Source: Leeuwenhoekiella aestuarii (GTDB lineage: Bacteria; Bacteroidota; Bacteroidia; Flavobacteriales; Flavobacteriaceae). Taken from it: a DNA stretch of 64,000 nt. Location: the NCBI RefSeq assembly GCF_004104055.1, contig NZ_QOVJ01000001.1, positions 62,001 through 126,000 of the forward strand, written 5' to 3'. The position numbers and the translations under genes were made by a program. A model generated the notes under the pieces. It was not told the origin of the DNA. It ran no database searches and was given only the letters and a program-made list of their open reading frames with translations. Shown piece after piece: positions 1 to 64,000 of the stretch. How positions within the stretch are numbered: the stretch's first letter is position 1; each line of letters opens with the position of its first letter.

Positions 1-583
1 TCTGCGACAAGCATTAGATTTTGGTATTGATAAACAAGTAACTAAACTTACTCAGGAAAATGGTTTTTATGGAAACTCTTTAGTAAAAATTGTACTCCCT
101 GAAGAATTACAGAAAGTTGATCAAACGTTACGCAGCGTTGGTCTAAGCAGTCTGGCTGACGAAGGACTGAAGGTTTTAAATCGCGCTGCTGAAGACGCTG
201 TAGGCGAAGCTACACCTATATTTGTAGACGCTGTAAAAGGGATAACTTTTACGGATGCCAAAAATATTTTATTAGGAAACGATTCAGCTGCTACTTCTTA
301 CTTAGAGAATAAAACCAATACCGCTTTATATGCTAAATTTAACCCGGTTATTAAGCAGTCATTCAGTAAGGTAGGAGCAGATAAGATCTGGAGTAATTTG
401 ATTACAAAATACAATGCGCTGCCTCTTACCAATGATGTAAATCCTGACCTTACTGATTATGTCACCAAAGAGGCTCTGAAAGGTGTTTATACTATGATTG
501 CCGTAGAAGAAAAAGATATCAGAACAAATATTGCTTCCCGCACAACCACTCTTCTTAAAAAGGTTTTTGCGCTTCAAGATTAA
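1..583 (+). CDS. DUF4197 family protein, C-terminal part
   Basis: The gene enters from the left edge, so its start and any signal peptide are not visible; about 193 residues can be read in the frame that begins at base 2. The sequence matches the DUF4197 family as I know it from Bacteroidota and Proteobacteria: a helical protein with conserved LRQAL near the visible start, a KITFxDAxxIL-like segment (here GITFTDAKNILLGND), and the end TTLLKKVFALQD. Function is unknown; family members usually carry an export signal. The stop lies 9 bases before the next gene, so the two are probably co-transcribed. Confidence 0.85.
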   Translation, partial: LRQALDFGIDKQVTKLTQENGFYGNSLVKIVLPEELQKVDQTLRSVGLSSLADEGLKVLNRAAEDAVGEATPIFVDAVKGITFTDAKNILLGNDSAATSYLENKTNTALYAKFNPVIKQSFSKVGADKIWSNLITKYNALPLTNDVNPDLTDYVTKEALKGVYTMIAVEEKDIRTNIASRTTTLLKKVFALQD

Positions 584-592
584 AACTACATT

Positions 593-1570
593 ATGTCAAA
601 AAAGCTTAAAATAGTAGTCGCAGGACCTATTCCCAGAGATACTATCTCCACTTACGAAAACGATATAATTATGCGTTACGGCTGTGTAACGCATCCGGTC
701 ATTGCATTATCTAAACTTTTGGATACTGAAGGAACTGTAGTACCGGTTACTAATATGCATAAAAAAGATACTGCAGGAATCACCAAAGAATTTGAAGATT
801 TTAAAAATGTAGACTTAAGCGGTATTAACACCAAAGAAGATAGCGGTACCGTGATTCTTTTGGATTTTAAAGATCAAAACAATCGGGAAGAGAAGCAACT
901 GGCATGTATGAATCCAATACGTCCCAAACACATTAAAAAACATCTGGACGCAGATGCCTTTGTATTTGTGCCCATAACCGATTTTGAAATCAGTCTGAGC
1001 ACTTTAAAACATATTAAAAAACACAGCAATGGCCTTATCATATTTGATGCGCATGGTGCGACTACAGCTATGGATGTTAAAGGTCACAGACACCGAAAAT
1101 TTTGGATTGATCGTGATGAATGGCTACCCTATATTGATGTCCTTAAAATGAATCTTGAAGAATCGCAGTGCATGGCTTTTGCGAATGAATACGAGCACGA
1201 GATCCCTTCAATTTATGACGAAAATGCTACAGAACATCTTGATGAACTGGCTGCTCACGTTCTCAAAAAAGGTGTGTCTTACTTCTATGTTACAATGGAT
1301 TCCCGTGGATGTGTTTTATATCATGTAGAAAATAACACGATTAAAAAAGACTGGATCAGCTCAGTAAAAGTGGATAAAGTAGTTGATACAACAGGATGTG
1401 GAGACAGTTTTGCCGGTGGTCTCGCTTATGGTTTTGCTAAATACCAAGATCCAATAAAAGCCGGACAATTTGCTAATATTCTAGGAGCAAGACGCACACA
1501 AGGAAAAACCTGGGACGTATTTAAAAATGCTGAAGAAACAGAGGCCATTAGAAAGATGAATTATAATTAA
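593..1570 (+). CDS. PfkB-family carbohydrate/nucleoside kinase
   Basis: This is a 325-residue ribokinase-fold sugar or nucleoside kinase that would use ATP to phosphorylate a hydroxymethyl group; the substrate cannot be told from sequence. The C-terminal PfkB signature is clear as DTTGCGDSFAGG near residue 270, with the catalytic Asp in GCGD. The N-terminal signature is weak: the usual glycine-rich GG motif is replaced by RYGCVTHP near residue 30. It follows the DUF4197 gene by 9 bases. Its stop codon shares bases with the stop of the convergent downstream gene. Confidence 0.85.
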   Translation: MSKKLKIVVAGPIPRDTISTYENDIIMRYGCVTHPVIALSKLLDTEGTVVPVTNMHKKDTAGITKEFEDFKNVDLSGINTKEDSGTVILLDFKDQNNREEKQLACMNPIRPKHIKKHLDADAFVFVPITDFEISLSTLKHIKKHSNGLIIFDAHGATTAMDVKGHRHRKFWIDRDEWLPYIDVLKMNLEESQCMAFANEYEHEIPSIYDENATEHLDELAAHVLKKGVSYFYVTMDSRGCVLYHVENNTIKKDWISSVKVDKVVDTTGCGDSFAGGLAYGFAKYQDPIKAGQFANILGARRTQGKTWDVFKNAEETEAIRKMNYN

Positions 1571-2346
1571 TCCATTTCAGCTAACAACTCTTCAAAGTAA
1601 TCAAATGCTTTAAGAAGTCTACTCCCATACCAACTAAAATACTCACCGTCCACGCAAAAGATTTTTGCATCTGTAAACTGCTGAAATTCTGAAATATGTT
1701 TTTCTGTAAACGGAAAAGGTTCTGATGATAATAGTATTAATTCAGCATCTTTTAAATCCATTCTATTGATTTCAGGGTATCTGCTTTTTTTATTCTCAAA
1801 GATATTTTTAAACTGTAATTCCTTTAAAAGCACATTGATAAAATTAGCTCCTCCGGCAACCATTACCGGATTATTCCAAATCAAATAAGCTACCTTTTTT
1901 ACAGGTCTTGTCAAAACTTTTTTCTTAAAAGCACTGCGCTTTTTTGACACTTTCTCAATGAGATTCTGAGTTGATTTTTCAATCTGAAAAACTTCCCCTA
2001 GGTCGATAAGAAATGTATAAAAATCTTCAAAAGTATTGATGTCAGAAACATAAACCGGGGCTATTTCCTGGCAAAATGCTACTATTTCAGGAGTATTCTC
2101 TTCTTTATTGCAAAGAATAAAGTCTGGCTTTAACTGTTTAATTTTCTCTAAATGAATCGATTTTGTTCCGCCTACAATCTTCTTTTTTTTCCGAATATTT
2201 TTAGGATGCACGCAAAACTTAGTAACCCCAACAATATTGTCACTTAGCCCTAAATCTACCAGAAGTTCTGTAAGACTAGGCACCAAACAAACTATGCGTG
2301 AAGGCCTCTTTTGAATGGAAATAACACGACCCAGTTGATCTCTCAT
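1567..2346 (-). CDS. BtuF-like helical-backbone metal/cobalamin binding protein without signal peptide
   Basis: The 259 residues match the ABC-transporter substrate-binding fold of BtuF/FhuD type (Peripla_BP_2). It opens with PSRIVCLVPSLTELLVDLGL, then IVGVTKFCVHP and a KPDFILCNKEEN segment typical of BtuF. There is no signal peptide or lipobox, because the protein begins directly with the first strand, so it is predicted to be cytoplasmic. No permease or ATPase is nearby. Similar signal-less homologues are common in flavobacteria. It is the last gene of the leftward prfA-pyrF group and ends convergently on the PfkB gene. Confidence 0.75.
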   Translation of the reverse strand: MRDQLGRVISIQKRPSRIVCLVPSLTELLVDLGLSDNIVGVTKFCVHPKNIRKKKKIVGGTKSIHLEKIKQLKPDFILCNKEENTPEIVAFCQEIAPVYVSDINTFEDFYTFLIDLGEVFQIEKSTQNLIEKVSKKRSAFKKKVLTRPVKKVAYLIWNNPVMVAGGANFINVLLKELQFKNIFENKKSRYPEINRMDLKDAELILLSSEPFPFTEKHISEFQQFTDAKIFCVDGEYFSWYGSRLLKAFDYFEELLAEMD

Positions 2347-2363
2347 AGATCAAAGCTAATGGT

Positions 2364-3185
2364 TTAATTCAATTGCTTAAGGTGCACAGCCATTTGTCGC
2401 TGTAACTTTTCAGCTTCAGCAGCAGCAGCTTCGGCAAAATCCTTTTCTGCAGAAGCATATATAATTCCTCTTGAAGAATTAATCAGTAAACCCGCAGTTT
2501 CAGTAGCTCCATACTTAAAGACGTCATCCATACTTCCACCTTGCGCACCTACTCCAGGTACGAGCAAGAATGCTTTCGGTATTATCTGGCGTATTTCAGC
2601 TAAATATTCAGCCTTTGTAGCCCCCACTACATACATAAGTCGCTCGCTGTTTTCCCAAGATTTTGAAGTTTCCAGTACTTTTTTATACAATTCGGCTGCT
2701 CCTACTTTTTGAGTTTGAAAATCAAGAGCCCCTGGATTCGAAGTCAGTGCCAGCATTATTGTAAATTTTCCTTCAAAAGCTAGAAAAGGCTCAATAGAAT
2801 CTTTACCCATATAAGGTGCTGTGGTTACAGAATCAAAGCCTAAATCTTCAAAAAAAGCTTTAGCATATCTGCTAGAAGTATTCCCTATATCTCCACGCTT
2901 TGCATCTGCGATCGTAAAAATATCAGGGTGATTATCATTCAGATAATTTATCGTCTTTTTTAGAGACTGCCACCCTTTTATACCATATGCTTCGTAAAAA
3001 GCTGTGTTGGGTTTATATGCAACAGCAACGTGATGTGTTGCGTCTATTATCGCCTTATTGAAAGCAAAAATAGGATCTTCCTCCAGTAGCAAGTGTTGAG
3101 GTACTTTTTCTAAATCAGTATCCAGACCCACACACAGTACAGATTGCTTTTTTTTAATTTGTTCAAAAAGGGTATTGGCGTCCAC
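2364..3185 (-). CDS. pyrF: orotidine-5'-phosphate decarboxylase
   Basis: PyrF converts OMP to UMP, the last step of de novo pyrimidine synthesis, in the cytoplasm. The 273-residue length and the motif [15 protein letters not shown] near residue 95, with the catalytic Asp-Lys-Asp cluster in DAKRGD, place it in the longer type-2 PyrF group. The end of the barrel shows [11 protein letters not shown] and the phosphate-binding segment [12 protein letters not shown]. It lies 22 bases downstream of prfA on the same strand, so they probably form one transcript. Confidence 0.95.
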
Positions 3186-3207
3186 GTAGAAATATTTTTT
3201 TTGAAGT

Positions 3208-4284
3208 TTAGATCGTATCTCCTCCTTCAGCTAGTTTTTCGGTATTACTCACCAATTGCAATTCATCAATTATCCGCTGAATATCTCCATCTATAATATT
3301 TGACAAATCGTATAAGGTAAGATTGATACGGTGATCGGTAACACGTCCCTGAGGGTAGTTATACGTGCGTATTTTTGCGCTACGGTCACCACTTGTTACC
3401 ATAGACCCACGCTTAGCAGCATCTTCTTCTTGCTTTTTGGCAAGCTCCATATCGTAAAGACGAGAGCGTAATACTTTAAACGCCTTTTCCTTATTCTTAT
3501 GCTGCGATTTCTGATCCTGACATTGTGCTACAAGTCCTGTTGGTTCGTGTGTTAAACGCACCGCTGAATACGTAGTGTTTACCGACTGACCACCTGGACC
3601 AGATGAACAGAAATAATCTATACGTACATCTTTAGGATCTATTTCTACATCAAACTCTTCTGCTTCCGGAAAAACCATGACTGTTGCTGCACTGGTATGC
3701 ACACGACCTTGGGTTTCGGTTTGTGGAACACGCTGAACCCGATGCACTCCTGCTTCAAAACGTAAAGTACCATAAACATCATCGCCGGTTACCTCAACTT
3801 GAATTTCTTTATAACCGCCGCTGGTTCCCTCGCTATAATCTATAGTACTCGTTTTCCAACCTTTGCTCTCGCAGTATTTCATGTACATTCTATACAGATC
3901 TCCTGCAAAAATACTCGCTTCATCACCACCAGTCCCTGCTCGTATTTCCATGACGGCGTTCTTAGCATCTTCAGGATCTTTAGGAACAAGCATAAATCTG
4001 ATTTTCTCCTCAAGCGCCGGTAAAGCTTCTTTAGATTCTTCAAGCTGCAGTTTTGCCATCTCCGTCATTTCCGGATCGCTACCATCCGCGATGATCTCTT
4101 CAGCCTCATTTACTTGCTGTGTATATTGAATATATTTCTCACGCTCATCCATAAGAGCACGTAAATCTTTGTATTCTTTATTGAGCTCTACATAACGCTT
4201 CTGATCTGTTATTATATCGGGTTGAATAATAAGATCGCTTACTTCGTCAAAGCGCTGTTTTATAAAGTTTAATCGTTCTAGCAT
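3208..4284 (-). CDS. prfA: peptide chain release factor 1
   Basis: RF1 recognises UAA and UAG in the ribosomal A site and triggers peptide release. The protein is 358 residues, the normal length. The GGQ loop that enters the peptidyl-transferase centre is present as [16 protein letters not shown] near residue 230. The codon-recognition region shows PQT within [14 protein letters not shown], which fits the PxT motif of RF1 rather than the SPF of RF2. The ATG lies about 120 bases from the next gene upstream. A TAAATTCG sequence upstream, close to the TAnnTTTG box, may be its promoter. Confidence 0.97.
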
Positions 4285-4404
4285 GTGAATTTTTAATTGC
4301 TTGCGAATTTACACAAAAATAAAGGTTTATTGAGCTATTTAACCCAATGTATAACATGCAGCAAAAGAAAATTCACAAATATTAATGCTAACCATAACCT
4401 ACTC

Positions 4405-5118
4405 TTAGGTATTTTCATATTGATCCCCATGCTGCGCTATCGCAAAATTCATGAGCACTAACAAACCAGCAAAATAAAATATCCGCGTGATCAAAAAAAA
4501 CAAATAGTTTTCCAGATAAATTCCTAGATAAGCGGCAATATCAGAAATGGTAAATGAAAATACAGCAAAAGAAAAGAGCAACGCTCGCAAACTTCCCAAC
4601 CGATAATAGTAATAGATAGCAAGCAGAAGTGAGAAAACAATACTTATCCCCAAAAAATAGTAATAGTAAATTAGACTACGCTCATGATCTTGCATAGCTA
4701 AAACAGACTCCAGACTATACAGCATTCCGAAACATGCTAAAACCACAAAGCCTGTAATTGCAATAGAGGGTGTCATTAGTTTAAAACGCAAAAGATTTTT
4801 AAGCTGCCTAAAAAACAAAGAGAAGTAAGCTATACCGCCACAAATAAAAAATCCTAAGGAAATAAGACTATCTTCATAAAATATAGCTGCAATATCTCTT
4901 AACCAAAAAGCAATAAGTGCTAGCATCAACACCTTACTTTGTTTGGGAAAAGAAAACACAAAGAAGCCTATTAATAAAGTGGAACTCACAAATCTTAACA
5001 TTCTCGAGATGAAAGTAGGAAAAAAGAGTACTGCCAAACAATTAACAATAACAAGACCCAATCCAATCGCAAAAAGCATTTGAAATCGTTCTAAATCTTT
5101 ATTTTGAATGCCTTTCAT
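4405..5118 (-). CDS. multi-pass membrane protein, paralogue of the next gene (YhhN-like)
   Basis: The 237 residues contain about eight hydrophobic helices and almost no soluble domain. It is clearly paralogous to the gene at 5253-6020: both have an LAL...RDxAxIFxE segment in helix 3-4 and an F(S/G)F...DI(A/S)A segment near the C-terminus. The helix pattern and conserved acidic residues recall the YhhN/TMEM86 lysoplasmalogenase family, but I could not confirm this by motif. The two copies are 134 bases apart in the same direction. Confidence 0.6.
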   Translation of the reverse strand: MKGIQNKDLERFQMLFAIGLGLVIVNCLAVLFFPTFISRMLRFVSSTLLIGFFVFSFPKQSKVLMLALIAFWLRDIAAIFYEDSLISLGFFICGGIAYFSLFFRQLKNLLRFKLMTPSIAITGFVVLACFGMLYSLESVLAMQDHERSLIYYYYFLGISIVFSLLLAIYYYYRLGSLRALLFSFAVFSFTISDIAAYLGIYLENYLFFLITRIFYFAGLLVLMNFAIAQHGDQYENT

Positions 5119-5252
5119 ACTCCTCTAATTTTAAAAGAAACAGAAAAGTTGGGTATCCTAAAGAAACGTAAAATTTTACAAACTAAAATCGAGAATTATT
5201 TTCTCGTAATTTCTAAGAAAATAGTCGTTTAAAAAATGGTTTTTTGTGTCGT

Positions 5253-6020
5253 TCAAAAGGAGTCTTTAAGTATTTTGATATCTTCCTGCTCTGTACGTAA
5301 TCCTTCGGTATCTATTGTAAAACTCATAAGGAATCCCAAGCTCAAAGCGTAAAAAAAACGATCTACATACCACAATTCATCAAACTCGTTATAATAAGCT
5401 AAACAAGCACTGATATCTGCTAATATGAACCCAAAGACCATAAGTGCAAAATACAGAGAGCGGTTACTGTTCAAGACAAAATTGTAATAAAAAGCACATG
5501 AAACAAGTACTATTAGCGATGATCCCAAAAAATAAAAAAGAGGAAGCTCTAATAAATCCTGCATCTGTCCCTCAACAAATCCAGATAGGATATATAATAT
5601 AAGGATATTTCCTGAGGTAAGCAATGCCGCAAATAGAAGAGATGATTTTTTAAAACCCGAAAGTCTAACAAAAGGAATGCGCTCTACACAGAATAAAGTA
5701 TAACTCAAACCTGCAAAAAATAAATACAGTTCTGTACCCCAATCACTTTCAAAAAAGATGTGCGCAAAATCTCTACACACCAATAAAAACAAAGCCAAAG
5801 TGACCCATAAATTTTGGTTTTTAACCAAGTAAAAGTAAACCAATATAAATGAAAACGTTGACCCAAATCTTACAATACGCATAACGTGCAAATCGTAGAA
5901 ATAAACCGAAATCAGATTTACAAGTAAGACTAGAAAAACCAGCGTAAAAATACCCTTGCCCCCATTGATGTTAAAAAACTTCAAAATCTTTTTTAAATAG
6001 ATTAGCAATAATATTGACAA
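5253..6020 (-). CDS. multi-pass membrane protein, paralogue of the previous gene (YhhN-like)
   Basis: The 255 residues contain about eight transmembrane segments with a short cytoplasmic tail rich in Glu and Asp. The aligned core with its neighbour includes LALFLLVCRDFAHIFFES and GFILADISACLAYY. Family assignment to YhhN/TMEM86-like proteins is tentative. The start chosen gives an N-terminus MSILLLIYLKKILKF; a later Met is not obviously better. The region upstream is a long stretch without intact genes. Confidence 0.6.
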   Translation of the reverse strand: MSILLLIYLKKILKFFNINGGKGIFTLVFLVLLVNLISVYFYDLHVMRIVRFGSTFSFILVYFYLVKNQNLWVTLALFLLVCRDFAHIFFESDWGTELYLFFAGLSYTLFCVERIPFVRLSGFKKSSLLFAALLTSGNILILYILSGFVEGQMQDLLELPLFYFLGSSLIVLVSCAFYYNFVLNSNRSLYFALMVFGFILADISACLAYYNEFDELWYVDRFFYALSLGFLMSFTIDTEGLRTEQEDIKILKDSF

Positions 6021-6059
6021 GATATATTTTTCCTTGTTAATTATACCTAAATGAACAAA

Positions 6060-6096
6060 AAATCCACAATCGAATTAAAAACTCAATTGTGGATTT
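6060..6096. terminator. perfect 11-bp hairpin
   Basis: AAATCCACAAT at 6060-6070 pairs perfectly with ATTGTGGATTT at 6086-6096, leaving a 15-base AT-rich loop. The stem resembles a bidirectional terminator, but no intact gene ends here, so it may be left over from a lost gene. It sits just upstream of the leftward membrane-protein gene. Confidence 0.45.
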
Positions 6097-6750
6097 AATC
6101 AGTTATCCGGGAGAGATTCTTTATAGCTACTCACTCAGATTGCGATTCTCGACATTCTCTTCAAAAGAAAGCTAACAACTTTTTCTTTATAGATTAGAAC
6201 AAGTTTTAAAACAACCTTAAATTAACTCACCGTGTCGCTCATTAAAGTTGATAACGAAAATCTGCTCACAAGAAAAGTGCTTGATAATTAGAGCGTCAAA
6301 AAATAAAGAAGGCTCAAACTATTCTGAAATACTTCTTCTAAGTACTCTTTAGGTTTTATTTATTCTTTTCGTGAAATTCTGTGATTCGCGATAACATTCA
6401 ACATTTATTTACAATCAGTAACCGGAGTGAAACTTAGATAAGTTATGTAAAAAAGTGAGAGAATAGGATCTGAGCTCATTGTAAACAATCACTTTTATTG
6501 GATTTTTTCAGACCTAAACAGGTAAGTACAGGATACTATACCCAAGTTAGGTTTTTAATATTGTGAGGAACGACATAATAACTAAAACGTTTTACTTATA
6601 TTCTAAGTAATAATAAACTATTTCCCAACTAAACGATCAGTTGATAAGTTGTATGTGATATAAACGATACTAGTTTGTAGAGATGAACGACATAGAAAAA
6701 GAAAGAAATAGCGGTACTGATACAGATTTCGATTCGAGTTTCCTGTCTAA
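6097..6750. other. gene-free, apparently decayed region
   Basis: About 650 AT-rich bases without a convincing gene. One short open stretch at 6683-6781 (33 codons, starting MNDIEKERNSG) has no recognisable family. A perfect 12-bp palindrome TAAAACGTTTTA lies at 6593-6604, the shape of a LacI-type operator, but no such regulator is in the window. The region leads into a recognisable esterase remnant, so most of it is probably degenerate coding sequence. Confidence 0.4.
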
Positions 6751-6954
6751 ATGGAACACCAATACTATAAGTTTGGTTTAGTGTGCAGTATAAGCTTTAC
6801 GCTGAGATATGTTGCTCTTAGAGAACATGAAGTTCCTGTAAAATCTATATATGCTAAGGGCTGCCATGGTTTTGGTGTTAATAATAAAAGTACACAAAAA
6901 CAGTGGATCGAACCAAGTGTTAATTGGATTTTGGATGAAAAATGGAATAAATAG
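6751..6954 (+). pseudogene. C-terminal remnant of an alpha/beta-hydrolase (carbohydrate-esterase-like)
   Basis: The frame reads ...YVALREHEVPVKSIYAKGCHGFGVNN...WIEPSVNWI. This matches the C-terminal block of bacterial alpha/beta-hydrolase esterases of the BD-FAE/acetyl-xylan-esterase type, where the usual pattern is Y-AL+-GVPVE-h-Y-KGGHGFG, a spacer, W, and a final WL helix. The catalytic His in HGFG is retained, but the nucleophile elbow and acid residue are missing. No in-frame continuation exists upstream, so I read it as a broken gene. It lies 37 bases before the lipoprotein gene, consistent with a former carbohydrate operon. Confidence 0.6.
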
Positions 6955-6990
6955 TCCTATAAAAACATAAAAGCTAAATCATTAATTACA

Positions 6991-8676
6991 ATGCATAAAT
7001 ACTTAAAATTAACCGTTTGCTTTCTTACACTTCTTTGTGTCATCGCGTGTAAAACCAAGGCAGAGGAACCTGATTCTCAAACTGTTTTAAATGAAGAGAC
7101 CAATATACCCAAGATTGTAAACATTATAAACTTTATTCGCGACATCGAACCTCGTGATGAGGCAATAACCGAAGAGGTTCTTTTTGAAACCACAAAATCT
7201 CAGGTTGAAATCATGCGCCAATATCAGTTAGGCGGTACTTTTCTCCTGCAATATGATGCCTTGATAGATGAACACTACCAGGAACTTTTAAAAGGTTTAC
7301 CTGTAGACTCTTTTGAGATTGGAGCATGGTGGGAAATCCCACAACCCCTTGTTGAAAAAGCGGGGCTGGAATGGCGAGGACGTTTCCCCTGGGATTGGCA
7401 TCCTGATGTAGGCTTTTCTACGGGCTACACTCCAAAAGAAAGAGAGCAACTAGTTGATGTTTACATGGAAGATTTTAAAAAGATTTTTGGGTACTATCCA
7501 AAATCTGTGGCTTCATGGTTTATCGATGCACATACACTGAATTATATGTATGAGAAGTATGACATTATAGCTTCTGCAAACTGTAAAGATCAATATGGTA
7601 CAGACGGGTACACCCTTTGGGGTGGTTATTGGAATCAGGCGTATTATCCCAGTAAACTTAATTCGTATATGCCCGCTCAAAATGCCGAAAATCAAATCCC
7701 CGTTCCCATTTTTAGGATGCTGGGCAGTGACCCTATCCACCAGTACGATACAGGGCTTGAGCACGACAGACAAGGGGTTATCTCTATGGAGCCTGTATAC
7801 CCGAGATCTGGAGGAAGTGAGCCATGGGTAGACTGGTATATGAAAAATTTTGTGGACGGTGAATCTATGCAGTATGCCTATGTTCAGGTAGGACAGGAAA
7901 ATTCCTTTATCTGGAAAGATGTAAAACAGGGTTTTGAATACCAGATGCCACTTTTTGCAAAATTAAGGGATCTAGGAAAAATCAAGGTTGAAACACTTGC
8001 CGAAACAGGGGCCTGGTTTAAAGAAAACTTTAAAGTCACTCCAGCGACTTCTGTCACCGTAAATACGGATTATGAGGATGGAAAGAAAAAGACAGTTTGG
8101 TTTAACAGTAAAAACTATCGTATAAATCTACTTTGGGAGGACAATACGCTACGATTTAGGGATATTCATTTGTTTGATGAAAGCATTCAGTCAAGCTATC
8201 TGGAAAACAAACTAGAATCTAATCAGGCATTATTCTTTACACAGCCTTTTGTTGATGGTTACCTATGGAGCACCGCTCAAAAATTGGCCGGACTTCGGTT
8301 TAATCAGGAAAAAAATGGTGAGATAATTTCGTTAGAAGGAGAAGATCCAATCATTACAAACCCACAAGATGGTAAATTAGAAGTCCTCTGGCCTCTTCAA
8401 GATGACAACGGAACTATTAAAATGGAAATTGATGAAGATCAAACCCAGATTACACTTGAGGGAGGAAAATCTCTAGATTGGTTCTTAGAGTTGACTGTTG
8501 CCAAACCCAATGATCTTCCATTTCAAAGTATTGAAGACGATAAAATAGAATCTTTAAGTCAGGGAAAAACCTATACGGTATCTACTTTAAAAGGAAAATT
8601 TTCAAAGCCTGTAGCTGATGAAGTATTTAGAATCTATCCCGAGGATAACAGTATAAAACTGAATTTTAAACAGTAG
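6991..8676 (+). CDS. lipoprotein, polysaccharide-deacetylase-like barrel protein of unknown function
   Basis: This 561-residue protein has a lipoprotein signal peptide with its modified Cys at residue 20 (VIAC). Residues 40-350 look like the glycoside hydrolase/deacetylase beta/alpha-barrel fold: NIINFIRDIEPRD at the first strand, EIGAWWEIPQPL, WDWHPDVGFSTGY, and SWFIDAHTLNYM. Similar proteins occur in Bacteroidota polysaccharide loci under DUF names; the substrate is unknown. The remaining 200 residues look beta-rich. The neighbouring rhamnosidase, 92 bases downstream on the same strand, suggests a role in trimming a rhamnose-containing glycan. Confidence 0.65.
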   Translation: MHKYLKLTVCFLTLLCVIACKTKAEEPDSQTVLNEETNIPKIVNIINFIRDIEPRDEAITEEVLFETTKSQVEIMRQYQLGGTFLLQYDALIDEHYQELLKGLPVDSFEIGAWWEIPQPLVEKAGLEWRGRFPWDWHPDVGFSTGYTPKEREQLVDVYMEDFKKIFGYYPKSVASWFIDAHTLNYMYEKYDIIASANCKDQYGTDGYTLWGGYWNQAYYPSKLNSYMPAQNAENQIPVPIFRMLGSDPIHQYDTGLEHDRQGVISMEPVYPRSGGSEPWVDWYMKNFVDGESMQYAYVQVGQENSFIWKDVKQGFEYQMPLFAKLRDLGKIKVETLAETGAWFKENFKVTPATSVTVNTDYEDGKKKTVWFNSKNYRINLLWEDNTLRFRDIHLFDESIQSSYLENKLESNQALFFTQPFVDGYLWSTAQKLAGLRFNQEKNGEIISLEGEDPIITNPQDGKLEVLWPLQDDNGTIKMEIDEDQTQITLEGGKSLDWFLELTVAKPNDLPFQSIEDDKIESLSQGKTYTVSTLKGKFSKPVADEVFRIYPEDNSIKLNFKQ

Positions 8677-8768
8677 GTATACGCATCGTCGTTTAGCTGT
8701 TAAATAGAACTAAACAGTTTATCATTTTTAGGAGTTGCAACTTCTAAACCTAATTTTAATATAAAATA

Positions 8769-11405
8769 ATGCCGAAAATAGATAAGTTATTCGTTGCTTT
8801 ATTAATTGCCTTTCTACCCTTAAAATCTTTTTGTAAGAAGCAGCCTTTAGTTTCATTACAGTGCGAATACCTGTCTAATCCTTTAGGAATAGACCTGGAA
8901 AAGCCAAGGCTAATGTGGCAAATTAATTCAAAAAAGCCGCAGCAACAACAAGCCTATAGAATCGTAGTAGCTAGTTCACTTCAAAAATTAAATACAGATT
9001 CTGCACTGGTTTGGGATTCCGGGAAGGTAAAAGCTGATGATCAAATTGTATACTATGATGGTGCACCATTAATGGCTCATAAACGCTATTATTGGAAAGT
9101 AGAAATCTGGACAACCCAGGAAAAAATAGTTTCAGAACCTACCTGGTTTGAAACTGCAAAAATGGCTTCCTCAGACTGGAAAGGTTCCTGGATAACAGAT
9201 ACTCATGATAAAGAATTTGAGCCTTCCCCTCGTTTTAGAACGGTATTTAATGCCCAAAAACCCATTGCAGAAGCACGGTGTTACATAAGTGGACTGGGGT
9301 ATTACCAACTGTATCTGAATGGTGAAATTATAGGTAAAAGCTCATTAAATCCCGGGTTTACCGATTACAGTAAAAGAATTTTATACAATACCTATGATGT
9401 GACGGAAGCACTTCAAAAGGGAGCTAATTGTATAGCAGTACAACTAGGTAATGGTTGGTTTAATGAGCAAACGCCAACTGTTTGGAATTTTCATTTAGCC
9501 CCCTGGCGAGAACGCCCACAGCTACTTTGCGAAGTATTGATAACCTATTCAGATGGTGAACAGGAAGTAATAAAAAGTGATGTTTCCTGGAAAACCAATA
9601 AAGGACCGGTACGCTTTGATAACATCCACGTGGGAACAACCTATGATGCCCTTTTAGAGCAGCCAGGGTGGAATACTGTAAATTTTAAGGAGTCCTGGAA
9701 AGAATCAACCCTGGCAAATGCTCCTGCTAAATTGATAGAGAGTCAAAAAATGCCGCTTATTGCTGAAACAGACAGATATGCTCCAGTTTCGGTAACCAAA
9801 ATTAATGATACGTGTTACGTATATGATATGGGGATCAATACTGCTGGTATTACAGAATTCAGGATTAAAGGTCAAAAAGGAACCCGCGTGATGCTGCGCC
9901 ACGCAGAGATGCTGGACTCTAGTGGAAATATCGACCAACGAAATATCAATATGCATTTAAGGCCCCGAAATGAACGTGAAATTATACAGTCTGATGTTTA
10001 TATCCTAAAGGGAGAAGGAGAAGAAGTCTTTAAACCTGAATTTACGTATCATGGTTTTCAATATGTAGAAATTACAAGCGATCATCCTATTCCACAGGAA
10101 AATATTCATCTGCAGGGAATAAAAATGCATAGCGATGTAGATGAAATAGGCAGCTTTACATCATCTAGCGAATTGCTGAACAAAATACTCGCTATCTGTA
10201 AAAATTCGTATTTAAGTAACCTCTATAGCCTGCCTACAGATTGTCCTACCCGTGAAAAAAATGGTTGGATGGCCGATGGCTTTATGGTTCAGGAAGCTGG
10301 TATGCTTAATTATGATTCCAATACTATTTATGCGAAATGGGTCAAAGATATGGTAGATGCTCAAGAGGATACGGGTAATATGCCCGGTATCGTTCCTACT
10401 TCACATGAATGGAATTCCGATTGGGCAGGACCTATTTGGGATGCCGCCATTTTTATAGTTCCCATGAACCTATATGACTACTATGAAGATAAAGAGAGTG
10501 TCAGGAATATTTATGCAAGTGCACAGAAGTATCTAAATTATTTGGAAACTGAAGAAAATGAGAAAGGATTGCTAAGCTCCGGACTGGGAGACTGGCTGTA
10601 TTATAAAGCTGAAACTTCTACCGATTTCATGGTTACTGTATACTACTATTGGGATAACATACTAATGGCAAGAATGGCTCATATTTTAGAAAAGAATGCC
10701 GATGAAGCAAAATATTTGAAAAAAGCAGAAGACTTAAAAAAAATCATCAATAATGAGTTTTTTGATGAAGGAAAAATGGCATACGCTAATGAAACTCAAT
10801 TGTCTTATGCGCTGCCGCTTTATATGAATTTAGTACCCAAAAAATATGAAAGTCAGTTAGCCGAGAATCTAAACAAGAAGATAAAAGATAATGATTACTA
10901 TCTTGATTATGGTTTTATAGGCAGTCTCATAGTTCCGGAAGTGTTATCAAATTATGGTTATGCCGAGACAGTATTTAAAATGGTGACACAGGAAAATATG
11001 CCGTCGTGGGGAAATTGGGTTCTTAAAGAAGATGCGACCAGTTTATATGAAACCTGGGATATCAATCGCAATATTGGTGATGCATCACGCAATCACCCAT
11101 CAATGGGAGCTATAGCAGCCTGGATGTATAAAACCTTAGCCGGAATTACCAAAGCTGAAAAGACTCCTGCATTTAAAGAGATCCATATTCAACCTGCGTT
11201 CATTCCTCAATTGGATTTTGTTAAAGCCAGTTACAAATCGCAATACGGGCTAATTACTTCAGAATGGACGCGCACAGGTAAAAAAATTAAGTTTAAAGTT
11301 ACCATTCCGGCGAGTTGTAGTGCTAAAATTGTATTACCTAAGGAGACAAAAACAGTAAATGGAGGATCGTATACGTTTACATTAAATACAGTTGATTTGG
11401 AATGA
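8769..11405 (+). CDS. GH78 family alpha-L-rhamnosidase
   Basis: The enzyme would hydrolyse terminal alpha-L-rhamnose from glycans by inversion, probably in the periplasm, as residues 1-22 form a signal peptide. Domain order fits the family: an N-terminal fibronectin-like region beginning with CEYLSNPLGIDLEKPRLMW, the rhamnosidase N-terminal beta domain (about 160-330), a second beta domain, the alpha6/alpha6 catalytic barrel (about 460-790), and a C-terminal beta domain. The GH78 active-site block DCPTREKNGWMADG starts at Asp491. The length of 878 residues is normal. No SusC/SusD pair is in the window, so the locus may be partial. Confidence 0.93.
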   Translation: MPKIDKLFVALLIAFLPLKSFCKKQPLVSLQCEYLSNPLGIDLEKPRLMWQINSKKPQQQQAYRIVVASSLQKLNTDSALVWDSGKVKADDQIVYYDGAPLMAHKRYYWKVEIWTTQEKIVSEPTWFETAKMASSDWKGSWITDTHDKEFEPSPRFRTVFNAQKPIAEARCYISGLGYYQLYLNGEIIGKSSLNPGFTDYSKRILYNTYDVTEALQKGANCIAVQLGNGWFNEQTPTVWNFHLAPWRERPQLLCEVLITYSDGEQEVIKSDVSWKTNKGPVRFDNIHVGTTYDALLEQPGWNTVNFKESWKESTLANAPAKLIESQKMPLIAETDRYAPVSVTKINDTCYVYDMGINTAGITEFRIKGQKGTRVMLRHAEMLDSSGNIDQRNINMHLRPRNEREIIQSDVYILKGEGEEVFKPEFTYHGFQYVEITSDHPIPQENIHLQGIKMHSDVDEIGSFTSSSELLNKILAICKNSYLSNLYSLPTDCPTREKNGWMADGFMVQEAGMLNYDSNTIYAKWVKDMVDAQEDTGNMPGIVPTSHEWNSDWAGPIWDAAIFIVPMNLYDYYEDKESVRNIYASAQKYLNYLETEENEKGLLSSGLGDWLYYKAETSTDFMVTVYYYWDNILMARMAHILEKNADEAKYLKKAEDLKKIINNEFFDEGKMAYANETQLSYALPLYMNLVPKKYESQLAENLNKKIKDNDYYLDYGFIGSLIVPEVLSNYGYAETVFKMVTQENMPSWGNWVLKEDATSLYETWDINRNIGDASRNHPSMGAIAAWMYKTLAGITKAEKTPAFKEIHIQPAFIPQLDFVKASYKSQYGLITSEWTRTGKKIKFKVTIPASCSAKIVLPKETKTVNGGSYTFTLNTVDLE

Positions 11406-11429
11406 TAGTAAAAAAAAGTATTTGTACCT

Positions 11430-11947
11430 GAAACAAAAAATTTAACGCTTAGTTGTACAATTATATATAGTCTTATTGGTGTCAAAGACCAATAAGAAGA
11501 CATCGTTCAAAATGTGTTTATTAAAATATGGAAAAGGCACCAGAAGCTAAAGAGCCATATTAACCTTAAAAATTATTTGTACAAATCTATTTCCAACAGT
11601 TAACAGTTCTATAGAGCAATATTGAAAAATGCGCCTGGTTTTTGTTTTGAAAAGATTCATATAGATATCCTAAAAGCTTCCATAGAGCAAGACTCCAACA
11701 ATTTGTTTGAAAAACTTGGAAAACTTGTAAAGCTCGATATAGAAAACTTACCCCAAAATGCAAACAAACCTTTTTACTAAGCAGGTAAGTTGGGCTTACA
11801 AAAATAGAAATAGCCGAACATTTAAATGTCTCTATAAAGGATGTAGAGACCCATTTAACCAAGGCCTTTAAAATTTTAAGAAATACGATAGGAGAAAAAC
11901 TAAATGGAGTATTGTTTTTACTTTTTTGGTACCGACAGCAAAAATAA
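11430..11947 (+). pseudogene. decayed FecI-like ECF sigma factor gene
   Basis: Reading across frameshifts and stops gives the two conserved regions of an ECF sigma factor. Region 2 is EDIVQNVFIKIWKRHQKLKS followed by NLKNYLYKSI around 11495-11590. Region 4 is IEIAEHLNVSIKDVETHLTKAF followed by KILRNTIGEKL around 11800-11905, ending at a TAA at 11945-11947. At least two in-frame stops and two frame changes separate them, so no functional protein is made. FecI-like factors normally sit beside an anti-sigma gene and a TonB receptor; a siderophore receptor gene lies just downstream on the other strand. Confidence 0.75.
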
Positions 11948-12071
11948 TCCAAGCAACGAAAAACTATAAAATTTCTAGTAGAATCTAATTTGTCTCTTGA
12001 AGACAGACCTCTTCTTGAGTTTATTGAGGGTTTTATTTTCAAATTAAAAAATGGGGTAAGCCCACTTAAAA

Positions 12072-13361
12072 TCAATCTCTCTCAACTACCTGTTTCAGTC
12101 GCTTTTCAAAAATATACCAACTTAAAAACACAAAGATCATCCAACCCAGACTGATATATACATGGGTTGCTATTGACACATGATATCGGGTAATGAGGGC
12201 TCCATACATAAAGGCTATAAACACTGCAAATAATCCCCAGTTAACAAATCGCCATTTCCCCATTATTGGTTTTCCACTTTTCTTTCTCTTGATGCTTTTT
12301 CGTTTGTAGGTAATCCATATTCCGCTGAGAATTAGAGATGATATTCCACATCCAAAAATAAACCAGATACACTTGGTTATCAGTCCTCCCCAATACCCAA
12401 AATGTAACGGGTCTACACTATCATTAATCCACATTGCAGTACTGATTTCTGATGCTTTCTGAGCAGAAATAACAGCCTGCGTTTGAGGGTCTATATAAAC
12501 CCGGTTTGCACGTTGACGTACAAGAGGTACTGTACTGTTGCCTACTATACCCAACACATCACCAGACTTTTGAGGTACATACAAATTGCCAGCAACCAAT
12601 CCTGGTATTGTTTCCTCAGCTATTGCTACCGCGTTATCATAATCTATAGCATAGGTAAGATTAACAGGAGCCTCTGTCTCGTCAGTGCTGCCTATTTGAG
12701 TGGGCTTGGGATTAACCTGTTCTCCAATCCCGGCTATATTGGCACGTTCAATAAAGTACCAAATTCCGCTAATGGAAAATAAAAGGCTAAATGGGATAGA
12801 CCATAAACCTACCAGTCTATGCATACTTCTAAAAAACACCAATGCTCCTTTCCCTTTTTGCAGCTCAAAGAGTTTATGCCACCATTTTTTATAAAAGCAA
12901 AGCGCGGTAATTAGTGATATAAGCAACATAAACCCAAAAAACAAGACTACGAAATTTCCTATTTGAAATGGAATAAACAGGTAATAATGCAGATCCCTAA
13001 AAAAGCGCTGAATAGTCAACGCCGACTCTCCCTGAATTTCACCTGTGTATCTGTTTGCAAAGACGTAGCTCAAATTATCATCTTCAATTTTATAGATAAT
13101 ATCACATAAGTACCTTTCAGGTGGGCGCATCCACAATTGAATTTTGGCATCGGGATATAGTTCTCTAAAGTTGGAAACAATTAAATTTCTGGAGGCTAAT
13201 TCCTTTTGTGGTGTCGCCCGCATCGTAGGGTTGAACAGCCAGTCCATCTCATGGCTTAGCGTAGCGAGCGTTCCCGAAAAGCAAACAATAAAAAAGAGAA
13301 TACTTAAGCGGATACCAATCCAGCTATGAATATTAAAAAAAAGCTTTTTAGTTAATTTCAT
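12072..13361 (-). CDS. PepSY-associated transmembrane protein
   Basis: The 429 residues have the PepSY-TM layout: a first helix right after the N-terminus (FFNIHSWIGIRLSILFFIV), a periplasmic segment, two helices around residues 130-210, a second periplasmic PepSY-like segment (DNAVAIAEETIPGL near residue 240), and helices at 325-350 and 370-420. Proteins of this family accompany siderophore receptors and are thought to help in iron reduction or uptake at the inner membrane. It starts 3 bases after the TonB-dependent receptor gene, so the two form one operon. Confidence 0.85.
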   Translation of the reverse strand: MKLTKKLFFNIHSWIGIRLSILFFIVCFSGTLATLSHEMDWLFNPTMRATPQKELASRNLIVSNFRELYPDAKIQLWMRPPERYLCDIIYKIEDDNLSYVFANRYTGEIQGESALTIQRFFRDLHYYLFIPFQIGNFVVLFFGFMLLISLITALCFYKKWWHKLFELQKGKGALVFFRSMHRLVGLWSIPFSLLFSISGIWYFIERANIAGIGEQVNPKPTQIGSTDETEAPVNLTYAIDYDNAVAIAEETIPGLVAGNLYVPQKSGDVLGIVGNSTVPLVRQRANRVYIDPQTQAVISAQKASEISTAMWINDSVDPLHFGYWGGLITKCIWFIFGCGISSLILSGIWITYKRKSIKRKKSGKPIMGKWRFVNWGLFAVFIAFMYGALITRYHVSIATHVYISLGWMIFVFLSWYIFEKRLKQVVERD

Positions 13362-13364
13362 ATA

Positions 13365-15794
13365 TTAGAACGTATAGCCCACACTGAGTAAATAATTCCG
13401 GGGCGTTCCGGGATATAAACGCGTATAACTATAGCCACCTACCCAATGGGTTTTATCAAAAATATTATTGACTAAAAAGCGGATATTGAATTTATCTACT
13501 TTATACGAAACACCTGCATCTGCTACCACGTATGAAGGAAGCTGTAAACTATCCTCCCTTGTGTTTCGCTTACCAACAAAATTGCTACCTAAGGTAATAC
13601 CGATACCTTTTAAGTTTTTTCCGGTAAAGGTGTATTTCCCAAAAATACCCCCCTGGTGTAGCGGTGCATTTTCTTTACGCATCCCTATCTCTTCCGGGTT
13701 ATCACTTTCAGTTATCCTGGCATCGTTATAGGCATAGTTTGCAGTAAGGCTCAGGTTAGGTAAAATACGACCGTTAATATCCAGTTCGATTCCTTTTGAT
13801 TGTTCCTGACCTCTCTGTATTAGTAAATCGGGGTTGATCGCGTCATTAGCATTCACGAGGATATTGTTATTTTCTATAAAATAGACCGCAAGATTTGCTG
13901 CTAAGCGCTTATTAAAAAACTCTCCTTTTGCACCGGTTTCAACCATATAGGCGGTAACTGGATCAAAGGGACCTCCCGCTTGTGGATTATTTAAAGCAGC
14001 TACACCCTGAGGCTGAAAGCTCTCGGTATAGGTTCCATACAGATTAATAGCAGGAGTTGCTTCATAGACCAGACCAACACGGGGCAGGAATTTATGCTGG
14101 GTGGTAGTTTCTTCATCAGGCTGATCAAAATTGGATATATCATTATAGTATTCCTGTCTTCCCCCTAACAAAAGCTGAAATTTATTCCACCTAATCTGGT
14201 CCTGAATATAGATCCCGTAAGAATAATATTTAGTAGGGTCTGAAGGGGAATTAATAAATATATAATCACTTAATCGAGCTACATTGTAGGTCGGGTTTTG
14301 CAAATCAAAATGCGGAACATTAGGCACAGGGTTCCCATTTTCATCTCTTAAAAAGTTAGCAAAATCAGCTGCGCTCGAAGATGCACCGCCACCTTGTAAT
14401 AAATAGCCTCTAGCAAAAGACTGCGCATTTCCTACGGGCTGTTTTTGTTCGTTATAATCAAATCCGGCAACCAGTTTGTGTTCTAAGGCTCCGGTAGTTG
14501 CTTTATAAACAAAGTAGGAAGATAAGTTGTCAGCTATAGTCTGTCCCTTTCGGGTTATCACTTGCATTCCCATCAAAGTTGGAATCGGATCCCCATTGGC
14601 ATCTAAAGCGAATTGATTAGAGGTACGGTGTTCCTCCAAATCTTCTTGAGCGACGTACTTTATATACGAAGCATTAAAAGAAAGATTATCTGTAAACTGA
14701 TGGTTTAAAGAAAGTGTAGAATAGACTACATCTGTTTTATGAAAATCACTGGTTTGACCAATTGCAAAAGAAACCGGTGTTGAATAGATATCACTTCCTG
14801 AAGTAGCTCCAAAAATAGGTTGTCCCCGATCTAACTTACCGTCAAAATTTGTAATAACCAGGTCAAAGTTGATACGGGTTTTTTCCGTAGGTAAGAACGA
14901 AATAGAAGGTGCAATTACATAAGACTTTTTCTCTTGAAGATTTCTAAAGGAGTCTGAGTTTTCATAAGCTAGATTGAGTCGATAAAGCAATGTTTTCTTC
15001 TCATTGATAGGCCCTGTAAAATCTGCGGTGGTACGTAAGGCATTAAAACTACCCAGCGTAAAATTGATCGCTTTGCGGTCTTGTGCCAAAGGTTTTTTGG
15101 TCACCCGGTTCATCACACCTCCGGGAATAGAGTTTCCGAACATAGCAGAAGCAGGTCCTTTAATCACTTCAACCCGTTCAATATTGGCTAAAAGAGGCTC
15201 CGGACCAAATAAACCAACAACGCGCAATCCGTTAATATAGGTTTCTCCAGAACGAAATCCTCTAAAGGTAAAATCGTCGTAATACGAATACATATTGACC
15301 CCACTGATATTTTTGATGATATCATTAACCCGATAGGCTTGTTGATCGGCAAAAACTTCTTTGGTCACATAACTTACCGCTTGTGGAATACCCTTTATAG
15401 GAGTAGCGGTTTTGGTAGCTGCAAAGCTTAGGTTGTTTTTATAGGATTTCTCGCTTCTTCCGGTTATTTCTACTTCTTGCAACTGCTCGCTTGAAGGAGT
15501 CAAGGTGAAATTAATTTTTAATTCTTGTTGATCATTTATTGCTATTTTCTTTTGCTGAGGCTCAAAACCCATAAAACTTACACTAAGGGTATAGGTTCCT
15601 GCGGGAATATCAGAGAATTTATAATTACCATCATAATCTGCTGTAGTTCCTGAATTTTCAGATAATATAACATTTGCTCCGAAAAGAGGAACTCCGTCCG
15701 GATCAACTACTTTACCGCGCAGCATAGTAGCTTGAGCTGACACTAAGGTTATGTTGAATAGTACTAATAGATATAAAAATGTATAAGTCTTCAT
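13365..15794 (-). CDS. TonB-dependent siderophore receptor
   Basis: This 809-residue outer-membrane receptor imports ferric siderophores using TonB energy. Residues 1-20 are a signal peptide. Residues 24-105 form a carboxypeptidase-like regulatory domain (LRGKVVDPDGVPLFGANV). The plug follows at about 125-240, with the siderophore-receptor pattern ATPIKGIPQAVSYV, IERVEVIKGPASAMFGNSIP and GGVMNRVTKKP. A beta-barrel fills the rest, ending in aromatic Phe (SVGYTF). It leads the operon with the PepSY membrane protein, which points to iron uptake. The upstream stretch likely holds an iron-regulated promoter, but I saw no clear Fur box. Confidence 0.93.
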   Translation of the reverse strand: MKTYTFLYLLVLFNITLVSAQATMLRGKVVDPDGVPLFGANVILSENSGTTADYDGNYKFSDIPAGTYTLSVSFMGFEPQQKKIAINDQQELKINFTLTPSSEQLQEVEITGRSEKSYKNNLSFAATKTATPIKGIPQAVSYVTKEVFADQQAYRVNDIIKNISGVNMYSYYDDFTFRGFRSGETYINGLRVVGLFGPEPLLANIERVEVIKGPASAMFGNSIPGGVMNRVTKKPLAQDRKAINFTLGSFNALRTTADFTGPINEKKTLLYRLNLAYENSDSFRNLQEKKSYVIAPSISFLPTEKTRINFDLVITNFDGKLDRGQPIFGATSGSDIYSTPVSFAIGQTSDFHKTDVVYSTLSLNHQFTDNLSFNASYIKYVAQEDLEEHRTSNQFALDANGDPIPTLMGMQVITRKGQTIADNLSSYFVYKATTGALEHKLVAGFDYNEQKQPVGNAQSFARGYLLQGGGASSSAADFANFLRDENGNPVPNVPHFDLQNPTYNVARLSDYIFINSPSDPTKYYSYGIYIQDQIRWNKFQLLLGGRQEYYNDISNFDQPDEETTTQHKFLPRVGLVYEATPAINLYGTYTESFQPQGVAALNNPQAGGPFDPVTAYMVETGAKGEFFNKRLAANLAVYFIENNNILVNANDAINPDLLIQRGQEQSKGIELDINGRILPNLSLTANYAYNDARITESDNPEEIGMRKENAPLHQGGIFGKYTFTGKNLKGIGITLGSNFVGKRNTREDSLQLPSYVVADAGVSYKVDKFNIRFLVNNIFDKTHWVGGYSYTRLYPGTPRNYLLSVGYTF

Positions 15795-16008
15795 TAGTTG
15801 TTAATTTGAAGCTGCAAACATAAATACTTTTATTTAGACTTAATATAAATAGCGCATTTAATTATTGGATAAATTTTTAAAATTGCCTGTATCTAAGTCA
15901 GCGTAATCCCTTTATAATAGGATAGAGTTCAAAATATTTGAATGCCTCACTTTTACTATATTGATTGTTTTGGTGAAATTATTGTAATAAGAAAAGTATA
16001 AAAACAGT

Positions 16009-16035
16009 GAAACCCCCTGTAAAACAGGAGGTTTC
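16009..16035. terminator. hairpin next to the left attachment site
   Basis: GAAACCCCCTG pairs with CAGGAGGTTTC with one mismatch and a 5-base loop. On the rightward strand it is followed by a T-rich run. Before the element inserted, this hairpin would have stood just beyond the 3' end of the tRNA-Arg gene now at 36473-36546, so it is probably that gene's original terminator. Confidence 0.55.
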
Positions 16036-16046
16036 TTTCTAAAGTA

Positions 16047-16061
16047 GTGACCCCGGAGGGA
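16047..16061 (+). repeat. left attachment core (attL)
   Basis: GTGACCCCGGAGGGA, identical to 36472-36486. The flanking bases differ on both sides, so 15 bp is the full identity. Confidence 0.85.
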
Positions 16062-16253
16062 GTACAATCAATGCAAAACGCATAATCAACACAAGACACT
16101 AAAACCCATTAAAAATACTCTCATCCCAATATATACAGGGGTTTAAAATAAATACCTGTTTTTGCATATATTCGCATACCTTTGTTTTTATTATTATTTA
16201 GCCGTACAACTACCGTACAATTTTTATAAATTTGTATTGTAATTCAATTTTCC
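16062..16253. promoter_or_regulatory. left arm of the element upstream of the integrase
   Basis: This gene-free 192 bp holds a pair of CCGTACA sites (16202-16208 and 16213-16219, 11-bp period) and a good TAAATTTG box of the Bacteroidota TAnnTTTG type at 16227-16234, 19 bases before the integrase ATG. The CCGTACA pair occupies the place of the upstream promoter element. Binding there by the recombinase or an accessory factor could both build the recombination complex and repress the integrase promoter. Confidence 0.6.
16202..16219 (+). repeat. CCGTACA pair, left-arm site
   Basis: Two CCGTACA copies with starts 11 bp apart. The same pair with the same spacing and orientation lies 58 bp inside the right attachment core (36397-36414), which suggests arm-type recombinase or excisionase binding sites. 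Confidence 0.65.
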
Positions 16254-17525
16254 ATGGCTACTGTAAATTTCCTATACCGATCCACAAAGGACGAATCTAC
16301 GTTAAATGTCAGGCTTCTTTATAGGCTTAACAGTCCTGAGTACGCAGAAGGTTTTAAAGACTTTGTTTTGGGCTCTAAGACAAATATTCAAGTTTCAAAA
16401 CATTACTGGTCCAAGCTTCATAATAAGAGGTCAAAAGATATTGAAATCCAAAACAAACAGACTGAAATAAATAGCCAGACCAATGAGCTTTCTAATTTTA
16501 TCCTAAAGGCATTTGATAAAGAGCAAGAACAGGAGTTGGATAAGAAATGGCTTCAGAATGTAATAAAAAACTATTACAGCCCTCAAGAGGAAGAACAGGC
16601 ACTACCTAAAGACGTAGTCAATTATCACGAGGCTTTTATCGATATGAAAGGAAGTGAATTAACCGAAGGAACTAAAAGGAAATATCGGGTTACAAAAAAT
16701 CTTCTGATCAGGTATGAGAAAGAGATCAATTCAAAAGTCCTTATTAAAAATGTCAATCTTTCTTTTAAAAAGAAGTTTGAAGCCTACTGTTTAGATAAAG
16801 GTTATGCTCCCAATACAATAACCAGAGCTTTTAGAACTATCAAAACACTTTGCCGTCACGCTAAATTTCACGGCTTAGAAACCAGTTACCAATTAGACAG
16901 CATAAAGAGCAGCTACCATAAAGTACCTAATATCTATTTGAATTTTGAAGAGTTGGAGAAACTCGAAAAAATAGATCCCAAAAAACTAACTGAGAGTTAT
17001 GAAAATGTGAGAGACTGGTTAATTATAAGTTGCTACACTGGCCAGAGAGTTTCTGACTTTATGAGATTCCGTAAAGAGCACATAAGAATTGAAAACGGGA
17101 AGAGCTTTATTGAATTCACTCAAAAGAAAACCGGTAAGGTAATGACTGTTCCACTTCACCCAAAAGTATTAGAAACACTTGAGAAAAGAAACGGGGAATT
17201 TCCCAAAGCCATATCCGATCAGAGATATAATGACTACGTAAAAGAAGTTTGCAAAATTGCTAAAATCAATCAAATAGTTACCGGTAGCAAAAAACTGGAG
17301 ACTGAACCAGGTAGTAAAAAATACAGAAAGAAAACCGGAACTTATGAAAAGTGGGAATTGGTAAGCTCTCATATAGGACGAAGATCCTTTGCTACCAATT
17401 TTTATGGAACCATCCCTACAAGCTACCTAATCTATGCAACTGGACATTCTACAGAGGCAATGTTCTTAAACTACATAGGCAAGAGCAATAAAGATTTAGC
17501 TATTGAAATGACAAAGTTTTTTTGA
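16254..17525 (+). CDS. tyrosine recombinase/integrase of the element
   Basis: The 423-residue protein catalyses site-specific integration and excision. It has an N-terminal arm-binding-like region (1-100), a SAM-like core-binding domain (about 110-210), and a catalytic domain. Catalytic residues are all visible: Arg265 in TGQRVSD, His373 and Arg376 in HIGRRSF, His398 in ATGHS, and the nucleophile Tyr407 in FLNYIGKS. The gene starts 192 bp inside the left attachment core and points inward. The ATG chosen is in CCATGG, 19 bases after a TAAATTTG promoter box. Confidence 0.95.
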   Translation: MATVNFLYRSTKDESTLNVRLLYRLNSPEYAEGFKDFVLGSKTNIQVSKHYWSKLHNKRSKDIEIQNKQTEINSQTNELSNFILKAFDKEQEQELDKKWLQNVIKNYYSPQEEEQALPKDVVNYHEAFIDMKGSELTEGTKRKYRVTKNLLIRYEKEINSKVLIKNVNLSFKKKFEAYCLDKGYAPNTITRAFRTIKTLCRHAKFHGLETSYQLDSIKSSYHKVPNIYLNFEELEKLEKIDPKKLTESYENVRDWLIISCYTGQRVSDFMRFRKEHIRIENGKSFIEFTQKKTGKVMTVPLHPKVLETLEKRNGEFPKAISDQRYNDYVKEVCKIAKINQIVTGSKKLETEPGSKKYRKKTGTYEKWELVSSHIGRRSFATNFYGTIPTSYLIYATGHSTEAMFLNYIGKSNKDLAIEMTKFF

Positions 17526-17588
17526 ATACAGAAAGACGTAAAAATTTTACACTTAGATAGTTTACATTCCACCAAACAAAAATCAACT

Positions 17589-18146
17589 ATGAAGACATTC
17601 TACATTTTAGCAATTTTACTTTCTCTTAGCGCTTCGGCTCAGGCTCCCAAATTTGAACTTACCGCTCAAGGATTTGTAAATGCCAGTGATCCGGAACAAA
17701 ACTATCTAGTAATTGAATCACCGGAACTAGATCAGGCTCAAGTTTACAAAAAGGCTCTTACTTATCTTCACACGCTATACAGCAATCCAGACGAAGCACT
17801 GAGCGTAATTGAAAATGAACAAATAACAGTAGACGGGTACGCGCCTAATAGCGTTCACAGAAACGGCATGCACGTATTCGATATGGATTACAACTACATA
17901 TTAAAGTTCAAAGATGGAAAATTGAGGATTGATGCCCCTACTTTTGAGTTGACTACCTTTACAGATCACAAGCAAGTATTACATTTAGTGTGGACTAAAT
18001 TTAGTATGGATGGGTCAAATTTGGGTATCTACGGAAAGAAAGACAGACTCAAATCTGACAGAGCAAAAGAAGATTTAGAAAATCACTTCAATGCGATAGT
18101 TTCAGGAATATTTGAAGCTATTAACAGCGCAGGTGATGACTGGTAA
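17589..18146 (+). CDS. exported DUF4468-like protein
   Basis: The 185 residues begin with a clear signal peptide (MKTFYILAILLSLSASAQA). The mature part resembles the DUF4468/TBP-like fold common in Bacteroidota, with a central repeat-like core FDMDYNYILKFKDGKLRI. Function is unknown. It is accessory cargo between the integrase and the tail module. It shares the integrase direction, 63 bases downstream. Confidence 0.6.
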   Translation: MKTFYILAILLSLSASAQAPKFELTAQGFVNASDPEQNYLVIESPELDQAQVYKKALTYLHTLYSNPDEALSVIENEQITVDGYAPNSVHRNGMHVFDMDYNYILKFKDGKLRIDAPTFELTTFTDHKQVLHLVWTKFSMDGSNLGIYGKKDRLKSDRAKEDLENHFNAIVSGIFEAINSAGDDW

Positions 18147-18348
18147 TTAATAAAAAAACTCATCTTGAATAATGTATTTAGACTCCTCCCTAAATTGCAA
18201 TTCAAAGGTTATAATTTTTGATACTGATTAAAATATAAATCATACTATTTCAAATTAATACAACTTATTTTGTTTTGATCTATAGTTTCTACTAATATTG
18301 AAGCTAATCATTTATACACAAGACTAGATCATAAAAAACTATTTAATA

Positions 18349-18639
18349 ATGGGTAAAAGTTTAAAATCTTTCAAGAAAGAGTTTGAGAAAAAATGGGTCG
18401 GCCTTTCAGCCGTAGTAATTGGGATAGCAGGACTGTTTAGTATTGGATATTATTGTGGAAATTATTTAATGGAAATAAGTTGCGAAAGAGAAAAACTAGC
18501 TATTACCGAGCAATATCAAGAAAAAATTTTTGAGCATAGATCAAGTTGCAATTCTTACATGGTGGATGGTTTACTAAAGAAAACTAGTGTAATGGAATTA
18601 ACCATTGAACAGTTGAAAAATATAAAAAATGAAAAATAG
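18349..18639 (+). CDS. small single-pass membrane protein
   Basis: The 96 residues have a Lys-rich N-terminus, one membrane helix at about 18-42 (GLSAVVIGIAGLFSIGYYCG), and a charged helical tail with two Cys residues. I do not recognise a family. It overlaps the following gene by 11 bases in a different frame, so the two are translationally linked and may act together at the envelope. Confidence 0.55.
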   Translation: MGKSLKSFKKEFEKKWVGLSAVVIGIAGLFSIGYYCGNYLMEISCEREKLAITEQYQEKIFEHRSSCNSYMVDGLLKKTSVMELTIEQLKNIKNEK

Positions 18640-19363
18640 AATAATAATTATTTTGCTGTTTTTGATTGTAGTGGGAATTGTTCTATTTATTGAAAACACT
18701 CAATACATAAATGATTTAAAAGGCCAGGTGACTCTTAAAGACGAAAGAATTGAAGCTTTAAAATTTAGTGACTCATCAGTTGCAGAAGCTACTAAAGAAT
18801 ACTCAAATACTATAACTAAATATATAAAAGATTGCAATGTCGATGTAGACGGAAAAACCTTTACGTTTGACGAATTTATTGATCTTTACATTAGCGAAGT
18901 TGAAAATTCAAACAAAATAAAAGATTCTTTAAGAAAGCTTTCATTTCTCAATAAAGGATATATAAAAAAGTATGGCCCATCCCTATCACTTAAAAAGAAA
19001 AACGACTCTACAATAATAATTGTCAACTCCCCAACCAGAGCAGACACTGCCTTAGCTTATCTTCAAGAATTGAAAAGCATTGAAAATGAATCGACTAGAA
19101 TCAAAGATAGTCTTCAAGTATATCGAAGTATGGTACATTTCCTTGAAAAAAAGTTTGAAATCCATTCTTACTACGATATGAACAATAAATCCATAAAATT
19201 TGGATTTAACGGTTTGGAAAAAATTGATTCTGCACTTTTTTTATTGCCATACTACAGGCATAGATTAACAATAGACAGTACGACAGTTACTGTTGAAGTT
19301 GATCAGGAGTACTTGAGAAACGAGAGAAGAGCCAAGAGGGCTCAAAGAAAAAATAAGAATTAA
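18629..19363 (+). CDS. membrane-anchored coiled-coil protein
   Basis: The 244 residues start with a membrane helix (residues 4-22, IIIILLFLIVVGIVLFIEN) and continue as a charged, mostly helical, probably periplasmic domain that ends in a very basic tail (RRAKRAQRKNKN). The layout recalls inner-membrane spanins in outline only. It overlaps the upstream small membrane protein. No family is recognised. Confidence 0.5.
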   Translation: MKNRIIIILLFLIVVGIVLFIENTQYINDLKGQVTLKDERIEALKFSDSSVAEATKEYSNTITKYIKDCNVDVDGKTFTFDEFIDLYISEVENSNKIKDSLRKLSFLNKGYIKKYGPSLSLKKKNDSTIIIVNSPTRADTALAYLQELKSIENESTRIKDSLQVYRSMVHFLEKKFEIHSYYDMNNKSIKFGFNGLEKIDSALFLLPYYRHRLTIDSTTVTVEVDQEYLRNERRAKRAQRKNKN

Positions 19364-19444
19364 TTCACTCATTAAGATATTCAATATAATAGTAGGTTAA
19401 AAATGTAAATGCTAAAAAAATTAATATCATATTCTATCTAATTT

Positions 19445-19609
19445 ATGAATCCGTACCTCCAAATAGCAAGAGAACACCTCAGCATTGAGGATTTAGAAAT
19501 GCTCTTAAGAGAAAAAAGAGGCAACTCAGCTGAGCCTATGACCTATGAGCAAAGTAGAGCCGCTTATTACGGTGAGCAATTTAAAAAGCTACATAGACGT
19601 AAAAGTTAA
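19445..19609 (+). CDS. small hypothetical protein, 54 residues
   Basis: The frame begins MNPYLQIAREHLSIEDLEML and ends QFKKLHRRKS. It is charged and helical, with a codon pattern like that of its neighbours. It ends 26 bases from the convergent tail gene. No family is recognised. Confidence 0.4.
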   Translation: MNPYLQIAREHLSIEDLEMLLREKRGNSAEPMTYEQSRAAYYGEQFKKLHRRKS

Positions 19610-19635
19610 CGGATGAAAATTTGCATTGGTTTAAA

Positions 19636-22053
19636 TTAAAATATTGATTTGTTTGCGTGCCAGTAAACACCGTCATTAATAAAAGTCCAGCGTTCGCCAA
19701 TATTCAACCCTATAGATGCTACATTTTGATTTGTGAAAATTTGACCTGTTACATTTATAACTTCATCCATTCTTTTAACTGTAATTACCCGTCCTTCTGG
19801 ATGCGTGGTAGGGTCTGGTAGGTATATATTAATTGCAGCAGAGTTGTAACAGGAGATGTATTCATCATATTGAGCAATAGTATAATCATCTGAATTGACC
19901 AGTCTTTTAATGCCTTTGAATCTACCTTGAGTCTTTAAGTCTAAAAAATAACCTCCGTAAGCTTCTACCGGGTTAACGTTTTCATTTTTTGCAATTCCAA
20001 AAACCCCGGCGATAAACTCTGTATTTTGTATATTTCCTTTAGGTAGGTTTGAATAACCTATACCTAATATTCCTGCCTTACCTTTGATATTGCTTTGTGT
20101 GAAAAGCGAAATATCTATACCGGGGAAATTTGCTACAACTCCACCGCTATTTATAGAAGCAGAAGCGCCCTCTTGGAAAGCATCACCCTGCCTGAAGCAT
20201 ACGATTGAACCGTCAATACTGCTTAAGGATATTCTTTGCTTATACGGTCTAATTCCTGCAGATCCTTCAATATTTAATTTCGTATTTAATCGAATATCTC
20301 CATTTATACTATCAAGAATAACTCTCGGCTCGACTTCCGATTCGTCTTCACTCTCGTAAATAGCTTGAGAAACTATCTTTCCACTCTGTATAAGCCAATC
20401 TCCAATATTTGCGTTTTCAGCAAGTAATGTGTTGGTAGCGATGATCTCGAAGTTATCATCTATAAACTGCCAATTAGCGATAATGAATTCTGCTGCTTGG
20501 TTATCTTGGCCTATGTAGTAGAACCATTCTTTAACACCTTCATTATTGAACTTAAAAACGTAATCAACTCTATTTTGAGAATTATGATAAAGTGTTTCAG
20601 GATTGAACTCACCCATGTTCACATACAATGGAGCTTTGAAATTACCGATGTTATTGAACACCCGGTTGAACTGCTCACTTACATATTTTTCATTCTGGTA
20701 AATGGTGTTTTTTATATTCCGCTGATCTAACAAAACACTTGTTATGTAGCTAATCGTTACCTGACTGCCAATCTCAAGGGAATACTGGTAAGGATTATTT
20801 AGTTTCTGAGATAAACTTAAAATGCGAACCTGAAAATCAATACCAAAGTCTTCATCAGTGATCGTTATGATATCACCTATATTTAATTCAGTTTGATTAC
20901 GTCTTAAATAAGGGTAGTGAGGACTAACCTTATAAATAACATTCGGTTGGCTGTACTTATCCAGATATTCGGTTGCACGCTCTAAAAGTTCTTCCTCAGC
21001 GTTGTCTATATACGCCTGAGGCATTTTGATATTGACAAGAACATACTTATCACCGGAACGAGGTCTGAAGGTTTCATTTGGTGAAGTATAGTCGGTTTCA
21101 TCGGTGTAAGGAATAATCTCTATTTCCTTATTTGAATTATTGTAACTGGCGATTTCAAATTCACGACCGGCAAGATCTCCGGTGTTGAAAATAACTTTTG
21201 CTTTTGCGCCTCCTATAAGTTGATCGTTGATATTGAAATCAATTGAGGTGTCTCGAAATTTTGTAATACTTGATGAACTAGAAACAACCCCCTTCAATCG
21301 TGGGTAAACATCCTCAAATGTTACGCTACGTTCTATGGTCCCGAAAACATTAACATTATTTTGAAGTTTGGGTATTTTTAGGCGTTTGCTTCCGTATTCA
21401 TTTGTAATGTTTCGCGTGCTTCCGCTTGGGTATAACACAGTAACCAACTCCGCATTTTGAAGGGTGAGGCGTTCAATATCTCGAAGTCCTTTTTTATACT
21501 CAAACTTTAGATTCGTTTCAGACCCTATCTTTTTCCGGAAAGTGATTTGCTTTCCTTTAACCTGAAATTCACATTCAAATTCAGCCGCTAATTTTTGAAG
21601 GGCAGCAAGACAGTTTTCATTTGTGAAGTTGAGATTCTTTCCTTCTAAAGGTTCTACATAATCAGCAAAATAAACACCTTCACCATATACCCGGTTAAGG
21701 TTTGAAATTATCAGGCTTACCGCATCAATCGGATCTCCGAACAAATAAAACTCCGATTCATCATCAAGCATAACCTGAACGTTTTTCAGGATATACATAT
21801 CTGATTTGAATTGCAGATTATAGCTGAATGTATTCTGAGACTTCTTAACTTGAGGTTCGTCCAGAATTGTATAAACAGAATCCTTGAATTCAATAAAATC
21901 TCCTATCTGCAAGTCTAGCTTTCTACCTTCAATTGTAAAGCGAGAAGTCACCACGTCTTCACCGCCTATTTTTTGAAGCAACTCCGTTTGACCGTCAATT
22001 TCTATGTTGTTAATCTGAGTTTTAACCTCATCGATATATCTAAAAATCCTCAT
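19636..22053 (-). CDS. phage tail protein (Tal/endopeptidase-like N-terminus)
   Basis: The 805-residue product looks like a tail-tip or baseplate hub protein. The N-terminal 440 residues have the beta-rich layout of prophage tail proteins (MRIFRYIDEVKTQINNIEID, LQIGDFIEFKDSVYTILDEP, LQKLAAEFECEFQVKGKQIT). The C-terminal part is a fibre-like region with short beta repeats, likely for surface contact. It is the last gene of the leftward tail module, 3 bases after the tape-measure gene. Host-range function is inferred only. Confidence 0.75.
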   Translation of the reverse strand: MRIFRYIDEVKTQINNIEIDGQTELLQKIGGEDVVTSRFTIEGRKLDLQIGDFIEFKDSVYTILDEPQVKKSQNTFSYNLQFKSDMYILKNVQVMLDDESEFYLFGDPIDAVSLIISNLNRVYGEGVYFADYVEPLEGKNLNFTNENCLAALQKLAAEFECEFQVKGKQITFRKKIGSETNLKFEYKKGLRDIERLTLQNAELVTVLYPSGSTRNITNEYGSKRLKIPKLQNNVNVFGTIERSVTFEDVYPRLKGVVSSSSSITKFRDTSIDFNINDQLIGGAKAKVIFNTGDLAGREFEIASYNNSNKEIEIIPYTDETDYTSPNETFRPRSGDKYVLVNIKMPQAYIDNAEEELLERATEYLDKYSQPNVIYKVSPHYPYLRRNQTELNIGDIITITDEDFGIDFQVRILSLSQKLNNPYQYSLEIGSQVTISYITSVLLDQRNIKNTIYQNEKYVSEQFNRVFNNIGNFKAPLYVNMGEFNPETLYHNSQNRVDYVFKFNNEGVKEWFYYIGQDNQAAEFIIANWQFIDDNFEIIATNTLLAENANIGDWLIQSGKIVSQAIYESEDESEVEPRVILDSINGDIRLNTKLNIEGSAGIRPYKQRISLSSIDGSIVCFRQGDAFQEGASASINSGGVVANFPGIDISLFTQSNIKGKAGILGIGYSNLPKGNIQNTEFIAGVFGIAKNENVNPVEAYGGYFLDLKTQGRFKGIKRLVNSDDYTIAQYDEYISCYNSAAINIYLPDPTTHPEGRVITVKRMDEVINVTGQIFTNQNVASIGLNIGERWTFINDGVYWHANKSIF

Positions 22054-22056
22054 TCT

Positions 22057-25000
22057 TTAATTTGCTTGAAATTCTATAATTGCTCTTTCAATACTAGCAA
22101 AACGGCCATCTATACTTTCTAAGTACCTGTTGTACCTAGTGTTCACCTCAATTTTAGCCAGATAAGTGATTGCTTCAGTGTTGACTTCTAAGTTTCTACG
22201 GGCATCTAATCGCATTGCGTTTAATGTACCGGCTAAAATATTTGCCGTATCTTCGGTTACTGAAGCTATAGCTCCACTTAAACCTTGTTTAGATGTATCG
22301 GCACCTAAGGATCCAATACCGGTATTTTCCAAAATATCGTTAATCGCATCTAAGTCAGTCTGAGCACCAGAAATTAGGGTGTTGTAAAAGTTTCTAAGCC
22401 TTTCAATATCTGCAGAACTATAGCTCCCGTCTGCTCCTGCCTCAGCAAACTCTTTATAAAAGTCCTCAACCTGATTTGCTAGAAAGTTTATTTTGAAATT
22501 ATTCAATAAAGCTTCCTGCATCATTACCCCAAAGTCATCGGCAAAATCTGAGGCCGCTCTTTTACCGTTCCGGAATCCTTCAATTATACTATCTGTAATT
22601 GATTGAGAAGATGTGCCTGTATAAATTTCATTGAGTTCTGCTTGCAGTTCCTGAGCCTCTCTTTTCAGCTGTTTTGCCTGCTCTGCAAACTCTTCAAGTT
22701 TCGCGGCATCCGTTCCGCTTCCCTTGCCTTTTTTCCCGATAGTAAGCCCTAATAACTTCACTTGCTTCTCGGCCTCCTTTTCGGCTTGCTCAGCTCTTTT
22801 AATGTCCTCTTGCAACTGCTCGAGATTCTTCAACTGGTCAAGTCTATTTGTAATCTGGTCACGTCCTACACTTTTAGAGATAGCATAGTCCAAATCATCA
22901 ATAGCACTATTTAACTTTTTAATGGCTTCTTCAAACTTTGCAGTATCAGAAACAACCTCAACTGTTAGAGCACTATCTAAGACGGCTAATCCTCCGCTAA
23001 TAATATCAGCAGGATTACCAGTAGCTATGCCTTTAGCAAGCTGACCAGCTCCTGCAGCGACTCCTGCGAGTTGATTCAGTAATTTTGCGGTGTCCTCATC
23101 TCCAAATTTTTGGAATAAAGAAGAAACCTGATTAAATATTCCTGCTAGCTCATTCGCGGTTTGTTGAATGTTATTTCCAACCTCATCCTGAGATCTTTTT
23201 ATTTCCTCGTTGATAGCGAGTATTTGATCTTTTGTGAGTTCTTCAGCTTTCAATTTGCCTTTCAGCTTTTGAATATGAGCCTGTAGCTCTCGGTTATTCA
23301 TATTCAATAGACTACCTAGAAAATCCGCGTGCAAACCTTCAGCATCATCAAGATACTTTTCAGCTTCTTTTAACTCTAAACGTCTAATCTTGATTCGTTC
23401 CGCTAATGCTTTACGTTCTTCGTTGGTTTGAGCTGCGTAGAACTGTTCGTAAAGGGTTCTTAATTGTCGATCAATCGCATTTATAGAAGTAGTATCAATT
23501 TCAAAGTCAACCGGTACCGTAATTGGCTGTAAACTATTTGGCGAGGTCACAACGCCTCTATTTAGGTTGATTCCCTCCTTCTCAGCTGCTAAAACGATTT
23601 TTTGCTGTTCAGCAAATACCTTTGTTTTATCTAACTGATTCTTTAGGTATTCACCGTAATCAGATCCTTGTTTTAAAAGCGTTTCAAACTGAGCATCTGC
23701 AATCTCTTTTCCTATTTGCTTAACTACGGCCTCGTACTTTTCGTACTCTTCCTTATTCTTATTGAGCATCTCAGTAAATGCATCTTTCTTGGAGTCTCCA
23801 CCAGATCCACCTTTTGGAGTGTATGAAGTATTTAAAAGGCGTTGGCGCTTCTCCGCATACTTTCTGATTTCTTCAGTTTCGCTATCTAAGAAAGGCTTTA
23901 GGGAAGGAATATCTTTTGCCAGGTCAATAGACTTGAAAGTTTCAAACACTTCCTTTCTAGCATCTACAAATTGCTTTATATCTGGAAACTTGTAGTTTTC
24001 AAATTGCTTTAATCCTTCAAGGGAATCCAATGCAGCTATTTCCTTAACGATTTGTTTTGCTCCGGCTGCATTGTCGTAGGTTAAACGTTTAATACGCTGA
24101 AGCTTTTCCTCCTCTTTATCAAGTTGATCATTAGCGTCCCCAAGACCTCGGCTGTAAAGATTTATTGCATCGTTAGCAAAGTTCAAATCTGCAATAAGAC
24201 GCCCTCCCTTTCCAAATGGATTTGCATCTAATTGCTTGTTGAGCTTTCCTAGTATTTCAGTAGGTGAATCGCTATAACTAAAATTGAGTTTGATATCTTC
24301 TTTAGCTGCGTAATCTTGAATTTCTTCTACTAATTTATAGAAATCAGAAACGCTTTCTTCATAGAGGTTTCTTTGAGTTGCTTTATTATTTTGGGCATCT
24401 ATAACCTTTTGATTGAGTCCGCTTAATTTAAGTCTTCGGTTTTGCTCGTCGTTGATATCAGAAAGAGCCTGCTTAACCTTTACAAGAGTAGTTTCAAGGT
24501 CATCGTTTTTGATCTTATCTAAATCAATACTTTGAAGGTATTCCGGATACTGCTCTTTTAACTTTCTAATTGCCTCAAAACGCTCATCGTATGAAGTATT
24601 TGTATCGAGTATAGTCGAATTTAATATATTGAATTCATTCGCATGTTTACGTATAGCGTCATTGTAATTCTCGGTATCTGCAATTGCACGGTTGAGAAAC
24701 TTTGCAAGCTCGTTGCTCACATCAAGTGCAGATTCACCAATTCCGCGCGTAATAGCTTTAATTCTATTCCCTAAAATCCCTAATTGATTAACATTTGAAG
24801 AAATATTTCTTTCAAATGCTTCTTGTGATGCTCCGGCTGAATTACCTAAATCTTCTAAGTCTTGCGCTGCGCCCTGTGCGTTTTCTCCGGTAGTTGATAG
24901 AATGGCGCCCATAGCCTCAACGCTGCCGGTTAACTCTTTTAATTTGTTCTGACTTCCTCCTGCTTCTTTATAAACTGCCTGAAAAGCGTTTTGAAGTGTT

Positions 25001-25737
25001 AATGATTTAGCCGCCCCGTCTCCAAGTACTTTAGTAGTTGCTTCAATTGCTGCTCTTATCTGGGTCATTGCCTGAGCAGTGGGAACACCTTGCTTCGTGA
25101 GTGAAGCTACTGCAGCTAAAACTTCTCTAAACTCAAAGCCTGAAGCTGCGGCCAGTGGTGCAACTTGAGATAAAGAGCTTGATAACTGTTCAAAATTGGT
25201 TTTTCCAAGTTTTACAGTTTGGAATAATGCATCCGCTACCGCTTCGGCTTCTGATGCTTCTAACTTAAATGCTTTTAACACGGTTGTTATTCCGTCCGCT
25301 GCTGTTTTAGTTGTTGTGACTCCTGCAGTGGCTGCTTTTGCCGAAACTTCAAGTAGCTTTAATCCTTCGGCACCATCATAACCGGCACTCACTATTTCAT
25401 AATACGCCTTAGCAAGTTCAACCGGACCATCCGGGCTAATTTTACTTAGATTAAAAACCTTTGATGAGATGTCATCAAAATTATCCTGAGTCGCTTTTGA
25501 AATGGTTTCAACCTCTTTCATAGCCTTCTCAAAATCCTTTGCTAATTGAAATGAATCGTTTGCTATGGCAGTAAAGGCAGCGGTTGCACCAAGCAACAAG
25601 CCTGCAAATGGATTAATGCGGCTTACAGTGCTTGCTAAACCTCCTATAATTCCCTCAGCTTCTCTCGCTCCCTGTTTAAGCCCGTCGTTATTTATGCCAC
25701 TGGCAAAAAACAAACTGTTACTCCCCCGTACTGCCAT
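22057..25737 (-). CDS. phage tail tape-measure protein
   Basis: The 1226 residues carry the TP901-type tape-measure core at about 60-330, with blocks such as VELAKAYYEIVSAGYDG, AVADALFQTVKLGKTNFEQL and AAVASLTKQGVPTAQAMTQIRAA. A hydrophobic segment lies near residue 45, and long coiled-coil and glycine-rich stretches follow. By the usual 1.5 A per residue rule, it would set a tail of roughly 180 nm, which is long for a 20-kb element. The tail-tube gene normally found nearby is missing. Confidence 0.93.
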   Translation of the reverse strand: MAVRGSNSLFFASGINNDGLKQGAREAEGIIGGLASTVSRINPFAGLLLGATAAFTAIANDSFQLAKDFEKAMKEVETISKATQDNFDDISSKVFNLSKISPDGPVELAKAYYEIVSAGYDGAEGLKLLEVSAKAATAGVTTTKTAADGITTVLKAFKLEASEAEAVADALFQTVKLGKTNFEQLSSSLSQVAPLAAASGFEFREVLAAVASLTKQGVPTAQAMTQIRAAIEATTKVLGDGAAKSLTLQNAFQAVYKEAGGSQNKLKELTGSVEAMGAILSTTGENAQGAAQDLEDLGNSAGASQEAFERNISSNVNQLGILGNRIKAITRGIGESALDVSNELAKFLNRAIADTENYNDAIRKHANEFNILNSTILDTNTSYDERFEAIRKLKEQYPEYLQSIDLDKIKNDDLETTLVKVKQALSDINDEQNRRLKLSGLNQKVIDAQNNKATQRNLYEESVSDFYKLVEEIQDYAAKEDIKLNFSYSDSPTEILGKLNKQLDANPFGKGGRLIADLNFANDAINLYSRGLGDANDQLDKEEEKLQRIKRLTYDNAAGAKQIVKEIAALDSLEGLKQFENYKFPDIKQFVDARKEVFETFKSIDLAKDIPSLKPFLDSETEEIRKYAEKRQRLLNTSYTPKGGSGGDSKKDAFTEMLNKNKEEYEKYEAVVKQIGKEIADAQFETLLKQGSDYGEYLKNQLDKTKVFAEQQKIVLAAEKEGINLNRGVVTSPNSLQPITVPVDFEIDTTSINAIDRQLRTLYEQFYAAQTNEERKALAERIKIRRLELKEAEKYLDDAEGLHADFLGSLLNMNNRELQAHIQKLKGKLKAEELTKDQILAINEEIKRSQDEVGNNIQQTANELAGIFNQVSSLFQKFGDEDTAKLLNQLAGVAAGAGQLAKGIATGNPADIISGGLAVLDSALTVEVVSDTAKFEEAIKKLNSAIDDLDYAISKSVGRDQITNRLDQLKNLEQLQEDIKRAEQAEKEAEKQVKLLGLTIGKKGKGSGTDAAKLEEFAEQAKQLKREAQELQAELNEIYTGTSSQSITDSIIEGFRNGKRAASDFADDFGVMMQEALLNNFKINFLANQVEDFYKEFAEAGADGSYSSADIERLRNFYNTLISGAQTDLDAINDILENTGIGSLGADTSKQGLSGAIASVTEDTANILAGTLNAMRLDARRNLEVNTEAITYLAKIEVNTRYNRYLESIDGRFASIERAIIEFQAN

Positions 25738-25746
25738 AACTGTAAA

Positions 25747-25992
25747 CTATTTTAAAGAAGAGATTCCGATCTGAAGAACCTCATCATCTGTGTAATCGTC
25801 AATATTAGCCGCGAACATTAAGAACTTATTAAGCTCTTGGTCACCGGATTGAAGAGCGTTACTATTGACTAAGTTTTTAAACTCTTCTTTTCTTCGCTCA
25901 ATTTTCTCAGAATTGCGTCTAAATTGTATCTGAGTGATTCGGTAAGCGACTAGGTCTTTTGCTATTTGTTTAATTTCTTCTTGTGCTGTCAT
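25747..25992 (-). CDS. small protein before the tape measure (possible assembly chaperone)
   Basis: The 81 residues are charged and helical (MTAQEEIKQIAKDLVAYRIT). Its place directly before the tape measure is where tail-assembly chaperones are usually encoded, but the sequence does not prove this. It is 9 bases from the tape-measure start. I see no sign of a programmed frameshift. Confidence 0.5.
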   Translation of the reverse strand: MTAQEEIKQIAKDLVAYRITQIQFRRNSEKIERRKEEFKNLVNSNALQSGDQELNKFLMFAANIDDYTDDEVLQIGISSLK

Positions 25993-25997
25993 AACTA

Positions 25998-26159
25998 TTA
26001 TTTTCTCATTCCGTTCATAACTCCTTGAACAAATTCTTTTTTGTCCTTCTCTGAGGTTTTGCTTTTCTCGGATTGCTCTAATCGTTTATCGATTGAATCC
26101 ATTCGTCTGTTTAATCCTTTTACCGCTTCAAGGATTGCTTCTCCTGTTTCTTGGTTCAT
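25998..26159 (-). CDS. small coiled-coil protein, 53 residues
   Basis: The product begins MNQETGEAILEAVKGLNRRM and ends FVQGVMNGMRK. It is Lys/Glu-rich and predicted as a single coiled coil. It lies 5 bases before the 81-residue gene and 18 bases after another small coiled-coil gene, with the same direction and style. Function is unknown. Confidence 0.5.
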   Translation of the reverse strand: MNQETGEAILEAVKGLNRRMDSIDKRLEQSEKSKTSEKDKKEFVQGVMNGMRK

Positions 26160-26177
26160 TTTTTTTGGTATCTAAGG

Positions 26178-26351
26178 TTATTGAATTGATTGTTTGTAGA
26201 TTTTGATTTCCTCAGGCGTGGGCTCGTTTTTAGGCTTTTGCTCTTCCTTCTTTTTTGAAGATTCATCAAACTTCTTTTCAAGGGTTTCCATTCTTTCCTG
26301 CATCCCTTTCATAAGGTCCATCATTCCTGATAATACTTTTGTTGTGCTCAT
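26178..26351 (-). CDS. small coiled-coil protein, 57 residues
   Basis: The product begins MSTTKVLSGMMDLMKGMQER and continues with a Lys/Glu-rich helix and a Pro-containing tail. Its heptad-like pattern resembles that of the next 53-residue protein, so the two could pair. It follows the ribbon-helix-helix gene by 15 bases. Function is unknown. Confidence 0.5.
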   Translation of the reverse strand: MSTTKVLSGMMDLMKGMQERMETLEKKFDESSKKKEEQKPKNEPTPEEIKIYKQSIQ

Positions 26352-26366
26352 TATGCGCTTTTGTTT

Positions 26367-26516
26367 TTAGTTAATTTTTTCTTTTAAAAGAGTAATCATA
26401 TAATCAGTAATACTCATTCCTTTACGTGCTGCAGCTACTTTGATTTTCTTTTTAAAAGCCGGCTTCACATTGAACGTGACACGCTTGTAATCTGTCTGGT
26501 TTAGTACTTGACTCAT
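26367..26516 (-). CDS. ribbon-helix-helix protein heading the tail module
   Basis: The 49 residues begin MSQVLNQTDYKRVTFNVKPA and end MSITDYMITLLKEKIN. The pattern of a short beta strand (KRVTFNVKP), a Lys-rich helix and a G-MS-TDYM turn with a second helix fits the ribbon-helix-helix (ParG/Arc-like) fold. Such proteins bind tandem DNA repeats as dimers. No toxin partner is adjacent, so an antitoxin role is unlikely. As first gene after a terminator it may regulate the tail genes. Confidence 0.6.
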   Translation of the reverse strand: MSQVLNQTDYKRVTFNVKPAFKKKIKVAAARKGMSITDYMITLLKEKIN

Positions 26517-26647
26517 GGTTAATAATTTTGATCTATAACAAATAGATGAAATATGTAAGAAGTTACAGGCGATTTTAGACGTAGGTGTGCGTAGATGCCA
26601 TACTTTTAAAGGGTTTTACTCCGTTAGGGGCTAGTATTGAAAATGAA
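26517..26647. promoter_or_regulatory. likely promoter region of the tail module
   Basis: These bases between the packaging terminator and the ribbon-helix-helix gene hold a tandem repeat CGTAGGTGTG/CGTAGATG at 26580-26597 with a 10-bp period, 63 bases upstream of the ATG. Leftward transcription of the tail genes must start here, because a hairpin ends the packaging transcript. No exact TAnnTTTG box is seen. Confidence 0.45.
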
Positions 26648-26689
26648 AAAACCCTGTAAACATTAGATCCTAACATTTGACAGGGTTTT
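26648..26689 (-). terminator. terminator after terL
   Basis: AAAACCCTGT at 26648-26657 pairs with ACAGGGTTTT at 26680-26689. On the leftward strand the stem is followed by TTTTTTC, giving a normal intrinsic terminator for the replication and packaging transcript. Confidence 0.75.
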
Positions 26690-26692
26690 ATT

Positions 26693-26710
26693 TGTACGGC
26701 ATTTGTACTG
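26693..26710 (-). repeat. inverted CCGTACA pair in the middle of the element
   Basis: On the leftward strand CAGTACA and CCGTACA lie with starts 11 bp apart (top strand TGTACGG at 26693-26699 and TGTACTG at 26704-26710). This is the same pair as at the two ends with one mismatch, in opposite orientation. As at the right end, a hairpin follows the pair directly. Confidence 0.55.
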
Positions 26711-26717
26711 TGAAGCA

Positions 26718-28022
26718 TCAACCGCCCCAACTTAAACCTTTAACCGGCTTCGGTTTGCTTACTGTGAAGCCTATATTTTGTATCTCGAAAATCATTCTCA
26801 TTATTAGCGCGTCAAGTATATCTGGTGAATGGCCAATCACTTCCTTAATTTTTGATTTTGGCAGCAACTGTATTTTGCCATCGTCATCTAGTTTATAGCT
26901 TTTCAAGCATTCAAGCTCTTTATAAAGTTTGGTTTTATCAATAAAGCAATTAATTTTAATCGTTCCGCTGTTAACCACTTTTGCAAACTCATAACCGCAC
27001 TGGCTTTTAAGGTTTTTGTAGTTGACTTCCTGTCCTTCTTTTTTTATAGGCTTTGCTCCATTATTGAATGGAACAGCCCCGGCTAGATAACCTCTCAAGA
27101 AAGATCCTAAGCCGTCTGCATCATAAGTAATATTTGATCGTTTTACTTTGAATTCAAGAGCCTTATCCTTGAGAAACTTTTCAACGTCTGGAGCTTCGCA
27201 TTTTTCAATTGTATTAAATTCAACTATTCGCCATCCATCCCAAACGATAACCACGAAATTATCTGAGCCGTGAAGAGCTATATCTGCAGTAATATACTTT
27301 TCACCAGGTTCCGCATGATCATTCGTGAATAAAGCTTGCATACTTCCGAAATCAATTAGCTGGTCATCCGATTCTTGTTGCTCAGCTAAATACAACTGTT
27401 TAAATATTTTAGGAGGTAAATCCTTTTGCGCCTGAATAATTTCGTCTTCAGAAAGAATACCCTCAGCCACGCCATCCCAAGCCGTTACTTTGAAATATGC
27501 ATACTCCGGATCTGTTTTAGACTTATCCGCAATCTGGTGCATCCAGTTTGAAACTCCTCCAAAGTTCCCAATAAGCTTCATTTTACCCCGTGTGCTTGTT
27601 ATGGTAGATCGCAACGCGTAAAAAGCCTCTACCCTTGCGCGTGGTGCCTCATCAAATACAATTGAATATACGTCCTCGCCAAAAAGGTTATCTGGCTTCT
27701 CAGCACTCTTAAAGTGAATAATTGCACCGTTAGGACACGTAATAGTTAGGTTACTTTCATTGATTTGATAAATACCTAATCTTCCTAATCTGGTTTTTAA
27801 TCTGCTAAATGCGATTTTTGCCTGAGAATATACCGGAGCGACCCACCAATGATTAAAGCCGGGTTTATTCCAATCTTGGTGAGCTTGCTCATAAATCCAC
27901 CAGATATGAGAGAATGTTTTCCCGACTTTAGTTGATGCCTCCGTAACTGTAAAGCGGCTATCATTGTACAAAAAGTTTTGTTGATAGGTTGTAAGCTTTG
28001 GCCTTTCGATTATTATATCCAT
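26718..28022 (-). CDS. phage terminase large subunit
   Basis: The 434-residue protein is the ATP-driven DNA packaging motor and nuclease. The Walker A-like block is EASTKVGKTFSH near residue 35; the Walker B block is VYSIVFDEAPRA near residue 125. The C-terminal nuclease domain shows ITADIALHGSDN and the acidic TYDADGLGSFLRGYL. The start shares one base with the terS stop (TAATG), so translation is coupled. In most phages terL precedes portal; here it follows it. Confidence 0.93.
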   Translation of the reverse strand: MDIIIERPKLTTYQQNFLYNDSRFTVTEASTKVGKTFSHIWWIYEQAHQDWNKPGFNHWWVAPVYSQAKIAFSRLKTRLGRLGIYQINESNLTITCPNGAIIHFKSAEKPDNLFGEDVYSIVFDEAPRARVEAFYALRSTITSTRGKMKLIGNFGGVSNWMHQIADKSKTDPEYAYFKVTAWDGVAEGILSEDEIIQAQKDLPPKIFKQLYLAEQQESDDQLIDFGSMQALFTNDHAEPGEKYITADIALHGSDNFVVIVWDGWRIVEFNTIEKCEAPDVEKFLKDKALEFKVKRSNITYDADGLGSFLRGYLAGAVPFNNGAKPIKKEGQEVNYKNLKSQCGYEFAKVVNSGTIKINCFIDKTKLYKELECLKSYKLDDDGKIQLLPKSKIKEVIGHSPDILDALIMRMIFEIQNIGFTVSKPKPVKGLSWGG

Positions 28023-28513
28023 TAGTCTTTGAAGCTTACCGTTATAGTTCCTTTCTGGCTGTTGTCAAGCTTATAGAAACCGTTATGCTTGTTGATCATT
28101 TCAAGAGCCGATTCCTTGTCAACAAAGCTGCATTCGATATAATCTTCTACAACTGTTTTATCTTGGGTTTTGATTGTTTTACGTTTATGCTTAAAGGATT
28201 TAATTAACTTTCTCACCTCAATTGGTAAGGATTTAACCTCATCGACTGAAAGGCCCAGCACAATGGTTATATCTGAATTAACCCACTGATCTAATTTTTG
28301 GATCACGTCCTGGTGTGTAAAATTGAGCTTTTCAAATACTCCGTCCTTCAACTTTTGTACGTAATCTAAAATGTTATCTTTCGTTAACAGTCGGGATGCT
28401 TGCTCTTTAGCACTTCTTTTAGCATAACCGGCACGAATAGCAGCTTGAGTCTGGTTCAAATCGATTACATACTCTTCGCAAAACCTTTTTTGCCTTGGGG
28501 TTAACTTCTTCAT
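28022..28513 (-). CDS. phage terminase small subunit
   Basis: The 163 residues match terminase small subunits of the Terminase_2 type: LTPRQKRFCEEYVIDLNQTQ followed by AAIRAGYAKRSAKEQASRLL is the typical DNA-binding helix-turn-helix start, followed by an oligomerisation region. It would recognise the packaging start site and recruit TerL. It is between the MuF-type gene (3 bases) and terL (one-base overlap). Confidence 0.93.
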   Translation of the reverse strand: MKKLTPRQKRFCEEYVIDLNQTQAAIRAGYAKRSAKEQASRLLTKDNILDYVQKLKDGVFEKLNFTHQDVIQKLDQWVNSDITIVLGLSVDEVKSLPIEVRKLIKSFKHKRKTIKTQDKTVVEDYIECSFVDKESALEMINKHNGFYKLDNSQKGTITVSFKD

Positions 28514-28516
28514 TCT

Positions 28517-29536
28517 CTAAATGTTTAAATCAAAACCATTCTTTGAGGCTTTGAAATTATCTCTGATGAAATACGGTTGGCTCTTCCAGTTTTTAATCTG
28601 CTCTGAATTCTTATTCAAATAGTTTTGAGCCTTTGCCGGTATTCCCTTTACTAAATGCCGTTGATCAATATTCCCCCCGGCTAAATAGCTTTTAAATTTT
28701 TCTCTTGGTAGTACAATTGAGTTTGATACACATTTGCACGACACGTGAAACCCTGTGAACTTGAAATCCTTTGAATAAGCTCCTACAAGAAAATCACAAA
28801 TATCCCTCACCACGTGGGCCGCGCTTAGTTCTATTCTTTGACCCATTACAAACGGCATCGTTTTACGTCTTTCAAAGTCGTTAGTCCTGTATGCTATGTT
28901 TACTTCATTACGGCTAATCCTCAATGCGTTCTTATAACTGGAACGGTACACGCCCTGCCCCGGATTGTAATTCTTTGCTGGTGTACTCAACACCAGTTTC
29001 CCTTCTTCATTTCTCAACCTCCTGAATCTTCGCTCTGGCTCCTTCAGGTACTTCTTTAAATCCGTTGCCATATCTGCAGCGCTGCGTCCGTTTACTATTC
29101 CGCTTTCCAGTAACAGGTTAACAGCTTCCCTCGTTCCCTTGGTAACGCTAACTACTCGATCGCTCAGAAATGAACCACCAGCTTTTCTTTTGATGAATGA
29201 CTTAGCGGCTCCGGCATTACTGGCAAGCATTGTTTCTACTTGCTCAGAAGGCACACCCATATCTTTGATGTAGTCCTTAATGAAATCATCTGAACAGGCG
29301 TTAGATAAAGAGAAACTGGTTTCAATCTGTTCTTGAACCAGCCTCTCCAAATCATCATTAAACCTAATCAACGCATTATCAAAGGCTCGTTTTCGAGTAT
29401 CGGTCATCCTGCCATTATAATTTCTAAATATTGTACCAAACTCCCGGGTGTATTCTGCATACAGTCTATCTAAATGCCATTCCTGCGCACCTATCAAACT
29501 GAATAGTTTTCTTTCACAGGGATTTGGCTTACTCAT
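28517..29536 (-). CDS. phage head morphogenesis (MuF/SPP1 gp7-like) protein
   Basis: The 339 residues match the minor head protein family that binds portal inside the procapsid. The C-terminal block YKNALRISRNEVNIAYRTNDFERRK and the Cys-rich HVSCKCVSNSIVLPREKF are typical of the Phage_Mu_F domain. No toxin domain is fused at the end. It overlaps the portal gene by 8 bases, as usual for this pair. Confidence 0.87.
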   Translation of the reverse strand: MSKPNPCERKLFSLIGAQEWHLDRLYAEYTREFGTIFRNYNGRMTDTRKRAFDNALIRFNDDLERLVQEQIETSFSLSNACSDDFIKDYIKDMGVPSEQVETMLASNAGAAKSFIKRKAGGSFLSDRVVSVTKGTREAVNLLLESGIVNGRSAADMATDLKKYLKEPERRFRRLRNEEGKLVLSTPAKNYNPGQGVYRSSYKNALRISRNEVNIAYRTNDFERRKTMPFVMGQRIELSAAHVVRDICDFLVGAYSKDFKFTGFHVSCKCVSNSIVLPREKFKSYLAGGNIDQRHLVKGIPAKAQNYLNKNSEQIKNWKSQPYFIRDNFKASKNGFDLNI

Positions 29537-30872
29537 CCTCTAGGATTAAAGAGCGTGAAGATCTTTGCGCATTTTCTTTCTGGATCTGCTCAATTTCTGT
29601 TTTTGCATCTTTGGTATATGGACTTCTTGAAATTAAAGTCTCTTGGCTGTTTACTGGATAACCTCCACTAGCATCCACTAAAGCTTTGATTTCTTCCGCT
29701 ATATCTCTAGGGATTGAAAGGTTGAATTCAATATCAAATTCTAAGTTATCTTCATCTATATCTAAGCCGTTTTTAACAACACTGATAATTCTCTCTATAA
29801 CTGTTCGGTATTGTCCTTGTTTTGACTTCGCTTTGTTTATGGCATCCTGAAGCATTAATTCAAGAGCCCGGCCAGATATTGTTCCGATTCCCTTTACGTT
29901 GTCAAAACTTAGATCAGGAGTTTGTGAAATATTGAAAATGAATTCTTTCAAATAGTCCATTTCTAATTTGATTGATTCAACACCGGTGTCACGCTGTAAA
30001 AATTCTGCTTCTGCCTCAACGATTTGCCCGTTCTTCTCAGCTATTCCTAGAAGTATAGATTTACCATCGTCTGAAATATCAATCAACCCCTCGTCTTTAC
30101 CTTCTTTATTTTTGATAGTTGAGCCTTTGAGTTTTAGAATAGGAAAGGCGAAGTAGTTGTTTGAGCCGGCTAATTTGCTGATAAGCATTTCTACGCGATC
30201 AATTAATTCTTTAGTGTCATACCATTCTGGCTGTGGCTGCTCGTGAAAAACAACCGGGATAACTCCAAAATCGTGGGTGTCACTACCTAAATATTTTAAA
30301 TCTGAAGAACCCGGTCCGCTGTACTTATGAATATACTCATCTGTGAATATCCAAAGGTGACTAACCTCATCTATTACAAACTCCCAATAAAAAGCTACTA
30401 AGTCTCCGTAAACATCATACTCAGGAGTATATTTTCCGTTGTCGGAATTGTACATTCTGGCTTTAATATCTTTATCTGGCCCCACTTCGGAAAATATAAA
30501 TACTGCCATTGTCTCAGACATAACCACTTTAGCAAATTCAAGAAGCTTATTATTCAGCCTGTTCTTTTTAATAGCCTGCAGAATCCTTTGTCCGTTTTCG
30601 TTGTCTGGATCATTCGCTGTTATACTTACCGGCTCAGCTAATAAAAAACTTGCGGCTGTTTCTACAATCTTTTTTTGTAGGTTGATAACAAGTCGCTCAG
30701 CTTCGATAGTCTTTAGATTGTTCTGGTAGTTCTCGCGGTAACCTACCTGCAGTTTCCTAATTTTACGGTCTCCCCGGTATTCTTTGACATAAGGCATCAC
30801 ATCTCTAGAGTTAGCTTCTAGGAATTTAATAACTTGTTCTTTACTGGTGTGATCTATTTGATTTGTCTCCAT
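29529..30872 (-). CDS. phage portal protein (SPP1 gp6-like)
   Basis: The 447-residue protein would form the dodecameric DNA entry ring of the capsid. Features of the SPP1 gp6 family include YRGDRKIRKLQVGYRENYQN near the N-terminus, FLLAEPVSITA, PVVFHEQPQPEW and the helical stem LKEFIFNISQTPDLSFDN. The length is normal. It lies before MuF and both terminase genes in transcription order. Confidence 0.92.
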   Translation of the reverse strand: METNQIDHTSKEQVIKFLEANSRDVMPYVKEYRGDRKIRKLQVGYRENYQNNLKTIEAERLVINLQKKIVETAASFLLAEPVSITANDPDNENGQRILQAIKKNRLNNKLLEFAKVVMSETMAVFIFSEVGPDKDIKARMYNSDNGKYTPEYDVYGDLVAFYWEFVIDEVSHLWIFTDEYIHKYSGPGSSDLKYLGSDTHDFGVIPVVFHEQPQPEWYDTKELIDRVEMLISKLAGSNNYFAFPILKLKGSTIKNKEGKDEGLIDISDDGKSILLGIAEKNGQIVEAEAEFLQRDTGVESIKLEMDYLKEFIFNISQTPDLSFDNVKGIGTISGRALELMLQDAINKAKSKQGQYRTVIERIISVVKNGLDIDEDNLEFDIEFNLSIPRDIAEEIKALVDASGGYPVNSQETLISRSPYTKDAKTEIEQIQKENAQRSSRSLILEDE

Positions 30873-30878
30873 AGTTTT

Positions 30879-31724
30879 TTACTTTAAACGTTCTTGACGG
30901 TCCTTTGCGGCTTGAGCCCTTTTCTGTTCTCTAGATCCAAATTCTTTAAGCCTTTGTTTATAGATTATATCTTGCTCAATTGCAGATTTGATTGAGTGCG
31001 GTTTTAAATTGTATTGTCCGTCGTTAGCGTGAAAGAAATACTCTGCTATAGAATTCACATTCATAGTACCTCTGTATCCAACTGCTTCCAGTTCGGCTTG
31101 TAATTCTTTGAAACCGTCCATAAATTTATTGGCTGCATCGTAAATTTTGTTTTCTTGATCTGTCGCCAGATAAACCTTGCAATGCTGCTCAATAAATTTC
31201 GCCTCCGTTTCTTCAGTTATCATAAAACTCCCGCCGACATAGTCAATCATTTCCAGTTTAAGAAATGGCGTGTTGTCATTAAAACCTCTGTAATAATTCC
31301 GGAAAGAAATTACATTTTGAACATCGTCCTTAAATTTTTGAAATATTTCATTGCTACCTTTTATTAGGTTTGCTTTAATAAGGCTTGAGGTTATACCAGC
31401 CTTTTTGATTTGAGATTCCATATTTCTCAAATACTTTTGCTCCATATTTCTCAAGCCCCCTTTTTTAATCTCTTGAAAAACCTTACCTGAGAAAGATCCC
31501 ATCTCAAGAGCCTCATATCCCGTTAGCATATTTACTAACAGAGGTTTTATTCTTTTCAGGTCTTTACGAATGTTTTCAACACCCTTGTTATCCTGATGAA
31601 TTAATTTTTTTGCCTTCATACTTCTGTTTTTAACAGGGATATCTAAACCCCTTTGTTTAATTATTGATTTTAATTTTGCTGATAATCTGCTCAACGTTTT
31701 TGTATTCTGTAAATAAGCGCTCAA
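30879..31724 (-). CDS. hypothetical phage protein before portal
   Basis: The 281 residues are Lys-rich, with predicted helices in the first half and a mixed region with a Tyr/Phe-rich block (NYYRGFNDNTPFLKLEMIDYVGGSF). I do not recognise a family. It is not a convincing major capsid protein. The annotated start overlaps the previous gene by 68 bases; Met36 at 31619 is a plausible later start. It ends 6 bases before portal, so a packaging or procapsid role is possible. Confidence 0.5.
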   Translation of the reverse strand: MSAYLQNTKTLSRLSAKLKSIIKQRGLDIPVKNRSMKAKKLIHQDNKGVENIRKDLKRIKPLLVNMLTGYEALEMGSFSGKVFQEIKKGGLRNMEQKYLRNMESQIKKAGITSSLIKANLIKGSNEIFQKFKDDVQNVISFRNYYRGFNDNTPFLKLEMIDYVGGSFMITEETEAKFIEQHCKVYLATDQENKIYDAANKFMDGFKELQAELEAVGYRGTMNVNSIAEYFFHANDGQYNLKPHSIKSAIEQDIIYKQRLKEFGSREQKRAQAAKDRQERLK

Positions 31725-32475
31725 GGCTTATTTCTTTACAGGCAACCACTACTTTATTAGATGGCTTGCCGTCTTTCTTTAATTCATACAAGGCCTTCTC
31801 AATTTTATTTAAGGCTGCTTTTTGGCGTTTTACTAATCGTCGTTCAGCCATTTCTTTGACCTTATTTTTGATATTAATATCCTTTGGCATTATCCCGTAT
31901 TCATCAAGAAAATCATAGAGATATAAGCGACCAGGCTCAATGGAATTAGTTTCAATAAATTGAGCATGTGCTTCTCTAAGACCATTAAGTATTAAATCCA
32001 TTTTTTGGTCTTCGGTGAGTTCGTCCGTTTTGCAAGAGTTGTCTTTAAAAAGTGGGATATTGTTATCGTGACGAATCTTCAAGAGCCATTTCTTGTACTG
32101 ATCTAAAACCTTCGATACATATTCCGCATTAAAGAGTTGGAAATGTTTCACGCGCTCTCCATAAACTCCATATCGCTCTAGCTTAAATGCGTAGTCGATT
32201 TCCTCAATAGACAAGCTTTTAAAACGTGCTAATATCATTTCTTTTATATCCTGCTTATTGATATTGCTTATAGGATCTTTGAGTCCTATGAGATTTGCTG
32301 CTTTTACAAACACCATTGCTAAATTGGGTCCTATCTGATCCGGTGGTATATTTTTGATTTTATCAAATTCAACCACATTCCGAGCAAAAGCAATCTCTGT
32401 TAAATTACCAGCCTTCGCTATTCTGTCTGATAGTTTGTGCTGACTGACGGTTAATTGTTGGCTCTGCGCTTCCAT
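31657..32475 (-). CDS. phage replication-associated protein (helicase-loader position)
   Basis: The 272-residue helical protein follows the winged-helix replication protein, the usual position for a helicase loader, but no AAA+ motifs are visible, so this is a guess from position. The N-terminal part reads AGNLTEIAFARNVVEF; a charged C-terminal coiled coil follows. The start overlaps the previous gene by 71 bases and there is no good alternative Met nearby, so the overlap is probably real. Confidence 0.5.
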   Translation of the reverse strand: MEAQSQQLTVSQHKLSDRIAKAGNLTEIAFARNVVEFDKIKNIPPDQIGPNLAMVFVKAANLIGLKDPISNINKQDIKEMILARFKSLSIEEIDYAFKLERYGVYGERVKHFQLFNAEYVSKVLDQYKKWLLKIRHDNNIPLFKDNSCKTDELTEDQKMDLILNGLREAHAQFIETNSIEPGRLYLYDFLDEYGIMPKDINIKNKVKEMAERRLVKRQKAALNKIEKALYELKKDGKPSNKVVVACKEISLERLFTEYKNVEQIISKIKINN

Positions 32476-33247
32476 GTCGTTTATTATTTAAGGGCTGATT
32501 AGCTTGCGCTACTAGTGTTGATATTTTTTTTCTAAGTGTTTTTGTTGAAAGAATATTAGTTTTCCAAAATTCCCCGGCTGGTGAGTTGAGAAATTTATAC
32601 GCCATGGTAACTTGGTCTTTATTTACCTCATCTCTCTGAAACATCAACCTAATCGGATCTACATAATTTTTATATGTAGCTTTTCGCTGATCCTTTGTTG
32701 TGGAATTTTTTTCTTCTAAATTTTTAATGAATAATTGCTGAAAAGATTTAGCTATCTGAAAATATTTTTTTTCTGAATCCTCGACGTCTGAAATGTTAAT
32801 TTCAGATAGAAGATTATTTCTTATATTCTTAATTTCTTTATCTTCTTTACTTCTTATAGTGTTGTTGGGTTGCGTGTTATTTTGATGTTGTTCACGTGTT
32901 GGGTTGCGTGTTGGTTTGGTTGTTGATTCTTCTTCGTTCGGTTGGTAATCGTCATATTTTACAAGGGTTACCACCGTAAATTTGTTTGTTGAGTAGGTTG
33001 TTATTTCGCCTGTTGATTTGAGTTTGCTTATAGCTGTTCTGAATTGTTGCTTAGAAATGCCTATTTTTTTAGGAGTTTCTGAGGTTCCTGTAATGCATTG
33101 ACCTCTTTGAATTGGGTACTTCTTATACTCTGTGTATTCCCAGTTTGCAGTTAGAAGCAGGTGCATAAATGTTAATCTAACTGGCACATCATTATACCAT
33201 TCCCACTCTAAAAGCTTCCTGTGCATCTTTATCCATCCTATCGCCAT
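32405..33247 (-). CDS. phage replication initiator-like protein (winged helix)
   Basis: The 280 residues start with a phage O/DnaD-type winged helix: AIGWIKMHRKLLEWEWYNDV, an RGQC segment, and KIGISKQQFRTAISKLKSTG followed by YSTNKFTVVTLVKYDDYQ. A Lys/Asn/Thr-rich linker and a C-terminal helical domain follow. Such proteins bind the phage origin and recruit the host replisome. It lies 5 bases after the RhuM-like regulator. Confidence 0.75.
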   Translation of the reverse strand: MAIGWIKMHRKLLEWEWYNDVPVRLTFMHLLLTANWEYTEYKKYPIQRGQCITGTSETPKKIGISKQQFRTAISKLKSTGEITTYSTNKFTVVTLVKYDDYQPNEEESTTKPTRNPTREQHQNNTQPNNTIRSKEDKEIKNIRNNLLSEINISDVEDSEKKYFQIAKSFQQLFIKNLEEKNSTTKDQRKATYKNYVDPIRLMFQRDEVNKDQVTMAYKFLNSPAGEFWKTNILSTKTLRKKISTLVAQANQPLNNKRHGSAEPTINRQSAQTIRQNSEGW

Positions 33248-33252
33248 ACTAT

Positions 33253-33696
33253 TTACCTATAAAGATCTTTGATGTCTGATTTGCTTGAGTAGTGACTTAG
33301 CTCAAGCTCAAGAATTTCCTTTGCGCTCTGTATTCTTGTGATTTTTTCTGAGAGTAACTGTATTGCGTAAGACTGAAGTTTTATAGCTACATCACTTCTA
33401 AGTCTAAAACCTATTGCAACAACTTCATTAAGAGTGAACAATTCCTGAACCCTCACTTTACCATCTTTAGCAATATGGCGAGATTTCGCCGGGTTGATTA
33501 GCCCGTCTTGTTTAAGATTTCTAATGTTATCCGCTAAAGTCTTTCTAGGTACTTGATATAATTCACTCATCTGACTCCTACTTGCGAAACGCTTAGTGCT
33601 GTCAACAATTCCAAAATCTTTGAATATTGACAATTCGCTATCTTTAAAATGAGTAGCGCAAATAGATTTGTCGCCATGTGCTTTAATATTGCTCAT
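33253..33696 (-). CDS. DNA-binding regulator with RhuM-like C-terminus
   Basis: The 147 residues show a winged-helix-like block (RSQMSELYQVPRKTLADNIR) and then FTLNEVVAIGFRLRSDVAIK, which resembles the RhuM/phage regulatory pattern N-I-GYRV-S-A--F. A role as antirepressor or replication regulator is possible. It lies 3 bases after the MerR-type gene and 5 before the replication gene. Confidence 0.6.
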   Translation of the reverse strand: MSNIKAHGDKSICATHFKDSELSIFKDFGIVDSTKRFASRSQMSELYQVPRKTLADNIRNLKQDGLINPAKSRHIAKDGKVRVQELFTLNEVVAIGFRLRSDVAIKLQSYAIQLLSEKITRIQSAKEILELELSHYSSKSDIKDLYR

Positions 33697-33699
33697 GAC

Positions 33700-33978
33700 C
33701 TACTTGTTAAGTTTGATTAATGTTTGAAGAAGTTCACTTCGTTTATAATACCTGCGATTAGAAATACCATAGGCTGTGACTATTCCTTTATTAGTCCAAG
33801 TCCAAAGGGTTGAAGAGTTTATTTTTAAAAATTTACAAGCCTCATCCCGAGTAAGAAGCTCTTCCGGTTCATTAGGAATAGATAATGCCTGCTTAATGTG
33901 ATCAATCAGTTTTTCATCCCGATGATTTAAAACCTCGAGTAACTGATCAGTTGTGAGAAGATTTACTGTTCCTGACAT
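33700..33978 (-). CDS. helix-turn-helix (MerR/excisionase-like) protein
   Basis: The 92 residues contain an HTH_17 domain (LLTRDEACKFLKINSSTLWT followed by a Lys-rich wing and RYYKRSELLQ) of the kind found in excisionases and recombination directionality factors. It would bend DNA at the attachment site or act as regulator. It is 70 bases downstream of a tandem repeat array at 34048-34081, which could be its target. Confidence 0.75.
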   Translation of the reverse strand: MSGTVNLLTTDQLLEVLNHRDEKLIDHIKQALSIPNEPEELLTRDEACKFLKINSSTLWTWTNKGIVTAYGISNRRYYKRSELLQTLIKLNK

Positions 33979-34047
33979 TGCGCTTAGATGTTTAATTTCT
34001 ATAGCGCAAATTTGAGGGTGTCAAGAATATAATTTAGAAACGTTATC

Positions 34048-34081
34048 GTGCTGAAATGTGCTGAAAACGTGTTGAAATGTG
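34048..34081 (+). repeat. iteron-like tandem repeats GTGyTGAAA
   Basis: GTG starts at 34048, 34058, 34069 and 34079, giving repeats GTGCTGAAAT, GTGCTGAAAAC and GTGTTGAAAT plus a partial copy. The period of 10-11 bp puts them on one face of the helix. It could be a phage origin or a binding array for the neighbouring helix-turn-helix proteins. Confidence 0.6.
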
Positions 34082-34084
34082 TTT

Positions 34085-34870
34085 TTAGACTATTTCATTT
34101 TTAATACGCTCGTATAGGCTTTGGATTTTATTACCACTACCGCTATGTCTAGAATCTATTCTATCAATAGAAATATTATAAAGCTCTGTATTGACCAGCT
34201 CAACAAACCTCGTGTTTGAACATAATATCTGATTTGGCTTATCCTCTTTCATGATCCAATAAATCCTACTGTAATTTGCGAGTTTGCTCTTTTTATCCTT
34301 ATGAATTTCGTGTAGTTCTTTGAAAATCCAGTAGGCCTTATCATCTAAAAAAACATCCTTATGAGGATTTTCAACGTATGATGCATTTCGCCTTATGAAT
34401 TTTAGATATTCATTTGCTATAAAAGTCACCTTTGCGTCAATATTTGCCTTTCCTGCTGATTTTTTGTGTAGCTCAAGAAGTGCTTCAATTCTAGGAGTTA
34501 GCACCTCTTTCCGGTAATGCTCATTTTCTTTTTGAGTATTATTGAGTTTGCTATCTTTAAAATGGTTTTTATATAGTTTGTGGAAGTCCGCTGTTGTTTC
34601 GGCTAGTCTAGTCTGATTCTTTAAAATATATTTTTCCTTTTTGACTACGTCAAATCTTTCACCTTTTTGATTTATGTAGTAGATCTGTCCGTCTGACTCA
34701 AACTTCTCCGGCTCTGGATTTTCGGTATAAAAAGTATCATAGAACCCCTCTCCTTTTTCATTATAATACAACTCACCACAGTATTTATCTTCAATAGGAA
34801 TGCTTAAAAACTGCTTTAAAGCACCCCTATCCATTACTTTTTTACTTAGATCATTCCAAATATCTGACAT
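34085..34870 (-). CDS. hypothetical protein after the repressor
   Basis: The 261 residues contain an acidic N-terminal part with many Tyr residues (YYNEKGEGFYDTFYTENPEP) and a Lys-rich helical C-terminal part (about 100-240). No family is recognised. It follows the repressor gene by 10 bases, so it is expressed with it and may be a lysogenic-state gene such as superinfection exclusion; this is inference from position. Confidence 0.5.
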   Translation of the reverse strand: MSDIWNDLSKKVMDRGALKQFLSIPIEDKYCGELYYNEKGEGFYDTFYTENPEPEKFESDGQIYYINQKGERFDVVKKEKYILKNQTRLAETTADFHKLYKNHFKDSKLNNTQKENEHYRKEVLTPRIEALLELHKKSAGKANIDAKVTFIANEYLKFIRRNASYVENPHKDVFLDDKAYWIFKELHEIHKDKKSKLANYSRIYWIMKEDKPNQILCSNTRFVELVNTELYNISIDRIDSRHSGSGNKIQSLYERIKNEIV

Positions 34871-34880
34871 ACTATCTCAA

Positions 34881-35189
34881 TTATTGGTTAACAAGCTTAT
34901 TGAGTTCCTCCAGATCCTTTAAGGAATTAATCCGGTACACTTTGCCCTGAAACTCTACGAACCCGTTTAGAACTCCCTCAGCACCCCCTACCGGCTTTGT
35001 AGAATGGAATAGCTGACGAATATCAACATCTAATACCTCAGCGATTTGTTGTAGCAAATTTGGGCGGGGGAAAGATTCACCATTTACAATATTATAAATT
35101 GAGACTGGACTAACCTCTAAAGCTTTTGCTAGATCACGGGCGTTTATAGATTGCTCGTTTAATAATTCTTTAATTCTTAATATCTGCAT
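34881..35189 (-). CDS. XRE-family repressor
   Basis: The 102 residues carry an XRE/Cro helix-turn-helix at about 3-60 (SINARDLAKALEVSPVSIYN and FPRPNLLQQIAEVLDVD) and a short C-terminal part for dimerisation. It is divergent from the rightward operon that starts at 35314. The 124-bp gap holds candidate operator sites. It is the likely switch regulator of the element. Confidence 0.85.
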   Translation of the reverse strand: MQILRIKELLNEQSINARDLAKALEVSPVSIYNIVNGESFPRPNLLQQIAEVLDVDIRQLFHSTKPVGGAEGVLNGFVEFQGKVYRINSLKDLEELNKLVNQ

Positions 35190-35313
35190 CGTTTTTTATT
35201 GTTTAGCACAAATGTATATTAATTAATTAAAACTTTACAAAATATTTGTTATTTATAAAGTATTGCTTTACGTTTGTCTCAATAATATTAAGTATCACTT
35301 TACACTTATAACT
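35190..35313. promoter_or_regulatory. divergent control region of the element
   Basis: AT-rich gap between the leftward repressor gene and the rightward operon. Two copies of AAGTATyrCTTTAC lie at 35258-35271 and 35290-35303, starts 32 bp apart (three helical turns). Each copy has an inner palindrome, AAAG-tattg-CTTT in the first and AAGT-atc-ACTT in the second. They lie close to the rightward start, as expected of repressor operators. Confidence 0.6.
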
Positions 35314-35994
35314 ATGAAAACGATTTTTAAATTCGAGAATGCAACCGTAAGCCACATTATTCACAAAGAAATGGAGACGCTTTTAAAACTTCAAGAGGAA
35401 ACAGATTATATGCTTAAAGCCTATGAAAAATATTCTTCCAAACCTAAAAAGCAGCAATTAGTTAAGTTGAATGTTCCAGAAGGACTGGCTATCGATCTTA
35501 TATACGGTGCGTTGATTCTGTTTGAAAAAGAAACTTTTATTGATGTATCTATGCTTGAATTCTTAGAAAAAACCTTTGACACATTTTCATCTAAAATATA
35601 TAACACGGATGAGCCAAAACAGGTAATTGATAATATGTATGATAGCGTATTTCAAAGCCTTCCAGACTTAAAAGAGAACAAACCACATTACCTCAATCAA
35701 TTCTACGAAGCTTGCGCATACCTTCATAAATTGAGCGATATCACATATTTTCTAACTGGTGACTTTAATTTCAATATCCCGTACGACTTATTAATTGTGC
35801 TCTCAGACATAGAAGCCTCTACTATTCTTTTAAATCATTTGAGCACCCCTAAGTCTTATAGCACGGAGTTTGATAAAACTTTTTATAAATGGACTGAAAT
35901 ACTAGAAGAAGAAACAAAAGGCGAAGTTATTCAAAAGCGATTTAAGGAAGAGCTAAACGCCCACGTTGAAAAACTGATGCCGGCTGCAGTATGA
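35314..35994 (+). CDS. hypothetical protein, first gene of the right-end operon
   Basis: The 226 residues are acidic and largely helical; no family is recognised. I chose the ATG at 35314 (MKTIFKFENATVSH) because the longer frame would run over the operator repeats. The gene is transcribed away from the repressor and overlaps the next by 4 bases (ATGA). As an early rightward operon it could encode anti-repression, excision or defence functions, but nothing in the sequence decides this. Confidence 0.55.
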   Translation: MKTIFKFENATVSHIIHKEMETLLKLQEETDYMLKAYEKYSSKPKKQQLVKLNVPEGLAIDLIYGALILFEKETFIDVSMLEFLEKTFDTFSSKIYNTDEPKQVIDNMYDSVFQSLPDLKENKPHYLNQFYEACAYLHKLSDITYFLTGDFNFNIPYDLLIVLSDIEASTILLNHLSTPKSYSTEFDKTFYKWTEILEEETKGEVIQKRFKEELNAHVEKLMPAAV

Positions 35995-36206
35995 AAAGTG
36001 TAAATATTATTATACTGAATGTAATAGAAAATACGCGTAAAGAATTCTTTAGTAAATTTGGCAAAGATCCGGAAGAGGAAAAAAAGCTTTTTATAAATTG
36101 GTACGTCCAAAACAATGAAGCTCCGCTCCGGGTCCTTATTAATGATTTATCAGATTACTATCTGCATATTTCAGAGCGTCAAATTTTACGATATCTAAAT
36201 GAATAG
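35991..36206 (+). CDS. small hypothetical protein, 71 residues
   Basis: The product begins MKSVNIIILNVIENTRKEFF and ends DYYLHISERQILRYLNE. It is charged and helical with no family I recognise. It overlaps both the previous gene (4 bases) and the next (8 bases), so the three are translationally coupled. Confidence 0.5.
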   Translation: MKSVNIIILNVIENTRKEFFSKFGKDPEEEKKLFINWYVQNNEAPLRVLINDLSDYYLHISERQILRYLNE

Positions 36207-36387
36207 AGACAAGAACTTTGTAAAAAAGCGTATCAAAAGAATAGGCCTGTTTTTTGAAATTAAAAAGGCTCAAGGATTAACTTCAAAGGTTGCCATTATT
36301 GAAATAGCTCAAGCTTTAAGTGTATCCCGTAGCGTAGTAGTTAAGGACCTGGGGAAATACAATAAAAGTCTGAAAAATGAAGAGTAG
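36199..36387 (+). CDS. small helix-turn-helix protein, 62 residues
   Basis: The product contains AIIEIAQALSVSRSVVVKDL near residues 34-53, a helix-turn-helix-like pattern, after a Lys-rich N-terminus. It may bind DNA and control the right-end operon or the nearby arm-type sites, which begin 10 bases after its stop. Confidence 0.55.
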   Translation: MNRDKNFVKKRIKRIGLFFEIKKAQGLTSKVAIIEIAQALSVSRSVVVKDLGKYNKSLKNEE

Positions 36388-36396
36388 ATCAATTTA

Positions 36397-36414
36397 CCGT
36401 ACATAAACCGTACA
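36397..36414 (+). repeat. CCGTACA pair, right-arm site
   Basis: CCGTACA at 36397-36403 and 36408-36414, with the same 11-bp spacing and orientation as the left-arm pair. The core repeat lies 58 bp away. The asymmetry of the arms (140 bp left, 57 bp right) resembles that of known phage attachment sites. Confidence 0.65.
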
Positions 36415-36426
36415 GTTTTAAAAATA

Positions 36427-36467
36427 AAAAACCGTAACACCTTAATTATATACGTGTTACGGTTTTT
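36427..36467. terminator. 14-bp perfect hairpin at the right end
   Basis: AAAAACCGTAACAC at 36427-36440 pairs perfectly with GTGTTACGGTTTTT at 36454-36467. A-tracts and T-tracts are on both sides, so it works in either direction. It would end the rightward operon and also the leftward tRNA-Arg transcript, replacing the terminator displaced to 16009-16035. Confidence 0.75.
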
Positions 36468-36471
36468 ACAT

Positions 36472-36486
36472 GTGACCCCGGAGGGA
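36472..36486 (+). repeat. right attachment core (attR) in the tRNA 3' end
   Basis: Identical to the left core. It covers the acceptor 3' strand and part of the T-stem of the tRNA, so integration keeps the gene whole. Confidence 0.85.
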
Positions 36487-36546
36487 TTCAAACCCCCAAC
36501 CCTCAGAGCCGAAATCTGATGCGCTATTCAGTTGCGCCACGGAGCC
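36473..36546 (-). tRNA. tRNA-Arg(UCG)
   Basis: Folding by eye gives a full cloverleaf. The acceptor GGCTCCG pairs with CGGGGTC (two G-T pairs) plus discriminator A. The D-stem is GCGC/GCGC. The anticodon stem is TCAGA/TCTGA with loop TTTCGGC, so the anticodon is UCG for arginine CGA (and other CGN). The T-stem is GGGGG/CCCTC with loop TTTGAAT. The CCA end is not encoded. The gene is the integration target of the element. Confidence 0.92.
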
Positions 36547-36594
36547 CTTTTCAGTTTTACAACAGGACTGAAAACCTGTCTATTTTGCTTAAAG

Positions 36595-37044
36595 CTAAGC
36601 TAATTTCTTTTTAACTATTGTAGAAATGGTTTTACCATCTGCTTTACCTGCTAGTTCGCCAGAGGCCATTCCCATCACTTTCCCCATATCTTGCATTCCG
36701 CTTGCGCCGGTCTTTTCGATAATGGCAACTACAACTTTTTCTATCTCTTCTTCACTAAGTTGCTCTGGCAAAAATTGCTCTATTACAGACGCCTGAGCCA
36801 ACTCTTCCTCAGCCATTTCTTCACGACCTTGCTCCTGATAAATTACAGCGCTATCTTTGCGTTGCTTTACCAATTTCTGAAGCAATTTTATCTCATCATC
36901 TTCAGACAACTCTGCTGCAGCTCCACTTTCGGTTTGAGCAGTCAAAATAGCAGATTTTACTGCTCGTAAAGATGCTAAGGCATTTTGATCTTTTGCCTTC
37001 ATTGCAGCTTTCATAGCTATCATAACCTCTGTCTGTAAACTCAT
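36595..37044 (-). CDS. GatB/YqeY domain protein
   Basis: The 149 residues match the YqeY family, related to the C-terminal tRNA-binding part of amidotransferase subunit GatB. Typical features are AMKAKDQNALASLRAVKSAI, a coiled helical middle, and the C-terminal block MGKVMGMASGELAGKADGKT. The exact function is not established. It follows the ftsZ terminator, so it has its own promoter. Confidence 0.9.
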   Translation of the reverse strand: MSLQTEVMIAMKAAMKAKDQNALASLRAVKSAILTAQTESGAAAELSEDDEIKLLQKLVKQRKDSAVIYQEQGREEMAEEELAQASVIEQFLPEQLSEEEIEKVVVAIIEKTGASGMQDMGKVMGMASGELAGKADGKTISTIVKKKLA

Positions 37045-37161
37045 GACCTCATTGATTTTTTCGGAGAGCGAATATAGCCAAAATAAGCTTTTAACACCAC
37101 ATATTTAATCAAAATAAAAGCTCAGAATTTTTTATAACAAATCTAAATCTATCCAAAAAAA

Positions 37162-37195
37162 AGAAAGGCCGATAGTTCTCACCACCGGCCTTTCT
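37162..37195 (-). terminator. terminator of the dcw cluster
   Basis: AGAAAGGCCG at 37162-37171 pairs with CGGCCTTTCT at 37186-37195 with a 14-base loop. On the leftward strand eight T residues follow. It is a strong intrinsic terminator 19 bases after ftsZ. Confidence 0.9.
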
Positions 37196-37213
37196 ACGTC
37201 TGATTTTTACTAA

Positions 37214-39283
37214 CTAATCGACATTATCATGTAAGAATGAATTGTTTCTACGCAATTGTATCTCATCATTTTCATCTGTACTCAATGAAGTGCGAGAGAT
37301 ATTACCCTTCGCATTTGGATTTTCATCTAGATTTACTCCCATACGTTTATAAGCAGGCTGCTTTTCTATCTCGTCTATACGCGACTGATTGTTATGAAAT
37401 TTGTAGTTAAACTCCTTCATCATACGTCTGCGCTCTGCCGCACGTTCTGTAAGCAATTGAGAAATTGGCGTATTCATAGGATTCTCATCCTCTTCACTGA
37501 CTCCTGTTTCTTCCTTTTTAACGGGTTCTACAACCTTATGCTCAAAAGCAATTTCTTCTTCTTTCACTTTAGGTTGAGGTTGTGCTTTCTGTGCTGGTTT
37601 AGCAGTATTTAAATGATCTTCCATTTCCATGTAATCATCCAGACTGTAACGCTTTTCTCCTTTTTCATTCACTTCGGTAATCGAAACAATTTCTACAGGA
37701 TTATTCACCTCTATCTCGTTGATATCATCATCTAAACTGTAAACGACTTCTTCCTCTTCAGATTTTTCAATTGGTTTCTTATGCTGAAACTCTTTCTTTT
37801 CTGACTTTTCTGGGGTTGAATCATTTAAGGGAAGATCAAAAGACAATGTAAATTGTTCTTCTTCCTCCTGATCAAAAAGATTTATTTGTGGCTCATCTGC
37901 AGGATCTTCTACACTTACAATTTTGAAGTCATCTTCATCTACATAAGTGTCTTCTACCTCTTCATAGCTGGTATAATCAAGAACTTCCTCATAAACCACC
38001 TGAAGATTTCTAATGAGATCTGTAGTAGGTATAAGATTCATCTGATTTTTTTTCACTTCAGCTTGCGGCTTTTTTGCTTCAGGCTTCGGTTTATTTACCA
38101 TCAGATCCATAGGATCATCACTATCATCTAGTGTATGTACAATAGGTTTAACTTCCGGTTCAGACTCCTCTTTTTTTGGAGCAGTGTCAAAATTCAATTT
38201 TCCACCAGTACTTTTGGGAGAAAGATCGTGTTGCGCACGTTGCTCGTCTTCAAGTGTATGGATAATCTTTTTTGTTTCGGTATTAACGATCTCATTTTGC
38301 TGCTCTACATTAAAACCCGTAGCAATAATGGTTACCGAGATCGCATCGCCTAAGCTTTCTTCTTCACCTACACCCATAATGATGTTAGCACTGTGACCGG
38401 CTTCATCTTGGATGTGATCGTTGATCTCTCCTATTTCATCAATTGTAATTTCTTCGGTTCCCGAAACGATAAGCAACAATACGTTTTTGGCTCCTGTAAT
38501 TTTATTATCATTCAATAATGGAGAGTCTAATGCTTTTCTAATGGCATCCTGAGCACGACTGCCACCGCTTGCATTAGCACTACCCATAATTGCAGTACCA
38601 CTATTACTTAAAACTGTTTTTGCATCTCTAAGGTCAATGTTTTGTGTATAGTGATGTGTTATAACTTCTGCAATACCTCTAGATGCAGTTGCAAGTACTT
38701 CATCTGCTTTGCTAAAACCTGCTTTAAAACCAAGATTACCATATACTTCACGTAGTTTATTGTTGTTTATAACAATAAGAGAATCTACATGAGAACGCAA
38801 TCTTTCTACACCAAGCTGAGCCTGCTCGTTACGCATCTTACCTTCAAACTGAAACGGGATTGTCACAATACCTACGGTAAGCACATCCATCTCTTTTGAC
38901 ATTTTAGCAATCACAGGTGCAGCTCCCGTACCGGTACCTCCACCCATCCCGGCAGTAATAAAAACCATTTTAGTGTTGGTGCCCAACATCTGTTTGATGT
39001 CTTCTGAGCTTTCTATAGCAGCCTTTTCTCCCACTTCTGGGTTTGCTCCTGCTCCTAGTCCTTCTGTCAGGCTCACACCCAACTGAATACGTATAGGTAC
39101 AGGACTGTTTTCTAATGCTTGTGAATCTGTATTGCAGACCACAAAGTCTACACCTTTAATCCCTTGGCTAAACATATGATTGATGGCATTGCTACCACCA
39201 CCGCCTACGCCAATTACCTTAATTACGTTGCTCTGATTTTTTGGTAAATCAAACGAGATGTTTTCAAAATCTGTGTTGCTCAT
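37214..39283 (-). CDS. ftsZ: cell division protein FtsZ
   Basis: FtsZ polymerises with GTP to form the division ring. The tubulin signature GMGGGTGTGAAPV lies near residue 107, with GVGGGGSNAIN near residue 27 at the N-terminus. The GTPase and C-terminal domains end near residue 325. A very long, acidic, low-complexity tail of about 360 residues follows, and total length is 689, long even for Bacteroidota. The tail contains repeated Glu/Lys-rich stretches such as LDDSDDPMDLM. The gene ends the dcw cluster. Confidence 0.97.
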   Translation of the reverse strand: MSNTDFENISFDLPKNQSNVIKVIGVGGGGSNAINHMFSQGIKGVDFVVCNTDSQALENSPVPIRIQLGVSLTEGLGAGANPEVGEKAAIESSEDIKQMLGTNTKMVFITAGMGGGTGTGAAPVIAKMSKEMDVLTVGIVTIPFQFEGKMRNEQAQLGVERLRSHVDSLIVINNNKLREVYGNLGFKAGFSKADEVLATASRGIAEVITHHYTQNIDLRDAKTVLSNSGTAIMGSANASGGSRAQDAIRKALDSPLLNDNKITGAKNVLLLIVSGTEEITIDEIGEINDHIQDEAGHSANIIMGVGEEESLGDAISVTIIATGFNVEQQNEIVNTETKKIIHTLEDEQRAQHDLSPKSTGGKLNFDTAPKKEESEPEVKPIVHTLDDSDDPMDLMVNKPKPEAKKPQAEVKKNQMNLIPTTDLIRNLQVVYEEVLDYTSYEEVEDTYVDEDDFKIVSVEDPADEPQINLFDQEEEEQFTLSFDLPLNDSTPEKSEKKEFQHKKPIEKSEEEEVVYSLDDDINEIEVNNPVEIVSITEVNEKGEKRYSLDDYMEMEDHLNTAKPAQKAQPQPKVKEEEIAFEHKVVEPVKKEETGVSEEDENPMNTPISQLLTERAAERRRMMKEFNYKFHNNQSRIDEIEKQPAYKRMGVNLDENPNAKGNISRTSLSTDENDEIQLRRNNSFLHDNVD

Positions 39284-39378
39284 AATATTTCGTTTTACCG
39301 GTTTTTGCTATTGGTTTTCTTTTTCAATTTCAGAGATAAAAATCAGATCTTCATCTCGTCGGTTCTTTTTTTTTTAAT

Positions 39379-40719
39379 CTATTCTGCGTTGTCTAAAAAG
39401 TCTTTAAACTTTTCTGCCCAAGTATCAAAAATGCTTTTACGCACTTTTTTCTCTTTAGGCTGCTCGGTTTCCTGCTCATCATCAGAAGTTATCTCTGGTT
39501 CTGGTGCAGGTTCTTCTTCTACAATTGCCGTGTCTTGCTGCGCTTCTGGCTCATCTGGACGGTGCTCGAGACTATTCATCACGAGACCTACTGCAGTCGC
39601 GTAAAGCGGACTCGTAGTTTCTGAATCACTGTCTCCTGCTAAATGCTCATTAGGATATCCTATACGCGTATCCATACCTGTTATGTATTCTACAAGTTGC
39701 TTAAGGTGTTTCAATTGTGACCCACCTCCCGTTAGCACAATCCCGGCAATTAATTTCTTTTTCTGCTCCTCATGACCATAATTTTTGATCTCGAGATAAA
39801 CCTGTTCTACAATCTCAACGACCCGTGCGTGAATGATTTTTGAAAGGTTTTTTAAGGTTATTTCTTTAGGCTCTCTACCGCGTAATCCCGGGATTGAAAC
39901 AATTTCATTATCCTTGTTTTCTCCAGGCCAGGCAGAACCGAATTTTATTTTAAGCAGTTCAGCTTGCTTTTCGATAATACTGCAACCTTCTTTGATATCT
40001 TCAGTAATCACATTACCTCCAAATGGGATCACAGCTGTATGTCTAATGATTCCATCTTTAAAAATAGCGAGATCTGTAGTCCCCCCTCCAATATCAATCA
40101 AAGCAACACCCGCCTCTTTTTCTTCCTGACTTAAAACGGCATTAGCAGAAGCTAAAGGTTCTAAGGTTATCTTATCAAGATTAAGACCTGCGCTTTTTAC
40201 ACAACGACCTATATTTCTAATACTGCTCACCTGCCCTACCACTACGTGGAAATTCGCTTCAAGACGGCCACCATACATCCCGATAGGCTGTGTGATTTCG
40301 GCTTGACCATCTACTTTATACTCCTGTGGAAGTACGTGTATAATCTCTTCACCCGGAAGCATCACCAGTTTATGAACCTGATTACAAAGCATATCTATGT
40401 CTTTAGGACCTATAACCTGATCTGCATCTGCCCGTGTGATGTAATCGCTATGTTGCAAACTGCGTATGTGCTGACCAGCAATACCTACAACAACATCTTC
40501 AATCTTCATTCCCGAAACACTTTCTGCTTCTTGCACCGCCTGCTGTATAGACTGTATGGTTTGGGTAATATTATTTACCACCCCCCTGTGCACACCAAGA
40601 CTTTTAGATTTTCCGATACCCAGAATCTCTAATTTATGGTACTCGTTGTAGCGCCCTATCATGGCAACAATTTTGGTTGTACCAATGTCAAGTCCTACTG
40701 CTATGTCTTTCTGCTCCAT
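39379..40719 (-). CDS. ftsA: cell division protein FtsA
   Basis: FtsA is an actin-like ATPase that links FtsZ to the membrane and recruits late division proteins. The first ATP-binding block is IAVGLDIGTTKIVAMIG; the second is ALIDIGGGTTDLAIF; a third, AGIVLTGGGSQLKHL, follows near residue 330. The 446 residues end in a Glu-rich spacer and an amphipathic C-terminal helix (KSIFDTWAEKFKDFLDNAE) that would bind the membrane. It lies 95 bases before ftsZ. Confidence 0.96.
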   Translation of the reverse strand: MEQKDIAVGLDIGTTKIVAMIGRYNEYHKLEILGIGKSKSLGVHRGVVNNITQTIQSIQQAVQEAESVSGMKIEDVVVGIAGQHIRSLQHSDYITRADADQVIGPKDIDMLCNQVHKLVMLPGEEIIHVLPQEYKVDGQAEITQPIGMYGGRLEANFHVVVGQVSSIRNIGRCVKSAGLNLDKITLEPLASANAVLSQEEKEAGVALIDIGGGTTDLAIFKDGIIRHTAVIPFGGNVITEDIKEGCSIIEKQAELLKIKFGSAWPGENKDNEIVSIPGLRGREPKEITLKNLSKIIHARVVEIVEQVYLEIKNYGHEEQKKKLIAGIVLTGGGSQLKHLKQLVEYITGMDTRIGYPNEHLAGDSDSETTSPLYATAVGLVMNSLEHRPDEPEAQQDTAIVEEEPAPEPEITSDDEQETEQPKEKKVRKSIFDTWAEKFKDFLDNAE

Positions 40720-40722
40720 AAC

Positions 40723-41439
40723 TTAAATTTTTGTCCCTACAACCTGACCATCAAATCGTAAATCAACGATTTTGTATGCCGAGAGACTATTGTCTTTAAT
40801 CGCTTTCTGGTAGAAGGCTTTGTAGTTTGCAAACTTGCTTTGCAGATCTTTAACCTTACCTAATTTGATTTTATAGTTTAAAACCCGTGGAGTTAAACTG
40901 TAATCACCAGTTCTATTTCTAGAAATCCCCACCACTTGTTTTGCAAGCAACGGGTCTTGTTGTATATAATTTAAAAGTGGGTATACCTCATCAATCTGGT
41001 CGTTCTGCAAACCATCTATAATAGGCACCCGTGCTGAATAATTAGAAGACAAAGGCATTGCAGCTCCCTGCTCATCTATATAAAAAGGTTTTTGAGCCTG
41101 TACCCGCGCAAGAGGTTTTCTTTGTTTTACTGTTACTCCTACGACTCCATCTAGCGTGAGGTAAACATCTGCATCAGCGATCATCGCATGGGAATCTAAC
41201 AGCTCTTCAAGCTTATTCAAATCTAGAATTTCTTTAACCTGTCCCTCGAGGGCTTTCTCATTTTGTATCAACAATTTATCAACCGTTTCAGCGGTTATAA
41301 AAAGGTTGGCACCCGCCTCAAAATGCACGGATACATCTTTTACAGTTCGTTGTGCATTACGCCGATGCGAAAAAGCAACCAAAAGCAAAGTCACTAAGAC
41401 TAAACCAATCATTCTTATGTAAAACCAATTAATCTTCAT
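40723..41439 (-). CDS. ftsQ: cell division protein FtsQ/DivIB
   Basis: The 238 residues have a short cytoplasmic end, one membrane helix (MIGLVLVTLLLVAFS) and a periplasmic part with a POTRA-like domain and beta domain, as in FtsQ. It connects early and late division proteins. Its ATG overlaps the murC stop by 4 bases (ATGA) and it ends 3 bases before ftsA. The sequence is divergent from proteobacterial FtsQ, as is usual in this phylum. Confidence 0.85.
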   Translation of the reverse strand: MKINWFYIRMIGLVLVTLLLVAFSHRRNAQRTVKDVSVHFEAGANLFITAETVDKLLIQNEKALEGQVKEILDLNKLEELLDSHAMIADADVYLTLDGVVGVTVKQRKPLARVQAQKPFYIDEQGAAMPLSSNYSARVPIIDGLQNDQIDEVYPLLNYIQQDPLLAKQVVGISRNRTGDYSLTPRVLNYKIKLGKVKDLQSKFANYKAFYQKAIKDNSLSAYKIVDLRFDGQVVGTKI

Positions 41440-42785
41440 CGCTTCAGATTTTTGGTTATTTTTAAAATCTCTTCTCCAATATCTCCTGCACCCATCATCA
41501 CTTTTATGCTCGCCTTTGAAGCCTCCATTTTTTCTTGCAATACTGCTTTCGTCACGACTTCTTTTCGCGTAAGAGGAATCAAGCCCAACAACTTTTGAGA
41601 CGTTATCCCATCAATAGGTTCTTCTCTAGCTGGATAAATATCGAGTAACAACAACTCATCAAACTGCGCTAAACTCGCTGCAAAATCCTGCATAAAATCT
41701 CGTGTCCTGCTATACAAATGGGGCTGAAAAACAGCTAACACTCGCTTGTTAGGATACATCTCACGCACCGCACTATGCACCGCATCAATCTCTGTGGGAT
41801 GGTGCGCATAATCATCAATTAAAACCTCGTCGTCTGTCTTAATTCTATAGGTAAATCTGCGATTAACACCCTTAAATGCGAATAGTGCTTTGGCAAGCTT
41901 ATCGGCAGGGCAGCCGTACTGTAAAGCCATTGCCAAAGCCGTAATCGCATTAGACAAATTATGTCTACCTGGCAGGTTAAGCACTAAATCTTTAAGCAGC
42001 CCATCAGGATGTTTTAAATCAAAATGATAAGCGCCATTTCCTATTTTTATATTTAAAGCTGCATACACAGCCTCATCTTCTAAGCCTATTGTTATTCCAT
42101 CTAGCGGTAAACCGTTTTTTACAAACAGCACTCCGTCTTCTTGTACTTGAGCCGCAAAATCCCGGAAACTTTGTTGTAAAGCTTCGGCATCTCCATAAAT
42201 ATCCAAGTGATCAGCATCCATGGAAGTGATCGCTGCTATATTAGGAAACAGCTGCATAAAGGAGCGATCAAACTCATCTGCTTCAACCACTACAATCTCT
42301 TCTCCTTGCTGAATCAAATTACTCTGGTAATTCTCTGCAATACCGCCTAAAAATGCAGTAACCGGTAAATCACACGAAGCCATAAGGTGTCCCAGCATGG
42401 CACTCGTTGTTGTCTTACCGTGAGTCCCGGCAACAGCCAAACAGTATTTCTGCTGCGTTAACCAACCCAAAACCTCTGCGCGCTTTTTAACCAAAAAACC
42501 TTCGGCTAAATAATACTGATATGCACTGTGATTTTTAGGCACTGCCGGCGTATAAACCACCAGTGTATTTTCTTTATTTTTATATGTTGAAGGAACATCT
42601 TCAATTGAATCCCGGAACGAAATATCAATTCCTAAATCAGTTAAACCTTCAGTAATCGTTGAAGCTGTTTTATCATAACCCGAAACCTGCTTGCCTGCCG
42701 CGTAAAAATACCGCGCCAGTGCACTCATCCCAATACCGCCAATGCCGATAAAGTATATATGTGATATGTTGTTTAGGTTATTCAA
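41436..42785 (-). CDS. murC: UDP-N-acetylmuramate-L-alanine ligase
   Basis: MurC adds L-Ala to UDP-MurNAc with ATP. The NAD-like N-terminal loop GIGGIGMSALAR, the P-loop AVAGTHGKTTTSAML and the C-terminal block DDYAHHPTEIDA are all intact. The 449-residue length is normal. It lies between murG (4 bases) and ftsQ (4-base overlap). Confidence 0.97.
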   Translation of the reverse strand: MNNLNNISHIYFIGIGGIGMSALARYFYAAGKQVSGYDKTASTITEGLTDLGIDISFRDSIEDVPSTYKNKENTLVVYTPAVPKNHSAYQYYLAEGFLVKKRAEVLGWLTQQKYCLAVAGTHGKTTTSAMLGHLMASCDLPVTAFLGGIAENYQSNLIQQGEEIVVVEADEFDRSFMQLFPNIAAITSMDADHLDIYGDAEALQQSFRDFAAQVQEDGVLFVKNGLPLDGITIGLEDEAVYAALNIKIGNGAYHFDLKHPDGLLKDLVLNLPGRHNLSNAITALAMALQYGCPADKLAKALFAFKGVNRRFTYRIKTDDEVLIDDYAHHPTEIDAVHSAVREMYPNKRVLAVFQPHLYSRTRDFMQDFAASLAQFDELLLLDIYPAREEPIDGITSQKLLGLIPLTRKEVVTKAVLQEKMEASKASIKVMMGAGDIGEEILKITKNLKR

Positions 42786-42789
42786 GGTA

Positions 42790-43881
42790 TTACTTCAATA
42801 ATTTTTCTACTTCGTTCACAATTTGTTGCGTTGCCTGAGGTAATGCTATTTTTTTAAAATTGGTTCCTAAAATTGCTTGCCGCTCTTCATCTTCAACCAA
42901 CTCTTTAAAGATCTCCTCAAACCGGTTTTCTAATTCCTTTTCTTTTAAAAGTATCGCCGCATCTTTTTCTACGATAGCTTCTGCATTTTTGGTCTGATGA
43001 TCTTCAGCTACATTAGGAGACGGAATAAAAATCACCGGCTTTCCTACTAATGCTAATTCAGATACAGAACCTGCACCTGCTCTGCTTATTATAATATCTG
43101 CAGCAGCATAGGCTAAATTCATCGTATCTATATACGGTAAGACCTGTACGTTTTCGGTTTTACTGTGCGTTTTGTATTCCTCAAAATACAATTGACCACT
43201 TTGCCAGATAACCTGTACGTTTTGATCTAAGATAAATTGTAATTCGTGGTCTATTAATTTATTTATCGCACGTGCCCCAAGACTTCCTCCCAGAATCAAA
43301 AGTGTTTTCTTTTGAGGCTTTAAACCATATTTAGTCAAGGCTTCTTCCCGGTTCTGATCAATAAAAATCAAATCCTGTCGCACGGGATTTCCGGTTTTTA
43401 TAATTTTTTCCTGCGGAAAGAATTGTTGCATCCCATCGTAAGCCACACAAATCTTTTGCACTTTTTTAGCCAACAGTTTATTGGTTATTCCTGCAAAACT
43501 ATTCTGCTCCTGAATCAATGCCGGTACGTTATAACGGGTCGCCATTTCCAATAAAGGCCCGCTTGCAAAACCACCAGTTCCTATAACAACGTCAGGTTTA
43601 AAACGACGAATGATCGTAGCCGATTTAAACAGGCTGCTTATCAACTTAAACGGAAACATCAGATTTGACCACGTCAACTTTCGTTGAATACCGGCTATCC
43701 AAAGCCCTTCAATTTTATAACCCGCTTTAGGAACTTTCTCCATCTCCATACGATCTTGCGAACCCACAAAAAGAAATTCCGCTTTCGGAAATTTTTCTTT
43801 GAGTGCATCTGCAATCGCAATCGCGGGGTAAATATGTCCCCCGGTTCCGCCGCCTGATAGTATGAATTTGTAATTCTTCAA
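42790..43881 (-). CDS. murG: UDP-GlcNAc:undecaprenyl-PP-MurNAc-pentapeptide GlcNAc transferase
   Basis: MurG adds GlcNAc to lipid I to make lipid II at the cytoplasmic face. The GT28 glycine-rich loop [12 protein letters not shown] is at the N-terminus, with the second loop [11 protein letters not shown] near residue 197 and the acceptor block [19 protein letters not shown] near residue 262. The length of 363 residues is normal. Confidence 0.97.
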
Positions 43882-43901
43882 ATTGCCTTATATAAATTCT
43901 A

Positions 43902-45104
43902 TTAAATCGCTTCGCTTAAAATATCAAGCGGGTTCATCTCTTCTTCCTCCTTCGCTTTTACTTCTTCTCGTTTGACACTTACGCTCAACACAATTCCTAT
44001 CGCCAAACATGTCATCCAGATTGAAGTCCCCCCACTACTTACCAATGGTAAGGTTTGTCCTGTCACCGGAAATAGCTCTACAGCAACAGCCATATTGATC
44101 AATGCCTGAAAAATGATGGGCAACCCAACACCGATGGCTGCCAACTTTCCGAAAACAGTAGTTGCTTTATTAGCGACAACGAGTATTCTAAACAATAAAA
44201 GCAAGTACATCAATAACAACATCAGCCCGCCTATCAATCCCCATTCTTCAACAATGATTGCATAAATAAAATCTGAAGATGACTGTGGCAAGAAGTTTTT
44301 CTGAACACTTTTACCGGGACCCAATCCTGTTAAACCTCCTGTAGCAATTGCTATTTTTGCTTTTTCGATCTGATAATCACCTTCACTGTCCTCGTCATCC
44401 GCAAAACTATCTATACGACTCATCCAGGTATCCACACGGTTTGGAAACACTCCCGGAAATGCTTTTGCTGCGAGCACAAACAGCGTGAGCGCCAGTAGAC
44501 CGGTCGCAACGATAATCCCTATATATTTTAATGGATAACCTCCCATAAAAACCAGTGTCAAAACCATTACAAAAATGATCGCAGTGGTTGAAAAGTTGGC
44601 AGGAAGTATCAAGCCCAAAATCAAAGCTACAGGCACCCAAAGCGGAAGAATACTTTCTTTAAAGGTTATCGTTTTATCTTTAATTTTTGTCAGATAGCGC
44701 GCGATATAAATCATCAACACTACAGAAGCTAACGTAGAGGTCTGAAACGTGATTCCCACAAACGGAACTTTGATCCATCTACTCGCGTTGGCACCATCAA
44801 TAGTTGTCCCTTGCGCCATTGTGATTAAAAGCAAAATGAACACAATAGGGATTCCTATTATAGATAAGCCTTTAAAATAATGTGAAGGCACTTTATGCAC
44901 CCCATAAATGATTGCAAAACCTAATACCAAATGCATAAAATGGCGTACCAAAAAAGGAAGCGTATCCCCATTTCCATATAAGTAGGCAAGATTACTACTC
45001 GCACTAAAAACCGGCAAAAACGAGAACAAAGCTAAAAAGGCAGTAATCGCCCAGATCGCCCGATCTCCTTTTAATGTGGTAAATATGTTTTTGGTCTTAC
45101 TCAA
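43902..45104 (-). CDS. ftsW: peptidoglycan glycosyltransferase FtsW
   Basis: FtsW is the SEDS-family polymerase of septal lipid II, working with FtsI. The 400 residues hold about ten membrane helices. Family motifs include GLTGLGPGKSVQKNFLPQSS, DFIYAIIVEEWGLIGG and TGQTLPLVSSGGTSIW near the C-terminus, with a short acidic tail. It lies between murD (11 bases) and murG. Confidence 0.95.
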   Translation of the reverse strand: MSKTKNIFTTLKGDRAIWAITAFLALFSFLPVFSASSNLAYLYGNGDTLPFLVRHFMHLVLGFAIIYGVHKVPSHYFKGLSIIGIPIVFILLLITMAQGTTIDGANASRWIKVPFVGITFQTSTLASVVLMIYIARYLTKIKDKTITFKESILPLWVPVALILGLILPANFSTTAIIFVMVLTLVFMGGYPLKYIGIIVATGLLALTLFVLAAKAFPGVFPNRVDTWMSRIDSFADDEDSEGDYQIEKAKIAIATGGLTGLGPGKSVQKNFLPQSSSDFIYAIIVEEWGLIGGLMLLLMYLLLLFRILVVANKATTVFGKLAAIGVGLPIIFQALINMAVAVELFPVTGQTLPLVSSGGTSIWMTCLAIGIVLSVSVKREEVKAKEEEEMNPLDILSEAI

Positions 45105-45115
45105 CTAATTGATCT

Positions 45116-46450
45116 TTATAAATTGCGAACTGCTTCTTTAAACTGACGGCCACGATCTTCATAATTTTCAAAAAGATCAAAACTCGCACAGGCTGGTGAC
45201 AACAAAACATTATCTCCCTTTCCCGTAAGTTTGTAGGCGATTTTAACCGCTTCAGACATAGATTGTGTTTCAACTATGGTCTCTACCATTCCTGAAAAAT
45301 GATGCATCAACTTTGCGTTATCTACACCCAGACAAATGATCGCTTTTACTTTTTCATTTACTAAGGGAAACAAGTCTTTATAGTCATTTCCTTTATCAAC
45401 ACCACCTACAATCCAAACTGTAGGAGCGTTCATACTATCTAGCGCATAAAAAGTTGCGTTTACATTTGTGGCCTTAGAATCGTTGATATAAGACACATTA
45501 TTGATCTTCAAGACCTGCTCTAGGCGGTGTTCAACACCCTGAAAGCCTTCTAAAGATTCTCTAATCGTCGTCTTACGAATACTAAGCAACTTAGAAGCTG
45601 TTGAAGCTGCCATCGCATTCTTAGTGTTGTGAACCCCTTTAATCGCCAAATTTTTTGTTGACATCGTCATCGTTGTATCGTCAGTTATTATATTAATTTC
45701 TTCTTGAGCGTAATACGCTCCTTTTTTTAGTTTTTGTGAAATTGAAAAAGGCATCAATTGTGACCGCACCGGATGCTGCTCTAACCACTCTGTAATCACA
45801 GCATCGTCTGCATCATAAATGAGGTAATCATCTTCGGTTTGATTTTCCGCTATGCGGAATTTAGACCGAATGTAATTCTCAAATTTGTACTCGTAGCGAT
45901 CTAAGTGATCTGGCGTAATATTGGTTAGAATCGCGATATTCGGCGCAAAACGCTCTATACCATCTAACTGAAAACTACTAATCTCTAACGCATAGTAATC
46001 CTGATCATCTACCGCTACCCATTTTGCAAAACTGTCACCTATATTACCTGCAGCTACGCTTTTTAAACCCGCTTGCTTCAGCATATGCGCCACCAGCATT
46101 GTAGTCGTTGTTTTACCATTACTACCGGTAATCCCAACGAGTATAGCTTTTGTATATCGCGCTGCAAATTCAATCTCAGAAATCACAGAAACTCCCGCTT
46201 CTACCAACTTTTTTATGAGCGGTGCTTTATCAGGAATCCCCGGACTTTTCATCACAAGATCTGCATTGAGAATTTTAGCTTCGGTATGACCGCCATCTTC
46301 CCATTCAATTTCATAATCCTTAAGAACGTCGAGGTATTTTGGTTTTATCTTCCCGAAATCAGAAACAAAAACTTCAAATCCCTGCTTTTTACCTAAAATC
46401 GCGGTTCCTATTCCGCTCTCTCCACCACCCAAAATCACCAGCCGCTTCAT
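45116..46450 (-). CDS. murD: UDP-N-acetylmuramoyl-L-alanine-D-glutamate ligase
   Basis: MurD adds D-Glu to UDP-MurNAc-L-Ala. The N-terminal RLVILGGGESGIGTAIL loop, the P-loop GITGSNGKTTTTML and the C-terminal block YINDSKATNVNATFYAL are present. The 444 residues are normal length. It lies directly beside mraY with no gap. Confidence 0.97.
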   Translation of the reverse strand: MKRLVILGGGESGIGTAILGKKQGFEVFVSDFGKIKPKYLDVLKDYEIEWEDGGHTEAKILNADLVMKSPGIPDKAPLIKKLVEAGVSVISEIEFAARYTKAILVGITGSNGKTTTTMLVAHMLKQAGLKSVAAGNIGDSFAKWVAVDDQDYYALEISSFQLDGIERFAPNIAILTNITPDHLDRYEYKFENYIRSKFRIAENQTEDDYLIYDADDAVITEWLEQHPVRSQLMPFSISQKLKKGAYYAQEEINIITDDTTMTMSTKNLAIKGVHNTKNAMAASTASKLLSIRKTTIRESLEGFQGVEHRLEQVLKINNVSYINDSKATNVNATFYALDSMNAPTVWIVGGVDKGNDYKDLFPLVNEKVKAIICLGVDNAKLMHHFSGMVETIVETQSMSEAVKIAYKLTGKGDNVLLSPACASFDLFENYEDRGRQFKEAVRNL

Positions 46451-47683
46451 CTATCTAACTTTTAGAGTGACAATAGTGATGATAGCCAGTAGAATACCTA
46501 CAATCCAAAATCGGGTTACGATCTTACTTTCGTGAATCCCCTTTTTCTGATAGTGGTGATGTAAGGGCGACATTAAAAAAATACGTCTGCCTTCACCGCT
46601 TTTTGCTTTTGTATACTTAAACCAACTCACCTGCAGCATTACCGAAAGGGTTTCCATAAAGAAGATCCCGCAGAGAATAGGTATCAGTAATTCTTTACGA
46701 ATTGCAATTGCGATTACCGCGATAATTCCCCCAATAGTCAAACTCCCCGTATCACCCATAAATATTTGCGCCGGATAGGTGTTGTACCACAAGAAACCTA
46801 CAAGCGCTCCAACAAATGCAGTAATAAATATTACCATCTCACCAGATCTTGGGATGTACATAACATCGAGGTAATCACTAAAAATGATATTACCCGATAC
46901 CCAGGCAAAAATCCCAAGTGTCAACACAATTATTGCTGAAGAACCCGCCGCGAGACCATCTATACCATCAGTTAGATTTGCTCCGTTTGATACTGCTGTC
47001 ACAATAAAAATCACAATGGGTATAAACAGCAACCAAGCATATTTCACATAATCATCTCCCAACCAGCTTACTAAAATGGTGTAATCTATCTCGTTATTCT
47101 TTACAAAAGGAATGGTTGTAGTTAATGCTTTCTCTTCTTTAGAAAATTCTCTAGCATTACTATCTAACAGCTGTTCTTGTTGCGGTGATTTATTTGCTAA
47201 CTCTTCTTTTATCGTCACTCCCGGGTGAAAGAAAATAGTTGCTCCCACAATGATTCCAAGCCCTACCTGACCAAATATTTTAAACTTGCCTTGCAAGCCT
47301 TCTTTGTTTTTCTTTCTGATTTTTAAAAAATCATCCATAAAGCCTATCGCACCCATCCAAAGTGTGGTTACAATGAGTAGGATCACATAAATATTCTCGA
47401 GCCTGGCTAGTAAAAAAACCGGTATTAAAGTCGCCAGAATAATAATCAAACCACCCATTGTAGGTGTACCCGCTTTTTCCACCTGACCTTCAAGACCCAA
47501 ATCGCGTATAGACTCACCTAATTGCTTCTTTTGCAAGTACAAAATGATACGCTTTCCCCAAATGGTAGAAATCGCCAAAGACATCAAGATGGCGATCGCC
47601 GCCCTAAAGGTGATAAAGCCAAATAAGCTAGCACCCGGAAAATTGTAGGTACGTTCTAAATATTCAAAAAGGTAGTACAGCAT
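46451..47683 (-). CDS. mraY: phospho-MurNAc-pentapeptide transferase
   Basis: MraY transfers phospho-MurNAc-pentapeptide to undecaprenyl phosphate, making lipid I. Ten membrane helices and the motifs [40 protein letters not shown] and [12 protein letters not shown] are visible. At 410 residues it is longer than the usual 360 because of an insert at about 155-200 between two helices ([16 protein letters not shown]...), a feature I know from other Bacteroidota. Confidence 0.97.
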
Positions 47684-47716
47684 CTAAATTTTTATTTTAC
47701 GCCTCTGCGTTTTGCC

Positions 47717-49180
47717 TTATTTATTTAGCTCAATTAATAGTTCTTTTACGATCTTAAAATCATCAAAATCGGTACGCTCTCCTTTAACTTCCTGATAAGT
47801 CTCATGACCCTTACCGGCTATTAAGATGATGTCATTTTCTGATGCCATCTGGCAAGCGGTTTTTATCGCCTGCTTGCGCGAGGTAACAGAAAGAGTCTTT
47901 TTATAATCTAAAGGCTCAACACCTTTTTCAATTTCTTCTATAATCAATTCCGGATCTTCACTACGTGGATTATCACTCGTGAAAATCACTTTGGTACTCA
48001 AGGCCGCAGCGATCTTTCCCATTTTTGGACGTTTTGTACGATCTCGATCTCCTCCACACCCCACAACAGTAATGAGTTCTTCATTTTTTGTACGAATATC
48101 ATTTATCGTCTCCAACACATTTTTTAAAGCGTCAGGAGTATGTGCATAGTCAACAATCGCCGTTATCTTTTTTGAAGAAATCAAATACTGAAAACGGCCG
48201 CTCACACTCGTTAATTCTGACAAATACTGAAGCGCTTCGAGCTGTGTTAACCCCAGAAGTTCTGCTGCAGCATAAATAGCCAAAACATTATAGGCGTTAA
48301 ATGAGCCTATAAGTTTTACCCAAACTTCCTGATCGTTAACCTTCAGCAATAAACCAGTAAGTTGGTTTTCTAAAATTTGAGCGCGATAATCTGCAAAAGA
48401 TTTCAAAGCATACGTGTACTTTTTAGCCTGTGTGTTTTGCAACATTACCTGGCCGTTACGATCGTCAACATTCGTGAGCGCAAAAGCCGTTTTAGGCAGC
48501 TTATCAAAAAATGATTTTTTAACGTCTCTATATTCCGCAAAAGTCTCGTGATAATCCAGGTGATCGTGACTCAGATTGGTAAAAATCCCACCTTCAAATT
48601 GCAAACCCTCTGTACGCTTCTGGTGAATACCGTGAGAACTCACTTCCATAAAACAATACTCCACTCCGGCTTCATTCATTTTTGCCAGATACTTATTTAT
48701 CGTTAACGAATCTGACGTGGTATGCGTTGCCGGAAACTCTTCATCTCCCACTAAAATTTTAACCGTAGAAAGCAACCCCGCTTTAAAACCTGCTTTTGTA
48801 AATAACTGATGCAGTAATGAAGCAATTGTAGTTTTACCGTTAGTACCTGTAATCCCCACCAGTTTTAAATTCTCTGAGGGGTTCTCATAAAAATTAGAAG
48901 CCATCAAAGCTAGAGCTTGAGCTGTATCTGAAGTTTGCACATAAGTAATTCCATTTACAAACTCTTTTGGCATTTGCTCACAAATGATAGCAATTGCACC
49001 TTGTGCTTCAGCCGTTTTTATATAATCATGACCATCACTTTGAGTGCCGCGAATCGCTACAAAAACGTCGTTTAAACCTACTTTACGCGAATCAAAATGT
49101 ATCGCATTTACCGGCACACCGGGGTTACCCGTCACCGACTCAAGCGTTACTTTGTACAATATGTCTTTTAATAAAATCAC
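47717..49180 (-). CDS. murE: UDP-MurNAc-tripeptide synthetase (mDAP-adding)
   Basis: MurE adds the third amino acid to the stem peptide. The P-loop VGITGTNGKTTIAS is intact, and the substrate-selective motif DNPR in FTSDNPRSEDPE indicates meso-diaminopimelate. The start codon is GTG at 49178-49180, overlapping the ftsI stop by 4 bases (GTGA), which couples translation. Confidence 0.96.
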   Translation of the reverse strand: MILLKDILYKVTLESVTGNPGVPVNAIHFDSRKVGLNDVFVAIRGTQSDGHDYIKTAEAQGAIAIICEQMPKEFVNGITYVQTSDTAQALALMASNFYENPSENLKLVGITGTNGKTTIASLLHQLFTKAGFKAGLLSTVKILVGDEEFPATHTTSDSLTINKYLAKMNEAGVEYCFMEVSSHGIHQKRTEGLQFEGGIFTNLSHDHLDYHETFAEYRDVKKSFFDKLPKTAFALTNVDDRNGQVMLQNTQAKKYTYALKSFADYRAQILENQLTGLLLKVNDQEVWVKLIGSFNAYNVLAIYAAAELLGLTQLEALQYLSELTSVSGRFQYLISSKKITAIVDYAHTPDALKNVLETINDIRTKNEELITVVGCGGDRDRTKRPKMGKIAAALSTKVIFTSDNPRSEDPELIIEEIEKGVEPLDYKKTLSVTSRKQAIKTACQMASENDIILIAGKGHETYQEVKGERTDFDDFKIVKELLIELNK

Positions 49181-51168
49181 GACAGTTGTAAAATGATTTT
49201 TTGATTCTTACTTATCTTTTGCCCGGCTTGTAAAGATTGAGATTTCACTTTCCCGTTTCCTTTAAATTCAACCTGAAGTCCTAAATTTTCTAATAAAGAA
49301 ATCGCGTCCATCCCAGACATTCCCCTAACATTAGGAATGGTTTTCTCTGCATTTTGAGCCTTTTCAAAATAGGTTTCAAAATCCTGCTCCACAGTTTCCG
49401 GGTTAGCTTCTGCAAGTTTCACCTCATCAATTACCGGAGTATCGCTATATATTTTCTGGGCTATTTTTCTAAATACCGGGCCTGCTACAGTTCCACCGTA
49501 GTAACCTATTTTCTTGTTTGGCTTATGAATTACCACAATGCAGGAATACTCTGGGTTTTCCGCAGGAAAATAGCCTGCAAAAGATGCGATATATTTACCT
49601 TCCTCTTTCCAGTATTCTGTTTGACAGGTCCCTGTTTTACCTGCCATTGAAAAATTCTTTGAGTAAATATTATTACCGGTACCACGTTCCACAACGTGTT
49701 TCATCATATCCTGAACTTTATCAATCGTCGTTTGCGAACAAATCGCCGGATTGATCACCTCTTTCTCAAATTTTTGTATAGAAACATCCCATTTCTTGAT
49801 CTCTTTTATAAAACGCGGCTTCACCATCTCTCCATCATTGGCAATAGCATTATAAAAGGTCAAGGTCTGCAAAGGTGTTAATGAAACACCGTACCCAAAA
49901 GCCATCCACGGCAAGGTTGTACCGTACCAGTTTGCATCACCGGGATATGGAAATCTAGGACTTCCTTCTCCTTTGATTTCTAAGCCCAGCTTATCATTGA
50001 GCCCCATATTATACAGTCGCTTCAAAAAACGCTTCGGATCATCTTTATACCCCTCATTTATCATTTTCGCGAAAGCGGTATTTGAAGAAAGCTCGAAAGC
50101 ACGAGCCGCTGAGATCTTACCATAACCTCCCCAGTGCGAATCATAAACCGTACGGTTGTAAAAACGCACGCGGCCATTTTCGGTATCAATTATATCTGTT
50201 GTATCGATCACACGATCTTCAAGCGCAGCAACCATCGCCATCAGCTTAAAAGTGGAGCCTGGCTCAGCCGACTCGTAAACCGCATAATTTCTATCTTCAT
50301 AATATCCGCCATCTTCGGTTCTACCGAGATTTGAAATCGCTTTAACTTCTCCAGACTTCGTATCCATCACCACCACACAACCGTGATCTGCTTCAAATTT
50401 TTCAAGAGACTCTAATAAAGCGTGATGTGCTATATCCTGAATATTCACATCTATAGTAGAAATAACATCATAACCATCTTGTGGCTCCACTATGTTATCG
50501 TCTCCAATAGGTTTCCACTGACCTTTAGCAATACGTTGTTTTAAACGATGGCCTTCTTTACCTCTTAAATAAGGACCAAAAGCACCTTCTAAACCAGCTT
50601 CACTATACCTTCCATGTTCCGTTAACCTATCGTAACCTATAGTACGCTCTGCTATTTTATCTAACGGATGTTCACGTACGGTACGCTGTTCTGTTATAAT
50701 CCCTCCTTTATAAGGCCCTTTATTAAAGAGCGGCAACTTTTTAATTGCTAAATATTTTGAATATCCCAGATTACGCGCCAGAAGCAAGTAGCGATTCTTA
50801 TTTACTCGGGCCTTACGTAAAACTTCAGTATAATGAGCTACCGGTTTTCCTAATTGCTCAGACAAGCCTTTTGCAAGCCCCTGAATATTCTCCTCAAAAT
50901 CTGCTTGTTTTGGAGCTAAAGCATCAAAACGAACATCGTACTTAGGAACTGATGTTGCCAGTAAGCTGCCATCACCCGCATAAAGATTACCTCTGTTTGC
51001 CGGTATGGTAAACATGCGCTCTGTACGTGCCTCCGCAAGCTCTTTATACTTATCACCTTCTGCCAACTGAATGTTGCATAATTTAAACGCAACAAACAGG
51101 GCGAAGAGGAACATACCTCCTGCCACTAAATACATCCGGTTCAATATGTTCTTTTCGCTGGTAGCCAT
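49177..51168 (-). CDS. ftsI: septal transpeptidase PBP3/FtsI with PASTA domain
   Basis: FtsI cross-links septal peptidoglycan. The 663 residues have one N-terminal membrane helix (residues 12-30), a dimerisation/pedestal domain, and a transpeptidase domain with the serine motif EPGSTFKLMA, SSN in ELSSNTAFAKM, and KTG in AGKTGTCQTEY. A single PASTA domain ends the protein (IPNVRGMSGMDAISLLENLG), which might sense muropeptides or lipid II. Confidence 0.96.
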   Translation of the reverse strand: MATSEKNILNRMYLVAGGMFLFALFVAFKLCNIQLAEGDKYKELAEARTERMFTIPANRGNLYAGDGSLLATSVPKYDVRFDALAPKQADFEENIQGLAKGLSEQLGKPVAHYTEVLRKARVNKNRYLLLARNLGYSKYLAIKKLPLFNKGPYKGGIITEQRTVREHPLDKIAERTIGYDRLTEHGRYSEAGLEGAFGPYLRGKEGHRLKQRIAKGQWKPIGDDNIVEPQDGYDVISTIDVNIQDIAHHALLESLEKFEADHGCVVVMDTKSGEVKAISNLGRTEDGGYYEDRNYAVYESAEPGSTFKLMAMVAALEDRVIDTTDIIDTENGRVRFYNRTVYDSHWGGYGKISAARAFELSSNTAFAKMINEGYKDDPKRFLKRLYNMGLNDKLGLEIKGEGSPRFPYPGDANWYGTTLPWMAFGYGVSLTPLQTLTFYNAIANDGEMVKPRFIKEIKKWDVSIQKFEKEVINPAICSQTTIDKVQDMMKHVVERGTGNNIYSKNFSMAGKTGTCQTEYWKEEGKYIASFAGYFPAENPEYSCIVVIHKPNKKIGYYGGTVAGPVFRKIAQKIYSDTPVIDEVKLAEANPETVEQDFETYFEKAQNAEKTIPNVRGMSGMDAISLLENLGLQVEFKGNGKVKSQSLQAGQKISKNQKIILQLS

Positions 51169-51175
51169 TTTGAAC

Positions 51176-51493
51176 TTAAGGTGTTTTTGTTACTTTAATT
51201 TTTTTGGGCGGAGTAAGAGAAGGCCCCAACCCTTGTTGTGCAACCTGCTTAGTTACGACCGTTTCCATTTTGAGACGTCGCGCCTCCAGACGCGTATCTA
51301 CAAATTCACTATGCAGCTCTTTAACCTCTGCATTCAATTGAGAGATCAAATGCACTTTTTTATCTGCACTGTGTGAGCTCCCAATCATTACTATCGCTAA
51401 AAAAGACAGAAACAGAATCATACGCCAGTTCTTCATAGCATCATCGCTAAAAAGAAATCTTCCTTTAAGTATGTTATAAATTCCTTCTTTCAA
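51176..51493 (-). CDS. ftsL: FtsL-like division protein
   Basis: The 105 residues have one membrane helix at about 25-42 (MILFLSFLAIVMIGSSHSAD) and a heptad-like periplasmic region, in the ftsL slot between rsmH and ftsI. The start is a TTG at 51491-51493; I keep it because the N-terminal stretch KEGIYNILKGRFLFSDDA-KNWRM is shared with other flavobacterial FtsL-like proteins. Confidence 0.85.
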   Translation of the reverse strand: MKEGIYNILKGRFLFSDDAMKNWRMILFLSFLAIVMIGSSHSADKKVHLISQLNAEVKELHSEFVDTRLEARRLKMETVVTKQVAQQGLGPSLTPPKKIKVTKTP

Positions 51494-51499
51494 AGCCTA

Positions 51500-52396
51500 T
51501 TATAATTTCTCTGCCACACGCAGCTTCGCACTGCGCGCCCTGTTATTCATTTTTATTTCTTCTTTACCAGGAACTATAAGTCCGCCTACTTTCTTAAACG
51601 GCACACTAAAGTTTCCAAAAATGTCTTTCTCCGGCTCCCCTTCAAAAAGACCGTTACGTATATAGCGCTTAACCAACCTGTCTTCTAAAGAGTGATACGA
51701 GATCAAACTCAATCTTCCGCCAGGCTTGAGCATCTCTTCGGTTTGCTGTAAAAACTCTTTTAAAACCTCAAGCTCCTGATTCACTTCAATACGAATTGCC
51801 TGATAGATCTGAGCCAACAACTTGTGCTCTCGATTAGCCGGCAAAAAGGGCTTTAAAGCCACTTTTAAATCTTCTGTAGTCTCAATAGGATTTTCTTTAC
51901 GAAGCGAAACCAAGGTTCTGGCTATTTTAGGCGCGCTTCTCAATTCCCCATATTGCAACAAGACCCTACTCAGATCCTCTTCGGTATACTCATTTACAAC
52001 ATTATACGCAGAAAGCTTATTCCCTTGATTCATACGCATGTCTAGCTTCGCCTCAAACCGGGTTGAAAAACCACGTTCTGCAACATCAAATTGATGCGAC
52101 GAAACTCCAAAATCTCCTAATATTCCATCCACTTGCGCAGCGCCATAAAAACGCAAAAAGCGTTTCGCAAAGCGAAAATTCTCATTGATCAATGTAAATC
52201 TAGGATCATCAATCGCATTTTCTAGCGCATCCTTATCCTGATCAAAAGCAAACAACTTTCCATTTTCACCAAGACGTCTTAAAATCTCTCTCGAGTGACC
52301 ACCACCACCAAAAGTGACATCCACATAAACACCATCTGACTTAATCGCCAGACCATCTACTGTTTCTTTTAACAATACCGGGTTATGATAATCCAT
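51500..52396 (-). CDS. rsmH: 16S rRNA (cytosine-1402-N4) methyltransferase
   Basis: RsmH methylates N4 of C1402 in 16S rRNA. The motifs MDYHNPVLLKETVDGL, VDVTFGGGGHSREIL, FGVSSHQFDVAERGFS and LISYHSLEDRLVKRYI are intact. I chose the ATG at 52396 because family members begin just before the YHNPVLL block; an upstream ATG at 52417 would lengthen the overlap with mraZ to 35 bases, and the chosen start overlaps it by 14. Confidence 0.95.
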   Translation of the reverse strand: MDYHNPVLLKETVDGLAIKSDGVYVDVTFGGGGHSREILRRLGENGKLFAFDQDKDALENAIDDPRFTLINENFRFAKRFLRFYGAAQVDGILGDFGVSSHQFDVAERGFSTRFEAKLDMRMNQGNKLSAYNVVNEYTEEDLSRVLLQYGELRSAPKIARTLVSLRKENPIETTEDLKVALKPFLPANREHKLLAQIYQAIRIEVNQELEVLKEFLQQTEEMLKPGGRLSLISYHSLEDRLVKRYIRNGLFEGEPEKDIFGNFSVPFKKVGGLIVPGKEEIKMNNRARSAKLRVAEKL

Positions 52397-52856
52397 CTGG
52401 CACGTCATTTTGATCACCCATCACCTCCTCTGCAAGCGCTGCAAAGTCTCCGTCGTTATCACTCACCGCAACTTCATAAGCTACGAGATCCCAGATCTCA
52501 ATTATATTTCCTCCGGAAGTCAAAACGATATCTTTTACTATCGAAGCAAAAGCAAGCAAATCTTTTGGAATTAACAATCTTCCAGAAGCATCTGCTTCAA
52601 TTAGCTTTACACCTGCAGTAAACCTGCGTATGAAATCCACATTTTTTTTATTGAAGCGATTGAGTCCATTAATTTTTTTCATCATCACATCCCACTCAGA
52701 CATCGGCCACAATTCTAAACAAGAATTAAAGACCGATCGCTTTACAACAAACCCTTCCTGCAACTCTTTTGCAAGCTGTTTTTTTAACGCAGACGGCATC
52801 ATGAGCCTGCCTTTGGCGTCAACTTTACACTCGTATGTCCCTATTAGACTGAGCAC
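52383..52856 (-). CDS. mraZ: transcriptional regulator MraZ
   Basis: MraZ is a DNA-binding regulator of the dcw cluster made of two AbrB-like (SpoVT) domains. The 157 residues show GTYECKVDAKGRLMMPSALK in the first repeat and LIEADASGRLLIPKDLLAFA in the second. The start codon is a GTG at 52854-52856. Repeats spaced by 10 bp just upstream (52907-52930) look like its own operator, so autoregulation is likely. Confidence 0.95.
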   Translation of the reverse strand: MLSLIGTYECKVDAKGRLMMPSALKKQLAKELQEGFVVKRSVFNSCLELWPMSEWDVMMKKINGLNRFNKKNVDFIRRFTAGVKLIEADASGRLLIPKDLLAFASIVKDIVLTSGGNIIEIWDLVAYEVAVSDNDGDFAALAEEVMGDQNDVPDGLS

Positions 52857-52886
52857 GAATACAGTAGGTTTTAGATATTATAACTT

Positions 52887-52894
52887 CAAATATA
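52887..52894 (-). promoter_or_regulatory. promoter box of mraZ (TATATTTG)
   Basis: On the leftward strand TATATTTG matches the Bacteroidota -7 consensus TAnnTTTG, 30 bases before the mraZ GTG. I find no upstream TTTG at the usual distance; the MraZ boxes take that place. Confidence 0.55.
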
Positions 52895-52906
52895 TAGAAT
52901 TTATTA

Positions 52907-52951
52907 CCACATCCTCCCACTTTATACCACTTTGTTGATAAGTCTTACCAC
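52907..52951 (-). promoter_or_regulatory. MraZ-box repeats (GTGG, 10-bp period)
   Basis: On the leftward strand GTGGT, GTGGG and GTGGT occur with starts exactly 10 bp apart (top strand CCAC at 52927, 52917 and 52907). A fourth GTGG lies 21 bp further out (CCAC at 52948-52951). MraZ of other bacteria binds TGGGN repeats with 10-bp spacing upstream of mraZ. Confidence 0.75.
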
Positions 52952-53076
52952 TTGTTAATTATTGAGAAAACCTTAACATTGAGTTAGTAGCCTGTCTCAA
53001 AACCTCTTGTTAGCTTAGGCTGAGTAAAGCTTGACAGACTAAAGCATTTTTAGATTTTCAATTTGCTCTAAATGTC

Positions 53077-53084
53077 TATATTTG
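53077..53084 (+). promoter_or_regulatory. promoter box TATATTTG
   Basis: It matches the TAnnTTTG box and lies 28 bases before the ATG of the hydrolase gene, so it probably drives the hydrolase-engB pair. Confidence 0.5.
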
Positions 53085-53112
53085 TGGCAAAGCCTCTTGC
53101 CTACCAATAATT

Positions 53113-53877
53113 ATGAAGCACCAATTAAAAACCGAGGGAAAGTTCACCTACTTAGAAGTTGGCGAGGGAACCCCTATAGTTATTCTTCACGGATTGATGG
53201 GTGGCCTGAGCAACTTTGATGAAGTCACAGACCATTTTTCGCAAAGGGGATATAAAATTGTAATTCCTGAGCTCCCTCTTTACTCAATGCCGCTTATTAA
53301 AACCGGCGTTAAAACATTTGCTAAATACCTTAACGACTTTATCAAGCTGAAAGGCTTTAAAGAAGTAATACTTTTAGGAAACTCGCTAGGTGGGCATATT
53401 GCCTTGTATCACGCAAAACTTTATCCCGAAGTGATGAAAGCTTTAGTTATCACAGGAAGTTCTGGTTTATACGAGAGTGCAATGGGTGAGAGTTACCCTA
53501 AACGCGGTGATTATGAGTATATCAAAAAGAAAGCCGAAGACGTTTTTTACGATCCAGCTGTTGCAACTAAAGAAATTGTAGATGAAGTTTATGAGACTGT
53601 AAACGACCGCAATAAACTCATTAAAACACTTGCCATTGCCAAGAGCGCTATACGTCACAATATGGCACAAGACCTCCCCACGATGAAAACTTCAACGTGT
53701 ATCATTTGGGGTCGAAATGACAATGTAACCCCTCCTGAAGTAGCCGAAGATTTCAACAAACTTTTACCCGATTCTGATTTGTTTTGGATTGACAAATGTG
53801 GTCACGCTGCGATGATGGAGCGCCCGCAAGAGTTTAATGAAATTCTTTCTGACTGGCTCAAATCACGTAACATATAA
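53113..53877 (+). CDS. alpha/beta-fold hydrolase
   Basis: The 254 residues have the classic fold: HGLMGG oxyanion loop near residue 26, nucleophile elbow GNSLGG near residue 95, catalytic Asp in WGRNDNVTPPE near residue 200, and His in KCGHAAMMERP near residue 230. The substrate is unknown. It lies 11 bases before engB, and the two are probably one transcript, as often seen in Flavobacteriaceae. Confidence 0.9.
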   Translation: MKHQLKTEGKFTYLEVGEGTPIVILHGLMGGLSNFDEVTDHFSQRGYKIVIPELPLYSMPLIKTGVKTFAKYLNDFIKLKGFKEVILLGNSLGGHIALYHAKLYPEVMKALVITGSSGLYESAMGESYPKRGDYEYIKKKAEDVFYDPAVATKEIVDEVYETVNDRNKLIKTLAIAKSAIRHNMAQDLPTMKTSTCIIWGRNDNVTPPEVAEDFNKLLPDSDLFWIDKCGHAAMMERPQEFNEILSDWLKSRNI

Positions 53878-53888
53878 CACCTTTTGTT

Positions 53889-54497
53889 ATGCATATTAAA
53901 TCTGCAGAATTTCTAGTTAGTAATTCTAATGTAGCCAAGTGTCCAAAAAATAAAATGCCTGAGTATGCTTTTATTGGACGTTCTAACGTAGGGAAGTCTA
54001 GTTTAATAAATATGCTTACCGATCGTAAAAACCTTGCAAAAACTTCAGGGAGACCGGGTAAGACACAACTTATCAATCACTTTATAATTAATCAAAGTTG
54101 GTACTTGGTCGATTTACCAGGATACGGTTATGCACGCGTTTCCAAAAAGGTTAAAAAAGAATTTCAAAAATTTATTACGCAGTATTTTGAAGAACGCGAA
54201 CAATTAGTTTCTGCATTTGTTCTTATAGATTGCCGGCATGAACCGCAGTCTATTGATAAAGAGTTTATGGAGTATTTAGGTGAGAAGCAAATTCCATTTT
54301 CAATCATTTTTACCAAAACAGATAAATTGAAACCAAAAGCTCTTGAGCGCAATATTGAAAATTACAAACAAGAATTATTGGCAGGAGCTTGGTTAGAAAT
54401 GCCTAATTACTTTATAAGTAGCGCTTCTAACAGCACTGGCAAAGATGACATTTTAAACTACATCGATCAGATTAACGAGCAACTTAAAGAAGCTTAG
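53889..54497 (+). CDS. engB: ribosome biogenesis GTPase YihA/EngB
   Basis: The small GTPase is needed for large-subunit assembly. The G1 motif is GRSNVGKSSLIN, the G3 motif is DLPGYGYA, and the G4 motif is TKTDK. The 202-residue length is typical. The last 14 bases overlap the convergent gene. Confidence 0.97.
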   Translation: MHIKSAEFLVSNSNVAKCPKNKMPEYAFIGRSNVGKSSLINMLTDRKNLAKTSGRPGKTQLINHFIINQSWYLVDLPGYGYARVSKKVKKEFQKFITQYFEEREQLVSAFVLIDCRHEPQSIDKEFMEYLGEKQIPFSIIFTKTDKLKPKALERNIENYKQELLAGAWLEMPNYFISSASNSTGKDDILNYIDQINEQLKEA

Positions 54498-54852
54498 TCC
54501 TTCGTTCAATTTCTGTTATCAGATCTTTTTCAGTTTTCAAATGGTCAAAATCTGATTTAGCTAGAAATAATTCAATATTATTATCATCTTCCTTTAATAC
54601 TACTGGAAAATTCAGCTTTGTATATTCTAATGAATTATATTTTTTAAGGAATTTATCTTTATGTAAGAATTCCATTTCAAAACTACTTTTTTCCCGAAAA
54701 GTTTTCCAAGATGTTCGCTCACGAAAAATCCCATGCGTTAATTTACAAAGTTTGCAACTATAAGTAGCGGGACTCAAAACTTTATGAAGACTATCAAGAT
54801 GGGCGTTAAACCTTCCGGAATGCGCGTTATAAACAAAGATTAATTTCTTCAC
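54484..54852 (-). CDS. hypothetical protein with CKLC motif
   Basis: The 122 residues begin KKLIFVYNAHSGRFNAHLDS and contain a CKLCKLTHGIF segment near residue 33. I do not recognise a named family, though similar sequences occur in flavobacteria. It ends over engB by 14 bases. It is the third gene of the gldB-gldC leftward group, 26 bases after gldC. Confidence 0.65.
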   Translation of the reverse strand: MKKLIFVYNAHSGRFNAHLDSLHKVLSPATYSCKLCKLTHGIFRERTSWKTFREKSSFEMEFLHKDKFLKKYNSLEYTKLNFPVVLKEDDNNIELFLAKSDFDHLKTEKDLITEIERRTKLL

Positions 54853-54878
54853 ATTCCGAAAGATTTATTGAAATAATA

Positions 54879-55205
54879 TTATTTTTTCAACTCTAATTTT
54901 TCAGCAAAATAATCGCAGAAATCCAGCATTGTCGCAGTCATTTTATCATCATCAGTAGCACGCTTAAATGTGTTTGCCATGCTTACTAAAGTCTGGTGAA
55001 AGAATACTTTCATCTCATCAACCGGCATATCTTTTGTCCACAGATCAATGCGAGCCGCCTCTTGTTTGTTGTGATCCCAAAGCGAAAGCATTAATGCTTT
55101 TGCAGGTTCGTGAGAAACACCACCATCTGGAGCGTTCCACGATATCTTTTCAGGAACACGGTTCTCATCTAATTCTATACTTAATTCAATTTCAGTTTTC
55201 ATCAA
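54879..55205 (-). CDS. gldC: gliding motility protein GldC
   Basis: The 108 residues match GldC, with the characteristic block ISWNAPDGGVSHEPAKALML and the DLWTKDMPVDEMKVFFHQTL segment. GldC is a soluble protein that adds to the efficiency of gliding motility and is encoded beside gldB. It follows gldB by 8 bases. Confidence 0.93.
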   Translation of the reverse strand: MMKTEIELSIELDENRVPEKISWNAPDGGVSHEPAKALMLSLWDHNKQEAARIDLWTKDMPVDEMKVFFHQTLVSMANTFKRATDDDKMTATMLDFCDYFAEKLELKK

Positions 55206-55213
55206 CTGTATTT

Positions 55214-56230
55214 TTATTTACGGGGTTTATAATTGGCTTGTTTAAAAATCTCATCACTGGTTTCACCCGGCAGCATTTGCAAAGGTATATTATTGCGCTG
55301 CATATAACTTTTTACAATTTGCCAGCCTATATAGCGACCCAATCGCGGGGGACTATCATTATCAAAAGACAAATAGAATTTCGAAAAAGGTGCCGGATTG
55401 ATAAACCTGCTTAACAACTTACTATCTGAATCAAAAAGCAATTCGTTTTCTATAAAATATTTCCAGATATCAACTTCATTAGCAATTGCCCAGTCGTATT
55501 GCGCCGGAGTGTACCCAATTATTTCATTCTTGTCTTTTAGCGTCAATAACTGCTCTATCATATAGAGTCGTTTTCCATGGTAAATCATTTCATCAAGAAA
55601 TCTACGCCCCCCATTTCTTCTAACCCATTTAGCCACAAAAACATCCGCAACATCAACATCAAGCTGTTCTTTTCTAAAATTTTGCGTGTAAAACCGCTGT
55701 ATTCCATCATAAAAATGATGCTCAGGACCTAGATAATTATCCAATCCAATAATCAACAGGCTATCTGTAAGAATCACCGGAGTACGGTAAGCTACATCAG
55801 AAGTAATCGTGATCACCTCTGGGATAGACGTTTTGGGATAATAATATTTGATATGTTTAAACAGAGTTTCAAGATCAGTTTGTTCTTCGGCAAAATCTGG
55901 AAAAGCTTGCGCAACCTCTTTATTCAATTCAAGTTGAATCGTATCTTTTATTTTTTCAGCCCAAAATTCACGCGTATAAGTTTCTGGAAAAAGAAAAGGA
56001 TATGCACGAATCAAATCATCTAAGCCTGAAGAATCTACCGCAGCAAATTTCTGATCAAAGCGCGCTACTTTTAGGTCTATAGGAATCTGAGAAATTTCTT
56101 CAGGTAATTTTGCATCATCGTTACAGCCAGACATTAAAAATGCAAGAAGCCCTAAAAAAAAGCCAAATACACGAACTAACCCCACTCTACTCACGATTAA
56201 CTTTTTAAATTTTAGTAAATTCACGATCAT
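55214..56230 (-). CDS. gldB: gliding motility lipoprotein GldB
   Basis: GldB is a lipoprotein essential for flavobacterial gliding and for type IX secretion-linked motility. The signal peptide ends in the lipobox LMSGC, with Cys36 from this start. I chose the ATG at 56230 (MIVNLLKFKK) rather than an ATG at 56245, because the promoter box at 56243-56250 would overlap the latter and leave the start upstream of the transcript. The mature part is the DUF2268-like metalloprotease-fold region (FLDEMIYHGKRLYMIE). Confidence 0.92.
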   Translation of the reverse strand: MIVNLLKFKKLIVSRVGLVRVFGFFLGLLAFLMSGCNDDAKLPEEISQIPIDLKVARFDQKFAAVDSSGLDDLIRAYPFLFPETYTREFWAEKIKDTIQLELNKEVAQAFPDFAEEQTDLETLFKHIKYYYPKTSIPEVITITSDVAYRTPVILTDSLLIIGLDNYLGPEHHFYDGIQRFYTQNFRKEQLDVDVADVFVAKWVRRNGGRRFLDEMIYHGKRLYMIEQLLTLKDKNEIIGYTPAQYDWAIANEVDIWKYFIENELLFDSDSKLLSRFINPAPFSKFYLSFDNDSPPRLGRYIGWQIVKSYMQRNNIPLQMLPGETSDEIFKQANYKPRK

Positions 56231-56242
56231 AAAATTGCGCCG

Positions 56243-56250
56243 CAAAGGTA
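56243..56250 (-). promoter_or_regulatory. promoter box TACCTTTG of gldB
   Basis: On the leftward strand TACCTTTG fits the Bacteroidota -7 consensus. Transcription would begin about 7 bases downstream, which supports the start of gldB at 56230. Confidence 0.6.
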
Positions 56251-56279
56251 GTATTTACAAACTATAAATTCTGTTTCTT

Positions 56280-57068
56280 ATGCAAACCGAAAAAGTAATC
56301 GATCACATTGTAACCTGGTTAAAATCTTATGCTACAAACGCAAACATTAAAGGTTTTGTTGTAGGTGTTAGCGGCGGAATAGATAGCGCCACAACGTCTA
56401 GCCTTTGTGCTAAAACCGGTTTACGCGTCTTGTGCGTAGAAATGCCTATTCATCAACCGGAGAGTCACGTTACTCGCGCTCAGGAACATATCGCTCAATT
56501 AAAAAAGCGTTTTGCTAATGTTTCAGATGTGCGCGTTGATCTTACGGAAACTTTTGAGACCTTTAAAGGAACTTTACCAGTTGCAGACGCAAACCCTACT
56601 TTAGAGTTAAGTCTTGCTAATACACGTGCTAGATTACGTATGAGTACACTGTATTACTTTGCTGGCCTACACGGTTATCTGGTTGCTGGTACAGGTAATA
56701 AAGTAGAAGATTTTGGCGTAGGTTTTTATACAAAATATGGTGATGGCGGTGTAGATCTAAGCCCTATTGCAGATTTAATGAAAAGTGAAGTTTATGCTAT
56801 CGCTAAAGAACTTGGCGTTCCTGAAAGCATACAAGTTGCTAAACCTACAGATGGCCTCTGGGGCGATGACCGCAGTGATGAAGATCAAATTGGAGCAACC
56901 TACGATGAACTAGAATGGGCAATGCTTGAAGATGAAAAAGGTAAAATCGCAACAGACTTTGAAGGTCGCCAGCAGCAGATATTTACAATTTACAAAAACT
57001 ATAATAATGCCAACAAACACAAAATGGAGCCAATTCCTGTTTGCGAAATACCGGCAGAATTAAAATAA
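56280..57068 (+). CDS. nadE: ammonia-dependent NAD+ synthetase
   Basis: NadE amidates deamido-NAD to NAD with ATP and ammonia. The P-loop VGVSGGIDSATTSSL and LVAGTGNKVEDFGVGFYTKYGDGGVDLSPI blocks are typical. The 262-residue length without a glutaminase domain indicates the ammonia-dependent form. The gene is divergent from gldB. Confidence 0.96.
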   Translation: MQTEKVIDHIVTWLKSYATNANIKGFVVGVSGGIDSATTSSLCAKTGLRVLCVEMPIHQPESHVTRAQEHIAQLKKRFANVSDVRVDLTETFETFKGTLPVADANPTLELSLANTRARLRMSTLYYFAGLHGYLVAGTGNKVEDFGVGFYTKYGDGGVDLSPIADLMKSEVYAIAKELGVPESIQVAKPTDGLWGDDRSDEDQIGATYDELEWAMLEDEKGKIATDFEGRQQQIFTIYKNYNNANKHKMEPIPVCEIPAELK

Positions 57069-57165
57069 AATGTTCGTTTAACCTTTAAATTTATTGTTAC
57101 AGCGAAAACCATTTGCAATTAGCATAAATCATATTAATTTAGAAAGCTAAAGACATTTAATCTCT

Positions 57166-57804
57166 ATGATTACGATTACAATAGCAGATCACCATCCCAT
57201 CGTTATAGATGGGTTAGCTCACCTCTTAAAAGACATACAACACGAGATTACTGATGTTGTTACAGACGGAGATGACCTCATCCCGTCTTTAGAACAGCAG
57301 GTGCCTGATCTTGTAGTTATGGAGATAGATATGCCTAATCTGCAAGGCCTTTCTGCCATTAAAGAATTACGCAGATTATTTGCCGGAATTAAAATCATGG
57401 TTTTTAGCACGCATCCTGAAGGGATGTATGCCCTAAGTGCCATAAAAGCCGGAGCAATGGGTTATGTGGGGAAAACTGCAGATACAGACGTGGTTCTTAA
57501 AGCAATGCTACAGGTTGCCCGAGGCGGAATTTATCTCAACAACGACCTTGTTGAAATGCTTTCTAATTCTGATCCTTCTAAGAACAATTCTCTTGCTTAT
57601 AAATACAAGAAACTTTCTACACGCGAGACCGAAGTACTCAACTTGCTTTCTTCTGGCAAGCGTAATAAAGATATTGCAGAGACATTAGACATTAATGAGA
57701 AGACGGTAAGCACTTACAAAACACGCTTACTTAAAAAACTAGATGCGAGTAGTCTTGCAGAATTGATTCAACAAGCGAGACTTTTACAGACTTCAGATCT
57801 TTAA
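57166..57804 (+). CDS. NarL/LuxR-type regulator with degenerate receiver
   Basis: The 212 residues have a receiver domain (1-120) and a LuxR helix-turn-helix (about 145-205, LSTRETEVLNLLSSGKRNKD). The phospho-acceptor Asp is replaced by Glu53 in VVMEIDMP, and one residue of the acidic pair is His (ADHHP). The Ser/Thr (FSTHPE) and Lys (YVGKTA) switch residues remain. It may act without phosphorylation. No histidine kinase is beside it. It ends convergently with dnaG, with a 4-base overlap. Confidence 0.9.
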   Translation: MITITIADHHPIVIDGLAHLLKDIQHEITDVVTDGDDLIPSLEQQVPDLVVMEIDMPNLQGLSAIKELRRLFAGIKIMVFSTHPEGMYALSAIKAGAMGYVGKTADTDVVLKAMLQVARGGIYLNNDLVEMLSNSDPSKNNSLAYKYKKLSTRETEVLNLLSSGKRNKDIAETLDINEKTVSTYKTRLLKKLDASSLAELIQQARLLQTSDL

Positions 57805-59786
57805 CGCATAAATGGCATAATCACCAGATTGCGCTTTTTTGCAATAAGAACCTCAAGCGTCTTATAATCTTTATACTCTTCCATAAATTCTTTAGCATTT
57901 TCAGGAAGCTCACCAGATTTTAGCTGCTCTCCAAATTCTGACATTTTACTTTGTATTAAAAAATGACGCAAGTTCAAAAGCGTTTGAACAGTTTCCAATC
58001 CTGAATTGTCTTTTAAAGATTTTACATAAATCTCGTGAGTATCCCATTTGTGAAGGGTGTGTCTTTCGGGTTCAAAAGCTATAGAAGATATTTTACCCAT
58101 GATTTCAGGATCAAGGGTCTGCCCAAGTTGATCTAATTTAATCTCGCCTTCTTCACGTGTTAAATGCTCAATTAAAACGGGATAAATATTCTGAAAATCT
58201 TCATTAGCAAACTCCACTTCATCCTCCTGGAGATCTAAGTAGATTTTCTCATAGATAATAAGCTCCCGCTTGACTTCTTTTTCAACAAGGTTTCCCTCCT
58301 CGTCTTCCTCAATCATTAGATCTAAAAATTCGACTGGCTCTTTACCAAAAGTAATCAGTAGTTTAATGATGTTTTGCTCCAGTTCATACTGTCTGCGAAA
58401 CTTAACTTTCTCCTCATTTTTTAGCGCAACCATTTCCCCGTTACCGCTAGCTTTCGGCTTCTCTTCTTTTACAACATCTTTTTTTCCTTTATTGCGTATT
58501 TGCGCCAGCGTATTAAAAAGAACATTTTCAGTGATATCCATAATACGCGCACATTCTTGCACATAGATTTCCCGCTTAATAACATCAGGAATTTTAGCGA
58601 TACTTTCTACCATATCACGCACAAGCCCTGCCTTTTTAACCGGATCACCTTGCGCTTCCTTTACCAATAGGGAAGCTTTATACTGAATAAAATCTTTAGC
58701 ATTTTCTTTTAAGAAATCTTCAACTTCGGTTAAAGTATGCTTTCGAGAAAAGCTGTCAGGATCTTCCCCTTCGGGGAAACTACATACCTTCACGTTCATT
58801 CCCTGTTCAAGAATCAAATCAATCCCGCGTATCGAAGCTCGCTGCCCGGCTGCATCCCCATCAAATAAAACAGTGATATTAGGCGTAAGACGGTTTATCA
58901 ATCTTATCTGCTCTGGTGTAAGCGCCGTACCTGAAGAAGAAACCACATTCTCAATACCCAATTGATGCATCTGTATAACATCAGTATAACCTTCTACTAA
59001 AAAACAATTATCCTCCTTTGCAATAGCTTGTTTGGCATGATAGATACCGTAAAGCACTTTAGATTTATGATAGATATCACTCTCCGGGCTATTTAAGTAT
59101 TTTGCGGCTTTTTTTTCGTTAGTCAAAATTCGGCCTCCAAAACCCAGAACTCTTCCACTCAACGACTGAATGGGAAACATTACGCGACCTTTAAACCGAT
59201 CAAACTGCTTCTCTTCTTTTACGATAGAAAGTCCGGTTTTTTCTAAATACTCTAACTTGTAACCTTTACGAATTGCCTCTGATGTAAAGGCATCCCACGT
59301 ATCAGGAGAATACCCCAACTGAAATTTCTCTATTGTATCTTCAGAAAAATCACGCTCTTTAAAATAAGAAAGCCCAATGGCTTTTCCCTGTTCAGTATTT
59401 AGTAGCGTTTTATGAAAATAGTCTTTAGCAAACTCAGAAACCACATACATACTCTCCCGCTCATTAGCCTGCTCTTTCTGCTCGTCTGTCTGCTCGGTCT
59501 CTTCTACTTCTATATTGTATTTTTTTGCCAAATATTTTATGGCTTCAGGATAAGTAAAATGCTCGTGCTCCATTAAAAAAGCAACCGCATTCCCTCCTTT
59601 TCCGCTTGAGAAATCTTTCCAGATCTGTTTTACCGGGGAAACCATAAAACTGGGAGAGCGCTCATCTGTAAACGGACTCAGGCCTTTAAAGTTAGAGCCT
59701 GATTTTTTTAACTGAACAAAATCTCCAATAACCTCCTCTACCCGAGCGGTTTCAAAAACATTATCTATAGTGGTTTTAGAGATCAA
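57801..59786 (-). CDS. dnaG: DNA primase with degenerate zinc finger
   Basis: DnaG makes RNA primers at the replication fork. Residues 1-100 are the CHC2-type N-terminal domain, but all four metal ligands are missing: the expected positions are Ser37, Thr40, Asp58 and Ser61. The catalytic core is intact, with the TOPRIM motif FLVEGYTDVIQM and the acidic FDGDAAGQRAS. A linker with Lys/Glu follows and the C-terminal domain binds the helicase. The 661-residue length is normal. Confidence 0.95.
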   Translation of the reverse strand: MISKTTIDNVFETARVEEVIGDFVQLKKSGSNFKGLSPFTDERSPSFMVSPVKQIWKDFSSGKGGNAVAFLMEHEHFTYPEAIKYLAKKYNIEVEETEQTDEQKEQANERESMYVVSEFAKDYFHKTLLNTEQGKAIGLSYFKERDFSEDTIEKFQLGYSPDTWDAFTSEAIRKGYKLEYLEKTGLSIVKEEKQFDRFKGRVMFPIQSLSGRVLGFGGRILTNEKKAAKYLNSPESDIYHKSKVLYGIYHAKQAIAKEDNCFLVEGYTDVIQMHQLGIENVVSSSGTALTPEQIRLINRLTPNITVLFDGDAAGQRASIRGIDLILEQGMNVKVCSFPEGEDPDSFSRKHTLTEVEDFLKENAKDFIQYKASLLVKEAQGDPVKKAGLVRDMVESIAKIPDVIKREIYVQECARIMDITENVLFNTLAQIRNKGKKDVVKEEKPKASGNGEMVALKNEEKVKFRRQYELEQNIIKLLITFGKEPVEFLDLMIEEDEEGNLVEKEVKRELIIYEKIYLDLQEDEVEFANEDFQNIYPVLIEHLTREEGEIKLDQLGQTLDPEIMGKISSIAFEPERHTLHKWDTHEIYVKSLKDNSGLETVQTLLNLRHFLIQSKMSEFGEQLKSGELPENAKEFMEEYKDYKTLEVLIAKKRNLVIMPFMR

Positions 59787-59845
59787 ATTAGTGCTGTTTG
59801 CTAAATATTAAAAAAGAATGTTTGCAAATTTACTACAATAAAAAA

Positions 59846-59871
59846 ACCTGCACGAGATTACACGTGCAGGT
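59846..59871 (-). terminator. terminator after the outer-membrane protein gene
   Basis: ACCTGCACG at 59846-59854 pairs with CGTGCAGGT at 59863-59871 with an 8-base loop. On the leftward strand a run of seven T follows. It ends the sigma/anti-sigma/outer-membrane-protein transcript. Confidence 0.8.
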
Positions 59872-59903
59872 CTTACATTTCTTGTTAGTATATGCTCCCA
59901 AAG

Positions 59904-60935
59904 TTAATCCATATCAAAACGCAAACCTACAGAAATGTTGCGTTGCTCTATCGGATTGTTTTTAAAGATGGTATTTAAATCATATTTCACATAAAGCGCG
60001 GTATCGCCAAAAGCGACATAACCACTCACACCATAAATAAAATTATTAGTGTTAAAATTCTGCTTGAATTTATCCTTGCGGTCATCGCCATTTTCTTCAT
60101 ATTTCAGCTTTTGAATAGTCAATAGATTGAAGCCGGCATAACCACCCAATCCTATTTTAAACTGATTTCTTGTTGAGTATCTAAAGTAGTTGTCACCGGT
60201 ATGTTTTGTTGAAGGACCAAATTCAAAATGAACAGGAAAAACCAAATGATCCATTCTGAATTTTGATTTATCAAGATTTAACGGAAACGCTTCTAGAACC
60301 GTCTGATCGCCCTGCTCAACCAAATATTGATTATCATCTAATTTTAACCCATTAAATTGAAAACTAAATCCATACTTCAATCGAAGAAAGTTAGAGTTTG
60401 TAAACACGCGGGTTTTCCAAGCCAGACCCAATTCAAAAAAACGACTGCCTCCTATTTTATAAGGTGAGTCGTTAAGAGACTGCCCTTCAATTAAAACATT
60501 ATTAAAACCTATAGCCAACACGATATCTGAAGTTGTGCGACGATCGTAAACCACTTCTCTTTTATCGCTTCCCAAACTCAGCTTTTCATCACCTATAAAA
60601 ATCCCGAAAAAAGAATCATCTTCAAAATCCTCATTACGCTCCAGAAGATCTATTTTGCTTTCTAAAATAGCCAGTTTATCTTCTATATTTCTGGCATGCT
60701 TTTTTGCAGCTTCTTTCTTTAAAATCGATGCCTCTTCTGCAGTTAACTCCCCATTTTCTTGGCGCTTGTTAATCGTTATAACCTCAATTTTTAATGCTTC
60801 TTTCTCATCAAGAATTACCTGTTCTTTCTGGGCTTGTAATTCTAAAACAGTCTCTTGTTTTTTAGTGGTTTGAGCACTGATTTTTGCAGGTAATAAACTG
60901 ATACCTGCAATTAATAATAGTAGTAACGTTCTCAT
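59904..60935 (-). CDS. outer-membrane beta-barrel protein with coiled-coil N-terminus
   Basis: The 343 residues begin with a signal peptide (to about residue 21, ISAQT). Residues 25-105 are a charged coiled coil (QAQKEQVILDEKEALKIEVI), and the rest looks like an 8-12-stranded barrel ending in a Phe/Asp-containing strand (VGLRFDMD). Function is unknown. It is the third gene of a leftward group led by an ECF sigma factor, so it may belong to a sensing or envelope stress response. Confidence 0.75.
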   Translation of the reverse strand: MRTLLLLLIAGISLLPAKISAQTTKKQETVLELQAQKEQVILDEKEALKIEVITINKRQENGELTAEEASILKKEAAKKHARNIEDKLAILESKIDLLERNEDFEDDSFFGIFIGDEKLSLGSDKREVVYDRRTTSDIVLAIGFNNVLIEGQSLNDSPYKIGGSRFFELGLAWKTRVFTNSNFLRLKYGFSFQFNGLKLDDNQYLVEQGDQTVLEAFPLNLDKSKFRMDHLVFPVHFEFGPSTKHTGDNYFRYSTRNQFKIGLGGYAGFNLLTIQKLKYEENGDDRKDKFKQNFNTNNFIYGVSGYVAFGDTALYVKYDLNTIFKNNPIEQRNISVGLRFDMD

Positions 60936-60961
60936 AATTTTTGATTTAGTTTCAGGATATC

Positions 60962-60986
60962 GCTCTCCGCCCTGGTGGCAGAGAGC
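60962..60986. terminator. GC-rich hairpin between the anti-sigma-like and barrel genes
   Basis: GCTCTCCGCC pairs with GGCAGAGAGC with one mismatch and a 5-base loop. No T-run follows in either direction, so it is more likely a processing or attenuation hairpin inside the operon than a full terminator. Confidence 0.4.
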
Positions 60987-61018
60987 AGTTTCCCAAAGAT
61001 TGATGAATGAATGTTTAT

Positions 61019-61759
61019 TTAATTATTGCGCGAAGCAACAGCTTCTCTGGCTTTTAGAAAGCCTTCTTTAAGCGCTTCAAAAACGCGGTCTCTAAAAGAG
61101 GGATCCAACTCTTCTTCAACTTCATACAGCAATGCTTCTGCACTTACTGCATTGCGCTCTTTATCAAATACTTTTTCTGAAATTATATCGCGCTGTGCAT
61201 CACGCAACAGCTTATCTATTTCTGCGTCAGAATAGGCAACCCCAGCATTTTGTTGCTCCTGTACTTTTGCGATGATCGCATCTACTTCTGCATCTATTTT
61301 TTGTTGTACAGGAGCCTCTAAAGCTTCTTTCTTTCGTGACGTTTCCGTGGTAACAAGCGCTTCTTTTTGTTTAGGTGAAAGTTCAACTTTTGGATTGCTT
61401 TCGTTTTCGACTGGCTTTTCTTGAACACGTACTACTTCTTCTCTAACCAACTCCTTATCAATAAGCTTATTTTGTTTCTGCACTACCGGAAGAACTGTTT
61501 CAATTTTAGATTCTTCAACCGGCACTTCAACAACCTGAGGATTCTGGTTTTGATCGACTCCGAAAAAGAATTTTCCGCTTAAAACCAATACTCCTACAAA
61601 ACTCGCTGCAAGCAATAACCAGCCGTAGTTCTTTTTACTTTTCCGCTTTGCGGAAGTATCAAGATCTTGTTCTATGCGTTCCCAGGCACCAGCCGATGGT
61701 TTGATCTCTCGCTGCTCCAGCCGTTCCCGCATATTTTCTTCAAATTTTATCGGCGCCAT
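61019..61759 (-). CDS. anti-sigma-like single-pass membrane protein
   Basis: The 246 residues have a cytoplasmic N-terminus with ERLEQREIKPSAGAWERIEQ, one membrane helix at about 44-65 (YGWLLLAASFVGVLVLSG), and a Lys/Glu-rich extracytoplasmic tail. This is the layout of an anti-sigma factor, and it follows the sigma gene with a 20-base overlap. No ZAS zinc motif is present. Anti-sigma function is inferred from layout and context. Confidence 0.7.
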   Translation of the reverse strand: MAPIKFEENMRERLEQREIKPSAGAWERIEQDLDTSAKRKSKKNYGWLLLAASFVGVLVLSGKFFFGVDQNQNPQVVEVPVEESKIETVLPVVQKQNKLIDKELVREEVVRVQEKPVENESNPKVELSPKQKEALVTTETSRKKEALEAPVQQKIDAEVDAIIAKVQEQQNAGVAYSDAEIDKLLRDAQRDIISEKVFDKERNAVSAEALLYEVEEELDPSFRDRVFEALKEGFLKAREAVASRNN

Positions 61760-62309
61760 ACTTATACGTATTTAATTCACTTAATTTTTGTTGAAGCAAC
61801 TTTCTGGCTTTAAACAGTTGGCTTTTTGATGTACTCTCCGCGATTTCCAACATATTAGCAATTTCCTGATGTTTGTACCCTTCTATCGCATACATCACAA
61901 AGACCGCTCTATACCCTTCTGGCAATTGATCAATTAAAAGTTGAATGTGCTCAACTTCCAGATCGCTATTCTGCGGATTGTAAGTAGGGTCATCACCCTG
62001 ATTATCATAATCTGTGAAAATCATTTTTTGCTCTTTACGCAAATAGGAGATAGATTCATTAACCATTATGCGGCGTACCCAACCTTCAAAACTACCTTCG
62101 TCTCTAAAGCGATCCAGATTTTTAAATACTTTTAAAAACCCATTGCACATCGCTTCTTCTGCTTGCATGCTATCTTTTAAATATCTTCTGCAAACACTTA
62201 ACATTTTAGGTGAATGTAATTCATACAATCTTCGCTGCGCTTCCCGGTCTCCCTTTGCCGCCTTTTTAATAAGCTGTTTTTCGTTATTGAAGAATGTAAT
62301 GACTTTCAC
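61740..62309 (-). CDS. ECF RNA polymerase sigma factor
   Basis: The 189 residues show sigma region 2 (KVFKNLDRFRDEGSFEGWVR followed by RIMVNESISYLRKEQ) and region 4 (LPEGYRAVFVMYAIEGYKHQ followed by EIANMLEIAESTSKSQLFKA). It overlaps the anti-sigma-like gene by 20 bases. The promoter lies in the 200-bp gap before the polyprenyl synthase gene. Targets probably include its own operon. Confidence 0.93.
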   Translation of the reverse strand: MKVITFFNNEKQLIKKAAKGDREAQRRLYELHSPKMLSVCRRYLKDSMQAEEAMCNGFLKVFKNLDRFRDEGSFEGWVRRIMVNESISYLRKEQKMIFTDYDNQGDDPTYNPQNSDLEVEHIQLLIDQLPEGYRAVFVMYAIEGYKHQEIANMLEIAESTSKSQLFKARKLLQQKLSELNTYKYGADKI

Positions 62310-62516
62310 AAAACCTATTTTACAAAGTTGCTTTAATCTGATTTATTGTTTCCTGTTTTCAATCAAATTGAATTCGCTTTAAAACAAAAAATTAAATCAA
62401 ACTGTTTTAAAAACTCACTTCATATATAAAGACGCAGCATTTTTTAAAATGGTTGCCTGGTAGAAAAATATTTTTTGAAATAAATTTTAGCTTACCGTAT
62501 TTCAGTATCTTAAAAT

Positions 62517-63494
62517 TTATTTTTTCCGCTCAATCACATAATTCACCATCAAGACCAAAGCATCTTTATACTTAGATTCCGGATATTTTTTGAGTAATTG
62601 AAGCGCTTCTTGCTGAAGTGCTTTCATTTTAGACACGGCATAATCCAACCCACCCGATTGCTTTACGTAAGCGATTACTTCGTTTACACGCTTTTTGTCT
62701 TTATTGTGATTCTTAACCGAATTGATGAGCCACTTTCGCTGTTTGTCATTGCTGTTATTCACCGCGTAGATAAGCGGTAAAGTCATTTTTTGCTCTTTAA
62801 TATCAATCCCGGTAGGCTTGCCTATTTTTTGAGAGCCGTAGTCAAAAAGATCGTCTTTAATTTGGAAAGCAAGACCTATAAGTTCACCAAATTTACGCAT
62901 CGTCTCGATATCTTTCTTACCGGCATGCACCGCACAGGCACCCATAGCACAGCAAGCCGCAATAAGGGTTGCTGTTTTCTGCCGAATGATTTCAAAGTAA
63001 ATTTCTTCGGTGATGTCAAGGTTTCTAGCTTTTTCAATTTGCAATAATTCACCCTCACTCATCTCTCTCACAGCTACAGAAATGATCTGAAGCAAATCAA
63101 AATCTTCATTATCTATAGAAAGTAAAAGACCTTTAGACAATAAAAAATCACCTACGAGAACGGCGATTTTATTTTTCCAAAGTGCATTAAGACTAAAGAA
63201 GCCACGCCTGCGGTAACTGTCGTCTACCACATCATCATGAACCAATGTAGCGGTATGTATCAACTCAATTACAGATGCTCCTCTATAGGTACGGTCATTG
63301 AGGCGCTCATCTCCAAGCATTTTTGCAACGAGAAAGACAAACATCGGCCGCATCTGTTTCCCCTTGCGGTTCACAATATAATGCGTGATACGATTGAGAA
63401 GCGGAACTTTAGATTTCATTGAAAGCGAAAACTTCTGCTCAAAGAGTTCCATCTCGTGAGCAATAGGCTGCTTAATTTGTTCGGCTACTTTCAA
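62517..63494 (-). CDS. polyprenyl diphosphate synthase (octaprenyl-type)
   Basis: This class of enzyme condenses isopentenyl diphosphate into long-chain prenyl diphosphates for quinones. The first Asp-rich motif lies in HTATLVHDDVVDDSYRRRG and the second in LAFQIKDDLFDYGSQ. The 325 residues fit the IspB-type family. The chain length, and so the product, cannot be told from sequence. It lies 27 bases downstream of rlmN on the same strand. Confidence 0.9.
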   Translation of the reverse strand: MKVAEQIKQPIAHEMELFEQKFSLSMKSKVPLLNRITHYIVNRKGKQMRPMFVFLVAKMLGDERLNDRTYRGASVIELIHTATLVHDDVVDDSYRRRGFFSLNALWKNKIAVLVGDFLLSKGLLLSIDNEDFDLLQIISVAVREMSEGELLQIEKARNLDITEEIYFEIIRQKTATLIAACCAMGACAVHAGKKDIETMRKFGELIGLAFQIKDDLFDYGSQKIGKPTGIDIKEQKMTLPLIYAVNNSNDKQRKWLINSVKNHNKDKKRVNEVIAYVKQSGGLDYAVSKMKALQQEALQLLKKYPESKYKDALVLMVNYVIERKK

Positions 63495-63521
63495 TGTTCT
63501 GTTAAATCTTTTTTATACTAT

Positions 63522-64000
63522 TCAGGCTTCTTTGTTAGCGAGTTGACCGCAAGCAGCATCAATATCTTTTCCGCGAGAGCGACGCACGGTAACAGTAATA
63601 CCATGATCTTCAAGCTTGGCTACATATCTGTTTATTGCCTCAGGGTCTGCCTGCTGAAACTGACCATCATCAATAGGATTGTATTCGATCAAATTCACCT
63701 TACTGGGTACCGCCAAACAAAAATCTATTAACGCTTCGATATCTTTATCCTGATCATTTATACCTCGCCACACCACATATTCGTAGGTTATGCGCTTTTT
63801 AGTTTTAACATACCAATACTGCAATGCATCTTTCAATTCTTGAAGCGGCATCTGCTCATTAAACGGCATAATATCGGTACGCACATCATCTAGAGCTGAG
63901 TGTAAAGAAACCGCCAGATTGAATTTAACCTCATCATCTGCCATTTTCTTTATGATCTTGGGAACACCAGAAGTTGAAACCGTAATGCGCTTAGGAGACA
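63522..64000 (-). CDS. rlmN: 23S rRNA adenine-2503 methyltransferase, C-terminal part
   Basis: The reading frame continues past the right edge, so only about 159 residues of the C-terminus are seen. They include SPKRITVSTSGVPKIIKKMA, NLAVSLHSALDDVRT and the final block HGITVTVRRSRGKDIDAACG, all characteristic of RlmN/Cfr radical-SAM methyltransferases. The SAM cluster Cys motif is outside the window. RlmN makes m2A in 23S rRNA and some tRNAs. Confidence 0.94.
   Translation of the reverse strand, partial: SPKRITVSTSGVPKIIKKMADDEVKFNLAVSLHSALDDVRTDIMPFNEQMPLQELKDALQYWYVKTKKRITYEYVVWRGINDQDKDIEALIDFCLAVPSKVNLIEYNPIDDGQFQQADPEAINRYVAKLEDHGITVTVRRSRGKDIDAACGQLANKEA

Follow-up and report, generated by a model that had tools for sequence, protein, structure and literature searches.

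The DNA analysed here, referred to as the window, is a stretch of 64,000 nt from the marine bacterium Leeuwenhoekiella aestuarii (assembly GCF_004104055.1, contig NZ_QOVJ01000001.1, positions 62,001–126,000, forward strand), and all coordinates are given within it. Positions 16047–36486 hold a 20,440-bp element inserted at a tRNA-Arg gene and bounded by identical copies of a 15-bp repeat, GTGACCCCGGAGGGA, at 16047–16061 and 36472–36486; the right copy lies inside the 3′ end of tRNA-Arg(UCG) (36472–36546, minus strand). An earlier note on this DNA had proposed the repeat and the 20.4-kb extent, and the borders are real, as demonstrated by the repeats together with comparisons of the same locus in two other genomes. 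The left and right flanks of the congener G009 are 95% and 98% identical to the window and both stop at the same two repeats, between which G009 has a different insert of 5.2 kb, while L. marinoflava has an 18,076-bp relative of the element bounded by the same repeats. No strict empty site was established, and the G009 locus was used in its place. The repeat is not among the 20 largest direct families found by a direct-repeat scan.

Most gene labels are based on family searches (Pfam, PHROG), which bore out the integrase, repressor, portal, MuF-type protein, TerS, TerL, tape measure and tail protein named in the earlier note. On the plus strand, the element begins with a tyrosine integrase of 423 aa (16254–17525; Phage_int_SAM_5 and Phage_integrase; 97% identity to the related locus L011 and 92% to L012), followed by a 185-aa accessory protein (17589–18146; weak DUF4468 match; 91% in L011, 94% in L013), accessory genes of 96 and 244 aa (18349–19363), a block situated within a stretch that L011, L012 and L013 lack, and a 54-aa gene (19445–19609; identity 83–96% in L011–L013 and 61% in the prophage of the congener G001), which was absent from the original list of open reading frames. 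The minus strand then encodes a tail-tip protein (Tal) of 805 aa (19636–22053; Prophage_tail; 82% identity to Tal of the G001 prophage), a tape measure protein (TMP) of 1226 aa (22057–25737; PhageMin_Tail and a four-sequence alignment), an 81-aa protein also found in L011–L013 (25747–25992), three small proteins, TerL of 434 aa (26718–28022; family match), TerS of 163 aa (28022–28513; Terminase_2), a MuF-type minor head protein of 339 aa (28517–29536; PHROG head morphogenesis) and a portal protein of 447 aa (29529–30872; SPP1_portal).

Upstream of the portal gene, on the same strand, lies p246 (30879–31619), a gene common to these satellites that had been listed with 281 residues from a TTG at 31724. 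Relatives started by ATG begin at its 36th residue, and the likely start is therefore the ATG at 31619, most likely giving 246 aa. It is followed on the minus strand by genes for a 272-aa protein (31657–32475; phrog_26016), a DnaD-like helicase loader of 280 aa (32405–33247; phrog_2514, 2e-42), a 147-aa early protein with relatives in L038 and L099 (33253–33696), an excisionase-like HTH_17 protein of 92 aa (33700–33978; family match), a 261-aa early protein with relatives in L011, L012, L034 and L064 (34085–34870) and a C1/Cro-type repressor of 102 aa (34881–35189; HTH_3). A 226-aa gene divergent from the repressor (35314–35994, plus strand) and the genes p71 and p62, of 71 and 62 aa (35991–36387, plus strand; p62 with an HTH match too weak to pass the cut-off), complete the element. 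We are thus dealing with an integrated element that has its own integrase and defined attachment sites, and its own replication and regulation genes in the DnaD-like loader, the repressor and the excisionase-like protein. A promoter scan around the repressor gave 3 sites, compared with a shuffled mean of 6.3.

As the earlier note had observed, the element has no recognisable capsid, scaffold, tube or connector gene. At E ≤ 1e-3, none of the 12 satellite loci (724 ORFs) had a match to a profile of the phage major capsid protein (MCP), nor to profiles of scaffold, decoration, connector, tube and tail-chaperone proteins; the 12 loci include one in G722 (L115) with a weak p246-like match (E 1.4e-4), which is a plausible element and not a firm one. 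The same MCP profile was positive in 27 of 27 phage loci, which is a sensitivity check only because these loci had been selected for a capsid gene already seen, and the identity of the phage MCP was confirmed by phrog_29 and Phage_cap_E. A missing MCP match does not by itself make a satellite, since 15 of 45 scanned loci had none and these include fragments and divergent phages. In family searches, the only method applied to these functions, no protease was recognised in the element and none of its searched proteins had an endolysin or lysis match. With no profile match to an MCP, tube or connector, genes needed to produce particles alone are missing.

The 0.73 kb between terL and the 81-aa gene (25993–26717), described in the earlier note as holding only small ORFs where a capsid gene would be expected, indeed leaves no place for one, but it consists of three small genes that are kept in relatives. 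These encode a charged protein of 53 codons (25998–26159, minus strand; perhaps a coiled coil, judged by eye), a charged protein of 57 codons (26178–26351, minus strand) and a ribbon-helix-helix (Arc-like) protein of 49 codons (26367–26516, minus strand; PHROG 1e-5, Pfam below cut-offs); the 53-codon gene was not recognised in L012. For the 261- and 226-residue proteins, a capsid fold is excluded only in so far as neither has a sequence match to capsid proteins, the model of the 261-residue protein (mean pLDDT 61) being too poor for judging its fold.

The earlier note had suggested looking for related elements of the same gene content, and such elements were found. L011, L012 and L013 have the same gene order and no detected capsid gene, L011 matching the L. 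marinoflava element (L063), and two Christiangramia loci (L064 and L034) have partial gene sets, again with no detected capsid gene. Relatives of this kind thus occur in L. marinoflava, in Christiangramia and on IMG/VR contigs. In none of the close relatives seen are genes for a capsid or a tube present at 26 kb, the arrangement that the earlier note had named as the mark of a simple deletion. The genes of the element are under purifying selection: usable dN/dS values were ≤ 0.10 in 13 of 18 cases, with 0.05–0.10 for portal, MuF, TerS, TerL, Tal and p246 (where dS was estimable) and 0.08 and 0.29 for TMP.

The terminase block and the tail-tip block are swapped among relatives. In a blastn comparison of the window with L013, similarity is interrupted for 1.6 kb, comprising most of TerS and TerL, between flanking alignments of 97.7% and 91.7%, and TerL is mostly exchanged along with TerS. 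The phages L030, L033 and L037 have a TerL with 80% identity to the L011 type, while their portal and MuF proteins are 57–66% identical to those of the window. None of the tail or packaging parts is strictly required, as Tal is missing from L011 and L012, TMP from L064, and portal and TerL from L034. At the minimal end of the range, L098 combines p246 with a TerS homolog and a single large virion protein; the window has the full set. Small genes of L034, L099 and L115 are called TerS-like by position and likeness only, and the one searched per locus had no terminase family match. Three other candidate relatives were rejected: MT835752 (L072; 19 kb), from human faeces and at first sight a relative from the gut, proved to be a piece of a phage with an MCP of its own; a MuF-like scrap with stops on contig C2 of G000 (E 2e-4) is probably a chance match, no phage gene being recognised around it; and a p246-like match in G602 (L116) was treated as chance, no phage or satellite genes being recognised around it. 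Scans of IMG/VR with distant p246 proteins as queries gave nothing new.

The closest capsid-bearing phages are siphovirus-like phages of Flavobacteriaceae, namely L014, L024/L037, L030, L033 and L036 from IMG/VR (49.6–56.6 kb), the fragment L035, and an apparently complete prophage in G001. The element shares with them portal (54–61% identity), MuF (54–66%), p71 (55–70%) and, where covered, Tal (78–82%, two phages) and TMP (40–60%, four phages, two partial). Unlike the element, they have an MCP, together with genes that their positions mark as scaffold, connectors and tube; only MCP and endolysin are confirmed by family, and the decoration, connector and tail-chaperone labels are likewise putative. 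An endolysin family match occurs in L024, with a homolog in G001, and no such match in the element. The MCP of this kind is present in 1 of 13 genomes of the genus (G001 only), and the window's own genome lacks that MCP and has no SPP1-type portal besides the one in the element. By tblastn, p246 has no match in the phage loci compared.

In a MuF tree, six satellites group together with support of 85/87, and five of these with 100/98; the group is nested in a larger clade (100/100) that also contains eight rows of capsid-bearing phages. The two other elements with MuF, TerS and TerL (L038, L070) fall outside the satellite clade. This clade, moderately supported, and the dN/dS values indicate a lineage maintained apart from its helper. 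Gene order also differs: the element has portal-MuF-TerS-TerL with p71-p62 at its attachment end, compared with TerS-TerL-portal-MuF in the phages, where the p71 and p62 homologs sit between MuF and scaffold and the capsid block comes after MuF-p71-p62, not after TerL.

The same-order relatives with no detectable capsid gene, the purifying selection, the exchange of blocks and the neighbouring clade of capsid-bearing phages lead us to propose, with a probability of roughly 0.7, that the element is a phage satellite and not a phage remnant, one that would obtain its shell and tail tube from a helper and bring its own parts for DNA handling and host contact. The relatives show it to be a maintained parasite lineage, which most likely depends for its shell on one particular type of phage. 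Of the two readings offered in the earlier note, that of a satellite is well supported and that of a defective prophage poorly. The latter would be a phage of the 50-kb L030/G001 kind, decaying after loss of its capsid and tube block, as the portal, MuF, p71, p62, TMP and Tal genes held in common with capsid-bearing phages and the lack of Tal in L011 and L012 might suggest. However, the major genes are open and constrained where decay would be expected, distinct elements in several hosts follow a common plan, and the six satellite MuF proteins group together. More than a single deletion separates the phage gene order from that of the element, and a simple deletion is ruled out because the phage capsid block lies after MuF-p71-p62, where its loss could not yield the order of the element. 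We regard decay of a prophage as very improbable.

Hardly more probable is that the element is an autonomous phage of small size with a capsid protein diverged beyond recognition. One candidate is p246, which is conserved, adjacent to the portal gene and without a match in Pfam/PHROG-type family searches. However, it is modelled as a mostly helical protein (mean pLDDT 80, pTM 0.57) and has no Foldseek match at E ≤ 0.001 in PDB or BFVD, so that the capsid fold for which the earlier note had suggested searching this protein is unsupported. Relatives of p246 also occur in L098 and L099, elements in which portal, MuF and TerL were not found, and tube, connector and lysis genes are likewise not found in the element. 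We give a similarly low probability to a satellite packaged by helper parts whose portal, MuF, TMP and Tal are decoys against the helper, weapons and not virion parts. The set of virion parts does vary between satellites, and p71 and p62, whose homologs belong to the phage head operon, are placed beside the repressor; yet TerS and TerL are kept at full length and exchanged as a pair between the window and L013 types, and Tal and portal are full-length and constrained, as decoys need not be.

If the element is a satellite with virion parts of its own, it would lie silent at tRNA-Arg under its C1/Cro-type repressor, be excised by its integrase and excisionase-like protein, and replicate from its DnaD-type module. 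The putative helper would be a siphovirus of the L014/L030/G001/L035/L036 kind growing in the same cell and providing capsid protein, decoration, connectors, tail tube and lysis. The portal, MuF, TerS and TerL of the satellite would package its own DNA, and its tape measure and tail tip would allow satellite-coded proteins to be ejected and a satellite-coded tip to meet the cell. The resulting particle would be a hybrid, combining helper shell and tube with satellite motor, portal and tip. The 53- and/or 57-aa gene may encode a mini-scaffold which, in the manner of SaPI1 CpmB, would rival the helper scaffold for the capsid protein and shift assembly towards smaller shells.

The suggestive observation behind the mini-scaffold is that the C-terminus of the 57-aa protein resembles that of the helper-type scaffold. 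The likeness was spotted by eye and scored afterwards: of 606 satellite C-termini, the best six and a joint seventh belong to small charged genes. Four of these seven are orthologs in near relatives, leaving about four independent cases, and an unrelated satellite ORF has the same score as the seventh (L064). Unrelated phage ORFs equal the small genes of L011, L098 and L064 in this score and exceed the 57-aa gene of the window in a second one. The full scaffold profile matches the 57-aa protein weakly (E 0.0065), aligning it with a charged middle part and not with the tail, and the 53-aa protein has a poor tail score. Because of the tie and the incomplete independence of the cases, we consider a mini-scaffold role for the small charged gene or genes slightly less than an even chance.

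Most described satellites either borrow the whole particle or make the shell and borrow the tail; P4 and SaPI are capsid borrowers, and PICMIs carry an integrase. The generalisation in the earlier note that known satellites usually bring a capsid and borrow tails applies to cf-PICIs and not to satellites at large. The cf-PICIs are summarised as making their own capsid protein, protease and connectors, so that tails are all they require from outside (PMC10690885). The element resembles them in being integrated, in carrying its own portal, TerS and TerL, and in probably relying on a helper to complete its particles. Unlike in cf-PICIs as described there, neither a capsid nor a connector gene is recognisable in it (0 of 12 loci; the lack of a protease is by family searches only), and the tail would not be wholly borrowed, as tape measure and tail-tip genes are present. 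SaPI-type PICIs likewise have their own TerS, and they borrow the helper capsid, as the element probably does. Their short protein CpmB (SaPI1) has a RIIK motif in common with the 80alpha scaffold (PMC5644958), and the C-terminus of the 57-aa protein may be a comparable case. Unlike them, the element also encodes TerL, portal, MuF, a tape measure and a tail tip. The Streptomyces phage satellites Mulch and Flayer have portal and terminase genes, one of them with its own tail fibre, and are described as encoding capsid and scaffold and lacking primase homologs (PMC10690885), whereas the element has replication genes and no capsid gene was found in it. PICMIs, marine phage satellites, are summarised as having reduced gene content without capsid-remodelling genes (PMC10803314). 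No capsid-less satellite of the present make-up was found in the literature searched.

We suggest, tentatively and at less than an even chance, a new class of Bacteroidota satellites with hybrid particles, a division of labour in which motor, portal, ejected head protein, tape measure and tail tip come from the satellite and shell, tube and lysis from the helper, an independently arisen CpmB-like mini-scaffold and exchange of parts with helper phages. The lineage seems complementary to the satellites described so far, borrowing the shell and bringing the packaging, ejection and tail-tip parts. A short capsid-size switch evolving to end like the helper scaffold would be a testable parallel to CpmB. 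If the proposal is true, it extends phage satellites in Bacteroidota, and such a parasite could influence which cells are entered while leaving the costly shell to its helper.

We read the element as a satellite that uses the capsid of a helper phage, with a probability of roughly 0.7. It occupies positions 16047–36486 of the window (20,440 bp) between two copies of GTGACCCCGGAGGGA, as the earlier note had placed it, and the right copy is the 3' end of tRNA-Arg(UCG). The best proof of these borders is the congener G009, in which both window flanks are found (left 95%, right 98% identical), ending at the same two repeats, which there enclose another insert, of 5.2 kb, with a recombinase gene apparently in pieces (contig C3, locus L114, 2091–7264). 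The matching contig of the congener G005 belongs to L. marinoflava DSM 3653. In L. marinoflava, an 18,076-bp relative of the window element lies between the same repeats. The tRNA-Arg site may be an integration hotspot, since two further genomes, G010 and G011, carry G009-like sequence immediately left of the repeat, at a site with another insert in G009.

Family searches support an integrase, a repressor, an excisionase-like protein, a DnaD-like helicase loader, an SPP1-type portal, a MuF protein, TerS, TerL, a tape measure and a tail-tip protein (Tal) in the element, and, in line with the earlier note, which had not seen them, they show no capsid, tube, protease, connector or lysis protein. 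Profiles built on the corresponding genes of related phages were then widened over 27 phage loci; the major capsid protein (MCP) profile matches all 27, which is a sensitivity check only, because these loci were preselected for a visible capsid gene and used in the widening. The phage MCP is a major head protein by families (phrog_29, 6.6e-40; Phage_cap_E, 4.9e-16) and the phage endolysin is likewise confirmed, whereas the scaffold, connector and tube labels were assigned by position. The MCP, scaffold, decoration, connector, tube and chaperone profiles find nothing at E 1e-3 among 724 ORFs of 12 satellite or candidate loci (the window, L011, L012, L013, L063, L064, L034, L098, L099, L115, L070 and the fragment L038), where L011 and L063 are similar in appearance, L115 is a weak member, and L098, L099 and L115 were trimmed to the element. 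In a tblastn scan of 45 loci, 30 have an MCP match and 15 do not: six satellites or candidates (L063, L064, L034, L038, L070, L071), four short or truncated contigs (L044, L049, L050, L053), four loci with a divergent or unseen capsid gene (L060, L061, L062, L068), and L025, known by its tape measure alone.

Scanning IMG/VR with MuF recovered four contigs, L010 to L013, which cover the element wholly or for the most part. L010 is 100% identical to the window element and is likely to come from the same strain or a clone; the L. marinoflava locus L063 matches L011. The window's order of p246 (the protein first listed with 281 residues), portal, MuF, TerS, TerL, small genes and tape measure is kept in L011, L012 and L013; of these four elements, only those of the window and L013 have Tal. 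A 54-aa gene at 19445–19609, flanked by the tail-tip gene and the accessory block, is 83–96% identical in L011–L013; its counterpart in the prophage of the congener G001 (61% identical) belongs to the early region. L064, a Christiangramia MAG, has p246, portal, MuF, TerS, TerL, two small genes and Tal without a tape measure; L034 has MuF, p246, small genes and the tape measure, with portal and TerL not found; L098 and L099 are smaller p246-bearing elements in which portal, MuF and TerL were not found, L098 also bearing a TerS homolog and a 764-aa virion structural protein (10400–12694, phrog_15220). Another small p246-bearing element, L115, encodes a 707-aa protein without a PHROG match (10794–12917). 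L038 (5.9 kb) and L070 (a Porphyromonadaceae MAG) have integrase, MuF, TerS and TerL, with no portal or MCP detected. Among 397 sampled genomes of Flavobacteriaceae the p246 profile matches three, the window genome included, and among 395 sampled from the whole order it again matches three (the window genome, one discounted and one weak match); the satellite lineage is therefore uncommon.

The capsid-bearing kin are long phage contigs of 49.6–56.6 kb (L014, L024/L037, L030, L033, L036), a fragment (L035) and the G001 prophage of about 50 kb, whose ends are not delimited. Their portal (54–61%), MuF (54–66%) and p71 (55–70% identical) resemble those of the window, and tape measure and Tal (78% and 82%) are shared where the fetched stretch covers them. 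The order in G001 is TerS, TerL (by eye), portal, MuF, p71, p62, scaffold, decoration, MCP, connectors, tube, tape measure and Tal, and the other phage contigs are consistent with it over the regions of overlap. The satellite departs from this order, with TerS and TerL after MuF, and with p71 and p62 next to the repressor at the att end. In the phages, variable extra genes separate MuF-p71-p62 from the scaffold gene (L030 11433–12656; 24078–31061 of the G001 prophage, joined from L095–L097), in G001 apparently including a recombinase-like gene (by eye). A MuF tree with 35 rows groups six satellites in one clade (support 85/87; five of them 100/98), nested in a 100/100 clade whose remaining eight rows are phages with an MCP, L030 and L037 being near-copies. 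If all eight MuF-bearing candidates share one label, the tree requires three changes, as L038 and L070 fall outside the window's clade, suggesting that MuF-TerS-TerL elements without a detected MCP arose more than once.

Neither an MCP of the related-phage type nor a second SPP1-type portal was found in the window's own genome. That type of MCP was found in 4 of 60 relatives searched, among the 13 genus genomes only in G001, and Tal matches two of those 13 besides the window (G001 82%, G012 30%). Elsewhere in the window's genome (contig C2, L118 8600–9394, outside the window), an apparent tandem repeat consists of three 60-codon ORFs, nearly identical and spaced by about 306 bp.

Judged from its sequence, the element is not decaying. 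Of 23 pairwise dN/dS comparisons, 18 were usable and 5 saturated (four with L064, one of TerS with L011), and 13 of the 18 gave values of at most 0.10. Portal, MuF, TerS, TerL, Tal and p246 lie at 0.05–0.10, with some dS values above 1 (2.8 for MuF against L064); p261 gives 0.10–0.14, p81 0.22–0.24, and the tape measure 0.08 against L011 and 0.29 against L012, where its ends are conserved and its middle differs. Between the window and L013, 1.6 kb without blastn similarity spans most of TerS and TerL, flanked by alignments of 97.7% and 91.7%. We take parts to have been exchanged with phages of the helper kind, because L011-type TerL shares 80% identity with the TerL of L030, L033 and L037, clearly more than the window's portal and MuF share with these phages, and Tal is likewise closer than the tape measure between satellite and phages.

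The start of p246, which the earlier note gave as a 281-residue protein, is most likely the ATG at 31619. Its AlphaFold model is mainly helical (mean pLDDT 80, pTM 0.57, seven sequences), and the capsid fold for which the earlier note suggested looking did not appear, as Foldseek matched the model to nothing in PDB chains or BFVD at E ≤ 0.001. Among the loci scanned, its tblastn matches fall in satellites or satellite candidates only; a role in capsid assembly or interference is our guess.

The 0.73-kb stretch that separates TerL from the 81-aa gene, described earlier as holding only small ORFs, carries a ribbon-helix-helix gene of 49 aa and two charged genes, one of 57 and one of 53 aa. When the scaffold profile was run to test absence, ten small charged genes ranked first among satellite ORFs, weakly (best E 0.0024 in L098 and 0.0065 in the window, aligned via the charged middle of the gene). 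The C-terminus of the window's 57-aa protein, KNEPTPEEIKIYKQSIQ, is like those of scaffolds, for example KNEPSKEEVEAFKLKV in L036; this likeness was seen by eye first and all scoring came after the fact. When the 22 C-terminal residues of each of 3,287 distinct ORFs are scored against four scaffold tails, scaffolds take ranks 1–7, the small genes of the window, L013, L012 and L034 ranks 8–11, and those of L011, L098 and L064 ranks 14, 20 and 27, the last three being equaled by unrelated phage ORFs. Among 606 satellite C-termini the six best and the joint seventh belong to small charged genes, L064 tying with an unrelated L115 ORF and four of the seven being orthologs in near relatives. A position-specific score puts four small genes top among satellites, a portal C-terminus next, several unrelated phage ORFs above the window gene, and the 53-aa gene and L064 low. 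There is a parallel in SaPI1 CpmB, which, in the excerpted text of PMC5644958, has a C-terminal RIIK motif in common with the 80alpha scaffold and competes with it for capsid protein, yielding small heads; SaPIpT1028 Rcm is argued to act like CpmB (PMC12409344, in excerpt). We consider the mini-scaffold step a tentative proposal, at slightly less than even odds. As L035 and L036 combine the most window-like scaffold tails with a capsid protein only about 34% identical to that of L030, we forecast a capsid of their kind for the window's helper.

Capsid-forming PICIs, as the excerpted text of PMC10690885 describes them, encode capsid, protease, portal, connectors and terminase themselves and lack nothing but tails, and the window element lies outside that definition. 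The open-licence literature, mostly without subscription papers, yielded no satellite that lacks a capsid gene yet brings its own portal, tape measure and tail tip, and its titles and abstract starts no recognised Flavobacteriaceae phage satellite; because of that coverage, this is weak evidence that none has been described. Megablast of the element against a phage collection gave no match. Two induced Leeuwenhoekiella prophages have been reported, of 42.7 kb and 35.4 kb when excised (PMC11515562, in excerpt). The element represents a lineage of phage satellites that is real, conserved and probably functional, and whose division of parts is unusual.
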